NCBI RefSeq assembly: GCF_025822765.1
Contig: NZ_JACKUK010000041.1
Coordinates: 1-64,000 of the forward strand
Length of the DNA stretch: 64,000 nucleotides
Origin: Mycobacterium barrassiae
GTDB taxonomy: Bacteria; Actinomycetota; Actinomycetes; Mycobacteriales; Mycobacteriaceae
Reading direction: 5' to 3'
A model generated the notes under the pieces. The model saw only the letters and a list, made by a program, of their open reading frames with translations, was not told the origin of the DNA and searched no databases. Every line of letters begins with the position of its first letter. Position 1 is the stretch's first letter. Positions 1-64,000 of this stretch are shown in pieces. The translations under genes and the position numbers were made by a program.

Positions 1-118
1 ACCAAGCACCCACAGGAGAGCCGGCGACACAGCGCCGGAAACCAACCACGGTCAAACACCCCCGGCCACCAGACAAGCTCAGACACCCCGTTCCGAGCTC
101 ACTCACGAAAGATCGAGG

Positions 119-1246
119 CTAGAGCAGCTCGGCCAATCGCGCGGCCTGCGTCGTCCATTGCCAGTTGTCGACCACCCAGCGCCGGCCCGCCGCACCCATC
201 CGCGTCGCCCGGTCCGGGTCGGCGAGCAGGTCGCCGACGGCCGCCGCGATGTCGCCGACGTCCCAGCCGTCGACCACCAGGCCGGTCTCGTTCTCCAGCA
301 CGGTTTCCGGGGCCCCACCGGAGCGTCCGGCCACCACCGGCACTCCCGAGGCGGACGCTTCCAGGTAGACGATGCCCAGCCCTTCGACGTCGAGGCCCGC
401 GCCACGGGTTCGGCACGGCATCGCGAACACGTCGGCCATCGCGTGGTGGGCGGGCAGTTCGTCGCCCGGCACACCGTCGGTGAACACCACGTCGTCGGAC
501 ACCCCGAAGCTGTGCGCCAGGCGATGTAACGACGATCGGTAGGGGCCGCCGCCGACGATCACCAGCGCGGCGCCCGGGACGCGTTCCCGTATCGCGGGCA
601 GCGCGCGGATCAACATGTCCTGGCCCTTGCGTGGCACCAGGCGGGACAGGCACACCACGACCGGCCGACTCCCCAGCCCGTAGCGGGCGCGCATCGCCGC
701 GCGTGCCACCTCGTCCGGCGCGAACCTGTCGGTGTCGACGCCGGGCGGCAGGTGTTCGAGCGCGGCGCGCGGACCGAACGCCGACGCGAACCGCCCTCTG
801 GTGTAGCGGCTGACGTACGTCACCGCGTCCGTACCGGTTCCGATGCGGCGCAAGGCAGTTCGCGCCAGCGGCAGCATCGACCAGCCCACCTCGTGGCCGT
901 GTGTACTCGCGATCACCCGGCCGGCGCCGGCCTTGCGCGCCAGCGGCGCCATCAGCGCCAACGGTGCGGCCGCCCCGAACCACACGGTCTCGGCATTGTG
1001 GCGTTCGATGAGCTCTCGCATCCGCCCGGCGACGGACGGTTCGGGCAGCATCAGCGTGCCAGGGTGCCGCACCACCTCGTATTTGGCGGCCCGGTCGAAC
1101 TCTTCGGCCCCCTTCCACTTCGGCGCGTACACCGTCAGCGTGTGGGCGCCCGCTTCGACCAGATGGTCCACCAGCTCCTGCAGATATGACTGGATGCCAC
1201 CGCGTCGCGGCGGAAAATCGTTGGTGACCAACAGGACCCGAGTCAT
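119..1246 (-). CDS. pimB: GDP-mannose-dependent alpha-mannosyltransferase PimB'
   Basis: A GT4 (GT-B fold) glycosyltransferase of 375 residues. The start MTRVLLVTNDFPPRRGG and the donor-site region GLDVEGLGIVYLEASASG match mycobacterial PimB' (Rv2188c), which adds the second mannose to phosphatidylinositol mannoside on the cytoplasmic face of the membrane. The frame stays open for 106 codons upstream, but that part is unlike the family. The ATG at 1244-1246 gives the family N-terminus and overlaps the upstream gene's stop as ATGA, so translation is probably coupled. Length is close to the M. tuberculosis protein. Assignment by recognition of the family; not tested by alignment. Confidence 0.9.
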   Translation of the reverse strand: MTRVLLVTNDFPPRRGGIQSYLQELVDHLVEAGAHTLTVYAPKWKGAEEFDRAAKYEVVRHPGTLMLPEPSVAGRMRELIERHNAETVWFGAAAPLALMAPLARKAGAGRVIASTHGHEVGWSMLPLARTALRRIGTGTDAVTYVSRYTRGRFASAFGPRAALEHLPPGVDTDRFAPDEVARAAMRARYGLGSRPVVVCLSRLVPRKGQDMLIRALPAIRERVPGAALVIVGGGPYRSSLHRLAHSFGVSDDVVFTDGVPGDELPAHHAMADVFAMPCRTRGAGLDVEGLGIVYLEASASGVPVVAGRSGGAPETVLENETGLVVDGWDVGDIAAAVGDLLADPDRATRMGAAGRRWVVDNWQWTTQAARLAELL

Positions 1247-2073
1247 CGCCCGCCAGCCTCCGCCCACTGCCGCCATGCGGCCAGCAGATTGTCGACATCG
1301 GTTCCCAGGGTGTCCCGCACCGCGAGGCCGAGATCGGGATGGCCGTGTCCGCACGCCCGAAGGTAGAGCGCGCGCAGAGCGGGCTTCCCGTACGTGTCGG
1401 CCACGAATCGACTGAACCACCAGGCGCGGTCGTAGGCCAGCGAGCGCTCGGGTCCACTCAACTCGGCGTCGGTGGGAAGTCCCCGCTTGATCAACGCGGC
1501 CGCGTTCTCCGGCAGCGGTGTCGGCGGGCGAGCGACGAAGTCGGCGACCGCTTCGGTGAGCCACTGCGGCGCATCGGATGCGGTCTCGGCGCGCGCGCCG
1601 TAGTGGAAAAGCTCGTGGCGCAGGACGATTCGCAGCGCGGCGTCGTCCATTTGTGAGGCTCCGGGGGCGAACATGATGCGCTCGCCGGTGGTCGTGGCGG
1701 CGGTGTGGGCGTCGCCGCCGCCCACCGCAGCGAACTGGGCGTCCGTGCCCGCGGCCACGATGACGATCTCGCGCGGCCAGTCAGCGCCCCAGAACGCGGT
1801 GACGGCGTCGGCGGCATCGTCGAGTTGCCGCGAGATCCGGTGCAGCAGCGGCGCCGTGTGCCCGCCGAGACCGATCAGCCGCACAGTCCGACCGTCCCGC
1901 AGCGTCTGCGAGGTCGACGCCGACGTGGGTATGGTCAGCGATGCAGGCGTGGCGATCGGCGGGCCGGAGGGCGCGGATCCGGTGCCGCCCACGAGAAAGA
2001 GGGCGGTGATGAGTTCGGCGATCAACAACGCGGCGAGCGTGGTTCTGCTCTTCGCGCGCGAGCGTCGGTCCAC
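1243..2073 (-). CDS. Membrane-anchored putative zinc metalloprotease (Rv2189c-like)
   Basis: A protein of 276 residues with a GTG start and one N-terminal hydrophobic segment (about residues 13-32), which suggests a membrane anchor or signal sequence. About two thirds along it carries HELFH, an HExxH zinc-binding motif, followed by WLTEAVADFVA, where the glutamate could be the third ligand of a gluzincin-like site. The position upstream of pimB', with a 4-base overlap, matches Rv2189c, which has no established function that I know of. The protease call rests on the motif alone; substrate and activity are unknown. Confidence 0.75.
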   Translation of the reverse strand: MDRRSRAKSRTTLAALLIAELITALFLVGGTGSAPSGPPIATPASLTIPTSASTSQTLRDGRTVRLIGLGGHTAPLLHRISRQLDDAADAVTAFWGADWPREIVIVAAGTDAQFAAVGGGDAHTAATTTGERIMFAPGASQMDDAALRIVLRHELFHYGARAETASDAPQWLTEAVADFVARPPTPLPENAAALIKRGLPTDAELSGPERSLAYDRAWWFSRFVADTYGKPALRALYLRACGHGHPDLGLAVRDTLGTDVDNLLAAWRQWAEAGGR

Positions 2074-2099
2074 TCCCCGCAGGCGCGGTTGCTGGACGG

Positions 2100-3260
2100 T
2101 CAGTAGCGGCGAACGTTGTAGATCGGCGCGTTGTCCACGGGGGCGACGCGCACCGGAGTGCCGTATGTCGACGCGTGCACCATCATTCCGTTGCCGATGT
2201 AGATGGCGGAGTGCGATGCGTCGGAGTAGTAGTTGACGACGTCACCGGGCTGCATCTGGTCGAGCGACACCGGAGATCCGCCGCTGGCCAGCGCCTGGCT
2301 GGAGTGCGGCAGTGAGATGCCGGCCTGCTGGAACGCCCACATCACGAGGCCGGAGCAGTCGAATGCGTTCGGGCCTGAGCCGCCCCACGAGTACGGCGAG
2401 CCGATGCGGCTCAGCGCGGCCTGGATGACGGTGGGGCCGTGACCGCCGGGCGCGGGAGCCATATCGCCTGGCGGTATGGCACCGGGAGGCTGCGGCGGCT
2501 GACCGACCCCGGGAGGTGCGGCCGCCAGGATCGCGGGGTCGTTCGGCTGCGGAGCACCCGGCGGGGGTGGCGGGGCCGCTGCCGGAACCGGCGGGACGGG
2601 TGGGATGGCGGCAAGCGCTTCGCGCTGCTGGGGCGTGAGGGCCTCGTACTGCGACTTGACGATCGCGATCTCGACCTGCAGCTTGCTCTGCTTGGACTGC
2701 AGGTCCGCGCGCACCGCGGCGGCCTGCTCGGCCGCGGTCTTCGCCTCGGCCGCCGACTTGGCAGACGCCGCCTCGGCAGCGGCGGCCTGCGCCCCGGCCT
2801 CGCGGTAGCTCTTCATCTGCGCCGATATCTGAGCGCCCATCACCCGCTGGATCGACATCCGCTCGATCAGGCCCTGCGGCGACGAGGCGGTCAGCAGCGC
2901 ACTGAAGCCGTCCGGCCGGCCACCCATATATTGCGCGGCGGCGATGTTGTTGACCTGGGACTGGAACGACTCCAGTTTCGATTTGGCAGCTTCCAGCGCG
3001 CGGGCGTCGTCGGCGTGCTTGGCCTCGGCGGCCTTTTGAACGCCCAGCTTCTTGTCGAGATCCAGCTGCGCGGAATGCATGGCCTCGGTGGTTTGTTCGG
3101 CCTGCCGTGACAATTCATTGAGCTTCGCAAGCGCGTCGTCGGCGGGATCGGCCTGCACGTTCGCCGCGAGAAGTCCCCCGAACAGCAAAACTCCAGCTAT
3201 CGCACTGATCGCGGGTCGCTTAAGGACACGAATGAACCAATGCGTGCGGTCGAGCCTCAA
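2100..3260 (-). CDS. ripC: Peptidoglycan endopeptidase RipC, NlpC/P60 family
   Basis: A 386-residue exported protein with an N-terminal hydrophobic segment (about 15-35), a long Ala/Gln/Lys/Glu-rich coiled coil (about 40-210), a Pro-rich linker (about 215-270) and a C-terminal NlpC/P60 domain. The catalytic Cys lies in AFDCSGLVMW and the His in ASHSAIYIG. This layout matches Rv2190c (RipC), a peptidoglycan hydrolase; by analogy with RipA-type proteins the coiled coil may hold the enzyme inactive until a partner such as FtsEX engages it, which is known for the family and not visible here. The start is a TTG preceded by AAGGA 9 bases upstream. A gap of 26 bases separates it from the next gene on the same strand. 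Confidence 0.9.
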   Translation of the reverse strand: MRLDRTHWFIRVLKRPAISAIAGVLLFGGLLAANVQADPADDALAKLNELSRQAEQTTEAMHSAQLDLDKKLGVQKAAEAKHADDARALEAAKSKLESFQSQVNNIAAAQYMGGRPDGFSALLTASSPQGLIERMSIQRVMGAQISAQMKSYREAGAQAAAAEAASAKSAAEAKTAAEQAAAVRADLQSKQSKLQVEIAIVKSQYEALTPQQREALAAIPPVPPVPAAAPPPPPGAPQPNDPAILAAAPPGVGQPPQPPGAIPPGDMAPAPGGHGPTVIQAALSRIGSPYSWGGSGPNAFDCSGLVMWAFQQAGISLPHSSQALASGGSPVSLDQMQPGDVVNYYSDASHSAIYIGNGMMVHASTYGTPVRVAPVDNAPIYNVRRY

Positions 3261-3415
3261 GATTTTGCGTCCTTACAACTGCCGAAACGAAGCCGTGTCG
3301 AGCTGCTTTAGGTCTCAGATAGGTTACGAAACGGCATCGCCCTTGTCCAACAGGAGACGTAAATTTAACAGTCGGCCCGAAAGTCGATAACGACCGCCCT
3401 CACCGGGGCGTGTCC

Positions 3416-3643
3416 TCACGCGACGCCGGAGTTATTGCCGCGGTGGATCGGAACGAGACGAAGCCGCGGTGCCAAGCCCACGTCAGCGAGCACCTCGAGC
3501 GCTCGGCGCTCATCGTCCAGCAAAGTTTCCGGCACGCCGAGCAACACGCTGACAACACAGTCTTCACAGCCGGGCCCCCGCACGGCGCAGTCGTCGCAGT
3601 CGATGGTGACCGTGCCCGAGTCGGGCGGTTCGTCGTATGTCAT
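3416..3643 (-). CDS. Small double-CxxC protein, unknown function
   Basis: A 75-residue acidic protein. It has two CxxC pairs (Cys16/Cys19 and Cys26/Cys29) within CDDCAVRGPGCEDC, a layout that could bind zinc or iron. An AGGAGG ribosome-binding site lies 8 bases upstream of the ATG, one of the strongest in the window, which supports real expression. It is divergent from the exonuclease/GIY-YIG gene. I have seen similar short cysteine-rich proteins in other actinobacteria at this place but know no function for them. No membrane segment or signal peptide is visible. Confidence 0.75.
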   Translation of the reverse strand: MTYDEPPDSGTVTIDCDDCAVRGPGCEDCVVSVLLGVPETLLDDERRALEVLADVGLAPRLRLVPIHRGNNSGVA

Positions 3644-3753
3644 TTCGCAGTCCTCCTGCTTGATGTTGTCCGCACGGTATCGAGAGCCACCGACAAGTCA
3701 TTTCCCTCGGCGTGGCAACCCATCGCCTGCCGCTGGTTGTCGGTCCAGTTCCC

Positions 3754-3759
3754 TACGGT
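3754..3759 (+). promoter_or_regulatory. Candidate leaderless -10 box (exonuclease/GIY-YIG gene)
   Basis: TACGGT ends 6 bases before the ATG at 3766. No Shine-Dalgarno sequence precedes the ATG. This spacing fits a transcript that begins at the start codon, and it supports 3766 over a possible start at 3712. Confidence 0.5.
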
Positions 3760-3765
3760 CAGCGC

Positions 3766-5619
3766 ATGGGCCAGCTGAGCTTCGCTGATGTCGATCCGCT
3801 GGCCGACCTCACATTGCGGGAGACCACCTTCGTCGTCGTCGACCTGGAGACCACGGGCGGCCGGGCCAGCGGCGAGAACCACGACGCCATCACCGAGATC
3901 GGCGCCGTCAAGGTGCGCGGCGGCGAGGTATTGGGAGAGCTGGCCACCCTGGTGGATCCCGGGCGCAGCATTCCGCCGCAGATCGTCGCGCTGACCGGCA
4001 TCACCACCGCAATGGTGTGCGATGCGCCCAGGATCGAGTCGGTGCTGCCGTCGTTCCTCGAGTTCGCCCGCGGCGCCGTGCTGGTCGCCCACAACGCGGG
4101 TTTCGACATCGGGTTCCTGCGGGCGGCCGCCGAACGCGCGGACATCGCGTGGCCGCGACCGCCTGTGCTGTGCACCGTGCGCCTGGCGCGTCGGGTTCTC
4201 ACCCGCGACGAGGCGCCCAGCGTGCGGCTGTCGGCGCTGGCCCGGCTGTTCGACGCGTCGACCACCCCCACCCACCGCGCCCTCGACGACGCCCGCGCGA
4301 CCGTCGACGTACTGCACGGGCTCATCGAGCGCGTCGGCAACCAGGGTGTGCACACCTATCCCGAGCTGCGCGCGTACCTGCCCGACGTGTCCCCCGCCCA
4401 GCGCCGCAACCGGCAGCTCGCCGCCTCGCTTCCCCACCGGCCCGGCGTCTACCTGTTTCGTGGACCCGCGTCGGAGGTGCTCTACGTCGGGACCGCTGTC
4501 GACCTGCGTCGTCGCGTCAATCAGTACTTCAACGGTGCCGACCCGCGCACCCGGATCAAGGAGATGGCCTCGCTGGCCACCGCGGTCGACCACGTCGAGT
4601 GCGCCCATGACCTGGAGGCCGGCGTGCGGGAACTGCGGCTGCTCGCCGCGCACGCCCCGCCGTACAACCGCCGCTCGAAGTTTCCCCACCGGTGGTGGTG
4701 GGTGGTGTTGACCGACGAGCCGTTTCCGCGATTCTCCGCGGTGCGGTCACCGAAACACGACCACGCGATCGGGCCGTTTCGGTCCCGCGCCGACGCCGTG
4801 CAGACGGCGGAGCTGTTGGCCCGGTTCACCGGGGTGCGGACGTGTGCAGCGCGGCTCGGCCGGTCCGCGCTGCACGGTCCGCGGTGCCCTGAGCGCGAAG
4901 TCTCGCCGTGCCCCGCCCCGCGCGACATCGGCGCCGTCGAGTACGCCTCGGCGCCGCAACGCGCCAGGGACCTGATCGCGGGCGCCGACAGCCGGGTCCT
5001 CTCGGATGTGTTGTCGCACATCACCGATCTGGCGGACCGCGGCCGCTACGAAACCGCGGCGCGGTTGCGCGATCACGCCACCACCGCCATCGACGTGCTG
5101 TGGCGCGGTCAGCGGTTACGCGCGCTGGCCGACGTCAGCGAGTTGGTTGCGGCCCGCCCTGACGGGTCGGGCGGTTGGTCTCTCGCGGTGATCCGCCACG
5201 GGCAGCTGGCGGCCGCGGGGAACGCACCGCGAGGCGTTCCGCCGATGCCGGTGGTCGATGCGATATGCGCTGGCGCACAAGCGGTTCTGCCTTCGGAGGC
5301 GCCGCTCGGCGGTGCACTCGTCGAAGAGACCGCGCTCATTGCGCGCTGGCTCGCTCAGCCGGGCGTGCGGATCGTGCGCGCCGAATCCGGCTACGCCTCA
5401 CCGGCGGGCGCTGCGGGCCGGTTCGCAGACTGGGCCTCGGCGGCGCGCTCGGCGCGGGTCGCAGCCGAACAACTCGCCGAGATCCGGTCCGACTCAGAGC
5501 TTCTGGCCGAACCCCACCCAACGCGCGAGCAACTTTTCCGCGGCACCGGAGTCGATGGTCTCGGCGGCCTTGGCCAGACCCGATTCCCACGCAGGCACCC
5601 ACTTGGCGTCGCTGGCTAG
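3766..5619 (+). CDS. DEDDh exonuclease fused to GIY-YIG/UvrC-like nuclease domain (Rv2191-like)
   Basis: A 617-residue protein in two parts. The N-terminal DnaQ/epsilon-type 3'-5' exonuclease has VVDLETTGG (metal-binding D and E) near residue 20, [10 protein letters not shown], and [14 protein letters not shown], completing the DEDDh set. A GIY-YIG nuclease domain as in the N-terminus of UvrC follows (RPGVYLFRG, then [14 protein letters not shown]), with a further UvrC-like region. This is the actinobacterial fusion typified by Rv2191; a role in DNA repair is inferred. The start at 3766 is preferred because of the upstream TACGGT box. The reading frame continues 126 bases into the 3' end of trpD on the opposite strand. 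Confidence 0.85.
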
Positions 5620-6552
5620 CCCGGCGTGGGCCACCAGCGCCCCGGCCGCGTTGAGCACCACCGCGTCCCGCACGGCTCCCTTTGCCCCACCGAGCACTTC
5701 GCGCACCGATGCGGCGTTCGCCTCCGCGTCGCCGCCGACCAGTTCCGACAGTTCGGCGCGGGCGAACCCGAACGCCAACGGGTCGAAGGTCAACTTTTCG
5801 ACGGTGCCCGCCTGAACGCGCCAGATGGTGCTCGTCGTGGTGGTCGTGAGTTCGTCGAGGCCGTCATCGCCATGCACCACCAGGACGCTGGACCGGCGCG
5901 AGGCGAACACACCCGCCATCACCTCGGCCAGCTCCGCCCATGCACAACCGATCAGACCGGCCCGCGGCGACGCCGGATTCGTCAGCGGGCCAAGCAGATT
6001 GAACACCGTCGGGACGCCGATCTCGCGACGCACCGCCCCGGCATGCCGATACGACGGGTGGAACTGCGGCGCGAAGCAGAAGCCGATGCCGACCTCGGCC
6101 ACACAGCGCGCGACGTCCTCGGGGCCGAGGTCGATACGCACCCCGAGCGCCTCGAGCGTGTCGGCGCCACCCGACAGCGACGACGCGGCCCGGTTGCCGT
6201 GTTTGACCACCGGCACCCCGGCGGCGGCCACCACGATCGCCGCCATCGTGGACAGGTTCACGGTGTTGGAACCGTCGCCCCCGGTGCCGACCACGTCGAC
6301 GGTCTCGATGCCGATCGTCTCGGTCGGGACGCGCCGCGCATGTTTGAGCATGGTGTCGGCCAACTCGGCGACCTCTGCGGGCGTCGGGCGCTTCATCTTC
6401 ATCGACACGCCGAAGGCGGCGATCTGTGCCGGCGTGGCCGTGCCGGTCATGATCTGGTCCATCGCCCAGCTGGCTTGTCCCGGCGCAAGCGCCTGACCTG
6501 TGGTTAAGCGGCCGAGGATCTGCGGCCACGTGGGCGAGTCACCGGAAGTCAC
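5494..6552 (-). CDS. trpD: Anthranilate phosphoribosyltransferase
   Basis: A 352-residue TrpD. It transfers the phosphoribosyl group of PRPP to anthranilate in tryptophan synthesis. The PRPP-binding loop [13 protein letters not shown] begins at residue 89, and [15 protein letters not shown] follows. The C-terminus [13 protein letters not shown] is typical of mycobacterial TrpD, which argues that the protein really ends at 5494 and therefore overlaps the convergent gene. The start is a GTG with a CATAAT hexamer 6 bases upstream. As in M. tuberculosis, it stands apart from the main trp cluster and is divergent from ctaE. Confidence 0.95.
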
Positions 6553-6558
6553 GCGCTG

Positions 6559-6564
6559 ATTATG
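6559..6564 (-). promoter_or_regulatory. Candidate leaderless -10 box (trpD)
   Basis: On the minus strand CATAAT ends 6 bases before the GTG start at 6552, with no Shine-Dalgarno sequence, so a leaderless trpD mRNA is likely. The divergent ctaE promoter lies within the same 67-base interval. Confidence 0.55.
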
Positions 6565-6565
6565 A

Positions 6566-7275
<710 letters not shown>

Positions 7276-7290
7276 AAGAGAAGGGGTTCG

Positions 7291-8124
7291 ATGACCGAGA
7301 AGGCCACCGAAACCGGCAAAGCGACAGTGAAGCGTCGTCGCCTGCGCCGCCGACTGTCAGCAGCCATGCTCCTGCTCCTCGGGCTGGGGCTTGCCGGCGG
7401 CCTGGCCGCCACGCTGACGCCGACGCCCCAGGTCGCTGTTGCCGACGAGTCCCAGTCGGCGTTGTTGCGCACCGGCAAGGAGCTGTTCGACACGTCGTGC
7501 GTCACCTGCCACGGCGCGAACCTGCAGGGTGTGGCCGATCGCGGGCCCAGCCTCATCGGCGTCGGCGAGGCCGCCGTGTACTTCCAGGTGTCCACCGGCC
7601 GCATGCCCGCCATGCGCGGTGAGGCCCAGGCCCCGCAGAAGCCCCCGCAGTTCGACGAGGCGCAGATCGACGCGATCGGCGCGTACGTGCAGGCCAACGG
7701 CGGCGGACCCGTCGTCCCGCGCGACGAGAACGGCGCCATCGCCAACGAATCCCTGCTGGGCAATGACGTCGCCCGCGGCGGCGATCTGTTCCGGCTCAAC
7801 TGCTCGTCATGCCACAACTTCACCGGCAAGGGTGGCGCATTGTCGTCCGGCAAGTACGCACCCGACCTGTCCGGGGCCAACCCGGCGCAGATCTACACCG
7901 CGATGCTGACCGGACCGCAGAACATGCCCAAGTTCTCCGACCGGCAGCTGACGCCGGAAGAGAAGAAGGACATCGTCGCCTACGTCCGGATGGCCACCAC
8001 GGCCCCTGACCCCGGCGGCTACGGCCTTGGCGGCTTCGGACCGACGTCCGAGGGCATGGCGATCTGGATTATCGGCATAGTGGCCGTGGTCGTCGTGGCC
8101 CTGTGGATCGGAGCACGAGCATGA
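7291..8124 (+). CDS. qcrC: Cytochrome bc1 complex diheme cytochrome c subunit
   Basis: A 277-residue diheme cytochrome c. It has an N-terminal membrane segment (about 22-42), two CxxCH heme-binding motifs (Cys70-His74 and Cys171-His175) and a C-terminal transmembrane helix (about 253-274). In actinobacteria this subunit replaces soluble cytochrome c and passes electrons from the Rieske protein to CuA of the oxidase. I chose the ATG at 7291 because AGAAGGGG lies just upstream and the length then matches other mycobacterial QcrC (about 280). The ATG at 7228, which overlaps the ctaE stop, would add 21 residues encoded by the tandem repeat. The stop overlaps the qcrA ATG. Confidence 0.93.
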
Positions 8125-9314
8125 GCGACGGTGAAGTGAAGGGAACCGACACCCCGGGCCAGCAGGGCGTGCCTGGACAGCCGACCGACGCCGAACTCGC
8201 CGCGATGTCGCGTGAGGAGCTCCTGGAACTCGGCGGCAAGCTCGACGGTGTCGAGATCGTCTACAAGGACGACCGGTGGCCCGTCGCCGGCACCAAGGCC
8301 GAGAAGCGCGCCGAGCGGCTCGTCGCGTACTGGCTTATGCTGGGCGGCCTTTCGGGCCTGGCCCTGCTCGTGGTCTTCATCTTCTGGCCGTGGGAGTACA
8401 GGAGCGGAGCCGACCCCGACCATCTCTGGTACGACCTCGCCACACCGCTGTACGGGTTGACGTTCGGGCTCTCGATCCTGGCCATCGGCGTCGGGGCGGT
8501 GCTGTATCAGAAGAAGTTCATCCCCCAGGAGATTTCGATCCAGGAGCGCCATGACGGCAGCTCCCCCGAGATCCAGCGGAAAACGGTCGTCGCGAACCTC
8601 TCCGATGCGCTGGAGTCATCGACCATCAAGCGGCGCAAGCTGATTGGTCTGTCGCTCGGGGCGGGGCTCGGCGCGTTCGGTCTCGGCACGCTGGTGGCGT
8701 TCGCGGGTGGCCTCGTCAAGAACCCGTGGAAGCCGGTCGTGCAGACCGCCGAGGGCAAGAAGGCCGTGCTGTGGACCTCCGGATGGACTCCGCGCTACCC
8801 CGGCGAGACCATCTACCTCGCCCGTGCCACCGGCAACGGCACCTACGCCAAGATGCGCCCCGAGGACATCGATGCCGGTGGCATGGAAACGGTCTTCCCG
8901 TGGCGGGAGTCCGACGGCGACGGCACGACCGTCGAGTCACACCACCGGCTCTCCGAGATCACGATGGGCGTGCGTAACCCCGTCATGCTGATCCGTATCA
9001 AGCCGGTCGACATGCCGCGGGTGGTCAAGCGGAAGAACCAGGAGAGCTTCAACTTCGGCGACCTGTTCGCGTACACCAAGGTGTGCTCGCACCTCGGTTG
9101 CCCGTCGTCGCTCTACGAGCAGCAGACCTACCGCATCCTCTGCCCGTGCCACCAGTCGCAGTTCGATGCGCTGCATTTTGCGAAACCCATATTCGGTCCG
9201 GCTGCGCGCGCGCTGGCGCAGTTGCCCATCACCATTGATCAGGATGGATACCTGGTCGCCAACGGCGACTTCATCCAGCCCGTCGGCCCGGCATTCTGGG
9301 AGCAAACAAATTGA
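8121..9314 (+). CDS. qcrA: Cytochrome bc1 complex Rieske iron-sulfur subunit
   Basis: A 397-residue Rieske protein. It has the long actinobacterial N-terminus with three membrane helices (about 67-90, 108-128 and 172-196) and a C-terminal [2Fe-2S] domain. The cluster ligands are in CSHLGC (Cys322, His324, with Cys327) and CPCH (Cys341, Cys343, His344). It accepts electrons from menaquinol at the Qo site of QcrB and passes them to QcrC. The start is the ATG at 8121, in an ATGA overlap with qcrC. The protein ends in a TTGA overlap with qcrB. Confidence 0.95.
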
Positions 9315-11002
9315 GTCCGAAACTGCCAAAACCCCCGAGCCTGGCCGAGATTGCGGCGGGTCAGGGCAACGCAATCGATTCGCGCTACCACCCGTCGGCG
9401 GCGGTACGCCGGCAGCTGAACAAGGTGTTCCCCACCCACTGGTCGTTCCTGCTGGGTGAGATCGCGCTGTACAGCTTCATCGTGCTGTTGATCACCGGCG
9501 TGTATCTCAGCTTGTTCTTCGACCCGTCGATGGCCGAGATCGTCTACGACGGCGTGTATCAGCCGTTGCGCGGCATCGAGATGTCCAAGGCGTACGCGTC
9601 CACCCTCGACATCAGCTTCGAGGTGCGCGGCGGCCTGTTCGTCCGCCAGGTCCACCACTGGGCGGCACTGTTGTTCGCCGCGTCGATCATGGTGCACCTC
9701 GCCCGCATCTTCTTCACGGGCGCGTTCCGCCGCCCACGCGAGGCGAACTGGGTCATCGGCTCCCTGCTGCTGATTCTGGCGATGTTCGAGGGCTACTTCG
9801 GCTACTCGCTGCCCGACGACCTGCTCTCGGGTATCGGCCTGCGGGCGGCGTTGAGCTCCATCACGCTGGGCATGCCGGTGATCGGCACATGGCTGCACTG
9901 GGCGCTGTTCGGCGGTGACTTCCCCTGCGGCGGCGTGGGATACCAGTGCGCCCAGGACGGCTACTGGCTCCCCCGGATGTACTCACTGCACATCCTGCTT
10001 ATTCCGGGAATCATCCTGGCGCTCATCGGTATTCACCTCGCGCTGGTGTGGTTCCAGAAGCACACCCAGTTCCCCGGCCCCGGACGTACCGAGACCAACG
10101 TCGTCGGTGTGCGGGTCATGCCGGTGTTCGCCGTCAAGTCGGGCGCGTTCTTCGCGATGACGACCGGCATCCTCGGCCTGATGGGCGGTCTGCTGCAGAT
10201 CAACCCAATTTGGCAACTGGGACCGTACAAGCCGTCACACGTGTCGGCAGGCAGCCAGCCGGACTTCTACATGATGTGGACAGAAGGCCTGGCCCGTATC
10301 TTCCCCGCCTGGGAGTTGTACTTCCTCGGCCACACCGTGCCTGCACCGGTCTGGGTCGCGCTGATCATGGGCCTGGTGTTCATGCTGCTGCCCGCGTGGC
10401 CGTTCCTGGAGAAGAAGTTCACCGGCGACGACGCACACCACAATCTGCTGCAGCGTCCGCGAGATGCACCGGTGCGCACCGCAATCGGCGCCATGGCGAT
10501 CGCGTTCTACATGGTGCTGACGCTGTCGGCGATGAACGACGTCATCGCGCTGAAGTTCCACATCTCGCTGAACGCGACGACGTGGATCGGACGTATCGGC
10601 ATGGTCATCGTGCCGGCGATCGTCTACTACATCGCCTACCGGTGGGCCATCGGACTGCAGCGCAGCGACCGCGCGGTGCTCGAGCACGGCATCGAGACCG
10701 GCATCATCAAGCGACTGCCGCACGGTGCCTACATCGAGCTGCACCAGCCGCTCGGCCCGGTCGACGAGCACGGTCACCCAATTCCGTTGGAATACCAGGG
10801 TGCAGCGGTGCCCAAGCGGATGAACAAGCTCGGCTCCGCGGGCGCTCCCGGCTCGGGCAGCTTCCTCACCGCCGACCCGCTGTCGGAGCACGAGGCACTC
10901 GCCGAGGCCGCGCATTCCGCGGAACGCAAGGCGCTCACCGCGCTGCGCGAGCACCAGGACCGCAACGTCACCTCAAACGGCGAGACGAACGGGCATCACT
11001 GA
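9311..11002 (+). CDS. qcrB: Cytochrome bc1 complex cytochrome b subunit, with an unusual cysteine-containing loop
   Basis: A 563-residue cytochrome b. It holds the two b hemes and both quinone sites; heme-ligand histidines lie in [11 protein letters not shown] and in the helix after [10 protein letters not shown]. It starts with a TTG that overlaps the qcrA stop (TTGA), and the following residues ([13 protein letters not shown]) are family-like. It is the target class of telacebec (Q203); the threonine equivalent to Thr313 of M. tuberculosis is Thr324 here. The shift of 11 comes from one extra residue near the N-terminus and about ten in the loop at residues 206-218, which carries two cysteines (Cys206 and Cys213). 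A strong hairpin follows the stop codon. Confidence 0.95.
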
Positions 11003-11005
11003 GCG

Positions 11006-11041
11006 AAGCCGGACGCCGCCCCACCGGGGCGGCTCCGGCTT
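11006..11041 (+). terminator. Hairpin terminator after qcrB
   Basis: A GC-rich stem of about 15 pairs with a 1-base bulge and a 3-base ACC loop begins 4 bases after the qcrB stop. Arms contain GCCGGACGCCGCCCC and GGGGCGGCTCCGGC. No U-run follows, which is usual in mycobacteria. Bases 11042-11238 to the next gene hold nothing else recognisable. Confidence 0.75.
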
Positions 11042-11238
11042 ACGCATATCCGCCTTCACGTTCGTTTCCAGTGGTCGTTGTGCGTCCGACCCGTTCTCGC
11101 GGTGGGACACAGCGGGTTACGCCCGAACGTAGAACATCACCGGCCGGCCAAGGAGATCGCCCTGCCGGCGCCCGAAAGCAGCTCTCGCCACGCCTTCCCG
11201 CCGTACAAGCCTCTCTGCTACGCGGCACCCGGCCCGTC

Positions 11239-11946
11239 TTAGAGGCTTTCCTGGTCTTCCAGCAGGGTGCGCAACTCACGTAGGAAGAACCATGGGATGG
11301 CCGGCATCGCCACTGTGACGAGTCCCGCCAAGACCAGGAAAACCCATGCGGCAGTGTCGCTTTCGACGGCCAACAGATAGGTCGCCACGCCGACCGCCAC
11401 CACGGCGATGCCGATCGCGCACGCGATCAACACGGCGCAGCGCAGCCATACCTGGTCGATGGCCGCCACCAGCGGGGCGGGCAGCGACGTGCTGTGCGTG
11501 ACCGCTGCCGCATAGCCGGGCCCGGAGTGGATGCGGCCCGACGTCGTCTCCGAGATCCGCAACTTCTCGGTCGGCAACTGGTCACCGTGGCCGCTCTCCT
11601 GCCATCGCCCCGGCGCCTGCCGTGGCGCAGGGCGGCCGGCTGCTTCGGCATCGGCCATCGCGTCACGGCGCGCCCGAATCAAAAGGGGCACTGCGCCGAT
11701 GATCACCGCGGCGGACACCGCGATCACGACGTAGAGCAACCAGGGAGTGCCCGCCTCACCCGACGACTCCTGATGGGCGGTGCCCAGATCGACCAAGGCC
11801 ACGATGGCCGCGGCGATGGCACCCAGCGCCGCGAGCCAGATCGCCGCGCAGGCGCCGAGGAGGATGCGGTCGGTGCGATCGAGCTCGCCGGGATCCAGGC
11901 CAGGGCGCACCCTCAGTCCCCCCAAGGTATCGGTGCCGTAGGGCAT
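11239..11946 (-). CDS. Four-helix membrane protein (Rv2197c-like)
   Basis: A 235-residue protein with four hydrophobic segments at about residues 28-52, 69-90, 158-178 and 189-215, arranged as two pairs separated by a charged cytoplasmic-looking stretch rich in Arg, Gln and Pro. It occupies the place of Rv2197c beside mmpS3 and the oxidase genes. I know no function. Its ATG at 11944-11946 directly abuts the mmpS3 stop codon, so the two are probably cotranscribed and translationally coupled. A link to the respiratory chain is suggested only by position. Confidence 0.8.
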   Translation of the reverse strand: MPYGTDTLGGLRVRPGLDPGELDRTDRILLGACAAIWLAALGAIAAAIVALVDLGTAHQESSGEAGTPWLLYVVIAVSAAVIIGAVPLLIRARRDAMADAEAAGRPAPRQAPGRWQESGHGDQLPTEKLRISETTSGRIHSGPGYAAAVTHSTSLPAPLVAAIDQVWLRCAVLIACAIGIAVVAVGVATYLLAVESDTAAWVFLVLAGLVTVAMPAIPWFFLRELRTLLEDQESL

Positions 11947-12792
11947 CTAGCAGGCCGTCTGTGCGGAGTTGTTGGTGTTGGAGGACAGCACGGTGCCATC
12001 GCTGGTGGTGATCGAGCAGTTCAGCCTGCTCACCAGGAACAGGCTGGACGCCTGCACCGAACCCACTTCGGACTGCGAGATGGGCGTCACCGTCAGCGAC
12101 CACGGGATGTAGACGTTGCGCTGTGTCCGGCTCCGGCCCGACGCGTCGATGTAGGTGACCGTGATGATGTCGCCGGGCGCCTTCGTCCCGGTCACCGAGT
12201 AGGTCACCTGACGTGGGCCGGCGCGCGTCGTGGTCGGTGGGGGCGGCGGCGGGGTCTCCGGCGGCGGAGGCGGCGCCTCCGTGGGTGGCGGCGGAGGCGG
12301 CTCCGGCTCCTGCGTGACCGTCACGGTCTCCGGCGGCGGCGGGGGTGGTTCCTCCGTGGTCGGAGGCGGCGGAGGCGGCGGTGGCGGCGTCGTCGTGGTG
12401 ATCTCGTCCTGCACCGGTGGCGGTGGGGGCGGAGTGCTCGTCGTGGTGTCCGGCTTCGCCAGGTTGCTGGTGTCGGAGCGGGTCACCAGGACCGACACGG
12501 AGACCACCAGCGCGATGGCGGCGATGATGGCGACCACCCCGACGACCCACGGCCACCGCGGCGGCTCGGGCTGTACATAGTTGTCGCGGTCGTAGGGCTC
12601 GTACTTGTCGTAGTCGTACAGACCGGCGTCCGCGGGCACGTAGGGACCGCTGGTGAAGTGCTCGGATTCCGGTGCCGAGTAGGCCTGCGAGAAGGTGCCG
12701 GGTTCGCTGCTCTCCGGCCCGCCGAGGCTGTCGCCCGGTTCCTGACCCGGCAGATCGGCCCCTTCAGGGCCCGGGGGGTTCGGCCCGCTCAT
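11947..12792 (-). CDS. mmpS3: MmpS3-like membrane protein with proline-rich segment
   Basis: A 281-residue protein with an acidic N-terminal cytoplasmic part, one transmembrane helix (about 80-103), a very Pro/Glu/Thr-rich segment (about 120-195) and a C-terminal MmpS-type beta domain starting at [20 protein letters not shown] and ending in Cys281. MmpS proteins act with MmpL transporters in lipid or siderophore export, but MmpS3 has no adjacent MmpL and an essential envelope role has been proposed for it. An AAGGA motif precedes the ATG. The proline tract produces a Gly-rich reading frame on the opposite strand that is not a gene. Confidence 0.85.
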
Positions 12793-12931
12793 TTACGCCT
12801 ATCCTTCTTGACTCCATGCCCCGGCAACACTACCTAAACACCTGGTCCGGATGAATATCGGCGCACGTGTTGCGGGCGAAGTAGTGCCCCTATTGTGACC
12901 TTGCGCCGGGCCGTGTCGCCAACGGCAGGCG

Positions 12932-13351
12932 TCAGTGCTTCTCGGGGCCGGTGTAGTACTCGAACACCAGGCCGCCGACCGTCGTCAGGACGAAGCAGCC
13001 ACCGGCCACGATGAGCCACGGGAGCCAGAGGGCCACGCCGACCGCGGTGACCGACGCCGACAGCGCGATGAAGATCGGCCACCAGCTGTGCGGGCTGAAA
13101 AAGCCCAGCTCGCCGGCGCCGTCACTGATCTCGGCGTCCTCGTAGTCCTCGGGGCGGGTGTCCAGGCGCCGGGCCACGAACCGGAAGAACGTGCCCGTGA
13201 TCAACGTCAGACCCGCGGTGAGGACCAAGGCCGTCGTACCGGCCCACTCCACGCCGCCGTACTGGAACATCTGTGTCAGCACGGCGTAGACCACCGCAGA
13301 CAGGATGAAGAACGCGGTCAGGAACTCGAACAACCTGGCTTCGATATGCAT
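12932..13351 (-). CDS. ctaF: Cytochrome c oxidase subunit IV (actinobacterial CtaF)
   Basis: A 139-residue membrane protein with four hydrophobic helices in two pairs, [20 protein letters not shown] at the N-terminus and [14 protein letters not shown] in the third. It is the actinobacteria-specific subunit IV of the aa3 oxidase, corresponding to Rv2199c. It begins 9 bases after the ctaC stop, and the two genes clearly form an operon. The 139 bases downstream, up to mmpS3, probably carry the mmpS3 promoter; I see no strong hairpin there. Confidence 0.93.
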
Positions 13352-13360
13352 GTGGTGTCC

Positions 13361-14395
13361 CTACTTGCTGGCCTGCGTTACCTGGGGCGCCTGCTCGCCG
13401 CGCCGGGTGTCGAACGGCTTCGTGGTGACGGCCAGCGGCGGCTGGTTGATGGCCTGCAGCGCCTCTGCGTTGGTCTTGCCGTCGATGCGCTGCTCCAGAT
13501 ACGCCTTGAAGTCGTTGGGCGACACCACTCGCAGCTCGAAGTTCATCATCGCGTGATACGTGCCACACATCTCCGTGCACCGTCCGACGAACGCGCCGTT
13601 CTGGTTGATCTCGGTGATCTGGAAGCGGTTGTCGGAGTTGTTCGGCTCGGGGTTCGGCAGCACGTCGCGCTTGAACAGGAACTCCGGCACCCAAAATCCG
13701 TGAATGACGTCTGCTGAGGCGATCTGGAATTCGATGCGCTTACCCGACGGCACCACCAGGACCGGGATCTCGGTGGACGTGCCGAGCGTCTCGACCTTGT
13801 CGAAGTTCAGGTACGAGCGGTCCTCGGGGTTCTTGCCCGCGATGGCCCCGAACTCGCCGCCGTGCTCACCCTCGACGCCCTCCGGCCCGGATGCCACGGC
13901 CTCTTTGCGCTCGGGGTCGGCGCCCTCGAAGCTGAACGTGCCGTCGGCGTAGTTCACGTTCTGGTAGCCGAACTTCCAGTTCCACTGGAATGCGGTGACG
14001 TCGATGGTCACCTCGGGATTGGGCTCCTTGTGCAGCATCTTCTCCTGCACCACGACGGTGAAGTAGAAGAGCACGGAGATGATCAGGAACGGCACGACCG
14101 TGAGAACCAGCTCCAGCGGCATGTTGTAGCCGAACTGGCGCGGCAGCTCCGTGTCGCCCTTCTTGTGGCGGTGAAACGCCGAGGTCCAGAAGATCAGGCC
14201 CCACACGATCGCACCAACGACCAGCGAGGCGATCACCGAGCCGATCCACAGCTCACGGTTTAGATGCGCCTCCGGGGTGATGCCGCGGGGCCAGCCCAGG
14301 CCCAGTACCTCGGACCAGTCACACCCGCTGAGCAGCACCGTCATGCTGCCGAGTACGACTGATAACGCCACCACCTTCACACCGCGAGGTGTCAC
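13361..14395 (-). CDS. ctaC: Cytochrome c oxidase subunit II, lipoprotein
   Basis: A 344-residue subunit II. It has a lipoprotein signal peptide with lipobox LLSG-Cys25, two transmembrane helices (about 48-72 and 93-117) and a CuA domain with ligands His232, Cys273, Glu275, Cys277, His281 and Met284 in the pattern [12 protein letters not shown]. CuA receives electrons from QcrC. The frame is open another 110 codons upstream, but the GTG at 14393-14395 is chosen because TAGGAGG lies 7 bases before it and the lipobox falls at the right place. Divergent from asnB. Confidence 0.95.
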
Positions 14396-14528
14396 GCTGG
14401 CGCCTCCTAGAAGTCGGAACAGAAAGCCGAATACTACGCAGCGTAGACCACCCCCGGACGCAGGTCGCGACACACTCCCACATACGGGTGTTCCTGCCCT
14501 CCGCGACCGCCCTCCGCGACGAATTGGG

Positions 14529-14534
14529 CATACT
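14529..14534 (+). promoter_or_regulatory. Candidate leaderless -10 box (asnB)
   Basis: CATACT ends 6 bases before the GTG start of asnB at 14541. No Shine-Dalgarno sequence is present. The hexamer is identical to that of ctaE. Confidence 0.5.
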
Positions 14535-14540
14535 GGCGCG

Positions 14541-16496
14541 GTGTGCGGACTACTGGCTCTGGTTACCGACCCGTCCGCTGAGAACTCCACGGATCTCGTA
14601 GCGGCGGTGTCGGGCGCGTCGCACCTGATGCGCCACCGCGGGCCCGATGAACCGGGCACGTGGGCGGACGACACGGTGCGCCCGACCACGGTGCTGGGGT
14701 TCAACCGGCTGTCCATCATCGACATCGCACACAGCCACCAGCCGCTGCGCTGGGGCCCGCCGGAGTCCCCCGACCGCTACGCCCTGGTGTTCAACGGCGA
14801 GATCTACAACTACCTCGAGCTGCGCGAGCAACTTCGCGTCGACCATGGCGCCGTGTTCGCCACCGACGGTGACGGCGAGGCGATCGTCGCCGCCTACCAC
14901 TACTGGGGCACCGCGGCGCTGACCCGGCTGCGCGGCATGTTCGCGTTCGCCTTGTGGGACACCGTCGAGGGTGAATTGTTCTGCGCCCGTGACCCTTTCG
15001 GCATCAAGCCGCTCTACATGGCCACCGGCGCCGGCGGCACCGTCTTCGGCAGCGAGAAGAAGTGCCTGCTGGATCTCGCGGCGATCGTCGGGATCGACCT
15101 CGGCATCGACGAACGCGCGGTGCAGCACTACACGGTGCTGCAGTACGTGCCCGAACCCGAGACCCTGCACCGCGGCATCCGTAGGCTCGAATCCGGCAGT
15201 TACGCGCGGGTGCGGCCAGGAAAACCGCCCGAGGTGACGCGGTATTTCACACCGCGGTTCGCCGCCGTGCCCTTCCCCGCCCGATCGGACACCGCCGGTG
15301 AACGCGCCCGCTACGACGAGATCACCGCGGTATTGGAAGACTCGGTGGCCAAGCACATGCGCGCCGACGTCACCGTGGGCGCGTTCCTGTCCGGCGGCAT
15401 CGACTCGACCGCGATCGCGGCGCTCGCCATGCGGCACAACCCGCGGTTGATCACGTTCACCACCGGCTTCGAACGCGAGGGCTACTCCGAGGTCGACGTG
15501 GCCGTCGCATCGGCCGAAGCCATCGGCGCGCGGCACGTGACGAAGGTGGTCAGCCAGGCGGAGTTCGTCGACGCGCTGCCCGAAATCGTCTGGTATCTCG
15601 ACGAACCCGTTGCCGACCCGGCGTTGGTCCCGCTCTTCTTCATCGCCCGCGAAGCCCGTAAGCATGTCAAGGTGGTGCTCTCCGGTGAGGGCGCCGACGA
15701 ACTCTTCGGCGGCTACACGATCTACCGGGAGCCGTTGTCCCTGCGCCCCTTTGACTATCTGCCTCGGCCGGTGCGGCGTTCGCTGGGCCGGGCGTCCCGG
15801 CCGCTGCCCGAAGGTCTGCGCGGCAAGAGCCTGCTGCACCGCGGATCGCTGACCCTCGAGGAGCGCTACTACGGCAATGCGCGCAGCTTCTCCGACGCAC
15901 AGCTGCGCGCGGTACTGCCCGGCTTCCGCCAGGAATGGACCCACACCGACGTCACTGCGCCGGTCTACGCCGCCTCTCAGGGCTGGGACCCCGTGGCCCG
16001 GATGCAGCACATCGACCTGTTCACCTGGCTGCGCGGAGACATCCTGGTCAAGGCCGACAAGATGACGATGGCCAACTCGCTGGAGCTGCGTGTGCCGTTC
16101 CTGGATCCCGAAGTGTTCGCGGTGGCGTCACGTCTTCCGCTGGACCAGAAGATCACCAGGACCACGACGAAGTTCGCGCTGCGCCGCGCGTTGGAGCCCA
16201 TCGTGCCCGCGCACGTGCTCAACCGGCCGAAGCTGGGCTTCCCGGTTCCGATCCGTCACTGGCTGCAGGCCGGCGAACTCCAGGATTGGGCGTACCGGAC
16301 GGTCGCCAACTCGCAGGCGGGCGAGCTGATCGATCTCACCGCGGTCACCCGGATGCTCGACGAACACCGAAGCGGCGTAAGCGATCACAGCCGACGGCTG
16401 TGGACGGTACTGATCTTCATGCTGTGGCACGCCATCTTCGTCGAGCGCAGCGTGACCCCACAGATCAGCGAGCCGACGTACCCCGTCCAGCTGTAA
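14541..16496 (+). CDS. asnB: Asparagine synthase (glutamine-hydrolysing) / amidotransferase AsnB
   Basis: A 651-residue class II amidotransferase. The GTG start is followed directly by TGC, giving the N-terminal nucleophile Cys2 ([10 protein letters not shown]), which fixes the start. The glutaminase domain covers about residues 2-215; the synthetase domain has the ATP pyrophosphatase loop [11 protein letters not shown] near residue 285. It corresponds to Rv2201. Orthologues in mycobacteria and corynebacteria (AsnB/LtsA) amidate meso-diaminopimelate of peptidoglycan, so the real acceptor may be the cell wall rather than free aspartate. The stop codon abuts that of the convergent adoK. Confidence 0.93.
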
Positions 16497-17477
<981 letters not shown>

Positions 17478-17616
17478 TCACCCTTCATTATTTAAGCCGT
17501 CTAGGTAAATCTTACCGATCGGGCCACGCGCGCGAGGTGCGCTAACCTGCGTACGAGTACCCGCTGGGTCACTGTAGACAGACCACTTCTGACACACACT
17601 TTTGGGGAGCAAATAC

Positions 17617-18264
17617 ATGTCCGGTCCGTACCCGCCCGAATATGGCGCCGGACCGGTCGCCCCGCAAATGTATCCGGAGACAGGTCCGCAGCCGTTCCCG
17701 CAAGAGCCCTACCCGCAGACCTATCCGGGGATGCTCCCGCCGCCGGTGCCGTACCCGAAAAAGCGACGCTGGCCCTTGCTCGTGGGCCTGCTCGCGATCG
17801 TGGCGGTCGCGGCGGTAGTGGCGGGGATCGTGTTCGCCACTCGCGGCAACGATGGCACCTCGGCCGGATCGGCCACGCTGACCGACGCGTCGGCCAAGGC
17901 GGCGATCCAGGAGTACCTGGACGCGATGACGAACGGCGACGACGAGACGGTCGCCCGGCACACGTTGTGCGGCCTGTTCGATGCGGTCAAGGAACGCCGC
18001 TCCGATATGGCGCTGGCCAACCTGGCCAGTGACGCCTTTCGCCAGCAGTACGGGCGCGCGGAAGTGACCTCGATCGACAAGATCGTGATGTGGTCGCCGA
18101 ATCAGGCGCAGGTGCTGTTCACCATGCAGGTCGAGCCGTCGAACAGCTCACGCCGCGGTCAGCCGCGACCCAAGGGCGAACAGCAGGCCGTCGCGCAACT
18201 GCTCACGCAGGGTGACGAGGTGCTGGTCTGCTCGTATCTGCCGCGGACCGCGGGTCAGTACTGA
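17617..18264 (+). CDS. Membrane protein with Pro/Tyr-rich N-terminus (Rv2203-like)
   Basis: A 215-residue protein. The first 48 residues are rich in Pro, Tyr, Gln and Gly, followed by Lys-Lys-Arg-Arg-Trp and one transmembrane helix (about 53-73); the remaining 140 residues would lie outside the membrane and resemble the small alpha/beta (SnoaL/NTF2-like) domains fused this way in mycobacterial proteins, though that is only an impression. The ATG at 17617 has GGGGAGC 6 bases upstream. It occupies the place of Rv2203. It ends one base before the stop of the convergent Fe-S carrier gene. Function unknown. Confidence 0.82.
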   Translation: MSGPYPPEYGAGPVAPQMYPETGPQPFPQEPYPQTYPGMLPPPVPYPKKRRWPLLVGLLAIVAVAAVVAGIVFATRGNDGTSAGSATLTDASAKAAIQEYLDAMTNGDDETVARHTLCGLFDAVKERRSDMALANLASDAFRQQYGRAEVTSIDKIVMWSPNQAQVLFTMQVEPSNSSRRGQPRPKGEQQAVAQLLTQGDEVLVCSYLPRTAGQY

Positions 18265-18265
18265 C

Positions 18266-18640
18266 TCAGTTGAACGAATCGCCGCAGGCGCAGGACCCGG
18301 TGGCGTTCGGGTTGTCGATCGTGAAGCCCTGCTTCTCGATGGTGTCGACGAAATCGATGACGGCGCCCTCGACATACGGTGCGCTCATCCGGTCGATCGT
18401 CAACGTCACGCCACCGAACTCGGCGGTCACGTCGCCGTCCAGAGTGCGGTCGTCGAAGAACAGGTTGTAGCGCAGTCCGGCGCAGCCACCCGGCTGCACG
18501 GCGATACGCAGGGCCAGATCGTCACGGCCCTCTTGATCGAGCAACGCCTTGGCCTTGGCGGCGGCGGCATCGGTCAGCCTCGCGCCATGGGTGGCGGTTG
18601 CCGTCTCATTTTGCAGGGCCGACTCTCCCTGAACAGTCAT
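18266..18640 (-). CDS. A-type iron-sulfur carrier/insertion protein (Rv2204c-like)
   Basis: A 124-residue HesB/IscA/ErpA-type protein. The three family cysteines are Cys53 in QPGGCAGLRY and Cys117 and Cys119 in GSCACGDSF. Such proteins hold a [2Fe-2S] or [4Fe-4S] cluster and deliver it to apoproteins; likely clients near by include LipA and the Rieske protein, which is inference. The start ATG at 18640 has AGGAG 6 bases upstream. In M. tuberculosis a glycerate kinase gene (Rv2205c) lies next on this side; it is absent here, and the divergent neighbour is the DUF3043 gene. Confidence 0.92.
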   Translation of the reverse strand: MTVQGESALQNETATATHGARLTDAAAAKAKALLDQEGRDDLALRIAVQPGGCAGLRYNLFFDDRTLDGDVTAEFGGVTLTIDRMSAPYVEGAVIDFVDTIEKQGFTIDNPNATGSCACGDSFN

Positions 18641-18754
18641 TACGTCTCCTGTATGGCCTCATCAACGTGCGGCGTACTACGTCAACGGTACCTTGTCCCG
18701 GCCCTATTCCCGAGTTTGTCCCCAGGTCCCGGCGGGGCCGCCGACGGCCGGAAG

Positions 18755-18760
18755 TAACCT
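18755..18760 (+). promoter_or_regulatory. Candidate leaderless -10 box (DUF3043 gene)
   Basis: TAACCT ends 7 bases before the GTG at 18768, with no Shine-Dalgarno sequence. It supports 18768 as the start. Confidence 0.5.
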
Positions 18761-18767
18761 GACAGGC

Positions 18768-19457
18768 GTGAACTTGCTGGGCCGAAAGAAAGACACCGCG
18801 CGGACACCGGATTCGGATGTGGCCGAAGACACCGCCGAGACCGGCCGCGAGGGCGCTGAGAACGCGGCTGGAGAGGCTCGGACCACCGCCCCCAAGGGCC
18901 GGCCGACTCCCAAGCGCAAGGAGGCCGCCCGCAAGCGCGGCCCGGTGGCGCCTGCCCCGATGACTGCTGCGGAGGCGCGCAAACGTCGCAAGGAGATGCG
19001 CTCGAAGCTGACCCGCGAGGAGCGCAAGGCCGACAAGCTGGCCCGCCGCGCGGAGATGTCGGAACGCCGCGAGAAGATGATGGCCGGCGAGGACGCCTAC
19101 CTGCTGCCGCGGGACAAAGGACCGGTTCGCCGCTACGTCCGCGACATCGTCGACTCCCGCCGTAACGTCCTGGGCCTGTTCATGCCCGCGGCGCTGGTGC
19201 TGATCTTCGTGATGCTCTCGGTGCCGTCGGTCGCGGTGCAACAGCTCATCTCCCCCGCGATGCTGGTGCTGGTCCTCATCATGGTGATCGACGGGTTCAT
19301 CCTGGGTCGCAAGGTCAATCGCATGGTCGATGCGAAGTTCCCCGACAACACCGAAACCGGTTGGAAGCTGGGCTTTTACGCATCCAGCCGCGCATCGCAG
19401 CTGCGTCGGATGCGCGCACCCCGGCCGCAGGTGGAACGCGGCGCCAAGGTCGACTGA
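18768..19457 (+). CDS. DUF3043 membrane protein (Rv2206-like)
   Basis: A 229-residue protein. A long charged N-terminus (about 1-120, rich in Arg, Lys, Glu and Ala, with RKEMRSKLTREERKADKLAR) precedes two transmembrane helices (about 137-156 and 160-178) and a basic C-terminal tail. This is the DUF3043 architecture seen in Rv2206, with no known function. The GTG at 18768 is chosen for the TAACCT box upstream and the conserved-looking beginning NLLGRKK. It is followed after 5 bases by cobU and could be cotranscribed with the cobUTS genes. Confidence 0.85.
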   Translation: MNLLGRKKDTARTPDSDVAEDTAETGREGAENAAGEARTTAPKGRPTPKRKEAARKRGPVAPAPMTAAEARKRRKEMRSKLTREERKADKLARRAEMSERREKMMAGEDAYLLPRDKGPVRRYVRDIVDSRRNVLGLFMPAALVLIFVMLSVPSVAVQQLISPAMLVLVLIMVIDGFILGRKVNRMVDAKFPDNTETGWKLGFYASSRASQLRRMRAPRPQVERGAKVD

Positions 19458-19462
19458 CCCCA

Positions 19463-19999
19463 GTGCGCATCCTGGTGCTCGGCGGCATCCGGTCAGGCAA
19501 GTCCCAATGGGCGGAGACGGCGATCGCCGAATTGGTAGACGACACGGCAGCTGTCCGTTATCTCGCCACCGGCCCGGTCCCAGACGCCGACGCCGAGTGG
19601 TCGGCGCGGGTGGAGGCGCATCGTCGACGCCGGCCCGCCGGCTGGACCACCGTCGAAACCGCAGACGTCGCAACGCAGTTGCGCGCTGATGGCACCACGG
19701 CAACCGTCGTCGACGACGTCGGCGCCTGGCTGACCGCGGCGATGGATCGGGCCGGCGCATGGACCGGCGGTTCCGTATCGGCGGACGTCGATGACCTGGT
19801 CGAGGCTGTGGCGTCGTTCGGTTCCCCGCTGGCGCTCGTCTCGCCCGAGGTCGGGCTCACGGTGGTACCCGCGACGGAGTCGGGTCGACGGTTCGCCGAC
19901 GAACTCGGCACGCTCAACCAACGGCTGGCCGCGGTGTGCGATCGTGTGGTGCTCGTCATCGCAGGCCAGCCCGTCACCGTCAAGGACGCCGCCCGGTGA
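19463..19999 (+). CDS. cobU: Adenosylcobinamide kinase / adenosylcobinamide-phosphate guanylyltransferase
   Basis: A 178-residue CobU/CobP. The P-loop [12 protein letters not shown] begins at residue 7; VRYLATGPV and the later [13 protein letters not shown] and [14 protein letters not shown] segments are family-like. It phosphorylates adenosylcobinamide and adds GMP, the step before CobS in the nucleotide-loop assembly of cobalamin. The GTG start lies 5 bases after the previous stop, and the stop overlaps the cobT start as GTGA. In M. tuberculosis cobU is, as I recall, elsewhere in the genome, so cobU-cobT-cobS as one block is a difference of this organism. Confidence 0.92.
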
Positions 20000-21051
20000 C
20001 CGACTTCGCACCCGTCTCCCCGCCCGACCCGGATGTCGCGGTCGCGGCCCGGGCCCGTCACGACCGGCTGACGAAACCGTCGCGGTCACTGGGCAGACTC
20101 GAGGACCTGTCGGTATGGGTGGCGTCGTGTCAGGGCGTCTGTCCGCCGCGCCAGTTCGAGCGGGCGCGGGTCGTGGTGTTCGCCGGCGATCACGGCGTCG
20201 CGGCCGCGGGGGTCTCCGCATATCCGGCGGAGGTCACCGCCGCCATGGTGGCCAATTTCGATGCCGGCGGCGCCGCCATCAACGTCCTCGCCGAGGCGGC
20301 GGGCGCGACCGTGCGGGTGATCGACATCGCCGTGGACGTCGACGAACCCCTCACCCCGTCGATCGGCACCCACAAGGTCCGCCGCAGCAGCGGCGACATC
20401 TCCGTCGAGGACGCGCTTAACGACGACGAGGTCGCCGCGGCCATCGACGCGGGACGCCGAATCGCCGACGAGGAGGTCGATTCGGGCGCGGACCTCCTGA
20501 TCGCCGGTGACATGGGTATCGGAAACACCACGCCCGCAACGACTCTGATCGCCGCACTGACGGATTCGGAGCCGGTGGCCGTGATCGGTCGCGGCACCGG
20601 CGTCGACGACGCGGGCTGGGCCCGCAAGACCGCCGCGATCAGGGACGCACTGTTCCGCAGCCGCGCCGCGTCGGGCGATCCCGTTGCGCTGCTGCGGATC
20701 TGCGGCGGCGCCGACCTCGCGGCGATCGCGGGGTTCTGCGCGCAGGCTGCGGTGCGGCACACACCGCTGCTTCTCGACGGCGTGGTGGTGACGGCGGCGG
20801 CACTGGTGGCCGAGCAACTCGCGCCGGGTGCCCGGCAGTGGTGGCAGGCCGGCCATCGGTCTACGGAACCGGCGCATGCACAGGCGCTGAGCTGGCTGGA
20901 CCTCGAGCCCATCGTCGATCTGCAGATGCGACTCGGCGAGGGCACCGGCGCGGCGATAGCGCTGCCGATCGTGCGTGCCGCGGTGGCCACCCTGTCGTCG
21001 ATGGCGACGTTCGACGAGGCCGGTGTCCCCCACCCCACCGAAGAACGGTGA
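19996..21051 (+). CDS. cobT: Nicotinate-nucleotide-dimethylbenzimidazole phosphoribosyltransferase
   Basis: A 351-residue CobT. It makes alpha-ribazole phosphate from dimethylbenzimidazole and nicotinate mononucleotide. Typical pieces are [32 protein letters not shown] and the C-terminal [10 protein letters not shown]-type motif ([19 protein letters not shown]) with the catalytic Glu. The GTG start at 19996 overlaps the cobU stop. The product is joined by CobS, encoded directly downstream, to the GDP-cobinamide made by CobU. Confidence 0.95.
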
Positions 21052-21058
21052 CCCCGCG

Positions 21059-21790
21059 GTGATCCGCTCGCTGGCCGCGGCGTTGGCGTTCGGGACCGTG
21101 CTGCCGGTGCGCTCGTCTGCACCGTTGGGACGGGGCGCGTTGACGGCACTTCCGCTGGTCGGGCTGGCGCTCGGGGCCGCGGCGGCCGCGACCCTGTGGG
21201 CTTCTCAGTGGGCATTCGGGCCGTCGAATCCGTTGGGTGGCGTGCTCGCGGTCGCCGTGTTGCTGCTCGCCACCCGCGGCCTGCACGCCGACGGACTGTC
21301 GGACACCGTCGACGGACTGGGCTGCTACGGCCCGCCGGCACGCGCGCTGGAGGTGATGCGCGACGGGTCGGCGGGCCCGTTCGGCGTCGCGGCGCTGGTG
21401 GTCGCGCTGCTGGCGCAGTCGTTCGCGTTCACGGGCGGCACCGCGATCGGCGTCATCGTCGCGGTGGCGGCGGGGCGGGTGGCGGCGGTGCTGGCGTGTC
21501 GCCGCTCGGTACCCGCGGCGGCAGGCAGCTCGCTCGGGGCGGGCGTCGCGGGCACCCAGCCGATCGCAGTCGTGGCGGTGTGGGTGATCGCGGTCGCAGG
21601 CGTAGCGGTGGCGGCGGGGCCGAGGCCGTGGCAGGGACCGCTGGCGGTGCTCGTCGCGTTGGCTTGCGGTGCCGCGCTGGTCGCGCACTGTGTGCGCCGG
21701 TTCGGTGGTATCACCGGGGATGCGCTTGGCGCGGCGGTCGAGATCACGACGACGGTGGCGGCGGTCGGTTTGGCGATCGGGCCCCACTGA
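21059..21790 (+). CDS. cobS: Adenosylcobinamide-GDP ribazoletransferase (cobalamin synthase)
   Basis: A 243-residue membrane protein with about six hydrophobic helices, the integral-membrane last enzyme of the nucleotide-loop pathway. The family motif [13 protein letters not shown] (metal-binding acidic residues) lies near residue 75, followed by [14 protein letters not shown]. The GTG start is 7 bases after the cobT stop. No cobalamin riboswitch is visible upstream of cobU; regulation is not evident from the sequence. Confidence 0.94.
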
Positions 21791-21903
21791 AGGGCGCCTG
21801 ACCTGGGCGGGAACGTCCCAAGAATCTGACAAGGATTCGTCAAGCGCGGTGTTGGAGTCTCTTCTCACCCACCAGGGAGACCCACCACCGAAAGGATCCC
21901 GAA

Positions 21904-22242
21904 ATGCCGACCTACCGCCACCTCACCGCTGTCATCGGCGCCGCCGCCGTCGCTTCCAGCCTGGGCATCGCTGCTCTGGTCAGCACGAGCATCGCGGGCG
22001 CCACCACCACCGACGACATGTTCGTCAGCGTGCTGGAAGACGAAGGCATCCAGCCGCCCTCGACCAAGGAAGCGGTCAGCCTCGCCGCCGACGTTTGCAA
22101 GATGTTCGACAAAGGCCAGTCGCTCTACGACGCGGTCGGCTCCGTCGCCTCGACCACGAAGCTGACCGAGGAGGACTCGGCGTTCTTCGTCGGTGCGTCC
22201 GTCGCCACCTACTGCCCCGAGCACGACCCATCGCTCGGCTGA
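21904..22242 (+). CDS. Secreted DUF732 protein
   Basis: A 112-residue protein with a signal peptide (about residues 1-32; cleavage likely after SIAGA) and a mature part of about 80 residues with the DUF732 pattern: FVSVLEDEGI, two cysteines (in DVCKMF and TYCPEHDP) that probably form a disulfide, and ACEYLDxG-like helix spacing. DUF732 proteins are small, helical, exported and common in mycobacteria, with no defined function. GAAAGGA precedes the ATG at a suitable distance. A strong hairpin terminator follows 20 bases after the stop. Confidence 0.85.
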   Translation: MPTYRHLTAVIGAAAVASSLGIAALVSTSIAGATTTDDMFVSVLEDEGIQPPSTKEAVSLAADVCKMFDKGQSLYDAVGSVASTTKLTEEDSAFFVGASVATYCPEHDPSLG

Positions 22243-22261
22243 CACACACATCAATAGCCGG

Positions 22262-22286
22262 GGACCCCACCGCTGCGGTGGGGTCC
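22262..22286. terminator. Perfect hairpin between DUF732 gene and ilvE
   Basis: A perfect inverted repeat: GGACCCCACC, a 5-base GCTGC loop and GGTGGGGTCC. It lies between the stop codons of convergent genes and can serve both directions. The 9 bases after it lead straight to the ilvE stop. Confidence 0.85.
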
Positions 22287-22295
22287 TCGTGCATT

Positions 22296-23402
22296 TCAGT
22301 TCAGCCGCGCCATCCAGCCGTGCGTGTCGGCGAACGTACCGCGCTGAATTCCCGTCAACGTGTCACGCAGGGCCATGGTGATTTCGCCGGGGCCGCCGTC
22401 GGCGATGGTGAATTCGCCCTCGGCGTGTTTGACGTGGGCGACCGGGGTGATGACCGCCGCGGTGCCGCAGGCGAACACCTCGGTGATCTCGCCTGCTGCC
22501 GCCTTCTTCTGCCACTCGTCGACGTCGATCTTGCGTTCCTCGACCGTGAATCCGGCGTCAGTGGCCAACTGCAACAAGGAATCTCGGGTGACGCCCGGCA
22601 GGATCGAACCACTGAGTTCCGGCGTCACCAACCGTGCCGATCCGCCGCTGCCGAACACGAAGAACAGGTTCATGCCGCCCATCTCCTCGACGTAGCGGCG
22701 TTCGGCGGCGTCGAGCCACACCACTTGATCGCACCCGTTGTCCGCGGCCTGTTTCTGCGCCAGCAGTGAGGCGGCGTAGTTGCCGCCGAACTTGGCCGCG
22801 CCGGTGCCACCCGGGCAGGCGCGCACGTACTCGGTCGACAGCCACACACTCACCGGCTTGATGCCGCCCTTGAAGTACGCGCCCGCCGGCGAGGCGATCA
22901 CGAGATAGCGGTATTCGGTGGCTGGCCGAACACCGAGCCCCGGTTCGGTCGCGAATATGAAGGGCCGCAGGTACAGCGACTCCTCGCCGCCGGCAGGCGG
23001 CACCCACGGCTCGTCGACCGCGATTAACTGGCGCAGCGACTCGATGAAGTCTTCCTCGGAGAGCTCGGGGATGGCGAGGCGCCTGGCCGAGGTGCGCAGT
23101 CGGGCGGCGTTGGCCTCCGGCCGGAACGACACGATCGACCCGTCGGCCCAGCGGTAGGCCTTGAGGCCCTCGAAGACCTCCTGCGCGTAGTGCAGCACGA
23201 TCGCCGACGGGTCGAGTTCGATAGGGCCGTACGGGACCACCTGTGCGTTGTGCCAGCCCTTGCCCTCGACGTAGTCGATCGACACCATGTGGTCCGTGTG
23301 GAACTGGCCGAACCCGGGGTTCGCCAGGATGCCAGCCCGTACCTCGTCGCTCGCCGGATTCGCGTTGCGCGTGGCGGTGAATTCGAGGGGGCCGTCAGTC
23401 AT
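22296..23402 (-). CDS. ilvE: Branched-chain amino acid aminotransferase
   Basis: A 368-residue fold-type IV PLP enzyme. The PLP lysine is Lys204 in [12 protein letters not shown], and [10 protein letters not shown] lies near residue 75. It interconverts Leu, Ile and Val with their 2-oxo acids and can also make methionine from its 2-oxo acid in mycobacteria. The frame is open 40 codons further upstream, but the ATG at 23400-23402 gives the family length and has TACAAT 6 bases before it. The gene faces the DUF732 gene and shares its terminator. Confidence 0.95.
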
Positions 23403-23408
23403 GAGGCG

Positions 23409-23414
23409 ATTGTA
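23409..23414 (-). promoter_or_regulatory. Candidate leaderless -10 box (ilvE)
   Basis: On the minus strand TACAAT ends 6 bases before the ATG at 23402. No Shine-Dalgarno sequence lies between. The box sits inside the 22-base gap after gcvT, so ilvE can be transcribed on its own. Confidence 0.55.
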
Positions 23415-23424
23415 TCTCCGCTGA

Positions 23425-24519
23425 CTACCGAGTTTTCGCCTCCACGAACGGTGGCTTGACCACCTCACATTCGAGCGGGCGACCCCGAACGTCGACCGAA
23501 ACGTGCTGTCCGTCGGCGACATCTGCGGCGCTGTCGATCAGAGCCAATGCGATTCCGACTTTCAACCCAGGCGAGAAGGTGCCGGACGTCGTCACACCGA
23601 CCGGGGTATCGCCGTCGAGCACGGTGAGATCGGCACGCAGCACCCCACGACCGACGGCCTTGAGCCCGCGCAGCAGCCGCTTCGGCCCCGCCTCCTTCTC
23701 GGCCAGCAGCGCGTCGCGACCCCAGAATGCGTCCTTCTTCCAGCCGATCGCCCAGCCGCACCGCGCCTGCAGAGGTGATATCTCAAGCGACAGCTCGTGG
23801 CCGTGCAGCGGATAACCCATCTCGGTGCGCAGCGTGTCGCGGGCACCCAGACCCGCCAGCTCTCCCCCGGCCGAACCGACCGCGTCCACGAGCGCGTCGA
23901 ACACCACACCGGCCTGATCCCACGGCGGCAGCAGTTCGTAGCCGTGCTCACCGGTGTAACCGGTGCGACACACCCGAACTGGGACACCGCTGAACTCGGC
24001 GTCGACATATCCCATGTAGTCCATGCCCGTCGGCAGTCCGAGCGCGCCGAGCACCTCAGGCGACTTCGGCCCCTGCACTGCCAGCACCGCGTATGACCGG
24101 TGCTCGTCGGTGATGGTGAGACCGGCCGGTGCATGTTCTTTCAGCGCGGCGACCACTGCGGCGGTGTTGGCGGCGTTGGGGACGAGAAAGATCTCGTCGT
24201 CGGAGACGTAGTAGGCGATCAGATCGTCGATCACGCCGCCAGATTCGGTGCAGCACAACGTGTATTGCGCCTTGCCCGGACCAATGCGACGGAGGTCGTT
24301 GGTCAGCGCGGAGTTCACGTACTCGGCGGCGCCGGGGCCGCGCACCAGCGCCTTGCCCAGGTGGCTGACGTCGAACAGCCCGACGGTGGTGCGCGTCGCG
24401 TTGTGCTCGGTGACGGTGCCCGCATAGGAGACGGGCATTAGCCAGCCGCCGAATTCGGCGAAACTGGCGCCAAGCTGGCGATGACGTTCCTCTAATGGGC
24501 CGGAAAGGACTTCGCTCAC
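23425..24519 (-). CDS. gcvT: Glycine cleavage system T protein (aminomethyltransferase)
   Basis: A 364-residue GcvT. It releases ammonia from the aminomethyl group on H protein and forms methylene-tetrahydrofolate. Family segments include [37 protein letters not shown] and the C-terminal [22 protein letters not shown]. The GTG at 24517-24519 is preferred over an upstream frame extension because the protein then begins [19 protein letters not shown] as in other mycobacteria and a TACTGT box lies 8 bases upstream. No glycine riboswitch is visible. Confidence 0.94.
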
Positions 24520-24527
24520 GGCAGTCC

Positions 24528-24533
24528 ACAGTA
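24528..24533 (-). promoter_or_regulatory. Candidate leaderless -10 box (gcvT)
   Basis: On the minus strand TACTGT ends 8 bases before the gcvT GTG at 24519. Spacing is at the long end for a leaderless start. The divergent cyclase gene begins 40 bases away from gcvT. Confidence 0.4.
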
Positions 24534-24559
24534 CGGCTGCGACTGGCACACTCACACCT

Positions 24560-25645
24560 GTGGTCGATTTCGACGCGCTAGAAGCCGCTGGAATCGCCAA
24601 CGCGCGCGGGCGGGCGGGGCTGATCGAATACCTCGTCGGTTTGGGCTTCACCGTCGAGGAGATGGTCGAGGCCGAACGCCAGGGCCGGTTGTTCGGCCTG
24701 GCCGGCGACGCGCTGCAGGGGCCGGGGCGTCCGATCTACAGCATGCGTACGGCGGCGGAGAAGCTCGGCGTGACACTGACCGAGCTGGTGACCGTCTGGA
24801 AAGCGATGGGGCTGACGGCCACCGACCCGGACACGATTTCGCTGAGTCAGTTGGACATCGACGGGCTCGCGAAGTGGGTGGCCATCAAGGAACTCGTCGG
24901 TGACGACCCGGCGCTCGGGTTCCTGCGGATCATGGGCAATGCGCTGGCCCGCATTGCCGAGGCGGCCGGGACGATGGTGCGGATGTCACAACCCGATGTG
25001 CTGATGGCCATCAGCGGCGACGAGCTCACCACCGCGAAGGCGTATCGGTCCGTCACGGAGATCACCCACACCTTCGGTGTGTTGATGGACGTGGTGTTCA
25101 GGCACCACACCATCAGCGCCCGAACCCATTTCGAGAATGTCATCACCGACGCGTCGGCCACCGTGATATGCGGGGTGGGATTCGCGGACCTCACCGGCTT
25201 CACGCAACTGACGCAGGTGCTGAACCCCACCGACCTGTTCGAACTGCTCACCGATTTCGGCGGCTCGGTGTCGGACCTGGTGCACGCCGACGGCGGCCGT
25301 CTGGTGAAGTTCATCGGCGACGAGGTGATGTGGGTGACCACGACGCCCGACCTATTGGTCAAGGTGGCGATGGATCTGGTGGAGCATCCGCGGGCCCGCG
25401 AGACCGGCCTGAACGTACGCGCGGGGCTGGGCTACGGTCCGGTGTTGGCCATCGGCGGCGACTATTTCGGGACTCCGGTGAACCTGGCCGCCCGTCTGGT
25501 CGCGGCGGCGGCGCCCGGCCAGATCCTGGCGTCCACCGATGTCCGCGACGAGCTGTCGGCCTGGCCCGCGATCCCGCAGGAACCATTGATACTCAAGGGG
25601 TTCGACAAGCCGGTCGCAGCCTACGACCTGCACCTTTCCCGGTGA
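24560..25645 (+). CDS. Class III adenylate cyclase with N-terminal regulatory domain (Rv2212-like)
   Basis: A 361-residue cytosolic cyclase. The N-terminal half (about 1-195) is helical and resembles the autoregulatory domain of Rv2212, which is reported to respond to pH and fatty acids. The catalytic domain has both metal aspartates (Asp210 in FADLTGF and Asp254 in FIGDEVM), adenine-site Lys250, and Asn308 and Arg312 in VNLAARL, so it looks active as a homodimer. It starts with GTG 40 bases from divergent gcvT. The pepB gene follows after 18 bases. Confidence 0.93.
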
Positions 25646-25649
25646 GCGA

Positions 25650-25655
25650 TATGGT
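25650..25655 (+). promoter_or_regulatory. Candidate leaderless -10 box (pepB)
   Basis: TATGGT ends 8 bases before the GTG of pepB at 25664, in the 18-base gap after the cyclase gene. No Shine-Dalgarno sequence is seen. Confidence 0.4.
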
Positions 25656-25663
25656 TATCGCTC

Positions 25664-27190
25664 GTGAGCCCAGCTAGCACCGGTTACCAGGCCCCCACCG
25701 TCACCGTCAGCTCGTCGCTGCCCAAGCGCAAGGTCGACGGCTCCGTACTGATCGTCGCCGTGGTCAGCGGGGAGGGGGACGACGCCAAGGCGACTGTCGT
25801 CGGCAACCCGTTCCTCGATGCCGAGGCCGTCGGCGAGATCGAGGTGGCGCTGGAGGCGCTGGGCGCCAAGGGCGGGCCTGACCAGGTCACCCGGGTGATC
25901 GCACCGTCGCTGCCGGTGGGCAGCGTGCTGGCGGTCGGGCTGGGTAAGGACCGCGAGAGCTGGCCGTCGGAGGTGATCCGCCGCGCCGCCGGGGTGGCCG
26001 CGCGGTCCCTCAACGGCACCGAGGCGGTGATCACCACGCTGTCGGACATCGATCTCGCCGCCGCGATCGAAGGCCTGATCCTCGGCGCCTACCGGTTCAG
26101 TGACTTCCGCAGCGAGAAGACCGCGCCCAAGGACAACGGGTTGCGCACCATCACCGCCCTGACGGCCGACACGAAGACGAAGACCAAAGAGGCGGCGACG
26201 CGTGCGACGGACATCGCGACAGCCGTGGCGACCGCGCGCGACTTCGTGAACACGCCGCCCAGTCACCTCTATCCCGCCGAATTCGCCGACCGTGCAAAGG
26301 CTTTGGGTGAGTCCGCCGGTCTCCAGGTCGAGGTGCTCGACGAGAAAGCGTTGGCCAAGGGCGGCTACGGCGGGATCACCGGCGTCGGCAAGGGGTCATC
26401 GCGCCCGCCCCGGCTGGTCCGGCTGGCGTACCGCGGCGGTAAGAGCAGGAAAGCCAAGACGGTCGCGCTGGTCGGCAAGGGCATCACGTTCGACACGGGT
26501 GGCATCTCGATCAAGCCGGCCGCCAACATGCACCACATGACCTCGGATATGGGCGGGGCGGCCGCGGTCATCGCGACCGTGGTTCTGGCGGCCAGGCAGA
26601 AGCTGCCGATCGACGTCATCGCCACGGTACCGATGGCGGAGAACATGCCGTCGGCGACGGCGCAGCGGCCCGGCGACGTGCTCACCCAGTACGGCGGCAT
26701 CACCGTCGAGGTGCTCAACACCGACGCGGAGGGCAGGCTGATCCTGGCCGACGCAATCGTGCGGGCCTGCGAGGACAGCCCCGACTACCTGATCGAGACG
26801 TCGACGCTGACCGGCGCCCAGACCGTGGCACTCGGCTCGCGCACGCCGGGCGTGATGGGTAGCGACGAGTTCCGCGACCGGGTGGCCGCGCGCTCGCAGG
26901 AGGTGGGCGAGAACGGGTGGCCGATGCCGCTGCCGGAGGAACTCAAGGACGACCTCAAGTCCACCGTGGCCGACCTGGCGAACGTCAGCGGATCGCGCTT
27001 CGCCGGAATGCTGGTCGCAGGCACATATCTGCGCGAGTTCGTCGCCGACGGCGTCCAGTGGGCACACATCGACATCGCGGCGCCGGCGTACAACACCGGT
27101 GGGCCGTGGGGTTACACGGTCAAGGGCGGCACCGGGGTGCCGACGCGGACGATGTTCGCGGTGCTGGAGGACATCTCGCAGAACGGCTAG
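25664..27190 (+). CDS. pepB: Leucyl aminopeptidase, M17 family
   Basis: A 508-residue cytosolic dizinc aminopeptidase (Rv2213). The C-terminal catalytic domain has [15 protein letters not shown] (first metal Asp and catalytic Lys) near residue 270 and the M17 signature [10 protein letters not shown] near residue 350. It removes N-terminal residues, preferably Leu, from peptides and works as a hexamer in the family. The GTG start lies 18 bases after the cyclase. Downstream are a short tandem repeat and a large inverted repeat before the convergent ephD. Confidence 0.94.
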
Positions 27191-27228
27191 CCCGGCCTGC
27201 GCGGGTGCCACGGGTGTCGTGGGCGTGG

Positions 27229-27276
27229 GCGTCCCAGACGCGGTCGGCGTCCCAAACGCGGTCGGCGTCCCAGGCC
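27229..27276. repeat. 18-bp tandem repeat, 2.7 copies
   Basis: Units of 18 bases at 27229-27246 and 27247-27264 differ at one position; a partial third unit (12 bases) ends at 27276. The repeated core is GCGTCCCAAACGCGGTCG. It lies between the pepB stop and the large inverted repeat, outside any gene. Function unknown; slippage-generated repeat most likely. Confidence 0.8.
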
Positions 27277-27287
27277 AACATGCCTTC

Positions 27288-27369
27288 GTGCCAGCCTCTT
27301 AGCGACTTTGTCGCTCAATTACTACCGTCGAGGCCGACTTCAGCGACAAAGTCGCTACGAGGCTGGCAC
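27288..27369. repeat. 28-bp inverted repeat built from nested palindromes, probable bidirectional terminator
   Basis: Arms at 27288-27315 and 27342-27369 are inverted copies with one mismatch, separated by 26 bases. Each arm holds its own smaller palindrome, AGCGAC-TTT-GTCGCT (or its complement), and the outer part GTGCCAGCCTC pairs with GAGGCTGGCAC. It lies between the stops of convergent pepB and ephD. It can fold as one long hairpin or as two small ones. It may act as a terminator in both directions or be a copy of a dispersed palindromic element. Confidence 0.8.
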
Positions 27370-27417
27370 AACGTACATATCCCCCCCGGCCGGGTCGCGC
27401 CCCGCGAGATCGGCTGG

Positions 27418-29193
27418 CTACAGCACCTTTCCACGGGCGGTACTGCGCATCGCCTGCGGGAACAGGTGCGCCGCGCCGTAGACGAAGTACGCCTCGGGTG
27501 CCACCGGGCGAACGGCCTTGTTCTTCTTGACCGACGACAGAATCGCCTTGGCCACCTTGTCGGGGCCGTACCGCCGTGCAGCGAAAGCCTTTTCGATCTG
27601 CGCTCGGCGGGCATCGACCTTGTCGGCCTTGTCGGCAGGCACGTCGAACCTCGTCGTACGCACGATGTCGGTGTCGATCACACCGGGACAGATCGTCGTC
27701 AATCCAACACCGGCCTGGTCCAACTCGGCACGCAGGCAATCGCTGAACATGAATACCGCCGCCTTGCTCGTCGCGTAGGCGTTCATCGATTGCTGCGGCG
27801 AGTAGGCGGCCATCGACGACACATTGACGATATGTCCACCCGCGCCCCGCTCGACGAGTCGACGGCCAAAGGACCTGCAGCCGTTGACGACTCCACCGAA
27901 ATTGATGTCGAGCACCCTGTCGTACTCCTCGGCCGGCGTATCGAGGAACATCCCGGTGTGGCCGACGCCCGCATTGTTGACGACGATGTCCGGCACGCCG
28001 TGCTCGGCACAGATCTGTTCGGCGAACCGCTCGACCGCCTCCGCGTCGGCGACATCGAGGGTGTACGCGTGAGCGACGCCGCCGCGTGCGGCGATCGCCG
28101 CCGCGGTCTCCTTGACCCCCGCCTCGTTCACGTCGCTCACCACGACCTCGGCGCCCTCTTGAGCGAAAGCCAGAGCCGTCGCGCGGCCGATGCCGCTACC
28201 CGCTCCCGTGACGGAAACCAATGTGTCGCCGAAGTATTCGCGCTTTCGCCCGACCTGCGCACGCAGCAGACCGCGGGCCGCGGGCTTTCCCTCGAGATGG
28301 TCGACCAGTTCCCGCACCGAATCCGCGATCATCGGTGCATGCGACATCGGCGCCCAGTGACCGGATTTGATGTCACGACGCCACAACCGGGGCACCCACG
28401 TCTTGATCTTGTCGTAGATGAACGGCCGCACGAATTGATCTCGGGTATTGACGATGACCTGCACCGGCACATCGACATAGTGATCTTTGCGCGCCGACCG
28501 CAGAGTGCGGAAATAGTTGGCGCCGTACACCTTCAAACTGTTGACGGCATCGGACTTGTAGGTTGCCGAGTGGTGGATCCGGTCGGCGGGAATGCCGTCG
28601 CGCACCGTCAGCGTGCGCTTGACGCCGTCGGCGATGAAGAGACGCACCGCGAGCGGCGCCAGCACGGGTATCGAGAAGAAGATCATGTACGAGAGCCGCA
28701 AGAGTTGGCTCAGCCCGCGGAGAAACTGGCGCGGACGATACGGCCGCATGAGGCTACCGATGATGAATCGGTTCATGTGATCGGCGCTCGGCCCCGAAAT
28801 CGACGTGAACGACGCGACGTGATCGCTTGCGTTCGAACGGGACAGGTACTCCCACATGCCAGCCGAACCCCAGTCGTGTGCGAGCACATGCACCCGCTCG
28901 CCCGGCGTCACCGCGTCGATCACCGCGGCAAAGTCATCGGCGTAGGAGGCCATCGTGTACGACGAAACGGACTTGGGCACCGATGAGCGCCCCACCCCAC
29001 GGTTGTCGTAGCGCACGATGTGGAACCGGTCGGCCAACAACGGAACGACGCCGTCCCACAGCGCATGGGAATCGGGCCAGCCGTGCACCAGAACCAGCGG
29101 AGGCCCGTCGGGGTTGCCCTCCTCGTACACCGCGATCCGGACTCCGTCGCTGCTGTCGACCAGCCGCTCGGTAACCTCCGCCGTCGCTGCCAT
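27418..29193 (-). CDS. ephD: EphD-like fusion of alpha/beta-hydrolase (epoxide hydrolase) and short-chain dehydrogenase
   Basis: A 591-residue two-domain protein. The N-terminal alpha/beta-hydrolase (about 1-300) has LVLVHGWPDSHALW (oxyanion region) and the nucleophile Asp107 in LAHDWGSAG, as in epoxide hydrolases. The C-terminal SDR (about 320-591) has the NAD(P) motif TGAGSGIGRATA, NNAG and the catalytic YATSK. It corresponds to Rv2214c (EphD), linked to processing of epoxy-mycolates. The ATG at 29191-29193 has GGAGG 5 bases upstream; an earlier start would add 35 unrelated residues. Confidence 0.93.
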   Translation of the reverse strand: MAATAEVTERLVDSSDGVRIAVYEEGNPDGPPLVLVHGWPDSHALWDGVVPLLADRFHIVRYDNRGVGRSSVPKSVSSYTMASYADDFAAVIDAVTPGERVHVLAHDWGSAGMWEYLSRSNASDHVASFTSISGPSADHMNRFIIGSLMRPYRPRQFLRGLSQLLRLSYMIFFSIPVLAPLAVRLFIADGVKRTLTVRDGIPADRIHHSATYKSDAVNSLKVYGANYFRTLRSARKDHYVDVPVQVIVNTRDQFVRPFIYDKIKTWVPRLWRRDIKSGHWAPMSHAPMIADSVRELVDHLEGKPAARGLLRAQVGRKREYFGDTLVSVTGAGSGIGRATALAFAQEGAEVVVSDVNEAGVKETAAAIAARGGVAHAYTLDVADAEAVERFAEQICAEHGVPDIVVNNAGVGHTGMFLDTPAEEYDRVLDINFGGVVNGCRSFGRRLVERGAGGHIVNVSSMAAYSPQQSMNAYATSKAAVFMFSDCLRAELDQAGVGLTTICPGVIDTDIVRTTRFDVPADKADKVDARRAQIEKAFAARRYGPDKVAKAILSSVKKNKAVRPVAPEAYFVYGAAHLFPQAMRSTARGKVL

Positions 29194-29230
29194 GGCGCCT
29201 CCGCAAGTTAGTGGGACCGCTGGTACCGTA

Positions 29231-29587
29231 TCAGCCTTCTTCCAGCTCCTGGCGGGCCGCACGTTTGCGTTCGAGCCGGCGGCGCGCGTCGTAGTCACGC
29301 ATCCGCTGGGGATATCCGACCTTCTGGACGTCGTAGACCGGGATCTTGAGGTTCTCCGACAGCCGGCGAGCCCCGGCTTCTCCCCCTGCGCGCCGCCTGG
29401 TCCATTCGCCGTCGTGGGCGACCAGCACGACCGTGAGGTCGGTGACGGTGGTTCGCGGTTCGACGAAGGCCTCGACGCCGTGGTGGTCGGCCACCCATTG
29501 GCGGAGGTACCTCAGATCCGCGGCCGGGTCGTTCCCGCCGCTGTTCCGTTTGCGCGCACCGCGCGTGAACCTGTCGAACAAACCCAC
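29231..29587 (-). CDS. Conserved small basic protein upstream of ephD, unknown function
   Basis: A 118-residue protein with a GTG start, MGLFDRFTRGARKR at the N-terminus, a likely alpha/beta core with VTDLTVVLVAHDGEWTRRR, and a C-terminal strongly basic helix after IPVYDVQKVGYPQRMRDYDARRRLERKR. No signal peptide or membrane helix. I recognise it only as a short protein conserved at this place in mycobacteria, with no known function. It lies 37 bases upstream of ephD on the same strand and may be cotranscribed with it. It is divergent from dlaT, with 156 bases between them. Confidence 0.75.
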   Translation of the reverse strand: MGLFDRFTRGARKRNSGGNDPAADLRYLRQWVADHHGVEAFVEPRTTVTDLTVVLVAHDGEWTRRRAGGEAGARRLSENLKIPVYDVQKVGYPQRMRDYDARRRLERKRAARQELEEG

Positions 29588-29743
29588 CGTGGGTGTTATC
29601 CCTTCTTCCCCCTCGGCTAACTCTTTCGATAGTGCCAGAGCAACGGGTCGTCGAGTCCGCGACGAACTGTTGGTACGAACGTGACAGGATGGGAACAGTT
29701 ACATCGACCACCTGCGACAGACCGTTCGAGGGAGCCCAACCAC

Positions 29744-31549
29744 ATGGCCATCTCCGTTCAGATGCCCGCACTCGGCGAGAGCGTTACAGAGGGGACTGTG
29801 ACCCGCTGGCTCAAGCAAGAGGGAGACACTGTCGAACAGGATGAGCCACTGCTCGAGGTCTCCACCGACAAGGTCGACACCGAGATCCCCTCGCCCGCGG
29901 CCGGTGTGCTGCAGAAAATCGTCGCCCAGGAGGACGACACCGTCGAGGTCGGCGGCGAGCTGGCGATCATCGGTGAGGCGGGTGAGTCCAGCGGAGGCGA
30001 CTCCGGGGCGGACGAGGAGCCGGCCGAAGAACCCGCCGAGGAACCGGTCGAAGAGGAGAAGCCCGCCGAGGAACCTGCCGCGCAGGAGGCACCCGCCGCC
30101 GAGGAGCAGGAAGCAGCGCCCGAACCCGCCGCCAAGCCGGCGGCCAAGTCGTCGGGCTCGGCGACCCCGGTGCTGATGCCCGAGCTGGGCGAATCGGTGA
30201 CCGAGGGCACGGTGACCCGGTGGCTGAAGAAGGTCGGCGACTCGGTCGAGGTGGACGAGCCGCTGGTCGAGGTATCGACGGACAAGGTCGACACCGAGAT
30301 CCCGTCGCCGGTGGCCGGAACGCTGGTGTCGATCACCGCCGAGGAGGACGACACCGTCGAGGTCGGTGGCGAGCTGGCCAAGATCGGCGACGCGGACGCC
30401 GCTGCCGAGGCCGCACCGGCGCCCGAACCCGAACCGGAGCCGGAGCCGGAGAAGAAGCCCGAGCCGAAACCCGAACCCGCCCAGGAAGCTAAGCCGGAAC
30501 CCGAACCCAAGCCAGAACCCAAACCGGAACCCAAACCGGAACCCAAACCCGAGCCCAAGCCGGAACCGAAAGCCGAGCCGGCCGCGGAGGCACCGTCGGG
30601 TGACGGATCGCCGTACGTCACCCCGCTGGTGCGAAAGCTCGCCGCGGAGAACGACATCGACCTGGCGTCGGTGAAGGGCACCGGCGTCGGCGGACGGATC
30701 CGCAAGCAGGACGTCCTCGCAGCGGCCGAGGCCAAGAAGGCTCCGGCTGCCGCGCCTGCGGCCCAGGCACCGTCGAGCGCACCCGCGCCGAAGGAGGCGC
30801 CCGCACCCGCGCCCGCCCTGGCGCATCTGCGCGGCACCACCCAGAAGGCCAACCGGATCCGTCAGCTCACCGCGAAGAAGACCCGCGAATCCCTGCAGGC
30901 CACAGCGCAATTGACGCAAACCCACGAGGTCGACATGACCAAGATCGTGGCGCTGCGTGCGCGCGCGAAGAACGAGTTCGCGGAGCGGGAAGGCGTCAAC
31001 CTGACGTACTTGCCGTTCATCGCCCGCGCGGTGATCGACGCGTTGAAGGCCCATCCGAACATCAACGCCAGCTACAACGAAGAGACCAAGGAGATCACCT
31101 ACTACGACGCCGAACACCTCGGGTTCGCCGTCGACACGGAGCAGGGTCTGCTCTCCCCCGTGGTCAAGAACGCCGGCGATCTGTCGCTGGCCGGGCTGGC
31201 ACGCGCGATCGTCGACATCGCGGAGCGCGCGCGCTCGGGCAACCTCAAGCCCGACGAGCTGTCCGGCGGCACGTTCACCATCACCAACATCGGCAGCCAG
31301 GGCGCACTGTTCGACACGCCGATCCTGGTGCCGCCGCAGGCGGCGATGCTGGGCACCGGCGCGATCGTCAAGCGGCCTCGGGTGATCGTCGACGATTCCG
31401 GCAACGAGTCGATCGGTGTGCGGTCCATCTGCTACCTGCCGCTGACCTACGACCACCGCCTGATCGACGGTGCCGATGCCGGACGTTTCCTGACCACCGT
31501 CAAGCGCCGCCTCGAGGAAGGCGCATTCGAGGCCGACCTGGGCCTGTAA
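29744..31549 (+). CDS. dlaT: Dihydrolipoamide acyltransferase (E2)
   Basis: A 601-residue E2. Two lipoyl domains (about 1-80 and 140-220) each carry [12 protein letters not shown] with the lipoylated Lys. A low-complexity linker (about 220-285) of repeated Glu-Pro-Lys-Pro follows, then a peripheral-subunit-binding domain ([16 protein letters not shown]) and the catalytic domain ending in the active-site [12 protein letters not shown]. In mycobacteria DlaT serves pyruvate dehydrogenase and also the peroxide-reducing complex with AhpD. The ATG at 29744 has a GGGAG upstream. lipB and lipA, which make its cofactor, lie downstream. Confidence 0.95.
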
Positions 31550-31575
31550 AGCACAAGGAAGGACTGGCGCCCGTC

Positions 31576-32484
31576 GTGTCCGACGCCGTCATCGCGATCG
31601 CCGGATCATCCGGTCTGATCGGCTCCGCACTGGTCTATGCCCTCAGAGCCACCGACCGGCGAGTGTTGCGAATCGTGCGCCGCGCGCCGTCCAACGCCGA
31701 CGAGCTGTTCTGGAACCCCGACACCGGCGAGTTCGACCCAAGCGCGTTGGAAGGGGTCGACGCCGTGGTGAACCTGTGCGGCGTCAACGTCGGGGAGAAG
31801 CGATGGTCGGGTGCGTTCAAGCAGAGCCTGCGCGACAGCCGGATCGGGCCGACCGAAGTGCTGTCCTCGGCAGTCGTCGACGCCGGTGTTCCCGTGCTGA
31901 TCAACGCCAGCGCGGTCGGCTACTACGGCGACACCGGCAGCCGCGTCGTCGACGAGGCCGCTCCTCCGGGGACCGGCTTTTTGGCGCAGCTCTGCCGGGA
32001 CTGGGAGGCCGCGACCGCACCGGCCGAGAGCGACGGCGCCCGCGTGGTGCTGCTGCGCACCGGCCTGGTGCTGACCGAGGCCGGCGGTGTGCTCGGCCGC
32101 CTGAAGAGGCTGTTCTCCCTTGGCCTCGGCGCGCGGCTGGGCAGCGGACGCCAGTACATGCCGTGGATCAGCCTGGAGGACCAGGTGCGCGCGGTGCTCT
32201 TCGCGATCACGCACGACGAGTTGGCGGGCCCGGTGAACGTGACCGGCCCGGCGCCGGTCACCAATGCGGAGTTCACCGCCGCGATGGGCCGCGCCGTGAA
32301 TCGGCCGACACCGCTGATGGTGCCCGGCTTCGCGCTGCGGGCCGCGTTCGGCGAATTCGCCGACGAGGGCCTGCTCGGCGGTCAGCGCGCGATCCCCGCC
32401 GCCCTGGAACGGGCCGGGTTCGAGTTCCACCACAACACAATCGGCGAGGCGCTGGCATTCGCGACCGCGCCCAAAGCCAGCTAG
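31576..32484 (+). CDS. TIGR01777-type NAD-dependent epimerase family protein (Rv2216-like)
   Basis: A 302-residue extended SDR protein. The nucleotide-binding motif [17 protein letters not shown] is at the N-terminus; [12 protein letters not shown] holds the Tyr of the active-site region, and [17 protein letters not shown] is characteristic of the TIGR01777 group. The group is widespread and has no established reaction. It corresponds to Rv2216, between dlaT and lipB, and begins 26 bases after dlaT with a GTG and an AAGGAAGGA sequence upstream. Probably part of the dlaT-lip block. Confidence 0.88.
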
Positions 32485-32488
32485 CGCG

Positions 32489-32494
32489 TAACGT
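32489..32494 (+). promoter_or_regulatory. Candidate leaderless -10 box (lipB-lipA)
   Basis: TAACGT ends 7 bases before the ATG of lipB at 32502 and follows the previous stop codon directly. No Shine-Dalgarno sequence. Suggests lipB-lipA can be transcribed independently of dlaT. Confidence 0.5.
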
Positions 32495-32501
32495 CACAGA
32501 T

Positions 32502-33182
32502 ATGGCGCCAGTGTCCATTCGGTCGGTGAACACACCTGTCGACGTACGCCGCCTGGGCACCCTCGACTACGAGCAGGCCTGGCAGCTACAGCGCGAACTG
32601 GCCGAAAAACGCATCGCCGGTGGCCCCGACACCCTGCTGCTGCTCGAACACCCGCCGGTGTACACCGCGGGCAAGCGCACACTGCCCAGCGAAAGGCCGG
32701 GCGCGCCCGACATCCCCGTCATCGACACCGACCGCGGCGGCAAGATCACCTGGCACGGCCCGGGACAGCTGGTCGGCTATCCCGTGATCGGACTGGCCGA
32801 ACCTTTGGATGTGGTGAATTTCGTTCGGCGCCTTGAGGAATCGCTTATCAAGGTATGCGCGGACCTCGGCGTGGAGACCCGTAGGGTCGAGGGCCGCTCC
32901 GGGGTGTGGGTGCCTGCCGACTCACGCGGCCCGGCGCGCAAGGTGGCCGCGATCGGCATCCGGGTGTCGCGGGCGACGACGCTGCACGGGTTCGCGATCA
33001 ACTGCGACTGCGACCTCTCGGCGTTCTCCGCGATCGTGCCGTGCGGCATCTCCGACGCCGGGGTCACGTCGTTGACCGCCGAACTGGGCCGATCGGTGAG
33101 CGTCTCCGACGTCATCGAACCGGTGGCCGCAGCTGTCTGTGACGCTCTCGACGGCCGCCTGTCGGTAGCATTGACGCAGTGA
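32502..33182 (+). CDS. lipB: Octanoyl-[ACP]:protein N-octanoyltransferase
   Basis: A 226-residue LipB, which moves octanoate from acyl carrier protein to lipoyl domains. Motifs are [18 protein letters not shown] (about 77-94), Lys147 in ARKVAAIGI and the nucleophile Cys181 in [10 protein letters not shown]. The ATG at 32502 is preferred for the TAACGT box and family length, although the frame is open far upstream inside the epimerase gene; a GTG at 32511 is the alternative. The stop overlaps the lipA start (GTGA). Confidence 0.95.
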
Positions 33183-34141
33183 CAGTCGCGCCTGAAGGTC
33201 GGAAACTGCTGCGTCTCGAGGTCCGTAATGCCGAGACGCCGATCGAGCGCAAGCCACCGTGGATCAAGACCAGGGCCAAGATGGGCCCCGAGTACCAGGA
33301 ACTCAAGGCCTTGGTGCGGCGTGAAGGTCTGCACACCGTCTGCGAAGAGGCCGGTTGCCCGAACATCTTCGAATGCTGGGAGGACCGCGAGGCCACCTTC
33401 CTCATCGGCGGCGAACAGTGCACCCGTCGTTGCGACTTCTGCCAGATCGACACCGGCAAGCCCGCCGAACTCGACCGTGACGAGCCGCGCCGTGTCGCGG
33501 AAAGCGTGCAGGCGATGGGGCTGCGCTATTCGACGGTGACCGGAGTCGCCCGCGACGACCTTCCCGACGGCGGCGCGTGGCTGTACGCCGAGACGGTGCG
33601 TGCGATCAAGGAACTCAACCCCAACACCGGAGTCGAGTTGCTGATCCCCGACTTCAACGCCGACCCGAAGCTGTTGGCCGAGGTTTTCGCCTCACGCCCA
33701 GAAGTGTTGGCGCACAACGTCGAAACGGTGCCGCGCATCTTCAAACGGATCCGGCCCGCGTTCCGTTATGAACGCAGCCTCTCGGTGCTGACCGCCGCTC
33801 GCGCCGACGGTCTGGTCACCAAGTCCAACCTCATTCTCGGCATGGGCGAAACGCCCGACGAGGTTCGCGCCGCGCTGACCGATCTGCACGCCGCGGGCTG
33901 CGACCTCGTCACCATCACGCAGTATCTGCGGCCGTCGGTGCGACACCATCCGGTGGAGCGCTGGGTCAAGCCCGAGGAGTTCGTCGAGCACGAACGCTTC
34001 GCCCAGGAACTCGGCTTCGCCGGTGTGCTGGCGGGGCCGCTGGTGCGCTCGTCGTACCGGGCGGGGCGACTGTACGCGCAGGCGGTCCGTTCGCGGCAGC
34101 CGGAAGCCGACGCAGCCGCAATTTCCGACTCCGTATCCTGA
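33179..34141 (+). CDS. lipA: Lipoyl synthase, radical SAM
   Basis: A 320-residue LipA. It inserts two sulfurs into octanoylated lipoyl domains. The auxiliary cluster is held by Cys55, Cys60 and Cys66 ([12 protein letters not shown]) and the radical SAM cluster by Cys81, Cys85 and Cys88 (CTRRCDFC). The C-terminal serine required as a fourth cluster ligand is probably within VRSSYRAG. The GTG start overlaps the lipB stop, so the pair is translationally coupled. The auxiliary cluster is consumed as the sulfur source in this family. Confidence 0.96.
34134..34139 (+). promoter_or_regulatory. Candidate leaderless -10 box (DUF4191 gene)
   Basis: TATCCT ends 6 bases before the ATG at 34146 and overlaps the last codons of lipA. 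No Shine-Dalgarno sequence is present. Confidence 0.5.
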
Positions 34142-34145
34142 ACCA

Positions 34146-34898
34146 ATGGCGAAATCCCGCAACCCTGCCGAGGTCAAGGCCGCCAAGGCTGAGGCAAAGG
34201 CGGCCCGCAAGGCGGCATCCAAGGAGCGACGCAGCCAGCTCTGGCAGGCGTTCCAGATACAGCGCAAAGAGGACAAGCGGCTGCTGCCCTACATGATCGG
34301 CGCGTTCGTGCTGATCGTGGCGGGCTCGGTGGCGCTCGGAATCTTCGCGGGCGGCTTCACCACATACATGATGATTCCGCTGGGCGTGGTCCTGGGCGCG
34401 CTGGTGGCGTTCATCATCTTCGGCCGTCGCGCCCAGAAGTCGGTGTACCGCAAGGCCGAGGGCCAGACCGGCGCCGCGGCGTGGGCGCTGGAGAACCTGC
34501 GCGGTAAGTGGCGCGTCACCCCCGGCGTCGCGGCCACCGGCCACTTCGACGCGGTGCACCGGGTGATCGGCCGTCCCGGCGTGATCTTCGTGGGTGAGGG
34601 ATCGCCCAGCCGGGTCAAGCCGCTGCTGGCCCAGGAGAAGAAGCGCACCGCGCGGCTGGTCGGCGACACCCCGATCTACGACATCGTCATCGGCAACGGC
34701 GAGGGCGAGGTTCCGCTGGCCAAGCTGGAACGCCACCTGAACAAGCTGCCGGCCAACATCACCGTCAAGCAGATGGACGCGGTCGAATCGAAGCTGGCCG
34801 CGCTCGGCACCAAGATCGGCCCCGCGGCGATGCCGAAGGGTCCGTTGCCCACCCAGGCCAAGATGCGCGGCGTCCAACGCACCGTACGCCGCAGATAA
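34146..34898 (+). CDS. DUF4191 membrane protein (Rv2219-like)
   Basis: A 250-residue protein. The N-terminus is very rich in Ala and Lys (AEVKAAKAEAKAARKAASKE), followed by two adjacent transmembrane helices (about 49-69 and 76-98) and a soluble C-terminal domain with EKKRTARLVGDTPIYDIVIG and a basic end. This is the DUF4191 pattern of Rv2219, no known function. Starting at 34146, 4 bases after lipA, the length equals that of Rv2219 as I remember it. Essentiality is unknown to me. Confidence 0.87.
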   Translation: MAKSRNPAEVKAAKAEAKAARKAASKERRSQLWQAFQIQRKEDKRLLPYMIGAFVLIVAGSVALGIFAGGFTTYMMIPLGVVLGALVAFIIFGRRAQKSVYRKAEGQTGAAAWALENLRGKWRVTPGVAATGHFDAVHRVIGRPGVIFVGEGSPSRVKPLLAQEKKRTARLVGDTPIYDIVIGNGEGEVPLAKLERHLNKLPANITVKQMDAVESKLAALGTKIGPAAMPKGPLPTQAKMRGVQRTVRRR

Positions 34899-34907
34899 CG
34901 GCACTCG

Positions 34908-36734
34908 GTGTGCACTGCATGCGAATGGGCGCCTCATTTCGCCGCATTCGGTAACCGCACGCACCTCACGCGTCGCACGCTGCTGACGGCGGCCGCGATC
35001 ACGGCCGCGGTGACGGCCGCCAGTGCCTGTTCGATGCAGCCCGACCCCGGGACGCCGGACACCTCCGCCGGCCTCGCCGACGAGCCCGACCGCGCCGACT
35101 TCGTGTTCCGCAACGGCCCGATCTACACGGTCTCCCCCGCGACACCGTGGGCCGAAGCCGTCGCCGTCACGGGGAACACGATCACGTACGTGGGCGACGA
35201 GGCGGGGGCGATGGCACTCGCCGGACCGTCGACCAAGGTCATCGACCTGGGCGGTCGGCTGCTGATGCCCGGGTTCGTCGAGGGCCACATCCATCCGTTC
35301 CTCGGCGCGTTCCTGACCACCGGCGTCGACCTGCAGGTCCCCACGGGCGCCGACGCGCTGGCCGCGATCGAGAAGTACGCCAAGGAGAATCCCGACGGTC
35401 CCGTCCGCGGATTCGGTTGGCGGGTGGACATGTTCGGCCCGGAGGGGCCCACCCGCGCCGACCTGGACCGCGTCCTGCCCGACCGGCCCGGCTTCTTCTT
35501 CGCCATCGACGGCCACAGCCTGTGGGCCAACAGCAAGGCACTCGAGATCGCCGGGGTCAGCCGCGAATCCGAAGACCCCATCCCCGGGTTCAGCTATTAC
35601 GTCCGCGACGAGAACGGTGAACCCACCGGCTACGTGCTCGAGGTGGACGCCGTCCTCGGCATCGTCAACGTCATCGAGCCGATCGGCCCCGACACCATGG
35701 AAACCCTGCTGCGCGCCTGGCTGCCCAAGGCGTCCGAGGCGGGGATCACGTCGGTCTTCGACGCCGGGGTGCCGCCCATCGGCAACGACCAGGGCGCGTT
35801 GATCAGCCTGTACACCGACGTCGAGAAGGCCGGCGATCTGCCGTTCCGGGTCGTCGCGTCCTACAGCGTGAAGTCGCCACCGGTCGACGACGCGGTCGCG
35901 AAGCTGACCGGCATCCGCGACCGGATCTCGACCGAACTGGTCCAGGTCGGTGTGGTGAAGATCATCGGCGATGGCACCCAGGAGGGCTACACGGCCTGGT
36001 TGATCGAGCCCTACGCCGACAAACCCGACTCCATCGGCGGGTCACCGTTCACCGAAGACCAATGGCGCCAACTCATCCGGGAGGTCGACGCCGCGGGGTT
36101 CGACGTGCACGTGCACGCATGCGGTGAGCGCACCGCCCGCACCGCGCTGGACTCGATCGAGGCGGCTATCGCCGCGAACCCGGCCCGGGACCGGCGACAC
36201 ACGGTGGCGCATCTGGTCTACGTCGAGGACCCCGACGCCCGACGGTTCGGCGAGCTCGGCGTCATCGCCCAGTTCTCGGCGAACTGGATCTCGGCTGACC
36301 CCGATACCGTCGAGAACCTGGCCGCGCGGTACGGCCGGCCGCGGCAGGACCTCCTTTATCGCACCCAGGACGTCCTCAAGTCGGGCGGACGGATCTCGCT
36401 GGGCACCGACTGGCCGGCGGCGGGCTACTTCTCCACCTACAAGCCGCTGGACTCGATCCAGATCGGGGTGACGCGCCAACTCATCGGGTCAGCGGACGAG
36501 CCGGTGCTGGCGCCCGCCGATCAGCGGTTGTCGGTCGCCGAGGCGGTGCATGCGAACACCCTCGGAGCCGCCTACCAGATCCGACTTGACGACAAGGTGG
36601 GCTCGCTGGAGACCGGCAAGCTCGCCGACATGATCGTCCTGGACAAGAACATCCTGGAGATCGATCCGCACGAGATCCACCAGGCGAAGGTGACGATGAC
36701 CATGATGAACGGCCAGATTCGCCACGAGGCCTGA
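34908..36734 (+). CDS. Exported YtcJ-like metal-dependent amidohydrolase
   Basis: A 608-residue amidohydrolase-3 family protein. The N-terminus has TRRTLLTAAA followed by a hydrophobic run and AASACS, which looks like a Tat or lipoprotein signal with Cys near residue 41 as the lipid-bearing residue. Metal-binding motifs are EGHIHPF, VHVHACGE, HTVAHLVYVED and LGTDWPA, so the enzyme looks intact. Natural substrates of YtcJ-like proteins are mostly unknown. The GTG at 34908 has no clear ribosome-binding site, so the exact start is uncertain. It lies 9 bases after the DUF4191 gene. I do not remember a counterpart between Rv2219 and Rv2219A. Confidence 0.82.
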   Translation: MCTACEWAPHFAAFGNRTHLTRRTLLTAAAITAAVTAASACSMQPDPGTPDTSAGLADEPDRADFVFRNGPIYTVSPATPWAEAVAVTGNTITYVGDEAGAMALAGPSTKVIDLGGRLLMPGFVEGHIHPFLGAFLTTGVDLQVPTGADALAAIEKYAKENPDGPVRGFGWRVDMFGPEGPTRADLDRVLPDRPGFFFAIDGHSLWANSKALEIAGVSRESEDPIPGFSYYVRDENGEPTGYVLEVDAVLGIVNVIEPIGPDTMETLLRAWLPKASEAGITSVFDAGVPPIGNDQGALISLYTDVEKAGDLPFRVVASYSVKSPPVDDAVAKLTGIRDRISTELVQVGVVKIIGDGTQEGYTAWLIEPYADKPDSIGGSPFTEDQWRQLIREVDAAGFDVHVHACGERTARTALDSIEAAIAANPARDRRHTVAHLVYVEDPDARRFGELGVIAQFSANWISADPDTVENLAARYGRPRQDLLYRTQDVLKSGGRISLGTDWPAAGYFSTYKPLDSIQIGVTRQLIGSADEPVLAPADQRLSVAEAVHANTLGAAYQIRLDDKVGSLETGKLADMIVLDKNILEIDPHEIHQAKVTMTMMNGQIRHEA

Positions 36735-36738
36735 CGGA

Positions 36739-37221
36739 TCAGCGTCTGACGACGGCCGTGTTGGTGAAGCGGTCCTGATAGCCACGCAGATCGCTGTCGG
36801 TGAACAGAGCCGGGATGACGAAGAACACCAGAATCCCCCGCACCGTCGCGCGGCCAAGGCCCACGTGCATGCGGTTGTCCACGGAGGCCACGCGCAATCC
36901 CAGTGCCAGCTGACCGGGCGTGAATCCGAACAGCCGTACCGAAATGATGCCGAGCACCAGCCAGACCACCGCGATCGACGTCGAACCCAGCGGGGTGTAG
37001 AGGAAGTTCTCCTGGCTCATCAGGCCAAGCGCGACGACCAGCCCGACGAGGCCGTACGCGATGAACCAGTCGATCAACAGCGCCGCGATACGCCTGCCGA
37101 ACCCGGCAATCGAGCCAGGGCCGGACGGGGGAAGGCCGAGGCGTTGACCGGGATAATCGTTGGGTCCTGATTGGCCACCGGGTTCGGACCCCGACAGCCA
37201 GGACCCCAGTGGGCGGGCCAT
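36739..37221 (-). CDS. RDD family membrane protein (Rv2219A-like)
   Basis: A 160-residue protein with an RDD domain. The first of three or four hydrophobic helices begins with GFGRRIAALLIDWF, which supplies the Arg and Asp that name the family; FGFTPGQLALGLRV is the usual middle motif. RDD proteins are small membrane proteins sometimes linked to ion transport, here without evidence. It matches Rv2219A, convergent with the amidohydrolase (4 bases between stops) and divergent from glnA1, whose GlnR site lies in the 118 bases between them, so GlnR might also affect this gene. Confidence 0.85.
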   Translation of the reverse strand: MARPLGSWLSGSEPGGQSGPNDYPGQRLGLPPSGPGSIAGFGRRIAALLIDWFIAYGLVGLVVALGLMSQENFLYTPLGSTSIAVVWLVLGIISVRLFGFTPGQLALGLRVASVDNRMHVGLGRATVRGILVFFVIPALFTDSDLRGYQDRFTNTAVVRR

Positions 37222-37249
37222 ACTGTCAGGATATGCGGGGCCCGATTGC

Positions 37250-37287
37250 GTAACTTCGGCGCAACATGCGGTTGACGGTGGTGCAAC
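37250..37287 (+). promoter_or_regulatory. GlnR binding site upstream of glnA1
   Basis: Four 5-base boxes each separated by exactly six bases: GTAAC (37250-37254), GCAAC (37261-37265), TTGAC (37272-37276) and GCAAC (37283-37287). This fits the known actinobacterial GlnR operator gTnAC-n6-GaAAC-n6-GtnAC-n6-GaAAC, the nitrogen regulator's site. It ends 52 bases before the glnA1 start. Confidence 0.8.
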
Positions 37288-37339
37288 ATCGTGTCCTTAG
37301 CGTCAACGCGCGGGTTACCAGATATAAGGAGAGTTATCA

Positions 37340-38776
37340 GTGGCAGAAAAGACGGCCGACGACGTCATTAAGTTGATCAAGGATGAGGAAGTCGAGTACG
37401 TCGACATCCGGTTCTGCGATCTGCCCGGCGTGGTCCAGCACTTCTCGATCCCGGCATCCGCATTCGACGAGAGTGTCTTCGAAGACGGTTTGGCGTTCGA
37501 CGGTTCCTCGGTGCGTGGCTTCCAGTCGATCCACGAGTCCGACATGATGCTCTTGCCCGACCCGGAGACCGCGCGCATCGACCCGTTCCGCTCGGCGAAG
37601 ACGGTCAACATCAACTTCTTCGTGCACGATCCGTTCACCCGCGAGGCCTACTCGCGCGACCCGCGCAACGTGGCCCGCAAGGCGGAGAACTACCTCGCCA
37701 GCACCGGCATCGCCGACACCGCCTACTTCGGTGCCGAGGCCGAGTTCTACATCTTCGACTCGGTGAGCTTCGACTCGAAGATGAACGGCACGTTCTACGA
37801 GATCGACTCCGAAGCCGGCTGGTGGAACACCGGCGAGCCGGTCGAGGCCGACGGCAGCGCCAACCGTGGTTACAAGGTGCGCCCCAAGGGCGGGTACTTC
37901 CCCGTCGCACCGTATGACCACTTCGTCGACCTGCGCGACCAGATCACCACGAACCTGCAGAACGCCGGCTTCGAGATCGAGCGCGGCCACCATGAGGTGG
38001 GTACGGCCGGCCAGGCGGAGATCAACTACAAGTTCAACACGCTGTTGCACGCGGCCGATGACCTGCTGCTGTTCAAGTACATCGTGAAGAACACCGCATG
38101 GGCGGCGGGCAAGACGGTGACGTTCATGCCCAAGCCCCTGTTCGGCGACAACGGCTCCGGCATGCACGCCCATCAATCGCTGTGGAAGGACGGCGAGCCG
38201 CTGTTCCACGACGAGTCCGGATACGCCGGCCTGTCGGACACCGCGCGCCACTACATCGGCGGCATCCTGCACCACGCGCCGTCGCTGCTGGCGTTCACCA
38301 ACCCGACGGTGAATTCCTACAAGCGCCTGGTGCCGGGCTACGAGGCCCCGATCAACCTGGTGTACAGCCAGCGCAACCGGTCGGCCGCGGTGCGTATCCC
38401 GATCACCGGCAACAACCCGAAGGCCAAGCGCCTCGAGTTCCGTGCGCCGGACAGCTCGGGTAACCCGTACCTGGCGTTCGCGGCCATGATGATGGCCGGG
38501 CTCGACGGCATCAAGAAGAAGATCGAGCCGCTGGCCCCGGTCGACAAGGACCTCTACGAGTTGCCGCCGGACGAGGCCGCCAACATCCCGCAGGCCCCGA
38601 CCTCGCTGTCCGCGGTGATCGACAAGCTCGAGGAGGATCACGAATACCTCACCGAGGGTGGCGTTTTCACCGAGGACCTGATCGAGACCTGGATCTCCTA
38701 CAAGCGGGAGAACGAGATCATGCCGGTGCAGATCCGTCCTCACCCCTACGAGGTTGCGCTGTATTTCGACGTGTAA
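37340..38776 (+). CDS. glnA1: Glutamine synthetase type I
   Basis: A 478-residue GSI-beta enzyme. It condenses glutamate and ammonia to glutamine. Family motifs are [17 protein letters not shown] near the N-terminus, the ATP-binding [16 protein letters not shown] region and NRSAAVRIP. Tyr406 in [11 protein letters not shown] is the residue adenylylated by GlnE, whose gene is in this window. The GTG start at 37340 has AAGGAG 8 bases upstream. Control by GlnR at the promoter is likely from the four-box site. In M. tuberculosis glnE lies directly downstream; here about 19 kb of other genes intervene. Confidence 0.97.
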
Positions 38777-39079
38777 CGAGTGATTTCGGCGTAGTTGGTA
38801 ACAGTCAGTGTGGCCAACTACGCCTCGATCGCTGATCGCCGCCCGGTGATCGTTTGACGATGACCCAGAACCTCGACGCGAGGCCAGCTGGTTTGTCTTC
38901 TCCCGACACAGTCGGACTCTTCACTGCGCATCGCAGCGTTGATCGCCTCCGGCCAGACGGCGGTTTCCCACGTCTGGGAGTTTGCGTTCTGCTGGTGGCC
39001 GCCCTGGGTTGCTCGATGTGGTCTCATGAATGAGGCCGTCGGCCCTCCATCGGATCGCGTTCAGCCCTAGGAGTTTGCG
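38777..39079. other. Intergenic stretch at the left edge of the island
   Basis: About 300 bases between glnA1 and the epimerase gene. It begins with a hairpin at 38788-38824. The rest has short open frames on both strands but none with a recognisable product or good initiation signals. The AGGAG at 39069-39073 belongs to the next gene. This is the point where the M. tuberculosis-like gene order stops. Confidence 0.6.
38788..38824 (+). terminator. Hairpin terminator after glnA1
   Basis: Arms GGCGTAGTTGG and CCAACTACGCC pair perfectly over 11 bases around a 15-base loop, starting 11 bases after the glnA1 stop. No U-run. It probably separates glnA1 transcription from the island. Confidence 0.65.
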
Positions 39080-40039
39080 GTGAGAGTCTTGGTGACGGGT
39101 GGAGCAGGATACATTGGAGCACACGTAGTCAGGGCGCTGCAGCAGGCGGGGCATAACGTCGCCGCCCTCGACGACCTCTCCACCGGAAGTCGTAGCCGCC
39201 TCGCTTCCGACATTGCGCTGTTCGTTGGTTCTGTGCTCGATGACGGCTTCGTCGAATCGTCATTGCGTGCACATTCCGCGGAGGCCGTCGTGCACATCGC
39301 AGCAAAGAAGGCCGTGGAAGAGTCCATTGCCGATCCACTGAAGTACTACAACGAAAACGTAATCGGCATGCATAGGGTGCTGTCCGCAATGGTCGCCGCC
39401 GGAACAACGCGCATTCTGTTCTCCTCTAGCGCAGCGGTTTACGGAGTCGTTTCGGACAGTCCGGTGATCGAGACCTCGCCGACCGTTCCATCGTCGCCGT
39501 ACGGTTGGACGAAATTGATGGGCGAGCAGATGATTCGCGACGTCGCGGCGGCGCATCGGATCAGCTGGTCGGCGCTGCGATATTTCAATGTGGCCGGTAC
39601 CGCCGAACCGAGGATGGCCGACCGAGGCGAGAACAATTTGATTCCAAGGGTATTCAGGGCGATCACCTCGGGTGTGCGTCCCAAGATCTACGGCAATACC
39701 TATCCGACTCCAGACGGAACGTGCATCCGCGACTACGTCCATGTCGAGGACGTCGCGGATGCGCACGTAGCCGTCATCAACCATATGGTGACCACCGACT
39801 TAGCCGACACATATAACGTCGGTACCGGTACCGGCACTAGCGTCCTCGAGGTCATGACCGCGACACGACAGGTGACAGGCATCGAATTCTCGTGCGACAT
39901 CACCGCGCCGAGGCCTGGTGACCCCGCCCAAGTAGTTGCCGACCCGGGGCTGATACGTGACGAACTAGGTTGGGAATCAAGACATGATCTAGCCAGCGCC
40001 GTCGAGAGCGCTTGGCGCGCATGGTCAGATGCGGACTAG
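39080..40039 (+). CDS. galE: GalE-like UDP-sugar 4-epimerase
   Basis: A 319-residue extended SDR epimerase. The NAD-binding motif GGAGYIGAHVVRAL is at residues 7-20, the active-site Tyr and Lys are in YGWTKLMGE, and TCIRDYVHVEDVADAHV is typical of UDP-glucose 4-epimerases. It would supply UDP-galactose, or a related 4-epimer, to the glycosyltransferases of this locus. The GTG start has AGGAG 6 bases upstream. It is the first gene of the island. The exact sugar cannot be read from the sequence; other SDR epimerases that act on uronic acids or N-acetylhexosamines are possible. Confidence 0.8.
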   Translation: MRVLVTGGAGYIGAHVVRALQQAGHNVAALDDLSTGSRSRLASDIALFVGSVLDDGFVESSLRAHSAEAVVHIAAKKAVEESIADPLKYYNENVIGMHRVLSAMVAAGTTRILFSSSAAVYGVVSDSPVIETSPTVPSSPYGWTKLMGEQMIRDVAAAHRISWSALRYFNVAGTAEPRMADRGENNLIPRVFRAITSGVRPKIYGNTYPTPDGTCIRDYVHVEDVADAHVAVINHMVTTDLADTYNVGTGTGTSVLEVMTATRQVTGIEFSCDITAPRPGDPAQVVADPGLIRDELGWESRHDLASAVESAWRAWSDAD

Positions 40040-40125
40040 CTGAGCTTCCAAGAGGCGCTCCGCCAGCTCGCCGGCGCGCCTCACGTGCGCTTCGTCCATA
40101 CCCCTCCAAACGCGACGAACAGTGG

Positions 40126-41118
40126 TCAGGTCAGCGCGCCGGAGGTCAGCAACCGGAAGCGGGCGAACGACAGGTCGCTGCCAATGCCCAGCCTCGGCAG
40201 GGCTAGCGGATCGCTGTCGCGGTCGGCGAAGCCCTCGACGGTCGACAGCGCCCACCGCACGCCGCGGCGGCGCAGCGCCTGCTTGGCGCGGTCGTCGAAA
40301 TCCTGTACGCGGCCGTTGGGATAGGCGAAAACTCTTGGCGCGCGGCCGGTCTCCTCCTGCAGCGCATCGCAGGAGTCGTCAATCTCGCGCTGTACCTTCT
40401 CGTCCGGGCACCGCGCGAGGATCGGGTGGGTCACGGTGTGCGGGTACAGGGTGACCCGCCCGTCGGCAGCAAGCGCGCGGGCCTGCGACCAGGAGAGCAT
40501 CTCAAACGGCCCGGGATCGTTGTCGGCCTGCTGCCCGAGGGTGCCGATCAGCCACTCGGTCCGCTCGATCCGCTGGTTGTCGGGCAGTGCTTTGAGCCGA
40601 TTCACCGCCGCGGCGTACACCTTTCCGCGGCGGGCGGCGCTGCCGAGAGGGTGTGCGCCCAAGCCCAGGGTGGTCAGATCAACCTCGGTGTGTTCCGTGC
40701 GGGCGAACGCCAGCCACAACCGGTCGGGCCACAGCGTCTCACAGGTGCCCATCGGCCCGGTGGCCAAGAAAACTGCTGCCGGTAGCCCGAGGCTGCGCAG
40801 GATGGGCGCGGCCTGTGTGGCGAGGTTACGGGTTCCGTCGTCGAACGTCAGCGTTGCTGCCCGGTCCGGAAGAGTCCCCGTTTCAAGCTGCCCCAGCGCC
40901 TCCTCGAGCGGAAGGACCCGATAAACCTGTCGGACGTACTCGAGTTGCCGGCGAAAGGCGGTGGCATCGAGAACATGCCAGCATGGCGGTATCAACGTTG
41001 TGGGCTCGACACCGTGATACATCAGAATCGCCAGCTGACCTCGACGGTGCCGCCGCGCGATTGCCGGCACTCCAGTCGCGCACAGCAGCCGCGCCACCGC
41101 TTCTTTTGCCAACGTCAT
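40126..41118 (-). CDS. Polysaccharide deacetylase (NodB domain)
   Basis: A 330-residue carbohydrate esterase family 4-like protein. Motif 1 is LTFDDGTRN with Asp93 and Asp94, motif 2 is PHTVTHP (the HxxxH metal histidines), and motif 3 is FAYPNGR. The start at 41118 is chosen because GAAGGGG lies directly upstream; the frame extends 16 codons further. There is no clear signal peptide, so it may act in the cytoplasm on a lipid-linked intermediate, as some enzymes of this family do, or have an unusual export route. It is divergent from a GT4 gene. Confidence 0.82.
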   Translation of the reverse strand: MTLAKEAVARLLCATGVPAIARRHRRGQLAILMYHGVEPTTLIPPCWHVLDATAFRRQLEYVRQVYRVLPLEEALGQLETGTLPDRAATLTFDDGTRNLATQAAPILRSLGLPAAVFLATGPMGTCETLWPDRLWLAFARTEHTEVDLTTLGLGAHPLGSAARRGKVYAAAVNRLKALPDNQRIERTEWLIGTLGQQADNDPGPFEMLSWSQARALAADGRVTLYPHTVTHPILARCPDEKVQREIDDSCDALQEETGRAPRVFAYPNGRVQDFDDRAKQALRRRGVRWALSTVEGFADRDSDPLALPRLGIGSDLSFARFRLLTSGALT

Positions 41119-41231
41119 CCCCTTCGGCCAGAGATGTCGAAATCTGCAAAACATACCAAACGCCACCTGCGCACATACGCGTGCGATAGACAGGGATTTG
41201 GCGTATCCGCCATCCGGGGAGATGCAACCAG

Positions 41232-42458
41232 ATGACCCATGAACAGAGTTCGACGCCCGATTCCGACCTGCCGATCCGCGTGATGATGGTGCTCGACTCG
41301 TTCAGCTTCGGGGGCGCAGAGAACCTGGTCGCCGAACTGGGCCGGCACGCGTCTGCTTCACTGGATATCTCGGTCGCCAGCCTACAACCTGCTGGCCAGG
41401 GCAGTAACCAGCTGCTGGACCGCCTTACCGAGTCGGGCCTGAAACCGACGTTTCTGGGTATGCGCCGGCTGCTTGACCCGGTGGGCTTCATGCGGGTCGT
41501 TCGCGCGATTCGGCAGGCGCCCGTCGACGTCGTGCACGCGCATCTTGGCTACGCCGCGATCGTCGTTCCAATAGCCGCGCGCCTGGCCGGCAAGCCGGCC
41601 GTCGCCACCCTGCACGTCAATCCTCCGCACCGGCTGCGGGGTGGTGAGTGGCTCAAGGAGCGGCTGTCCATCCGGGTGCCCGCGCGTCTGGGGCGGCTTG
41701 TCCTGATCTCCCAGCACGCCCGCGAGGAGTTCGCCCAACGACACGGCCCGGCACGCGACACCTGGCGAGTGATCCCCAACGGCGTCGACACGACGAGCTA
41801 TGCGCCGCGGCCGAGGGCCCAATCGGTCGATGCCCCGGTGTGGGCGTGCGTCGCCGCGATGCGTCCGGACAAGAACCATGTCGGTCTGGTGCGGGCCTGG
41901 GCAGCCGTGGTGGCCGCACACCCGCGCGCGACCTTGCTCATCGTCGGGGACGGCCCGAGCCGGGAGGCCACAGAAGCCGCGATCGAAGAGCTCGGCCTGA
42001 TCGCCAACGTGCGCATGCTGGGACGCCGCGAGGACGTGGTCGACATCCTGCACGGCGTGGACGGGGTGGTATCGGCATCCATCGACGAGGCGCTGCCCAC
42101 GGCATTGATCGAAGCTGCCGCGTGCGGACTGCCAGTAGTGGCGGCCGACGCCGGCGGCACCCGCGAGATCGTGATCGATGGGGTTACCGGGCGGCTGGTG
42201 CCGATCAGCGACGACGAGGCGCTGACCGCGGCGCTACTGGACGTGATCGACCACCCGGAGCGAGCCGAGGAGTTCGGCAGGGCGGGACGCGATCTCATCG
42301 AGAACCGGTATGCGTTGTCGACATGGGTCGACAACCTGACGGACCTGTATGCCGAAGTGATTGCCGAGCGGGGGAAGCGCCGATACCCGCGGCGACGGTG
42401 CGCGGGGGTGGCGGGGATGACAAAACGCGATGGTCCGGGACGATCCTGCCCTACTTAG
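41232..42458 (+). CDS. GT4 glycosyltransferase
   Basis: A 408-residue GT-B enzyme. The N-terminal acceptor domain has MMVLDSFSFGGAENLVAELG (about 17-36), and the C-terminal donor domain has DEALPTALIEAAACGLP, the Glu-containing GT4 motif. It would transfer an activated sugar to a lipid-linked oligosaccharide on the cytoplasmic side. GGGGAG lies about 10 bases before the ATG. The last 25 residues are Arg-rich and look unstructured. Sugar and linkage cannot be deduced. It stands alone on its strand between the deacetylase and the lyase gene. Confidence 0.85.
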   Translation: MTHEQSSTPDSDLPIRVMMVLDSFSFGGAENLVAELGRHASASLDISVASLQPAGQGSNQLLDRLTESGLKPTFLGMRRLLDPVGFMRVVRAIRQAPVDVVHAHLGYAAIVVPIAARLAGKPAVATLHVNPPHRLRGGEWLKERLSIRVPARLGRLVLISQHAREEFAQRHGPARDTWRVIPNGVDTTSYAPRPRAQSVDAPVWACVAAMRPDKNHVGLVRAWAAVVAAHPRATLLIVGDGPSREATEAAIEELGLIANVRMLGRREDVVDILHGVDGVVSASIDEALPTALIEAAACGLPVVAADAGGTREIVIDGVTGRLVPISDDEALTAALLDVIDHPERAEEFGRAGRDLIENRYALSTWVDNLTDLYAEVIAERGKRRYPRRRCAGVAGMTKRDGPGRSCPT

Positions 42459-42487
42459 AGGATGACTCCCTCCGGCACGGCTCAGCG

Positions 42488-43426
42488 TCAAACCCATCCG
42501 CCCGGCGGTTTGACGACAGCCAACGGCCTGACTATTCGCGCCGATAAATCTGCGCGACCCCACTCGATGTTGGCGTGGTAAAGAACGGCCGGGTCATCCA
42601 CATTGTGCTGGTAGATCCCCCAATGGGGATATGCGAGGGGGCCGTCGTCGTTGTAGTAGCCGATTGCAGTGTCAACATCAACGATCCGTTTGCCGTCCAA
42701 CCATACATCCAGGTGACCGTCTCTACCAAGCAGGCCCGCTACCACCACATTGTGCGCGACGCCATCGGTGGGGCGACTCTTCGAATAGTGGATCACATTG
42801 CGGCTGGGGTCGTCGTCGGATCGTGTCGACACGATGAAATCGCCGTCCCGCAACTCGATGGCGAATAGTGGTGAGCGACCCGCTACGGTGTCCACGGAAT
42901 GCCATTGGTGAATGATGTGGTGGTAGGGACTGGGAATTTCGCCGTCGGCGTCGAACGGTAGGTGGTCGGGCCCGACCACGAAGGAGAATGAGGACCATAG
43001 GGTTTCGCCGGAATTGTATTTCTCACCTTTCGAAACGAGTTCAGATCGGCGATTATTATTCGCTTCATCACCACTCCAGCCGAAATCATTATTACGCACC
43101 TCAAACCGATAGACGTCGCGGGCTGGAATGGAAAAGGCATAGTCCTTTTCCACCGCTGATACGCTCATCGGCTGCGAATCAATGACCAAATTTTCCGTAG
43201 CATTACGCGGAAGCCCTGTGCCAGAATTCACACTGACCTCCGCAGGGGTCCCCATGGGAGGGTTGCTAGGCATTACAGTCGCGACAAGGGCGAGTGCGAA
43301 CACCCCTATCGTAGGGGCCAGCGCCCGACCAGCGAGGATTTTTCCCCTCACCCGCTTGATGGTAGTTCCAGTCTGGGAAATTGCCCAGACGGATTCGCGC
43401 AAGAATGGCAACGAGCGGTCATGCAA
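42488..43426 (-). CDS. Secreted polysaccharide lyase (heparin lyase I/PL20-like)
   Basis: A protein of up to 312 residues with an N-terminal hydrophobic export segment (about 34-52) and a concanavalin-like lyase domain. The pattern matches the Polysacc_lyase family: NNRRSELVSKG, then ETLWSSFSFVVGPDH, IIHQWHS (the Q-x-H motif), a WLDGKRIVDVD strand pair and YPHWGIYQ. Members cleave uronic-acid-containing polymers by beta-elimination. The first in-frame codon is a TTG at 43426; a GTG at 43354 would give a tidier signal peptide. It starts 8 bases after the dehydrogenase gene on the same strand, so the two form an operon. Confidence 0.78.
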   Translation of the reverse strand: MHDRSLPFLRESVWAISQTGTTIKRVRGKILAGRALAPTIGVFALALVATVMPSNPPMGTPAEVSVNSGTGLPRNATENLVIDSQPMSVSAVEKDYAFSIPARDVYRFEVRNNDFGWSGDEANNNRRSELVSKGEKYNSGETLWSSFSFVVGPDHLPFDADGEIPSPYHHIIHQWHSVDTVAGRSPLFAIELRDGDFIVSTRSDDDPSRNVIHYSKSRPTDGVAHNVVVAGLLGRDGHLDVWLDGKRIVDVDTAIGYYNDDGPLAYPHWGIYQHNVDDPAVLYHANIEWGRADLSARIVRPLAVVKPPGGWV

Positions 43427-43434
43427 CTGCTTGG

Positions 43435-44694
43435 CTACGCTAAGCGCTTGACGTCTACGGTTCGGACCGCTTTCAGCGAGTACTCAGCAGCTGTACCTCG
43501 GGTGTCGATTACCAAATCCCATTCACCACTCTCCGCTTCCGCTTGATCCACGAGAAGTTGCCGTATGAACGGTGAATTGGACAACACTCCTAGGTTCTGC
43601 CCCATGAGGTTCTCTGGCGCAACGTGTGGATCAAAAATCGACAACTGATATCCGGCCGTGATCAGCATGCGGGCCAGGTCGACATTCGGGCTTTCGCGTA
43701 AGTCGTCAGTATTGTCCTTAAAGGCGATCCCGACCATCAATACACGCGATCCATGGTTCAGCCCGCGGGTCGCGTACTCGAATATAAACGACTTGTGAGC
43801 TTCATTTGACGCGGTAAGAGAGTCGATGAGATGGGTGAATCCGCCCGACATCCGGGAGATGTGCTGCAACGCCCGAACGTCTTTCGGCAGGCATGACCCA
43901 CCGAAGGCGCCTCCTGGTCTGAGATAGAGCGGTGAGATATTCAGCTTGGTATCCGAGATAAAGATCTTATGAATTTCGGATGCACTGATGCCCAATTGGA
44001 TACACAAGCGCCCGATCTCGTTGGCAAAGGCCGTCTTGACCGCGTGGAATGTATTGTCGACGAACTTCGTGATCTCGCTCTCCCGGTACTTCACATAGAA
44101 GACAGGCGCATCGATGGTTTCATTGACCCTGTCGAGCACGACACAACGACCCCCAGTCGCTGTTCCAATCACGATCTTGGGAGGGTGGAAGAAATCCTCG
44201 ACAGCGGACGACTCGCGCAGGAATTCTGGGTTGTATACGAGCTCGATGCGTGAAGTCTCCTCGTCGAGCACACTTGTGATAATCGGCCGTATCAGTTCCT
44301 CGATGGTCCCCGGACGGATTGTCGACCGATACGCAACGGTGAGCTTGCTGCCCGGGTGTGCCTTCACTAGATCGGCTAGTTGGCGCGAGACTTCGGCGAT
44401 GTGGGTCATGTTGTGCGATCCGTCCGCTGCGCTCGGCGTTCCCACGCAAACGATGACGAGTTCGCACTCGGCGACTTCCGGGACGAGAGTTGTAGAGGCC
44501 GTGATCAACCCATCGGTGCGCGCGCGCGAAACCAGGTCGTCCACCCCCGGCTCGGTAATCGGTGAGCGACCGTCGAGAATCGCCTTCACCTTCGTCTCAT
44601 TCGGATCTATGCCGATCACGTCATGCCCCTGGCTTGCCAGGCACGCGGCAGCAGTGGTGCCGACGTACCCAAGGCCCAAGACGGCGATCTTCAC
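43435..44694 (-). CDS. GDP-mannose 6-dehydrogenase-like sugar-nucleotide dehydrogenase (AlgD family)
   Basis: A 419-residue UDPG/GDP-mannose dehydrogenase. The NAD motif GLGYVGTTAAACLASQGH is at residues 7-24. The catalytic Cys268 is in GGAFGGSCLPKDVRAL, and NPEFLRES, FHAVKTAFANEIG and FKDNTDDLRESPNVDLA all resemble AlgD more than UDP-glucose or UDP-ManNAc dehydrogenases. It would oxidise C6 of GDP-mannose to GDP-mannuronate. UDP-glucose cannot be excluded as substrate. It begins with GTG, preceded by GAGGGGA. About 200 bases separate it from the divergent glycosyltransferase gene. Confidence 0.82.
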   Translation of the reverse strand: MKIAVLGLGYVGTTAAACLASQGHDVIGIDPNETKVKAILDGRSPITEPGVDDLVSRARTDGLITASTTLVPEVAECELVIVCVGTPSAADGSHNMTHIAEVSRQLADLVKAHPGSKLTVAYRSTIRPGTIEELIRPIITSVLDEETSRIELVYNPEFLRESSAVEDFFHPPKIVIGTATGGRCVVLDRVNETIDAPVFYVKYRESEITKFVDNTFHAVKTAFANEIGRLCIQLGISASEIHKIFISDTKLNISPLYLRPGGAFGGSCLPKDVRALQHISRMSGGFTHLIDSLTASNEAHKSFIFEYATRGLNHGSRVLMVGIAFKDNTDDLRESPNVDLARMLITAGYQLSIFDPHVAPENLMGQNLGVLSNSPFIRQLLVDQAEAESGEWDLVIDTRGTAAEYSLKAVRTVDVKRLA

Positions 44695-44900
44695 GGCTCC
44701 CCCTCACCCAGGTCGCGTCGAGGATAGCGCCGGTCGTTTCCACCAAGGTGCCGTACGAGCAGAAAGGCGGTGTACGAGTCGGGTCTTGATCGTTTGACCA
44801 CAATCGAATTCGAAGCAATCATGACCACACCGGCCAATCGGGCGGGGTGACCGAGACTGTCACCTGATCGTCCAGCGGACCCAGCCTGAGAGGAGGCATC

Positions 44901-46214
44901 GTGGGCGACGGCCAATTGCCGAAAGTGATGGACTGCGAATCCGCACCGCAATCCCTGCGAATCGCGTTGGTCTACAGCCGCATTCCGTTCCCCATGATGC
45001 GGGGCGATCAGATGACCGTGGCGCACCTCATCAGCTTTCTTGCTCAGCGCGGCCACGCCGTCGACCTGTACACCCTAGCCGTCGACGGTCAGTTGGACGA
45101 AAAGCAGGCGCAGTGGTTGAAGCAAGCATGCCGCAAGATTCACATCTATCCTCAGCCTTGGTACGCGAAGCTGGCCGGGCTCACGCTCGGATCATTCTCT
45201 CTGTTGCCTCTCCAGGTGAGCATGTTCCGCAATCACAGCCTGAAGCGTGATCTTGCCCGGGCAATCGAATCCGGCAACTACGACATCGTGTACTGCTATT
45301 ACCCTCGCACGGCGCCGGCGATTCCCACCGCCGTGAAGACGATGCCGGCCACCGCGTCGTTCCTTGCGCTCCAACTGTCGCAGACGCTCAACACGAAACG
45401 GATGGCCGATAATGAGCGCAGTCTGCTGATGCGGTGGGTCTATCGCCTTGAGACCGTCGTGATGGGGCGATACGAGGCCAGAGTTTGGCAGGATTTCAAC
45501 AAGGTGGTCCTCATCGGACCTGCCGACGTCACGGCGATCAAGGAGCAATGTCGCAAACACGGTCAACCGGAAATCGACAACTGGATCTACGGAGCGCACG
45601 GTACCGACACCAGCAAGTTTGTCGCCGCTCGTCCGAACGAGGTCGTGCCGGGCCGCGTGATCTTTTCCGGGTCAATGCTTTACCCGCCAAACATCCAGGC
45701 AGTCCTCTGGTTCGTCCAGAACGTGTGGCCGACAGTACGCGCTGAAGTACCTGATGCGACCTTCGTGATCCAAGGCCGTGATCCAGCACCGGCGTTGCTG
45801 AAGTTGGACGGAAGAAAAGGCATTTGGGTGACCGGCACGGTACCTGACGTGGGTGTGCTCATTCGATCGGCACAGGTCTGCGTCAACCCGATGCGCGCCG
45901 CCGGTGGCATGCAGAACAAGTTGATCGAGTACATGGCATCTGGCAAAGCCGTAGTCGCCTCGTCCGTGGCGAACGAGGGTATCCGGGCGCCCCAGGAGAC
46001 GGTGGTCATCGCCGATGATCCAGATCCGTTCGCTGATGCTGTGATTCGACTATTGAGAGATCCCGAGTCAGCTGAGAGGTTGGGCACTGCAGCACGCCAG
46101 TATGTGCTTTCCGAATGGACCTGGGAGAAGCACTTCTTGGATCTGGAACTCGCGTTCTACGCAGCGTGCGCTGAACCGCCGGACCTGCTTGACACAAGAA
46201 GCAGCAATCTATGA
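44901..46214 (+). CDS. GT4-like glycosyltransferase
   Basis: A 437-residue GT-B protein. RIALVYSRIPFPMMRGDQMTV marks the N-terminal domain and MRAAGGMQNKLIEYMASGKAVVAS the donor domain, resembling the group of exopolysaccharide glycosyltransferases that use the QNK/R-E motif. AGGAGG lies 4 bases before the GTG at 44901; an ATG 15 codons later would give a shorter alternative. The next glycosyltransferase follows after 70 bases on the same strand. Donor and acceptor unknown. Its codon third positions look less GC-biased than in the flanking core genes. Confidence 0.83.
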   Translation: MGDGQLPKVMDCESAPQSLRIALVYSRIPFPMMRGDQMTVAHLISFLAQRGHAVDLYTLAVDGQLDEKQAQWLKQACRKIHIYPQPWYAKLAGLTLGSFSLLPLQVSMFRNHSLKRDLARAIESGNYDIVYCYYPRTAPAIPTAVKTMPATASFLALQLSQTLNTKRMADNERSLLMRWVYRLETVVMGRYEARVWQDFNKVVLIGPADVTAIKEQCRKHGQPEIDNWIYGAHGTDTSKFVAARPNEVVPGRVIFSGSMLYPPNIQAVLWFVQNVWPTVRAEVPDATFVIQGRDPAPALLKLDGRKGIWVTGTVPDVGVLIRSAQVCVNPMRAAGGMQNKLIEYMASGKAVVASSVANEGIRAPQETVVIADDPDPFADAVIRLLRDPESAERLGTAARQYVLSEWTWEKHFLDLELAFYAACAEPPDLLDTRSSNL

Positions 46215-46284
46215 GCACGACATCCTAGAAGCACGCTGCACACTGTCGGCGGCGGACAGACGGACCACGAAAGGCGTCGGCACA

Positions 46285-47490
46285 ATGTCCAAGCGACCCA
46301 TCCTACTGGTGGAATTCTCGCCGTCCGGTGGGCTATTCCAGTTCGCCATGCAACTTGGAGACGCGCTCGCGGCCACGGGGGAGCAGGTTGAGTTACTAAC
46401 CGGTCCCGAACCCGAGCTGTCCGCGACCCAACCCGGGTTCACAGTGCGTCCGGTATTGCCGACGTGGCACCCTAAGGACGGTGCGGATGGTGCACCGACA
46501 TCACGGGTGCTTCGCGTCACTCGAAGGGGTTGGCGGGCTGCGAAGTTGATGCTCGCCTGGGTGGTCCTGGGCTGGTATCTGGTCCGGATTCGACCTCTCG
46601 CGGTGCTTTGGTCGCATTGGCGATTCAGCTTCGAGCCGCTGTTCGTCGTCTTGATCGCTGCCGTTCTTCGCAACGTGACGCTGGGAATAGTCGCACACGA
46701 GCCACTCCCACGTTCGGACGCGAAGAACACCAGTCGACCGAAATCCGGGAGGTTCTTCTCGTTCGCCTTCGGTGCGGCGTGGCGTCGAATGGATGTCGCC
46801 TTCACGCTGGGGCCCCAAACCAGGAATCTGGTGCTGGAGCACTGGCGTCCTCGCGGGGAGGTGGTAGTGATCCCGCACGGCGACGAGAGAGTGCTGGGCG
46901 TAGGGCCAGCCGCTGCCCGAGTCGCCGATACCGCTCCGGTCGCGTTGTTCTTCGGTACGTGGTCCACCCGCAAAGGAATCCATGTGCTTCTTGAAGCTTT
47001 TGCGCTGGTGCTCAAGAGCCTGCCCGAAGCTCGCCTGATCCTCGCTGGAGCGGTCGACGCCGCAGTTGACCTTGATGCTTTGCTGGCCCGCGCCGATGAG
47101 ATCGGAAACATCGACGCTCGCCCTGGTTACGTTGCGGTCGATGAAGTCTCAAGCCTCTTTTCCAGCGTGCGCCTCGTCGTGACGCCCTATCTCCAGGCTG
47201 CCCAAAGTGGTGTCGCACATCTGGCGTACACCTTCGCCCGACCGGTGGTGGCGACTGCGATCGGGGACATTCCGCAGGTGGTCAAAGACGGCAAGACGGG
47301 TCTCTTGGTGCGCCCGAATAATCGTGAGGAACTGGCCGACGCGATGCTGGTGCTTCTGCGTGACGCGCAGCGCGCGGACGACATGGGCGCTGCCGGGCAG
47401 CGGAGCGTCGCCGGAGCTTGGGAAACGGCCGCGATGCGGGTGTCCGAGGCACTCGGCCGCTGTCGCCCATCGGTTCCGGAATCGAAATAG
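46285..47490 (+). CDS. GT4-like glycosyltransferase
   Basis: A 401-residue protein. It begins MSKRPILLVEFSPSGGLFQFA, has a hydrophobic patch (about 93-115, around KLMLAWVVLGWYLVRIRP) that may associate with the membrane, and a donor domain with TWSTRKGIHVLLEAFALV, ATPYLQAAQSGVAHLAYTFA-like and RPVVATAIGDIPQVV segments. The usual EALA Glu motif is replaced by SGVAHLAYTFARP, so it is a divergent GT4-type enzyme. The ATG at 46285 is chosen because the frame upstream overlaps the previous gene and has no homology. GAAAGG lies about 10 bases upstream. Confidence 0.78.
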   Translation: MSKRPILLVEFSPSGGLFQFAMQLGDALAATGEQVELLTGPEPELSATQPGFTVRPVLPTWHPKDGADGAPTSRVLRVTRRGWRAAKLMLAWVVLGWYLVRIRPLAVLWSHWRFSFEPLFVVLIAAVLRNVTLGIVAHEPLPRSDAKNTSRPKSGRFFSFAFGAAWRRMDVAFTLGPQTRNLVLEHWRPRGEVVVIPHGDERVLGVGPAAARVADTAPVALFFGTWSTRKGIHVLLEAFALVLKSLPEARLILAGAVDAAVDLDALLARADEIGNIDARPGYVAVDEVSSLFSSVRLVVTPYLQAAQSGVAHLAYTFARPVVATAIGDIPQVVKDGKTGLLVRPNNREELADAMLVLLRDAQRADDMGAAGQRSVAGAWETAAMRVSEALGRCRPSVPESK

Positions 47491-47746
47491 TGGCATCCTA
47501 GAAGCGCTGGCATGATCGCGCAGGTGACGCGGATACGGCGATCTGGTCGCAAACCTGATGCCCCATCCATCAGCCTGCCGTGTCAAGGACTGGGGCGCGT
47601 GCCGACTCGCGGGCCTGGGTTTGCGGATTCCGAAAAGGCTCGCTCGCACGAAATACCCGGGCCGAGTCGTTCGGCGCGGTCAACGATCTGGACGGGGACC
47701 GGGTGGGTGGTTCCGGCGCCCGATCGGGGGCTGCCAGACTTGCCGG
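47491..47746. other. Apparently non-coding stretch inside the island
   Basis: Together with the fragment that follows, 369 bases separate two glycosyltransferase genes. Short frames on both strands have no recognisable product. It may be decayed remains of an upstream part of the truncated glycosyltransferase gene at 47747. Confidence 0.5.
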
Positions 47747-47863
47747 GTGGAATCGACCGTAGATGCTTGGGTGATGGCATGCTTGCGGGCCCTGCCCCTG
47801 ATCGATGTGTTCAGGTTCGGTGGCGCTGAATCGCTGCTCGCGGTTGTTCGGGGGCGTCGGTGA
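47747..47863 (+). pseudogene. Truncated N-terminal fragment of a GT4 glycosyltransferase
   Basis: A frame of 38 codons from a GTG to a TGA that overlaps the next start as GTGA. Its end, ALPLIDVFRFGGAESLLAVV, closely resembles the N-terminal strand-turn-helix of GT4 enzymes, for example VLDSFSFGGAENLVAELG in the gene at 41232. Nothing after it continues the domain, because the next complete glycosyltransferase gene begins at once. Most likely the remnant of a deleted gene; a translated leader for the next gene is the alternative. Confidence 0.5.
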
Positions 47864-49113
47864 GCGCCGCTCGGATCGATTACCTGGTCTCCCGGTTTCC
47901 CCAGCCCTCCGAGACGTTCATCGTTCGCGAACTCGACGCTTTGGCGTCGAGCACGCCTTACACGTTCGGGCTGCGATCGCTGTTTCCGGCGCACGCCTCG
48001 GCGGTACACGCCATAGCGCGCAAGTGGGTCGCGCAACTACGTCGCCCATCAGCGGCTGAGGCGTTGCTAGGGCTCGGATGGGCGACGGCGCGCAACCCAC
48101 GAGTCCTCGCGTCCGTGATTGCCACGGTCACGTGGGAATACGTCGCACATCCGAGCCGGCTCGCGCGAGCCCTGGTAACGGTTGCCCTTGCCTGTGCGCA
48201 TGCCAGGGAACTGCAACGTTCGAAGGTTGCAGTGCACCTCCACGCTCACTACGCGACGTATCCGGCGCTTGCCGCGTGGGTTTGTCACCGACTTCTCGGG
48301 GTCGGCTACAGCTTCACCGCCCACGCCCACGATCTTTACATCGACCAGTCCATGCTGGCCATCAAGATTGCAGAGGCGGACTTCGCCGTCACGATCTCGG
48401 AGTACAACCGCCGATTCCTGGATCGTTTCGCCCCCGGTGCGGCCGTGACCGTCGTGCACTGCGGCATCGACCTGGACAAGTATCCGTTCCGTGAGCGGGA
48501 GATGCCGGCAGAGGGACCCATACGTGCGCTGTGCGTCGCGTATTTGGGAGAAAAGAAGGGACATCAGGTGCTGTTCCGTGCGCTTGCGATCGGAGGGCCC
48601 GGTGTCGACCGAATCCAGCTGGATCTCATTGGCTCGGGTCCGCTCCGTGACTGTCTTGGCAGGCTGGCGGAAGAACTCGGGATCAACGATCGGATCACGT
48701 TCCACGGCAGCCGCACCGAAACCGAGGTCCGCGACGCTCTCGCTGTGGCGGACATGTTTATCCTGCCCAGCGTGATTGCAACCGACGGACAAATGGAAGG
48801 GTTGCCGGTTGCCCTCATGGAGGCATTGGCCTGCGGGCTACCGTCAGTTTCCACGGCGCTTTCCGGGATCCCAGAAATCGTCATCGATGGCGAGACGGGA
48901 TTGCTGGCTATTCCGGGAGATGCCAAAAGTCTCCGCGATGCAATGGAGTCGATCATCGGTGACCCCTCCGCCGCGAAGCAATATGCTCGGGCTGGAAGGA
49001 AGCTGGTGGAGCAACAGTTCGATCTTCGTACCGCGACGGCGGCGCTGTCTCAGCTTTTCGAACAGCACTCGACGTGGGGCGCGGACCCCATTGAAGGTCC
49101 GGCGAGCGGCTAG
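47860..49113 (+). CDS. GT4 glycosyltransferase (colanic-acid type)
   Basis: A 417-residue GT-B enzyme. YLVSRFPQPSETFIVRELDAL at the N-terminus and HAHYATYPALAAWVCHRLLG are typical of the WcaL/EpsD-like group of exopolysaccharide transferases. The donor domain has VAYLGEKKGHQVLFRAL and MEGLPVALMEALACGLPSV with the GT4 Glu motif. It starts with a GTG that overlaps the stop of the upstream fragment. Its TAG stop and the stop of the convergent FkbM gene share the same CTAG. Confidence 0.86.
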   Translation: MSAARIDYLVSRFPQPSETFIVRELDALASSTPYTFGLRSLFPAHASAVHAIARKWVAQLRRPSAAEALLGLGWATARNPRVLASVIATVTWEYVAHPSRLARALVTVALACAHARELQRSKVAVHLHAHYATYPALAAWVCHRLLGVGYSFTAHAHDLYIDQSMLAIKIAEADFAVTISEYNRRFLDRFAPGAAVTVVHCGIDLDKYPFREREMPAEGPIRALCVAYLGEKKGHQVLFRALAIGGPGVDRIQLDLIGSGPLRDCLGRLAEELGINDRITFHGSRTETEVRDALAVADMFILPSVIATDGQMEGLPVALMEALACGLPSVSTALSGIPEIVIDGETGLLAIPGDAKSLRDAMESIIGDPSAAKQYARAGRKLVEQQFDLRTATAALSQLFEQHSTWGADPIEGPASG

Positions 49114-49976
49114 CGAAGAGGTCGTCTGAACATGAAGTTGTTTGCGTATGAAGAGGTTCGAGGCTGTTGCTGCAGTTGATCTCGCTCGAGGTCGAATTCT
49201 GCGATCGGATGCATTGCCCCGTGTTGCCGAAACTGCACGTCCGCGTAACCCAGGTCAGCTAACCATGCGAGAATCCGCGAGAGACCGCCCGGATTATGGC
49301 GTTCCTCGATCTCGATGTAGACGCACGCGCTGCTTCTGCGGAGAGTTTCTTCCGCACCGTGCAGAAGCGGTTCCTCGTGACCTTCCACGTCGACCTTGAA
49401 GAACCCGACGTCGGCAAGCCCGAAGGAGTCGAGGGTAGTCACTGGCACTTGAATGGTTTCGACTTCCACGTCGAGGTTTCTCAGGCTGGCTTCGCCGTGG
49501 GCGCGAGGCACGTGAAGCTCCGCGACTCCGACCCAGTCGGAAAGGGCCACATTATGCACGGTAAGGCCTTTGATTCCGCTGGCGGCGAGTCGCTTTGCCA
49601 GGCGCGGCTGCGGCTCAAACGCCACCAGTTCGCTCGCCGAGCGCGCGATCCAGTATGAATAGACGCCGACGTTAGCGCCGGCATCGATCGCGATCTTCCC
49701 TTTGGGCACAAGCGCCGACAATTCCTGGCCCGGCGCGTAGAACCCCCCGAGACCACGCCTGCTCCTCGCGACACGTAGCAGCAATTCGCTCCGAGCTGGC
49801 AGGTAACCGGCTGCGCGGCGAGCGACATCCCGTAGCAACGTGACTCTCCCCCAACCAACCCGTAATAGCCTGAGTGATGATAGCCGGATCGGGCGCGAGA
49901 GCCCACGAGCGTAGTCATTGAGGCCGGCCTCGCGATCCGCCTCGATTCGGCTTGCCGATCGGGTTCGGTGCGGCAC
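49110..49976 (-). CDS. FkbM family SAM-dependent methyltransferase
   Basis: A 288-residue protein. The SAM-binding motif IDAGANVGVYSYW lies at about residues 97-109, with VAFEPQP (acidic loop) after it and FFKVDVEGHEEPLLHGAEETL near residue 195, the hallmark of the FkbM family. FkbM enzymes O-methylate sugars of polyketides and surface glycans, so it probably methylates a sugar of the polysaccharide made here. The start is a GTG at 49976. It is divergent from the Wzz-like gene, with 113 bases between, and converges on the glycosyltransferase with a 4-base overlap. Confidence 0.85.
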   Translation of the reverse strand: MPHRTRSASRIEADREAGLNDYARGLSRPIRLSSLRLLRVGWGRVTLLRDVARRAAGYLPARSELLLRVARSRRGLGGFYAPGQELSALVPKGKIAIDAGANVGVYSYWIARSASELVAFEPQPRLAKRLAASGIKGLTVHNVALSDWVGVAELHVPRAHGEASLRNLDVEVETIQVPVTTLDSFGLADVGFFKVDVEGHEEPLLHGAEETLRRSSACVYIEIEERHNPGGLSRILAWLADLGYADVQFRQHGAMHPIAEFDLERDQLQQQPRTSSYANNFMFRRPLR

Positions 49977-50089
49977 CTGCGCCGTCGACTATGATCAGCT
50001 CCCGCACGTGGTCACGGCCGCCCCGGCATACTTCGGCCCAACCGGCTCGGCCTGTGACAACAACACCGGACGACGGCGAAAGAGACACC

Positions 50090-50785
50090 ATGATCAAGCG
50101 GCGCTTCGTCATTCTTCTTTTCGCTCTGATCGGCGCTGGTCTCGGGGCAGCAGTGGGAGCGCTTGCGGCGCCGACGTCGCAGCGCTACACGGCGTCGGTC
50201 AACATTGCGCTGACTCCCCGACCGGATTTGACGACCGCGGAATCATCCAGTTTCTGGGAAGTTCTGACCCGCGGCCAAGTCAGTCGAACGGCAGCTATCG
50301 TCTACGAAGACTCTCGCTGGCTAACATCAGCGGCCGAGGCCGCAAATGTCCGGCCGAGCGAACTTACCCTCAGCGCCAATGCGTTACCGGAGACCTCGGC
50401 ACTTTCCGTCAGTGTGACAGCGAACTCGTCGGCTGCCGCCGAGGCGGCGCTGAGCGACGTGTTGACTACTGCGTCCGCGGAAGTAGCGTCGGTGACCGCA
50501 CCATTCCTGGCGAAGGCGCTGTCGCCGACGGAGGGCAGTGCGCGTCTGGTTCCCGTTCCCGGCAGGGCACAGTTCGCGGCGGCAGGTGCACTCGCAGGGC
50601 TTCTGGGCGGCGGTAGTGTTGGATGGTATTTCCTGCGGCGACGCGGTGGTTCGCGGCTCGCCGACGATCAGCCTACTGACATCGTCGAGACCGACGCCGT
50701 CGACCAAGGCTATGCCGCCCACCAACATGATCCCCTCGGCCAGAATGATGCTGCCGTCGGGAATCGCGCTAAACATTCGGCATGA
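50090..50785 (+). CDS. Wzz-like chain-length/co-polymerase protein without kinase domain
   Basis: A 231-residue protein with two transmembrane helices (about 6-27 and 161-182) around an extracytoplasmic domain of about 130 residues. QRYTASVNIALTPRPD after the first helix and a Pro-containing LVPVPGRAQF before the second are typical of Wzz/PCP proteins, which set polymer length. After the second helix there is only a hydrophilic tail of about 50 residues, with no Walker motifs, so no tyrosine kinase is attached. The ATG at 50090 is chosen for the topology. The stop overlaps the polymerase start as ATGA. Confidence 0.78.
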   Translation: MIKRRFVILLFALIGAGLGAAVGALAAPTSQRYTASVNIALTPRPDLTTAESSSFWEVLTRGQVSRTAAIVYEDSRWLTSAAEAANVRPSELTLSANALPETSALSVSVTANSSAAAEAALSDVLTTASAEVASVTAPFLAKALSPTEGSARLVPVPGRAQFAAAGALAGLLGGGSVGWYFLRRRGGSRLADDQPTDIVETDAVDQGYAAHQHDPLGQNDAAVGNRAKHSA

Positions 50786-52794
50786 CGAGTTTGAACCGGA
50801 CCGCTGCGCCCGCGAACGAACTTCCCGGGTTCATCCTGGCGGCAGCGGTCGCGACTTTCGGTGCACTTGTCATTTTGGGACCGCGGAACCCGGTGCTTTT
50901 GCTTGCGGCGCCGATCGGCGGGATCGGATTGATCTTCGCGGCTCGGCGTCCGCTTCTGGCGGTGACCATCATGGTTGTCGTCGAGGTCACCAATGTGTCC
51001 GGGGTGCTGGCCCCACGCTTGGGAATCCCGTTTTTTCCAGCATCCTTGCTGATGGGCCTGATGGCAGTCGCCTTCGCGCTACGCGATCCAAAAGCCAGGA
51101 GTCGACTCAACGGGTGGACGATGGCGTGCGCCGGCTTCCTGGTCGTGTTTCTGGCCACCCAGGCGGTAGCCACGATCGGCAGCGTGGATATGTCGGCATC
51201 ACTGACCACCATGCGCAGGGCAATAATCGACTGTCTTTTCGTCATGTTGATGTTGCTACTCGTTCAGCTGACCGCACGGCCATGGGTGCTAGCCGTAGCC
51301 TTCGTCGTGCCGCTGGCTTTGCTGAGTTCACTGACTGTCATCAATGAGCTGATCTTCGGCGGCACCATGCCGTTCGGCGGTTTCGCCGCCGTGGCTGCTG
51401 TGACGGCAGCGGACCAGAATTTCGCTACGCTGCGCTACGGTGGTCCGTTGCCGGACTCGAACTTCTGGGGTCGTTACCTGGTCATGGCATTACCCCTGGC
51501 GGCTGCTCTACTGACCAGGGCGCTGCGCTCCGGGCGGCGGTACGCAGTGGCGATGTGGATGCCGGTGCTCGCAGCCCTTTTCGCTGGAATCTATCTGACC
51601 CAGTCCCGCGGGACGTACGCGACCGCCGGCATCGCGATGGCCGTGTGGTTTCTCGCCTGCGAGCGATCGGTTCGACGGCGCGGCATGGCGGTGCTGCCGC
51701 TGGCCCTACTGGCTTTCGCGGTGCCGGGCGTCGGAGATCGGCTGGTACAGACAGTCGTTGACCTTTCGCAGGCCCAGGAGTATTACAACATCGACTCTTC
51801 GACACTGAACCGAGTCGCGGCCGTCGAGATGGCTTGGAAGATGTTCGAGGACCGCCCGTATTTCGGATTCGGTCCCGGCTCATTCGTCAGTGAGACGATC
51901 AATTACGCCGGGGGGGTGTCCACCGCTACCCGGGGTTCGGCCGGCGCCCCGCACAACATGTACGCCGAATTTGCCGGCGAGTCCGGCATTTTCGGGTTAC
52001 TTGGCTTGGCGGTGCTCATCCTGGGATTTCTGACCGTGGTGGTACTGCGGATCATCGCAAAGCCCGCCTCGAGCGACCGGGTGCTGGCCGCGGCGGTGTG
52101 CGCGGCGATCATCGCATATTCAGTAGCCAGCATCGCGTTGCACATGGCGTATTTCCGCGCCTTCGGAGTGGTGCTGGCCCTAGCGGCAGGACTTGCGCCG
52201 GCGTTGCCGTTGTCGGTTGATGTGGTGCCCCGATTCCTGCGTGGTGTCGCTGTCTGGCTACTGGCGGGGATACTCGGATGCTTCGCATTCTGGCTGTGCC
52301 TATCGGTGAGCAGCTCCCCGAGCGTCACCGCGACCCAACGGGCGACGTTGGTCCCGGAAGGGCCTATCGACGGCTGGTACGCGTATGCGCTGGACATCCG
52401 CTCTCGGATGGAGCTTCTGCCCACATTCGCGACCATATTGCAGGACACAGCCTCGCCGGTCAGCGTCACCGCCGACCCGGTGCGGGGAGTGCTGAAGCTC
52501 ACCACTACCGCAGACACAGCGAGTGCCGCCCGCGACGAGATCCAACTCGCCGCCGCACATGCCGGATCAGCGTTGAATGCCTCAATCGGTTACCTGCAAT
52601 ACTCTTTGCGGACGGTCGGTGGCATGCAGATCGTCCCTTCCCAGAAGCGCGCGCCATTCGCTCCGGTGGTGGCCGGCGCCGTCGGCGCCAGCACCGGACT
52701 GGGGGCTGGGCTGGCACTGTCCCGCATGTTGGCAAGGCTGCCAAAGTACACCCCGTCCGGCCGATCGCCAACCGAGGATCTGGTAAAGGTGTGA
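50782..52794 (+). CDS. Wzy/O-antigen-ligase-like polymerase with C-terminal Wzz-like module
   Basis: A 670-residue membrane protein. The first 480 residues contain about 10-12 helices and the Wzy_C/ligase region: QSRGTY near 274, DRPYFGFGPGSF (358-369) and HNMYAEFAGESGIFG (391-405). After a helix at about 486-509 comes a hydrophilic domain of about 115 residues and a last helix (about 626-650) preceded by IVPSQKRAPF, which repeats the Wzz layout of the preceding gene. It would join lipid-linked repeat units outside the membrane. The ATG overlaps the Wzz-like stop, so the pair is coupled. Confidence 0.82.
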   Translation: MTSLNRTAAPANELPGFILAAAVATFGALVILGPRNPVLLLAAPIGGIGLIFAARRPLLAVTIMVVVEVTNVSGVLAPRLGIPFFPASLLMGLMAVAFALRDPKARSRLNGWTMACAGFLVVFLATQAVATIGSVDMSASLTTMRRAIIDCLFVMLMLLLVQLTARPWVLAVAFVVPLALLSSLTVINELIFGGTMPFGGFAAVAAVTAADQNFATLRYGGPLPDSNFWGRYLVMALPLAAALLTRALRSGRRYAVAMWMPVLAALFAGIYLTQSRGTYATAGIAMAVWFLACERSVRRRGMAVLPLALLAFAVPGVGDRLVQTVVDLSQAQEYYNIDSSTLNRVAAVEMAWKMFEDRPYFGFGPGSFVSETINYAGGVSTATRGSAGAPHNMYAEFAGESGIFGLLGLAVLILGFLTVVVLRIIAKPASSDRVLAAAVCAAIIAYSVASIALHMAYFRAFGVVLALAAGLAPALPLSVDVVPRFLRGVAVWLLAGILGCFAFWLCLSVSSSPSVTATQRATLVPEGPIDGWYAYALDIRSRMELLPTFATILQDTASPVSVTADPVRGVLKLTTTADTASAARDEIQLAAAHAGSALNASIGYLQYSLRTVGGMQIVPSQKRAPFAPVVAGAVGASTGLGAGLALSRMLARLPKYTPSGRSPTEDLVKV

Positions 52795-52874
52795 CGCGCA
52801 AGTCCATCGTGCCGACCGTCGAATCCTGGTAGTCCGGAGCGCCGAAATGACGAAGTCACCTACGCACCGAGTGC

Positions 52875-53618
52875 TCAGCGCTTCACTGCCCGTGCGCACA
52901 CTTCCACTGCGAAGCGTGGGTCGTGATGATTCAACTGTCGTCTTGTGAACTCGTGGGCCGCGAGGCCTCGAATCTCACCTGCAGCAGTCAGCGAGTTCCC
53001 GTAGGCCCGCGTAACGATGTTCTCGTCTTCGAAAGCGCCGGCAAGTGCGAACCGAAGTCCCTCCTGCGTGAAGCGAAATAGTTCGCCGTACTCCGGACAG
53101 CACATGCTCACCTGCGGCACTGCAATCAGCACGATCCCACCCGGTCGGAGAATGCGGTGCAGCTCTGCAATCGCCTTCTCGAAGCCAGGGATTACGTGCA
53201 GCACGTGAGTGCAGATTATGCAGTCGAATTGGTCGCTGGGGATGTCGTTTGCCGTTGTAAGATCGGCTTGTATCGTGGTATGTGGATTACCCGCCTCAAG
53301 GTTCAGTATGTCAATTTTCGTGATCCGAGAATCTTCGCCAAACCTAGACGTATAGTCATTTGCGGAAAATTCGAGACAATTGCCCCGGATATCTTCGGAG
53401 AACTCGGGAAGAAAAAGCTCCTCAAGGTAGTACCGGGCAATTTCCTGGCCACGATCTCGCCCCCACCAAAAACTTAATGGCTGCACACCAACTGACAGGC
53501 GTACTCTCGCATAGGGCGAGACAAGCCCACGAAATATCTTCTTGCCGGAGTCTTTGACAGCTCGCGGAGATTTATCGAGGAGACGCTTTGCGATCTGTTT
53601 CACTTGGTTGAATCCCAT
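52875..53618 (-). CDS. Class I SAM-dependent methyltransferase
   Basis: A 247-residue protein of the Methyltransf_11 type. The region FDCIICTHVLHVIPGFEKAI, LHRILRPGGIVLIAVP is clear (motifs for the second half of the fold). Motif I is unusual: LEFSANDYTSRFG stands where a Gly-rich loop is expected, so SAM binding is less certain. A C-terminal part with CCPEYGELFRFT follows. Probably methylates a sugar or uronic acid of the polymer. It lies 170 bases downstream of the flippase gene on the same strand and converges on the polymerase gene. Confidence 0.78.
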   Translation of the reverse strand: MGFNQVKQIAKRLLDKSPRAVKDSGKKIFRGLVSPYARVRLSVGVQPLSFWWGRDRGQEIARYYLEELFLPEFSEDIRGNCLEFSANDYTSRFGEDSRITKIDILNLEAGNPHTTIQADLTTANDIPSDQFDCIICTHVLHVIPGFEKAIAELHRILRPGGIVLIAVPQVSMCCPEYGELFRFTQEGLRFALAGAFEDENIVTRAYGNSLTAAGEIRGLAAHEFTRRQLNHHDPRFAVEVCARAVKR

Positions 53619-53788
53619 CTATCAAGTCGACTTGCCAAGGGGCCCATCTGTCAAGCTGTCAGATGCGCGCACGAGAACCAACTGAATTTGCCAATTAGCC
53701 TCGTTTTCTCCTCCCCATCATGGGCCGTTACCGAATTCAGATATTGATCCTCGCAATCGCGAAGCCACGTAGGCGCCGTGCCGTCCAT

Positions 53789-55306
53789 CTATGCGCCAGC
53801 CTTCCGCTGCCCGGAAATCGCCTTTTTCACAATCGCGCCAAGTTCTCTGATTGTCTCGCGCGCGAAAAGCGACAGCATGATGGATGCTCCGAGAACGCCC
53901 GCACAGGCGGTCAAGGCCAGACTCAATAAGCCGGGCGGCAGAAAAATGTTCGGCCAAACTCCTAGGGCAACGATTCCTAGCGCGGCGATGAACCCGGGCC
54001 GGAGCGCCCGAATCGCCGGCCCGAGCGTCAGGCCGACCAAGCGTGCAGCGAGAATCGTCAGAAGCGTGCCGAAAATGAATTCGCTAACGACGAGAACTCC
54101 CGCTATGTAGGTGAGGCCGCGGCTTGACACCGCCACCATTGCCGACAAAATCAACGCTGTCTCGGGAACAAGCACGAACAGCAGTGTGCGCGGGCTGCCT
54201 AGTGCCGGAAATACATCCGACACACCATATCGCACCGAGCCCAAACCCAGGGCGACGCCTACGAGAACCATCGGTGCAGCCGCAGGTAGCCAATTCTCGC
54301 CGAAGACAAGCACTATTATGTTTTCGGCAGACAGGGCAATCAAAGTTCCAGTCGAAAATCCCCACAATGTGATCACCCGCAACGAACGTACGACGGCCGA
54401 CCGCAATGTTGCGGCGTCAACGGCTCGAGCGGCTGAATATGCTGGAAACACGACGGAGGAAAATACCCAATACACATTGTCGAGCAACAACTGTGGGACT
54501 TTGTAGGCGATTGTGTAAAAGCCGAGCGCGGTTGCGCCCAGCGCGCCCAGAACGACGAAGTAGTCACCGTAGCCTGCGAGCGCGTAGACGATAGCGACAC
54601 CGAACATGTTGACCGAATACGCCAGGATCGACTTCAGGATTGGAAGGTCGAATACGAATCTGGGCAGGAAGCGAAGCAGGCCCCACGCCACGGGTACGCG
54701 AACGATCTCACCTGCGACGTAGCCGACTGCGAGTGCCCAAACGTCGAAGCCAGCCACCGCGAGCGAAATGGAAACGGCGGCGCGCACCGCGGCTGGCACC
54801 AGCTCTATCCAGATGCGACGTCGGAAATCCAGGTTCCGCTCGAGCACCTTTGTCGGCACCAGGGCACACGCTGTGACGATCACCGATAGTGACAACAGTC
54901 TGAATACGTTCGCTTGATCGGAGACTCCGAAAAAGTTTGCGAGAAACGGGGCAAAGATCACCCCGACGACACCGAAGACAACGGCAAGCACGACGTTCAA
55001 CGTCCAGGCGACTTGGACGCGGCGTCCGATACCTTCGCCCTGCTCGTAGATTACCGAGGCGCCAACACCAAGATCCGCCAACACCTGCAGGTATGCGATG
55101 TAAGCCAATCCAGCCGCGATGACACCGAACGCCTCGGGCGTCAGCACCCTAGCCAGTACAAGCGTGCTACCAAAGGTGATCGCCTTTCCGCTGCCGAAGC
55201 TGAGCAGGGCCCAAAGGAAACCACGCACGCTGCGCCCAGTCAGGCTCGGCGCAGCGGCGGATTCGTAGTCGCCGTCCGAATCCTTACCGTCGGGCAGGCG
55301 CATCAC
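53789..55306 (-). CDS. Wzx-like polysaccharide flippase (MOP superfamily)
   Basis: A protein of 505 residues (504 if the ATG at 55303 is used instead of the GTG at 55306) with 12-14 hydrophobic helices. VRGFLWALLSFGSGKAITFGS, LARVLTPEAFGVIAAG and the following helix LADLGVGASVIYEQG match the polysacc_synt/WzxC-AmsL group of flippases. It would move the lipid-linked repeat unit across the membrane to the Wzy-like polymerase encoded nearby. It lies 105 bases downstream of the BcsB-like gene on the same strand, probably in one unit bcsB-like, wzx, methyltransferase. Confidence 0.86.
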   Translation of the reverse strand: MMRLPDGKDSDGDYESAAAPSLTGRSVRGFLWALLSFGSGKAITFGSTLVLARVLTPEAFGVIAAGLAYIAYLQVLADLGVGASVIYEQGEGIGRRVQVAWTLNVVLAVVFGVVGVIFAPFLANFFGVSDQANVFRLLSLSVIVTACALVPTKVLERNLDFRRRIWIELVPAAVRAAVSISLAVAGFDVWALAVGYVAGEIVRVPVAWGLLRFLPRFVFDLPILKSILAYSVNMFGVAIVYALAGYGDYFVVLGALGATALGFYTIAYKVPQLLLDNVYWVFSSVVFPAYSAARAVDAATLRSAVVRSLRVITLWGFSTGTLIALSAENIIVLVFGENWLPAAAPMVLVGVALGLGSVRYGVSDVFPALGSPRTLLFVLVPETALILSAMVAVSSRGLTYIAGVLVVSEFIFGTLLTILAARLVGLTLGPAIRALRPGFIAALGIVALGVWPNIFLPPGLLSLALTACAGVLGASIMLSLFARETIRELGAIVKKAISGQRKAGA

Positions 55307-55411
55307 GAATAACCAGCACTCAACGACCGGTCCGGCGACCGGCGCGTCAGGCTCGCTGAGTTGAGCATGCTGTCAACGTGGCGTCGATTACCGTGCCATA
55401 GGGTTTCCTCG

Positions 55412-57460
55412 TCAGGACTGCACGTCATCATCGCCCGCCGGCTGGCCGCTGCCCGACCGCGACCTTCGACCGCCCATCCAGAATGCAACGATGCCGACCG
55501 CGACCGCTCCGCCGACCCCGACCAAAGCCCACCACGGCGAGATGCCATCGGAACTGCCAGAGGACTCCTGCGCCGTCGACGACATCGATGGCCCGTAGAC
55601 ACTGAAAGCTCCGCTATCTGGAACTATCTCCGGCTCTCGGCCGGCAACAGCGACCAGCGCATTTCCACGCAGGCTCGACCATCGCGCGGGGTCGCTGGCC
55701 AGCCACCTCAGCAACTCGTCGAGTTGCGCGGCCGCGCCATTGGACGTCGCTATCAGCAGGGAGCGTTGGCCGTCGAACACTGTTTGCAGGGATCCGAACT
55801 GAATCCCTGGGTCAAGGCTGAGAGTCGTGTCCGCCGTATTCTCGCCACCATCAATCGCACCCGTCAGTTTCAGGCGCCCGTCCTCGGAGCTCACCGGCAG
55901 CGAAATCGACGACTCTGTCCAGCCGTCCGCACTGATGAGGACAGCCGGATCGTCGCTGTTCATCGCCTGCCCAAGAGATGACACGTCAAACGAGAGCGGC
56001 ACCGCGCTGAGCCGCTGGAGTCCCACCGCAATCTGCGTCGCGCGGGCAGTGTCGGCGAACCTGTTCGCACCAATGCCGACCAGCATTCGTGGCATCAAAG
56101 CCTGTGGCAGGGATTGAAAACCGGACGGGATCGGCGGCTGGGCTGGAGCTTTCTCCACCACGGTGTTGCCACTGATCTCCAGCCTAATCGCTCTGAAATC
56201 GCCACAGTATCCGGTTTCGCCACTGGTCTCGACTCTCACGTCCAGGTTGGTGAAACGCTGCACGAGGCGGTCGGGAACCTCCACCCACTGATCGATTACA
56301 CCGTTTGATTCAGTCGGCCAGGATCCGACGATTTCTCCTCCGACGGAGGCCGTCATCTGTGAACCCAAGGCGGCTGGAACCGGCGTGTACGTCCCCAACA
56401 AATGCACCCGGATCCCCTGCGTGGGATGACCGAACCGGGTCTGGTCCAATCCGATGCTCACCCTCGGAGCCACACCCACTGCAGAAAGTTTCGACGCGCC
56501 CAACTCGGTCAGCGTCGCGAGGTTGCCTGGCAGTGGGGGAATAACGGACGGTAGATCGCCCGGAATCACCTTCGTACTCAGCGCCATTTTCACAGAGCCG
56601 TGGGTAAGCAGCCGGGCGTTATTGGTGAGCTTGTCCGCCGGCCCGGAGATGAGTAGGTCAGGCGGTCCCGCACCTACTAACGCAACACCTTCGTCCGGAC
56701 CCTCTTTGATGATGATTCGGCGTTCAAATGGTAGCGAGGGGCTGCCGGGAATGGTCGCGTCGTCGGCCAGCGGCACGAGGACTACCTGCGGGTTCTGGCT
56801 CCGATAGCGTGCCGACAGGGCGGCTGCGAGCTGCACCGCCGCTTCAGATTCGTCTTCTGATGGCGTAGCAGGCACCCCGATTGTCAGGGTGCGCAACAGG
56901 GGCGGAAGAAAGTCGGCGACCGTGGTCGGGGCGAATGCCTCTCCGGCGTAACTGACCGAACCATTGACGAATCTGACCGGGTTCTCTGTATCTAGACAGT
57001 ATCCGTCTTCGGCGAGCGCGGTCAGTGTCAGATTCACAGATGCAGACTCGTCGACAATCTGGACACCATTAAGGGGAATGACGAGCGGGGCAAGGTCTGT
57101 CAGTGGCAACCCGATCTGTCCGATGAGACGGTCATCCTGCGTAACGGTCAAGGTTCCGGACCTCATATTGAACGGAAGATCGACGGTGACATTCAGCGAT
57201 GTCGGGTATAAGCCCGCTGGCACGGGGATGTACAAGGAGAGGGTGGCCGTGGTCCCGTAGAACACCAGCATGCCATCCTCACCCAGATCGTTCAGCGGCA
57301 GAGTAAGGGCAGCGCCGGGATCAGGGGCCGGTGGTGGCTGGGCGTTGACCACTGGCGCCGAACAGATGGGAATTGCAATGACCGCGGTGAGCGCTGCGAG
57401 CCGTCCGAGCAATCGGGCACCCAGGGCCGGAATCGTGGGCAGTTGAGTTCTCCTCGTCAT
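55412..57460 (-). CDS. BcsB-like periplasmic protein with C-terminal membrane anchor
   Basis: A 682-residue exported protein with a signal peptide (about 1-40, ending near VNAQ), an extracytoplasmic part of about 590 residues and one C-terminal helix (about 643-665) followed by an Arg/Ser-rich tail. The repeated beta-rich pattern (LSLYIPVPAGLYPTSLNVTV, NGVQIVDESASVNLTL, and later a second copy ending in RAIRLEISG) resembles BcsB, the subunit that guides a nascent glucan out of the cellulose synthase BcsA. No BcsA-like GT2 is present in the window. The ATG at 57460 gives a normal signal peptide. Family call is from pattern only. Confidence 0.65.
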   Translation of the reverse strand: MTRRTQLPTIPALGARLLGRLAALTAVIAIPICSAPVVNAQPPPAPDPGAALTLPLNDLGEDGMLVFYGTTATLSLYIPVPAGLYPTSLNVTVDLPFNMRSGTLTVTQDDRLIGQIGLPLTDLAPLVIPLNGVQIVDESASVNLTLTALAEDGYCLDTENPVRFVNGSVSYAGEAFAPTTVADFLPPLLRTLTIGVPATPSEDESEAAVQLAAALSARYRSQNPQVVLVPLADDATIPGSPSLPFERRIIIKEGPDEGVALVGAGPPDLLISGPADKLTNNARLLTHGSVKMALSTKVIPGDLPSVIPPLPGNLATLTELGASKLSAVGVAPRVSIGLDQTRFGHPTQGIRVHLLGTYTPVPAALGSQMTASVGGEIVGSWPTESNGVIDQWVEVPDRLVQRFTNLDVRVETSGETGYCGDFRAIRLEISGNTVVEKAPAQPPIPSGFQSLPQALMPRMLVGIGANRFADTARATQIAVGLQRLSAVPLSFDVSSLGQAMNSDDPAVLISADGWTESSISLPVSSEDGRLKLTGAIDGGENTADTTLSLDPGIQFGSLQTVFDGQRSLLIATSNGAAAQLDELLRWLASDPARWSSLRGNALVAVAGREPEIVPDSGAFSVYGPSMSSTAQESSGSSDGISPWWALVGVGGAVAVGIVAFWMGGRRSRSGSGQPAGDDDVQS

Positions 57461-57736
57461 CGCATGACGCCAGAAACGTCGCCGGAGGCACTTTACAAGA
57501 ATTTTCAAGAATTGCCGTGCGATCGTGATTCGCCGCAAAGCCAATCGTCACTATTGGAACTATTGGACGACGCTAGCGCCCTTCGAACGAGTTATGACCC
57601 TTATCTGCTACCACCGGGTCTCGTTCACACGTAGTAATGTCACGCGAATCCGACGTCGGCCCGGACGGCAGGACTTTGGCCGATGTCGGGTCGTCGACCA
57701 TCTCAAGAAAAACGCCGCGCGCCGCCTTGTCGGCTC
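57461..57736. other. Intergenic stretch at the right edge of the island
   Basis: No gene with a recognisable product. It is visibly AT-richer than the flanks in its left part. It should contain the promoter of the BcsB-like gene on the minus strand. Short frames were not convincing. Confidence 0.5.
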
Positions 57737-57952
57737 ATGATGCCGACCCTGGACTTCCGCCTCGACATTTACTCATCCCCTGGGTTCGGGACCCATCGCC
57801 GACGGCCCCCTGGCCGAACTGGTATGCGGGCGTCATCGAACTGGTGGTCCGTCTACTGGTGCTAGTAGGGTTGTTCACGCGAATCGGGCGTCACTCGGTT
57901 CCGGGCAATGGCCATCGTCGTCTACTTCACCGGGCATCAGCCAGTCATAGGA
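57737..57952 (+). pseudogene. Frameshifted, internally deleted doxX copy
   Basis: Three pieces in two frames resemble the intact DoxX encoded at 58074. The first, LDFRLDIYSSPGF, matches LDARLASYSSPFL. The second, in another frame, PNWYAGVIELVVRLLVLVGL, matches PMWWAGLLEFVLGILITLGL. The third, back in the first frame, AMAIVVYFTGHQP, matches QMAVAYFWMHWP. The segment equivalent to the first helix is missing. So this is a dead paralogue or the remains of a duplication. Confidence 0.7.
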
Positions 57953-58059
57953 GACCGCGCACTATTACGACGTGTGAAGAGCTCTGAGCAAAGAGCCGGT
58001 GGCGATTGCGCCGCCGGCCCTTTGGGCATTCAGCTGTGAAAATCCTGTCCGCCGGCGCG

Positions 58060-58065
58060 TAGGGT
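58060..58065 (+). promoter_or_regulatory. Candidate leaderless -10 box (doxX)
   Basis: TAGGGT ends 8 bases before the ATG at 58074. No Shine-Dalgarno sequence. Confidence 0.35.
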
Positions 58066-58073
58066 GGAATCAC

Positions 58074-58583
58074 ATGACGACCAATCTGGACGCACGTCTC
58101 GCCAGCTACTCCTCGCCGTTTCTGAGCATCTTCCGCATCGTCTTCGGCCTGCTGTACACGATGCACGGTGCCCAGAAGCTGTTCGACTGGCCGGCCCCCA
58201 TGCCGGTGCCCATCGAAACCGGCTCGTGGCCGATGTGGTGGGCCGGGCTGCTGGAGTTCGTACTCGGCATCCTGATCACGCTGGGACTCTTCACGCGGAT
58301 CGCGGCCTTTGTCGCATCCGGTCAGATGGCGGTGGCGTACTTCTGGATGCACTGGCCGCCGCTCGAGGGTGAGCCGACGTCGTTCTGGCCGCTCGTGAAC
58401 GGCGGCGAGATGGCCGTCATGTACTGCTTCGCGTTCCTGCTCCTGGCCGGGATGGGCGCCGGCGCGTGGTCGATCGACGCCAGGCGGCGCGCCGGTGCAG
58501 GCGGGGTCGCGCCGGGGCGGGTGGTCACCGGAACCGCGGCGCCGACGGGCCGCGGCGGACTTCTCGGACGCTTCCGCCGCTGA
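58074..58583 (+). CDS. DoxX family membrane protein
   Basis: A 169-residue protein with four hydrophobic helices and the DoxX beginning LSIFRIVFGLLYTMHGAQKLF, followed by WWAGLLEFVLGILITLGLFTRIAAF. The C-terminal 30 residues are Gly/Ala/Arg-rich. DoxX proteins are small quinone-linked or redox-partner membrane proteins; in M. tuberculosis one member works with SodA and a thiosulfate sulfurtransferase in a membrane oxidoreductase complex, which is known for that member only. The ATG at 58074 is chosen for alignment with the family start. Its stop abuts the stop of the convergent oxidoreductase. A broken second copy lies just upstream. Confidence 0.88.
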   Translation: MTTNLDARLASYSSPFLSIFRIVFGLLYTMHGAQKLFDWPAPMPVPIETGSWPMWWAGLLEFVLGILITLGLFTRIAAFVASGQMAVAYFWMHWPPLEGEPTSFWPLVNGGEMAVMYCFAFLLLAGMGAGAWSIDARRRAGAGGVAPGRVVTGTAAPTGRGGLLGRFRR

Positions 58584-59441
58584 TCAGTCCAGCGCCATAT
58601 CCTTGCGGAACTTACGCATACCGTCGATCTTCTCGTCCAGTGAAGCCTGCGGTCCGGTGTAGAACATCCACGGCATCGTGATGATGCCGTCGATTCCGCC
58701 CTCGCGCGCGCGGTCGTAGTGCTCGGGGGTGAATGCGTCGGTCAACGGTGTGATGACGACGAAATCGTCCATCGTCAGCCCGTTTTCGGTACGCAGCTCG
58801 CGGAGCTTGTCGATCCGCTCGATCGCCCGGTCGGTGGTGATCAGATCGCCGATCCAGCCGTCGTGACGGGCGGCGCGACGCAGCGCGATGTCCGACAGCC
58901 CACCAACGAATATCGGGATGTGCGGTGGCGTCGGCTCCATCTCCAGCCGCGGCGTCTGGTAGAACTCGCCGTCGAACTCCGTCCAGCCCGGCTTCCAGAG
59001 TTCCTTCATCAACTCGAGCATCTCGTCGGTGCGCTTGCCCCGGCGGGCGAACTGCTGCCCCATCAGGGTGAACTCTTCCTCGCACCAGCCGACACCGATG
59101 CCGAGTTCCAGCCGGCCACCGGCCAGATACGCAGCCGTGCCAATGGACTTCGCCGCCGAGTACGGGTCGCGCATCGCGGGCAGGTAGACGGTCGTGACAA
59201 ACCGCAGTCGACTCGTCACTGTCGCCAGCGCGCCGATCAGCACCCACGGGTCGGGCCAGTCGGTGAAGGCCTCCCACCGCCGCTTCCCGTCCTTGGTGTA
59301 GGGATACGGCGTCTTCAGCGTCTCGAGATTGACCACGTGATCGGGGATGCCGACGCCGTCGTATCCGAGATCGTCTGCAGCCTTGGCGATTTCGACGGCT
59401 TCTTTGGTTTCCAAGAAGGCCAGGCTGATATAGATCGTCAT
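58584..59441 (-). CDS. LLM-class F420-dependent oxidoreductase
   Basis: A 285-residue luciferase-like (TIM-barrel) protein. It contains YDGVGIPDHVVNLETLKTPY, GRLELGIGVGWCEEEF and PPHIPIFVGGLSDIALRRAA, characteristic of mycobacterial F420-dependent enzymes. Substrate is not deducible. The ATG at 59439-59441 overlaps the thioesterase stop (ATGA), so both are translated together; the frame is open further upstream through the thioesterase gene but without homology. An FMN-dependent activity cannot be excluded. Confidence 0.88.
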   Translation of the reverse strand: MTIYISLAFLETKEAVEIAKAADDLGYDGVGIPDHVVNLETLKTPYPYTKDGKRRWEAFTDWPDPWVLIGALATVTSRLRFVTTVYLPAMRDPYSAAKSIGTAAYLAGGRLELGIGVGWCEEEFTLMGQQFARRGKRTDEMLELMKELWKPGWTEFDGEFYQTPRLEMEPTPPHIPIFVGGLSDIALRRAARHDGWIGDLITTDRAIERIDKLRELRTENGLTMDDFVVITPLTDAFTPEHYDRAREGGIDGIITMPWMFYTGPQASLDEKIDGMRKFRKDMALD

Positions 59442-60070
59442 CCGGCGTCCCTCGCCCACGCCGGCCGGATGAACACACCCTCGGCCTCGACCGTCGCGCC
59501 GTTGGCGTCCTTCAGATAGCCACGCGCGAAGGTCTTGACTCCTTCGACCCGTTCCACGAAGGCCTCCGCGCGCAGATCGCCCAGGGGCGTGCCGCGCAGA
59601 TAGCGCAGCGAGATCGTGCCGGTGAACTTCGGCTGGGTCAGCCCTTCGCTGGCGGCCTCGCCCAGAATGTGGTCGAGAACAAGGGCGCAGATGCCGCCAT
59701 GCACCCATCCGGGTGGGCCTTCGTAGGCGCCGGACAGCGTGAACTCGCTCCAGCACTGCCCGTCATCCTCGTGATGGATGACCATCGGCGGTGCGATCGC
59801 ATTCCGCAGTCCGACAGCGGGATTCGCCCATGCGAGCGGCCGCCCGGTGGCCTCGTGAACCAGCGTCGATTTCGCGCGTTGCTTGCTCTCGAGGACTTCG
59901 GCGACCGCTTCGATCCTGTCCTGGGCGTCGCGGACGGTGTCCTCGTCGGCCTCGGTGTGCAGACCGGCCTCGATGAGCCTGCGCAACGAGTCTGTCAACG
60001 GTCCGTAGAGCGCCCGCTGGCGCTCGTACTCCTCGTCGCTGATCAGGTCGAACCCAAAATCCATGCTCAT
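59438..60070 (-). CDS. PaaI-like hot-dog thioesterase
   Basis: A 210-residue protein. The hot-dog domain (about 95-205) has GPPGWVHGGICALVLDHILGEA, the helix-bearing motif of PaaI/4HBT thioesterases, then TGTISLRYLRGTPLGDLRAEA. The N-terminal 90 residues are mainly helical and charged. It probably hydrolyses an acyl-CoA; coupling with an F420-type oxidoreductase suggests a lipid or xenobiotic degradation step, which is inference. An ATG two codons later is an alternative start. Confidence 0.86.
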   Translation of the reverse strand: MSMDFGFDLISDEEYERQRALYGPLTDSLRRLIEAGLHTEADEDTVRDAQDRIEAVAEVLESKQRAKSTLVHEATGRPLAWANPAVGLRNAIAPPMVIHHEDDGQCWSEFTLSGAYEGPPGWVHGGICALVLDHILGEAASEGLTQPKFTGTISLRYLRGTPLGDLRAEAFVERVEGVKTFARGYLKDANGATVEAEGVFIRPAWARDAG

Positions 60071-60108
60071 CCGCTACGCCCGATCATTCACCGTGTCACT
60101 CACCGTGC

Positions 60109-63075
60109 TCATTCACCGAAAACCTTTCGTACCACCGCTTTTGCCCGCCGCGTCACGCGCAGATAGTTGTCGAGGAACTCGCCACCGTCGTCGTTGTGCC
60201 AGCCGGCGGCCAGTGCCACCGCGTTGAGCTGACGGCCAGGACCGGGCAGCTGGTCGGTGGGCTTACCGCGCACCAGCACCAGCGCGTTGCGCGCCCGTGT
60301 CGCCGTCAGCCAGGCCTCGCGCAGCAGTTCGACGTCGCTCTCGGCGATCAGCTCGGCCGCACCGATCGCATTCAACGCCTCCAACGTCGAAGTGCAGTGC
60401 AGCGCAGGCACTTTATGTGCATGCCGCAGCTGCAGCAGCTGCACCGTCCACTCGATGTCGGCCAGCCCGCCGCGCCCCAGCTTGGTGTGCGTGTTGGGGT
60501 CCGCGCCCCGAGGCAGCCGCTCGGCGTCAATGCGCGCCTTGATCCGCCGGATCTCCTGAACCGCCTCCTGCGAAACACCGCCAGAGGGATAGCGGGTCTT
60601 GTCGATCATCAACAGGAACCGCTCCCCCAGATCGGGATCGCCTGCGACGCGGTGGGCCCGCAGCAGCGCCTGCACTTCCCATGTCTGCGCGTACTTCTCG
60701 TAGTACGCCTCGTAGGAGGCGAGCGTCCGCACCAGCGGGCCGTTGCGTCCCTCCGGCCGCAGGTTGGCGTCGATCTCCAACGGCGGGTCCGACGACGGAG
60801 TGCCCAGCAGCGTGCGCACCTTCTCCGCCACCGACACCGACCACTTGACCGCCACCGACTCCTCGACGCCCTCGTTCGGTTCGCACACGAACATGACGTC
60901 GGCGTCGGAGCCGTAACCCAGTTCGGCGCCGCCGAGGCGACCCATCCCGATCACCGCGATGCGGGCAGGCACACCGTCCTCGCCGGTGTTGTCGCGGATC
61001 ACCGCTTCGAGGGCGGCCTGCAACACCGCCACCCACACCGACGTCAGAGCACGGCACACATCGGTCACCTCGAGCATGCCCAGCAGATCGGCCGAGGCGA
61101 TCCTGGCCAACTCCCGACGGCGCAGCGTGCGCGCCGCGGCGATCGCCCGTGCCGGCTCGGAATGCCGGCCCGCCGACGCCACCAGCGCGCGGCCCACCGC
61201 TTCGGGCTCCACATCGCACAACTTCGGTCCGTTGGGCCCGTCGGCGTACAACTGGATGACCTCAGGTGCCCGCATCAACAGCTCGGGAACGTAGGCCGAC
61301 GTGCCGAGCACGCGCATCAAGCGTTTGGCCACCGCGCCCTCGTCGCGCAGCGTCGCCAGGTACCAGCGCGCATCGGACAGTGCTTCGCTGATGCGCCGGT
61401 ACGACAGCAGACCCGCGTCCGGGTCGGGAGTGTCCGACAGCCAATCCAGCAGTGTCGGCAGCAGCACCCGTTGAACCTGTCCACGGCGGCCGCTATCACC
61501 GATCAACGCCCGCAGATGTGTCAGTGCGCTCTGCGGCCCCTCGTAGCCCAGCGCGGCCAACTGACGTTCGGCGGCCTCGGCGCTCAGCCCTTCCGGAATA
61601 CCAAACGCGCCAACCGATTCCAGCAGCGGCTGATAGAAGAGCTTGGCGTGCAGCCGGGACACCCGCATGTTCTGCCGCTTGAGCTCTTCGCGCAGCACCC
61701 CGAGGGCGTCGTGGGTGCCGTCGGGACGGATGTGGGCGGCCCGCGCCAGCCAGCGCAACGCCTCGTCGTCGTTCTCGTCGGGCAGGATGTGCGTGCGCTT
61801 GAGTCGCTGCAGTTGCAGCCGGTGCTCCAACAGCCGCAGAAATTCGTAGGACGCCGTCAGGTTCGCCGCATCGTCGCGCCCGATGTAGCCCCCCGCGCTC
61901 AGCGCGGCCAGCGCGTCGACCGTCGATGCCACGTGCAGCGATTCGTCGTTGCGGCCGTGCACCATCTGCAGCAGCTGGACCGCGAACTCGACGTCGCGCA
62001 GCCCGCCGGTGCCCAGTTTGATCTCGCGGGTCCGCATCCCCGCGGGCACGTTCTCGACGACGCGGCGGCGCATCGCCTGCACTTCGGAGACGAAGTCCTC
62101 GCGCTCGCATGCCGTCCACACCATCGGCATCAGCGCGTCGATGTACTGCTTGCCCAGTTCGGCGTCGCCGGCCGCGGGCCGGGCCTTCATCAACGCCTGG
62201 AACTCCCACGTCTTGGCCCACCGCTGGTAGTAGGCGACATGCGAGTCCAACGTTCGCACCAGCTGGCCGCGCTTTCCTTCGGGACGCAAAGCCGCGTCCA
62301 CTTCGAAGAACGCGTCGGCGGCGAACCGCATCATCTCGCCGGCCACCCGCGTCGCCGTCGCGAGATTGTCGTTGGCGTCCTCCGCCACGAAGATCACGTC
62401 GACGTCGCTGACGTAGTTCAGCTCGCGCGCACCGCACTTGCCCATCGCGATGACGGCCAACCGTGGCGGCGACTCGGTACAGCCCACCGTCTTGCACGCC
62501 ACGGTCAGGGCGGCGCCGAGTGCGGCATCGGCGAGGTCGGACAGATGCTCACCGATGGTCGGGAACGGCATGACGGGTTCGTTCTCCACGACCGGCGCCA
62601 GGTCCAGGCCCGCGAGTACCAGCAGCCGGTCGCGGTACAGCCGTTGCAGCGGTTGCCGCGCTTCCGTTGCGTTGGTTGTCTTTTCGGCCGCGTCGCCGAA
62701 CAGGGTGCGTAGATCGTCGGCCGACGGCAGTGTCACCTTTCCGGCCAGCAGGCGCCAGCTGCCGGGGTGTGCGACCAGATGGTCACCGAGCGCCAGCGAC
62801 GAGCCGAGGATGCCGAACAGCCGGCCCCGCAGTGCGCGGTCGGTGGGCAGTTCCTGCTTCAACTCGTTCCAGTCGTCGCCCAACGCGTCGGCGAGGCGCA
62901 CGATCGCCGCCAGTGCGGTGTCGGCGTCGGGAGCGCGCGACAGCGACCACAACAACTCGACGTGGTCGTCGGTGTTCCAGCCCAGCCGCTCAAGGTCGGT
63001 AGGCGCGGAGGGTTCGACCAGTCCGAGTCGTCCAACGCTTGGCAGCTTCGGGCGCTGCGTCGCGGGTTTGGCCAC
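60109..63075 (-). CDS. glnE: Bifunctional glutamine synthetase adenylyltransferase/adenylyl-removing enzyme
   Basis: A 988-residue GlnE. Two nucleotidyltransferase domains are visible: the N-terminal adenylyl-removing domain with Asp224 and Asp226 in [11 protein letters not shown], and the C-terminal adenylyltransferase domain with [11 protein letters not shown] after MGRLGGAEL. Each is followed by a helical GlnD/PII-uridylyltransferase-associated region ([11 protein letters not shown] and [11 protein letters not shown]). It modifies Tyr406 of GlnA1 in response to nitrogen status. GTG start with TAACGT 6 bases upstream. It lies 34 bases downstream of glnA2. Confidence 0.96.
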
Positions 63076-63081
63076 GGCTCG

Positions 63082-63087
63082 ACGTTA
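63082..63087 (-). promoter_or_regulatory. Candidate leaderless -10 box (glnE)
   Basis: On the minus strand TAACGT ends 6 bases before the GTG start of glnE at 63075, in the 34-base gap after glnA2. No Shine-Dalgarno sequence. It allows glnE to be expressed apart from glnA2. Confidence 0.5.
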
Positions 63088-63109
63088 GCGCACGGGCGCG
63101 GGAGCTCGG

Positions 63110-64000
63110 TTACAGAGAGAGGTATGCCTTGAGCTCGAACGGCGTCACGTGGCTGCGGTAGTTCTCCCACTCAGCCCGCTTGTTGCGCAGGAAGTAGTCG
63201 AAGACATGCTCCCCCAACGCTTCCGCGACCAGTTCGGAGTTCTCCATCTCGCTCAGCGCCACCCCGAGGCTGCCTGGCAGCTCCTTGTAGCCCATCGCGC
63301 GGCGTTCCTCAGGCGTGAGGTTCCAGACGTTGTCCTCGGCCTGCGGGCCCAGCACGTAGTTCTTCTCGATGCCACGCAGACCCGCGGCCAGCAGCACGGC
63401 GAAGGTGAGGTACGGGTTGCACGCCGAGTCGGGGCTGCGCACCTCGACGCGTCGCGACGAGGCCTTGCGCGGCGTGTACATCGGCACCCGCACCAGCGCC
63501 GAGCGGTTGGCGGCTCCCCAGGACGCCGCGGTCGGCGCCTCGCCGCCGTGGACCAGTCGCTTGTAGGAGTTCACCCACTGATTGGTGACGGCGCTGATCT
63601 CGTTGGCGTGCTCGAGGATTCCCGCGATGAAGGACTTGGCGACGTCGGAGAGCTGCAACACGTCGTCGGGGCTGTGGAATGCGTTCGTCTCGCCCTCGAA
63701 CAGGCTCATATGGGTGTGCATCGCCGAGCCGGGATGGTCCGAGAACGGTTTGGGCATGAACGAGGCGCGCACCCCGTCGCCGAGGGCGACCTCCTTGACG
63801 ACGTAGCGGAACGTCATGACGTTGTCGGCCATCGACAGCGCGTCGGCGTAGCGCAGGTCGATCTCCTGCTGGCCGGGCGCGCCCTCGTGGTGGCTGAACT
63901 CCACCGAGATGCCCATCTGCTCGAGCGCGTCGATGGCGTGGCGGCGGAAGTTCGGCGCGGCGTCGTGCACGGCCTGGTCGAAGTAGCCGCCGTTGTCCGC
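63110..64000 (-). CDS. glnA2: Glutamine synthetase GlnA2, 3' part
   Basis: The last 296 residues of a type I glutamine synthetase; the frame stays open to the window edge (beginning ADNGGYFDQAVHDAAPN), so the start is outside. Recognisable parts are VEFSHHEGAPGQQEIDLRYADAL, MPKPFSDHPGSAMHTHMSL (ATP-binding region) and NRSALVRVPMYTP. It lacks the [10 protein letters not shown] adenylylation motif of GlnA1; the corresponding region reads VWNLTPEERRAMGYKELP. This places it in the GSI-alpha-like GlnA2 group (Rv2222c), not regulated by GlnE in the same manner. Confidence 0.95.
   Translation of the reverse strand, partial: ADNGGYFDQAVHDAAPNFRRHAIDALEQMGISVEFSHHEGAPGQQEIDLRYADALSMADNVMTFRYVVKEVALGDGVRASFMPKPFSDHPGSAMHTHMSLFEGETNAFHSPDDVLQLSDVAKSFIAGILEHANEISAVTNQWVNSYKRLVHGGEAPTAASWGAANRSALVRVPMYTPRKASSRRVEVRSPDSACNPYLTFAVLLAAGLRGIEKNYVLGPQAEDNVWNLTPEERRAMGYKELPGSLGVALSEMENSELVAEALGEHVFDYFLRNKRAEWENYRSHVTPFELKAYLSL

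What the first reader, a model, noticed from the sequence alone, without database searches (positions are those of the whole stretch)
39080..57960. A Wzx/Wzy-type polysaccharide locus inserted between glnA1 and glnE of a mycobacterium
The core gene order is continuous on both sides, yet about 18.5 kb of glycan genes lie between two nitrogen genes that are neighbours in M. tuberculosis. The set (sugar-nucleotide enzymes, four GT4 transferases, flippase, polymerase, chain-length protein, lyase, deacetylase, methyltransferases, BcsB-like protein) has the logic of a capsule or exopolysaccharide locus. Mycobacterial envelope glycans that I know of (arabinogalactan, LAM, alpha-glucan, glycopeptidolipid sugars) are not made by Wzx/Wzy systems, so this may be an undescribed mycobacterial polymer. 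GC content falls in places to about 47% in a 60-base sample, against about 72% in glnA1.
Basis: partly seen in the sequence, partly recalled or inferred. Interest (0 to 1): 0.88.

Follow-up and report, generated by a model that had tools for sequence, protein, structure and literature searches.

The report
Transferred mycobacterial polysaccharide locus, fused polymerase
A mycobacterium has recently gained, between two nitrogen genes, a set of genes that probably builds and exports a sugar polymer, using a polymerase that seems to carry its own built-in length-control domain.

Summary
A 19.2 kb insert (window 38776-57983) lies between glnA1 and glnE; in the genome closest by glnE (96%) the site is empty. 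It encodes a MOP flippase (Wzx), a Wzy-family polymerase, a Wzz-like co-polymerase, four GT4 transferases, GalE, a UDP-sugar dehydrogenase, a lyase, a deacetylase, two methyltransferases and a BcsB-fold protein. M. lehmannii carries the same cassette at the same site at about 96-100% DNA identity, while flanks are mostly 77-90% identical: a recent transfer between species. Wzy relatives occur in 44 of 396 sampled genomes of the genus, in mosaic loci at several sites; my paper searches listed no description of them.

Two features stand out. The polymerase has a C-terminal Wzz/PCP-like domain (44 of 44 aligned homologs; profile comparison and fold agree; Pfam missed it in 6 of 6). A BcsB-fold protein, normally cellulose synthase's partner, lies in 18 of 53 named Wzy loci. 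The initiating phosphoglycosyltransferase is not in the cassette; the genome has two, both also in the relative without the cassette. Model: a portable repeat-unit and polymerase cassette uses resident initiation genes to make an acidic heteropolysaccharide. Product, chemistry and expression are untested.

The parts
37340..38776 (+). glnA1, left flank (not part of the insert)
   Evidence: Gln-synt_C 457 bits; 95% identical in G039
38776..57983 (.). insert: about 19.2 kb present here and in M. lehmannii, absent from G039
   Evidence: blastn junctions against G039 and M. lehmannii; identity bins
39080..40039 (+). UDP-glucose 4-epimerase (GalE)
   Evidence: TIGR01179 330.7 bits, cut-off 262.3; Epimerase
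40126..41166 (-). polysaccharide deacetylase
   Evidence: PF01522 77 bits, cut-off 23.1
41232..42458 (+). GT4 glycosyltransferase a
   Evidence: PF00534 119.5 bits
42488..43426 (-). polysaccharide lyase with an N-terminal hydrophobic segment
   Evidence: PF14099 59.5 bits, cut-off 29.9; hydrophobic segment read by eye
43435..44694 (-). nucleotide-sugar dehydrogenase (probably UDP-glucose to UDP-glucuronate)
   Evidence: TIGR03026 362.6 bits, cut-off 189.8
44901..46214 (+). GT4 glycosyltransferase b
   Evidence: PF13692 93.6 bits; TIGR03087 233.5 bits, under its cut-off of 316.65
46285..47490 (+). GT4 glycosyltransferase c (mechanical ORF starts at 46102; likely start 46285)
   Evidence: PF13692 84 bits; start codon
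47860..49113 (+). GT4 glycosyltransferase d
   Evidence: PF00534 112.8 bits
49110..49976 (-). FkbM-type methyltransferase; missing from the M. lehmannii copy
   Evidence: PF05050 66.5 bits; gap in the comparison
50090..50785 (+). Wzz-like polysaccharide co-polymerase (mechanical ORF starts at 49952; likely start 50090); overlaps the Wzy start by ATGA
   Evidence: PF02706 below cut-off; profile match to the Wzy C-terminal domain; junction
50782..52794 (+). Wzy-family polymerase with a fused C-terminal PCP-like domain
52219..52755 (+). the fused co-polymerase (PCP/Wzz-like) domain of the polymerase, about residues 480-658: helix, alpha/beta domain, helix
52875..53618 (-). class I methyltransferase
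   Evidence: PF08241 43.9 bits
53789..55306 (-). Wzx, MOP-family flippase
   Evidence: PF13440 197.1 bits, cut-off 23
55412..57544 (-). BcsB-fold protein with a C-terminal helix at 671-691, probably membrane-spanning
   Evidence: Foldseek best 22 rows are all BcsB or cellulose-synthase-complex entries, best E 3.8e-29; Pfam BcsB below cut-off; helix in the model
57999..58583 (+). DoxX-family gene, part of the empty site
   Evidence: PF07681 55.7 bits; present in G039
58584..59756 (-). luciferase-like monooxygenase, part of the empty site
   Evidence: PF00296 161.3 bits; 97% identical over 291 residues in G039
60109..63075 (-). glnE, right flank
   Evidence: PF03710 350.2 bits

Best explanation
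A horizontally acquired Wzx/Wzy-type polysaccharide cassette. Resident phosphoglycosyltransferases (two elsewhere in the genome) start a lipid-linked repeat unit; the four GT4 enzymes extend it, possibly to about five sugars, with galactose and a uronic acid supplied by GalE and the dehydrogenase; methyltransferases and the deacetylase decorate it; Wzx flips it; the Wzy-PCP fusion, with the separate Wzz, polymerises it and sets chain length; the BcsB-fold protein receives or guides the chain outside the plasma membrane; the lyase trims uronate-containing chains. Shown by computation: the gene set, the insertion, the transfer, the fused PCP-like domain and the BcsB fold. Inferred: sugar composition, repeat length, order of steps, the role of each resident gene, and that the product reaches the surface.
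For: Family calls. Polymerase fold and fused PCP-like domain; domain present in 44 of 44 aligned homologs (window and 43 of the 53 named loci), Mycobacterium to Pseudonocardia. BcsB fold. Wzz and Wzy overlap by ATGA (100) and recur together: the family grouping puts Wzy in 42 and Wzz in 40 of 53 named loci. Empty site in G039. M. lehmannii copy about 96-100% identical in DNA against mostly 77-90% outside; glnE of the two is 83% identical in protein. PGTs in own genome; the one at C34 stands with a GAF protein, prenyl diphosphate synthase, FAD oxidoreductase and BcsB (51, 53); the same module is in G039 without the cassette, and most of it lies beside a Wzy locus in L072.
Confidence: 0.8

Rival explanations
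1. The Wzy-family protein is a ligase (WaaL/PglL-like) that moves a finished glycan onto a lipid, protein or wall acceptor, so the locus makes a glycoconjugate rather than a free polymer.
Against: A fused PCP-like domain and an overlapping wzz gene point to chain-length control. PF04932 holds both polymerases and ligases (recalled), so family and fold do not decide.
Confidence: 0.15
2. The BcsB-fold gene belongs to a separate cellulose-like or other system and sits beside the Wzx/Wzy genes by chance or by general clustering of glycan genes.
For: BcsB relatives occur in 235 of 396 genomes, 195 of these without Wzy; in this genome another BcsB-like gene lies next to a GT2 gene.
Against: 18 of 53 named Wzy loci have BcsB within the DNA held, up to 10 kb a side; at least 21 of 44 Wzy genomes have it within 15 kb of Wzy (read by hand from a cut list); presence 40 of 44 against 195 of 352 (Fisher p 2e-6, not corrected for relatedness). 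No GT2 family hit among the insert's ORFs.
Confidence: 0.3
3. The cassette in this genome is old at this site and was lost by the near relatives, not recently transferred.
For: Wzy relatives are spread over the genus and its kin, and several branches of the tree hold only Mycobacterium.
Against: Cassette identity with M. lehmannii far exceeds that of the flanks, with sharp edges at both ends; the genome closest by glnE has an empty site. Ancient presence of such loci elsewhere in the genus is not excluded.
Confidence: 0.05

Closest known systems
Wzx/Wzy-dependent exopolysaccharide clusters of actinomycetes (wps-1 to wps-3 and imp of Actinoplanes missouriensis, PMC13390465; passages seen)
   Same: Flippase, Wzy-like protein, Wzz-like protein and decorating enzymes in one cluster; the wps-1 deletion there gave distorted sporangia
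   Different: No form of the word fusion or fused is in its text and the listing counts BcsB 0 times; sulfotransferases are a feature there
WaaL O-antigen ligase / Wzy polymerase fold (7tpg)
   Different: Here a C-terminal PCP-like domain is added, and no lipid A acceptor is expected in mycobacteria (recalled)
[quoted passage not shown]
   Different: Fused to the polymerase and shorter, without room for the long helical part of Wzz; no kinase domain in the ORF
BcsB of the bacterial cellulose synthase
   Same: Whole-length fold match, best E 3.8e-29 over 643 columns
   Different: Encoded with Wzx/Wzy genes and without a GT2 synthase in the insert; about 14% identity

Membership tests
Wzx/Wzy-dependent polysaccharide pathway | MOP-family flippase | tested here: met
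   PF13440 197.1 bits, cut-off 23
Wzx/Wzy-dependent polysaccharide pathway | Wzy-family integral membrane polymerase | tested here: met
   PF04932 69.8 bits, cut-off 31.7; fold. Family and fold do not separate polymerase from ligase
Wzx/Wzy-dependent polysaccharide pathway | polysaccharide co-polymerase | tested here: met
   fused domain by profile and fold and separate wzz (Pfam below cut-off)
Wzx/Wzy-dependent polysaccharide pathway | initiating polyprenyl-phosphate sugar transferase | tested here: inconclusive
   none in the insert; two elsewhere in the genome, which one serves is unknown
Wzx/Wzy-dependent polysaccharide pathway | repeat-unit glycosyltransferases and sugar-nucleotide enzymes | tested here: met
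   four GT4, GalE, nucleotide-sugar dehydrogenase
Wzx/Wzy-dependent polysaccharide pathway | polymeric product made from lipid-linked repeats | not testable with these tools
   needs chemistry
PCP (Wzz) family, C-terminal domain of Wzy | two transmembrane helices flanking an alpha/beta base domain | tested here: met
PCP (Wzz) family, C-terminal domain of Wzy | sequence match to the Pfam Wzz profile | tested here: not met
   0 of 6 C-terminal segments hit PF02706 at E up to 1; so it is called PCP-like by fold and profile-profile match, not filed as a Pfam Wzz member
BcsB family | BcsB fold over the whole protein | tested here: met
   best 22 Foldseek rows are BcsB or cellulose-synthase-complex entries; model pLDDT 68
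BcsB family | curated Pfam BcsB score | tested here: not met
   18.3 bits, cut-off 21; 7 of 20 aligned relatives hit at E up to 0.01
Cellulose synthase system | BcsA-type GT2 synthase beside BcsB | tested here: not met
   no GT2 family among the hits of the insert's 14 ORFs; so not filed as a cellulose synthase locus

The most novel reading that the evidence does not exclude
Mycobacteria and relatives use a distinct polymer-export machine: a polymerase with a covalently attached co-polymerase works under a BcsB crown, which takes the place of the Wza-type conduit of Gram-negative bacteria in carrying the chain towards the mycomembrane; the cassettes are swapped between species like capsule loci.
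Probability: 0.3. Interest if true: 0.82.

Novelty: new variant of a known kind. Interest (0 to 1): 0.62.

Why it matters
To my knowledge (recalled) how polymers cross the mycobacterial outer membrane is open, and the well-known envelope glycans of the genus are not made by Wzx/Wzy systems. Here is a defined gene set, with an empty-site relative as a natural control. A polymerase fused to its co-polymerase would make the geometry of Wzy-Wzz action directly testable, since contact and stoichiometry are fixed in one chain. Exchange of a whole cassette between species at one site suggests switching of a surface polymer in mycobacteria.

Tried and rejected

Dropped before counts: genomes without both genes on one contig (16 of the 118); its 103 include G041, which came from the handle searches. 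Of the 53 named loci, 10 were left out of the Wzy alignment (L058, L076, L078, L080, L081, L089, L094, L098, L105, L107); the Wzz alignment holds the window and 25 of 40 grouped members. G044 is a MAG with two glnE genes and its cluster beside glnE is not counted as certain. Some named loci are cut by contig ends, so counts of BcsB and PGT in them are lower bounds. One search scored three candidates a genome and its match rows are cut; the 40 of 44 and 21 of 44 were read off the printed lists by hand.

Papers: no whole text was read. Passages seen: PMC6364259, PMC13390465, PMC7831098, PMC4594306, PMC12004945, PMC12220298, PMC7112194, PMC10030265 (outline 84, passages 102). The rest were seen as search listings.

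Full report
WHAT IS THERE. Between glnA1 (37340-38776) and glnE (60109-63075) the insert holds fourteen open reading frames of glycan type on both strands. Pfam and NCBIfam name, above cut-off, a GalE epimerase, a nucleotide-sugar dehydrogenase, four GT4 transferases, a polysaccharide lyase, a deacetylase, an FkbM and a class I methyltransferase, a MOP flippase and a Wzy_C protein; Wzz and BcsB are below cut-off. The genes are not one operon: orientation changes several times. The wzz stop and wzy start overlap as ATGA.

INSERTION AND TRANSFER. In G039, the closest genome by glnE among those searched (96%), window 38775 and 57984 are 77 bases apart, so 19.2 kb is extra here. DoxX and the luciferase-like gene belong to the empty site. 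glnA1-glnE spacing is usually short: 86 of 103 genomes under 8 kb, 17 of 103 at 8 kb or more, so the interval varies somewhat in general. M. lehmannii (L057; G300) carries the same cassette at the same site. In 500-base bins identity is about 96-100% inside and mostly 77-90% outside, with edges near 38.8 kb and 58.1 kb; the lower bins at 49.0-50.0 kb are where the FkbM gene is missing from M. lehmannii. In protein, glnE is 83% identical, RDD 79% and glnA1 92%, against 95.6-99.7% for 12 of the 13 shared cassette genes; Wzz is 88%, over an ORF with a doubtful start. The simplest reading is recent transfer of the whole cassette between species, perhaps by recombination in the flanks; no mobile element was seen. 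I did not measure genome-wide identity. G018 (M. pinniadriaticum, L075) has a different Wzx/Wzy cluster in the same interval, with wzy in the other orientation relative to glnE; a MAG (G044) may be another. In most Wzy genomes the locus is elsewhere: of 37 with both gln genes on one contig, 3 have it here.

DISTRIBUTION. A Wzy relative was found in 44 of 396 sampled genomes of the genus at E up to 1e-10, and in 53 named loci, mostly Mycobacterium/Mycolicibacterium with Williamsia, Gordonia, Smaragdicoccus and Pseudonocardia. Gene content is mosaic: families of Wzz, two GT4s and Wzy recur, while others change. PGT genes were found in 31 of the 53 loci and BcsB in 18 of 53 (held flanks vary in length).

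BcsB. The model (pLDDT 68) matches BcsB over its length; the 22 best rows are all BcsB or cellulose-synthase-complex entries. BcsB relatives occur in 235 of 396 genomes, so the family serves other loci too: 40 of 44 Wzy genomes and 195 of 352 others have one (relatedness not corrected). This genome has at least four BcsB-like genes: in the insert, at C34 beside a PGT module, and two at C36, one beside a GT2 gene and one beside another flippase and GT4 genes.

INITIATION. No PGT lies in the insert. The genome has two. At C34 the order is GAF protein, PGT, cis-prenyl diphosphate synthase, FAD oxidoreductase, BcsB. G039, without the cassette, has both PGTs (90% and 80% identical), and M. lehmannii has two GAF-PGT pairs, 78% and 64% identical to the C34 PGT. 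In L072 the FAD oxidoreductase, prenyl synthase, BcsB and a PGT stand next to Wzz-Wzy. In a hand-picked set, PGTs were in 13 of 13 Wzy-positive and 15 of 19 Wzy-negative genomes. I infer that a portable repeat-unit/polymerase cassette plugs into resident initiation genes; the step is not shown.

PRODUCT. GalE, the dehydrogenase, a lyase of a family acting on uronate polymers (recalled) and two methyltransferases suggest an acidic, methylated heteropolysaccharide; four GT4s plus a PGT would allow a repeat of about five sugars. The FkbM gene missing from the M. lehmannii copy suggests that the two species differ in one decoration.

VERDICT.

Noticed in passing
L151 (own genome C34) 7335-13980: GAF protein, PGT, cis-prenyl diphosphate synthase, FAD oxidoreductase (NF005547, 696 bits) and BcsB in a row: perhaps a dedicated carrier-lipid and initiation module, also in G039 and G124.
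   Followed up: partly
L158 (own genome C36) 3221-16822: A second glycan region: GT2 next to a BcsB-like gene, and another BcsB with a MOP flippase and GT4 genes.
   Followed up: partly
L160 8733-14916: BcsB relative followed by a sulfatase and an FGE-type sulfatase-modifying enzyme. L161, L163 and L151 (1883-4234) hold a gene near BcsB with the same best blast match as the sulfatase; those were not run in Pfam.
   Followed up: partly
L062 9353-12013: In one MAG Wzz and Wzy read as a single open frame (886 residues), so the polymerase would have PCP-like domains at both ends; could be real or an assembly fault.
   Followed up: partly
L140 about 7206-7284: In the empty site of G039 a unit of about 24 bases that includes the end of glnA1 is repeated about three times.
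   Followed up: no
family f5, e.g. L058:3859-4878: A group of proteins of about 340 residues in 37 of 53 named Wzy loci, absent from the window's cluster; the one member tested has no Pfam or NCBIfam match.
   Followed up: partly
L077: A record titled Kitasatospora arboriphila carries a locus with nearly the gene order of Williamsia muralis; probable mislabelling or contamination.
   Followed up: no
G044 contigs C86 and C142: A MAG with two different glnE genes, one beside a Wzy cluster; mixed bin or duplication.
   Followed up: no
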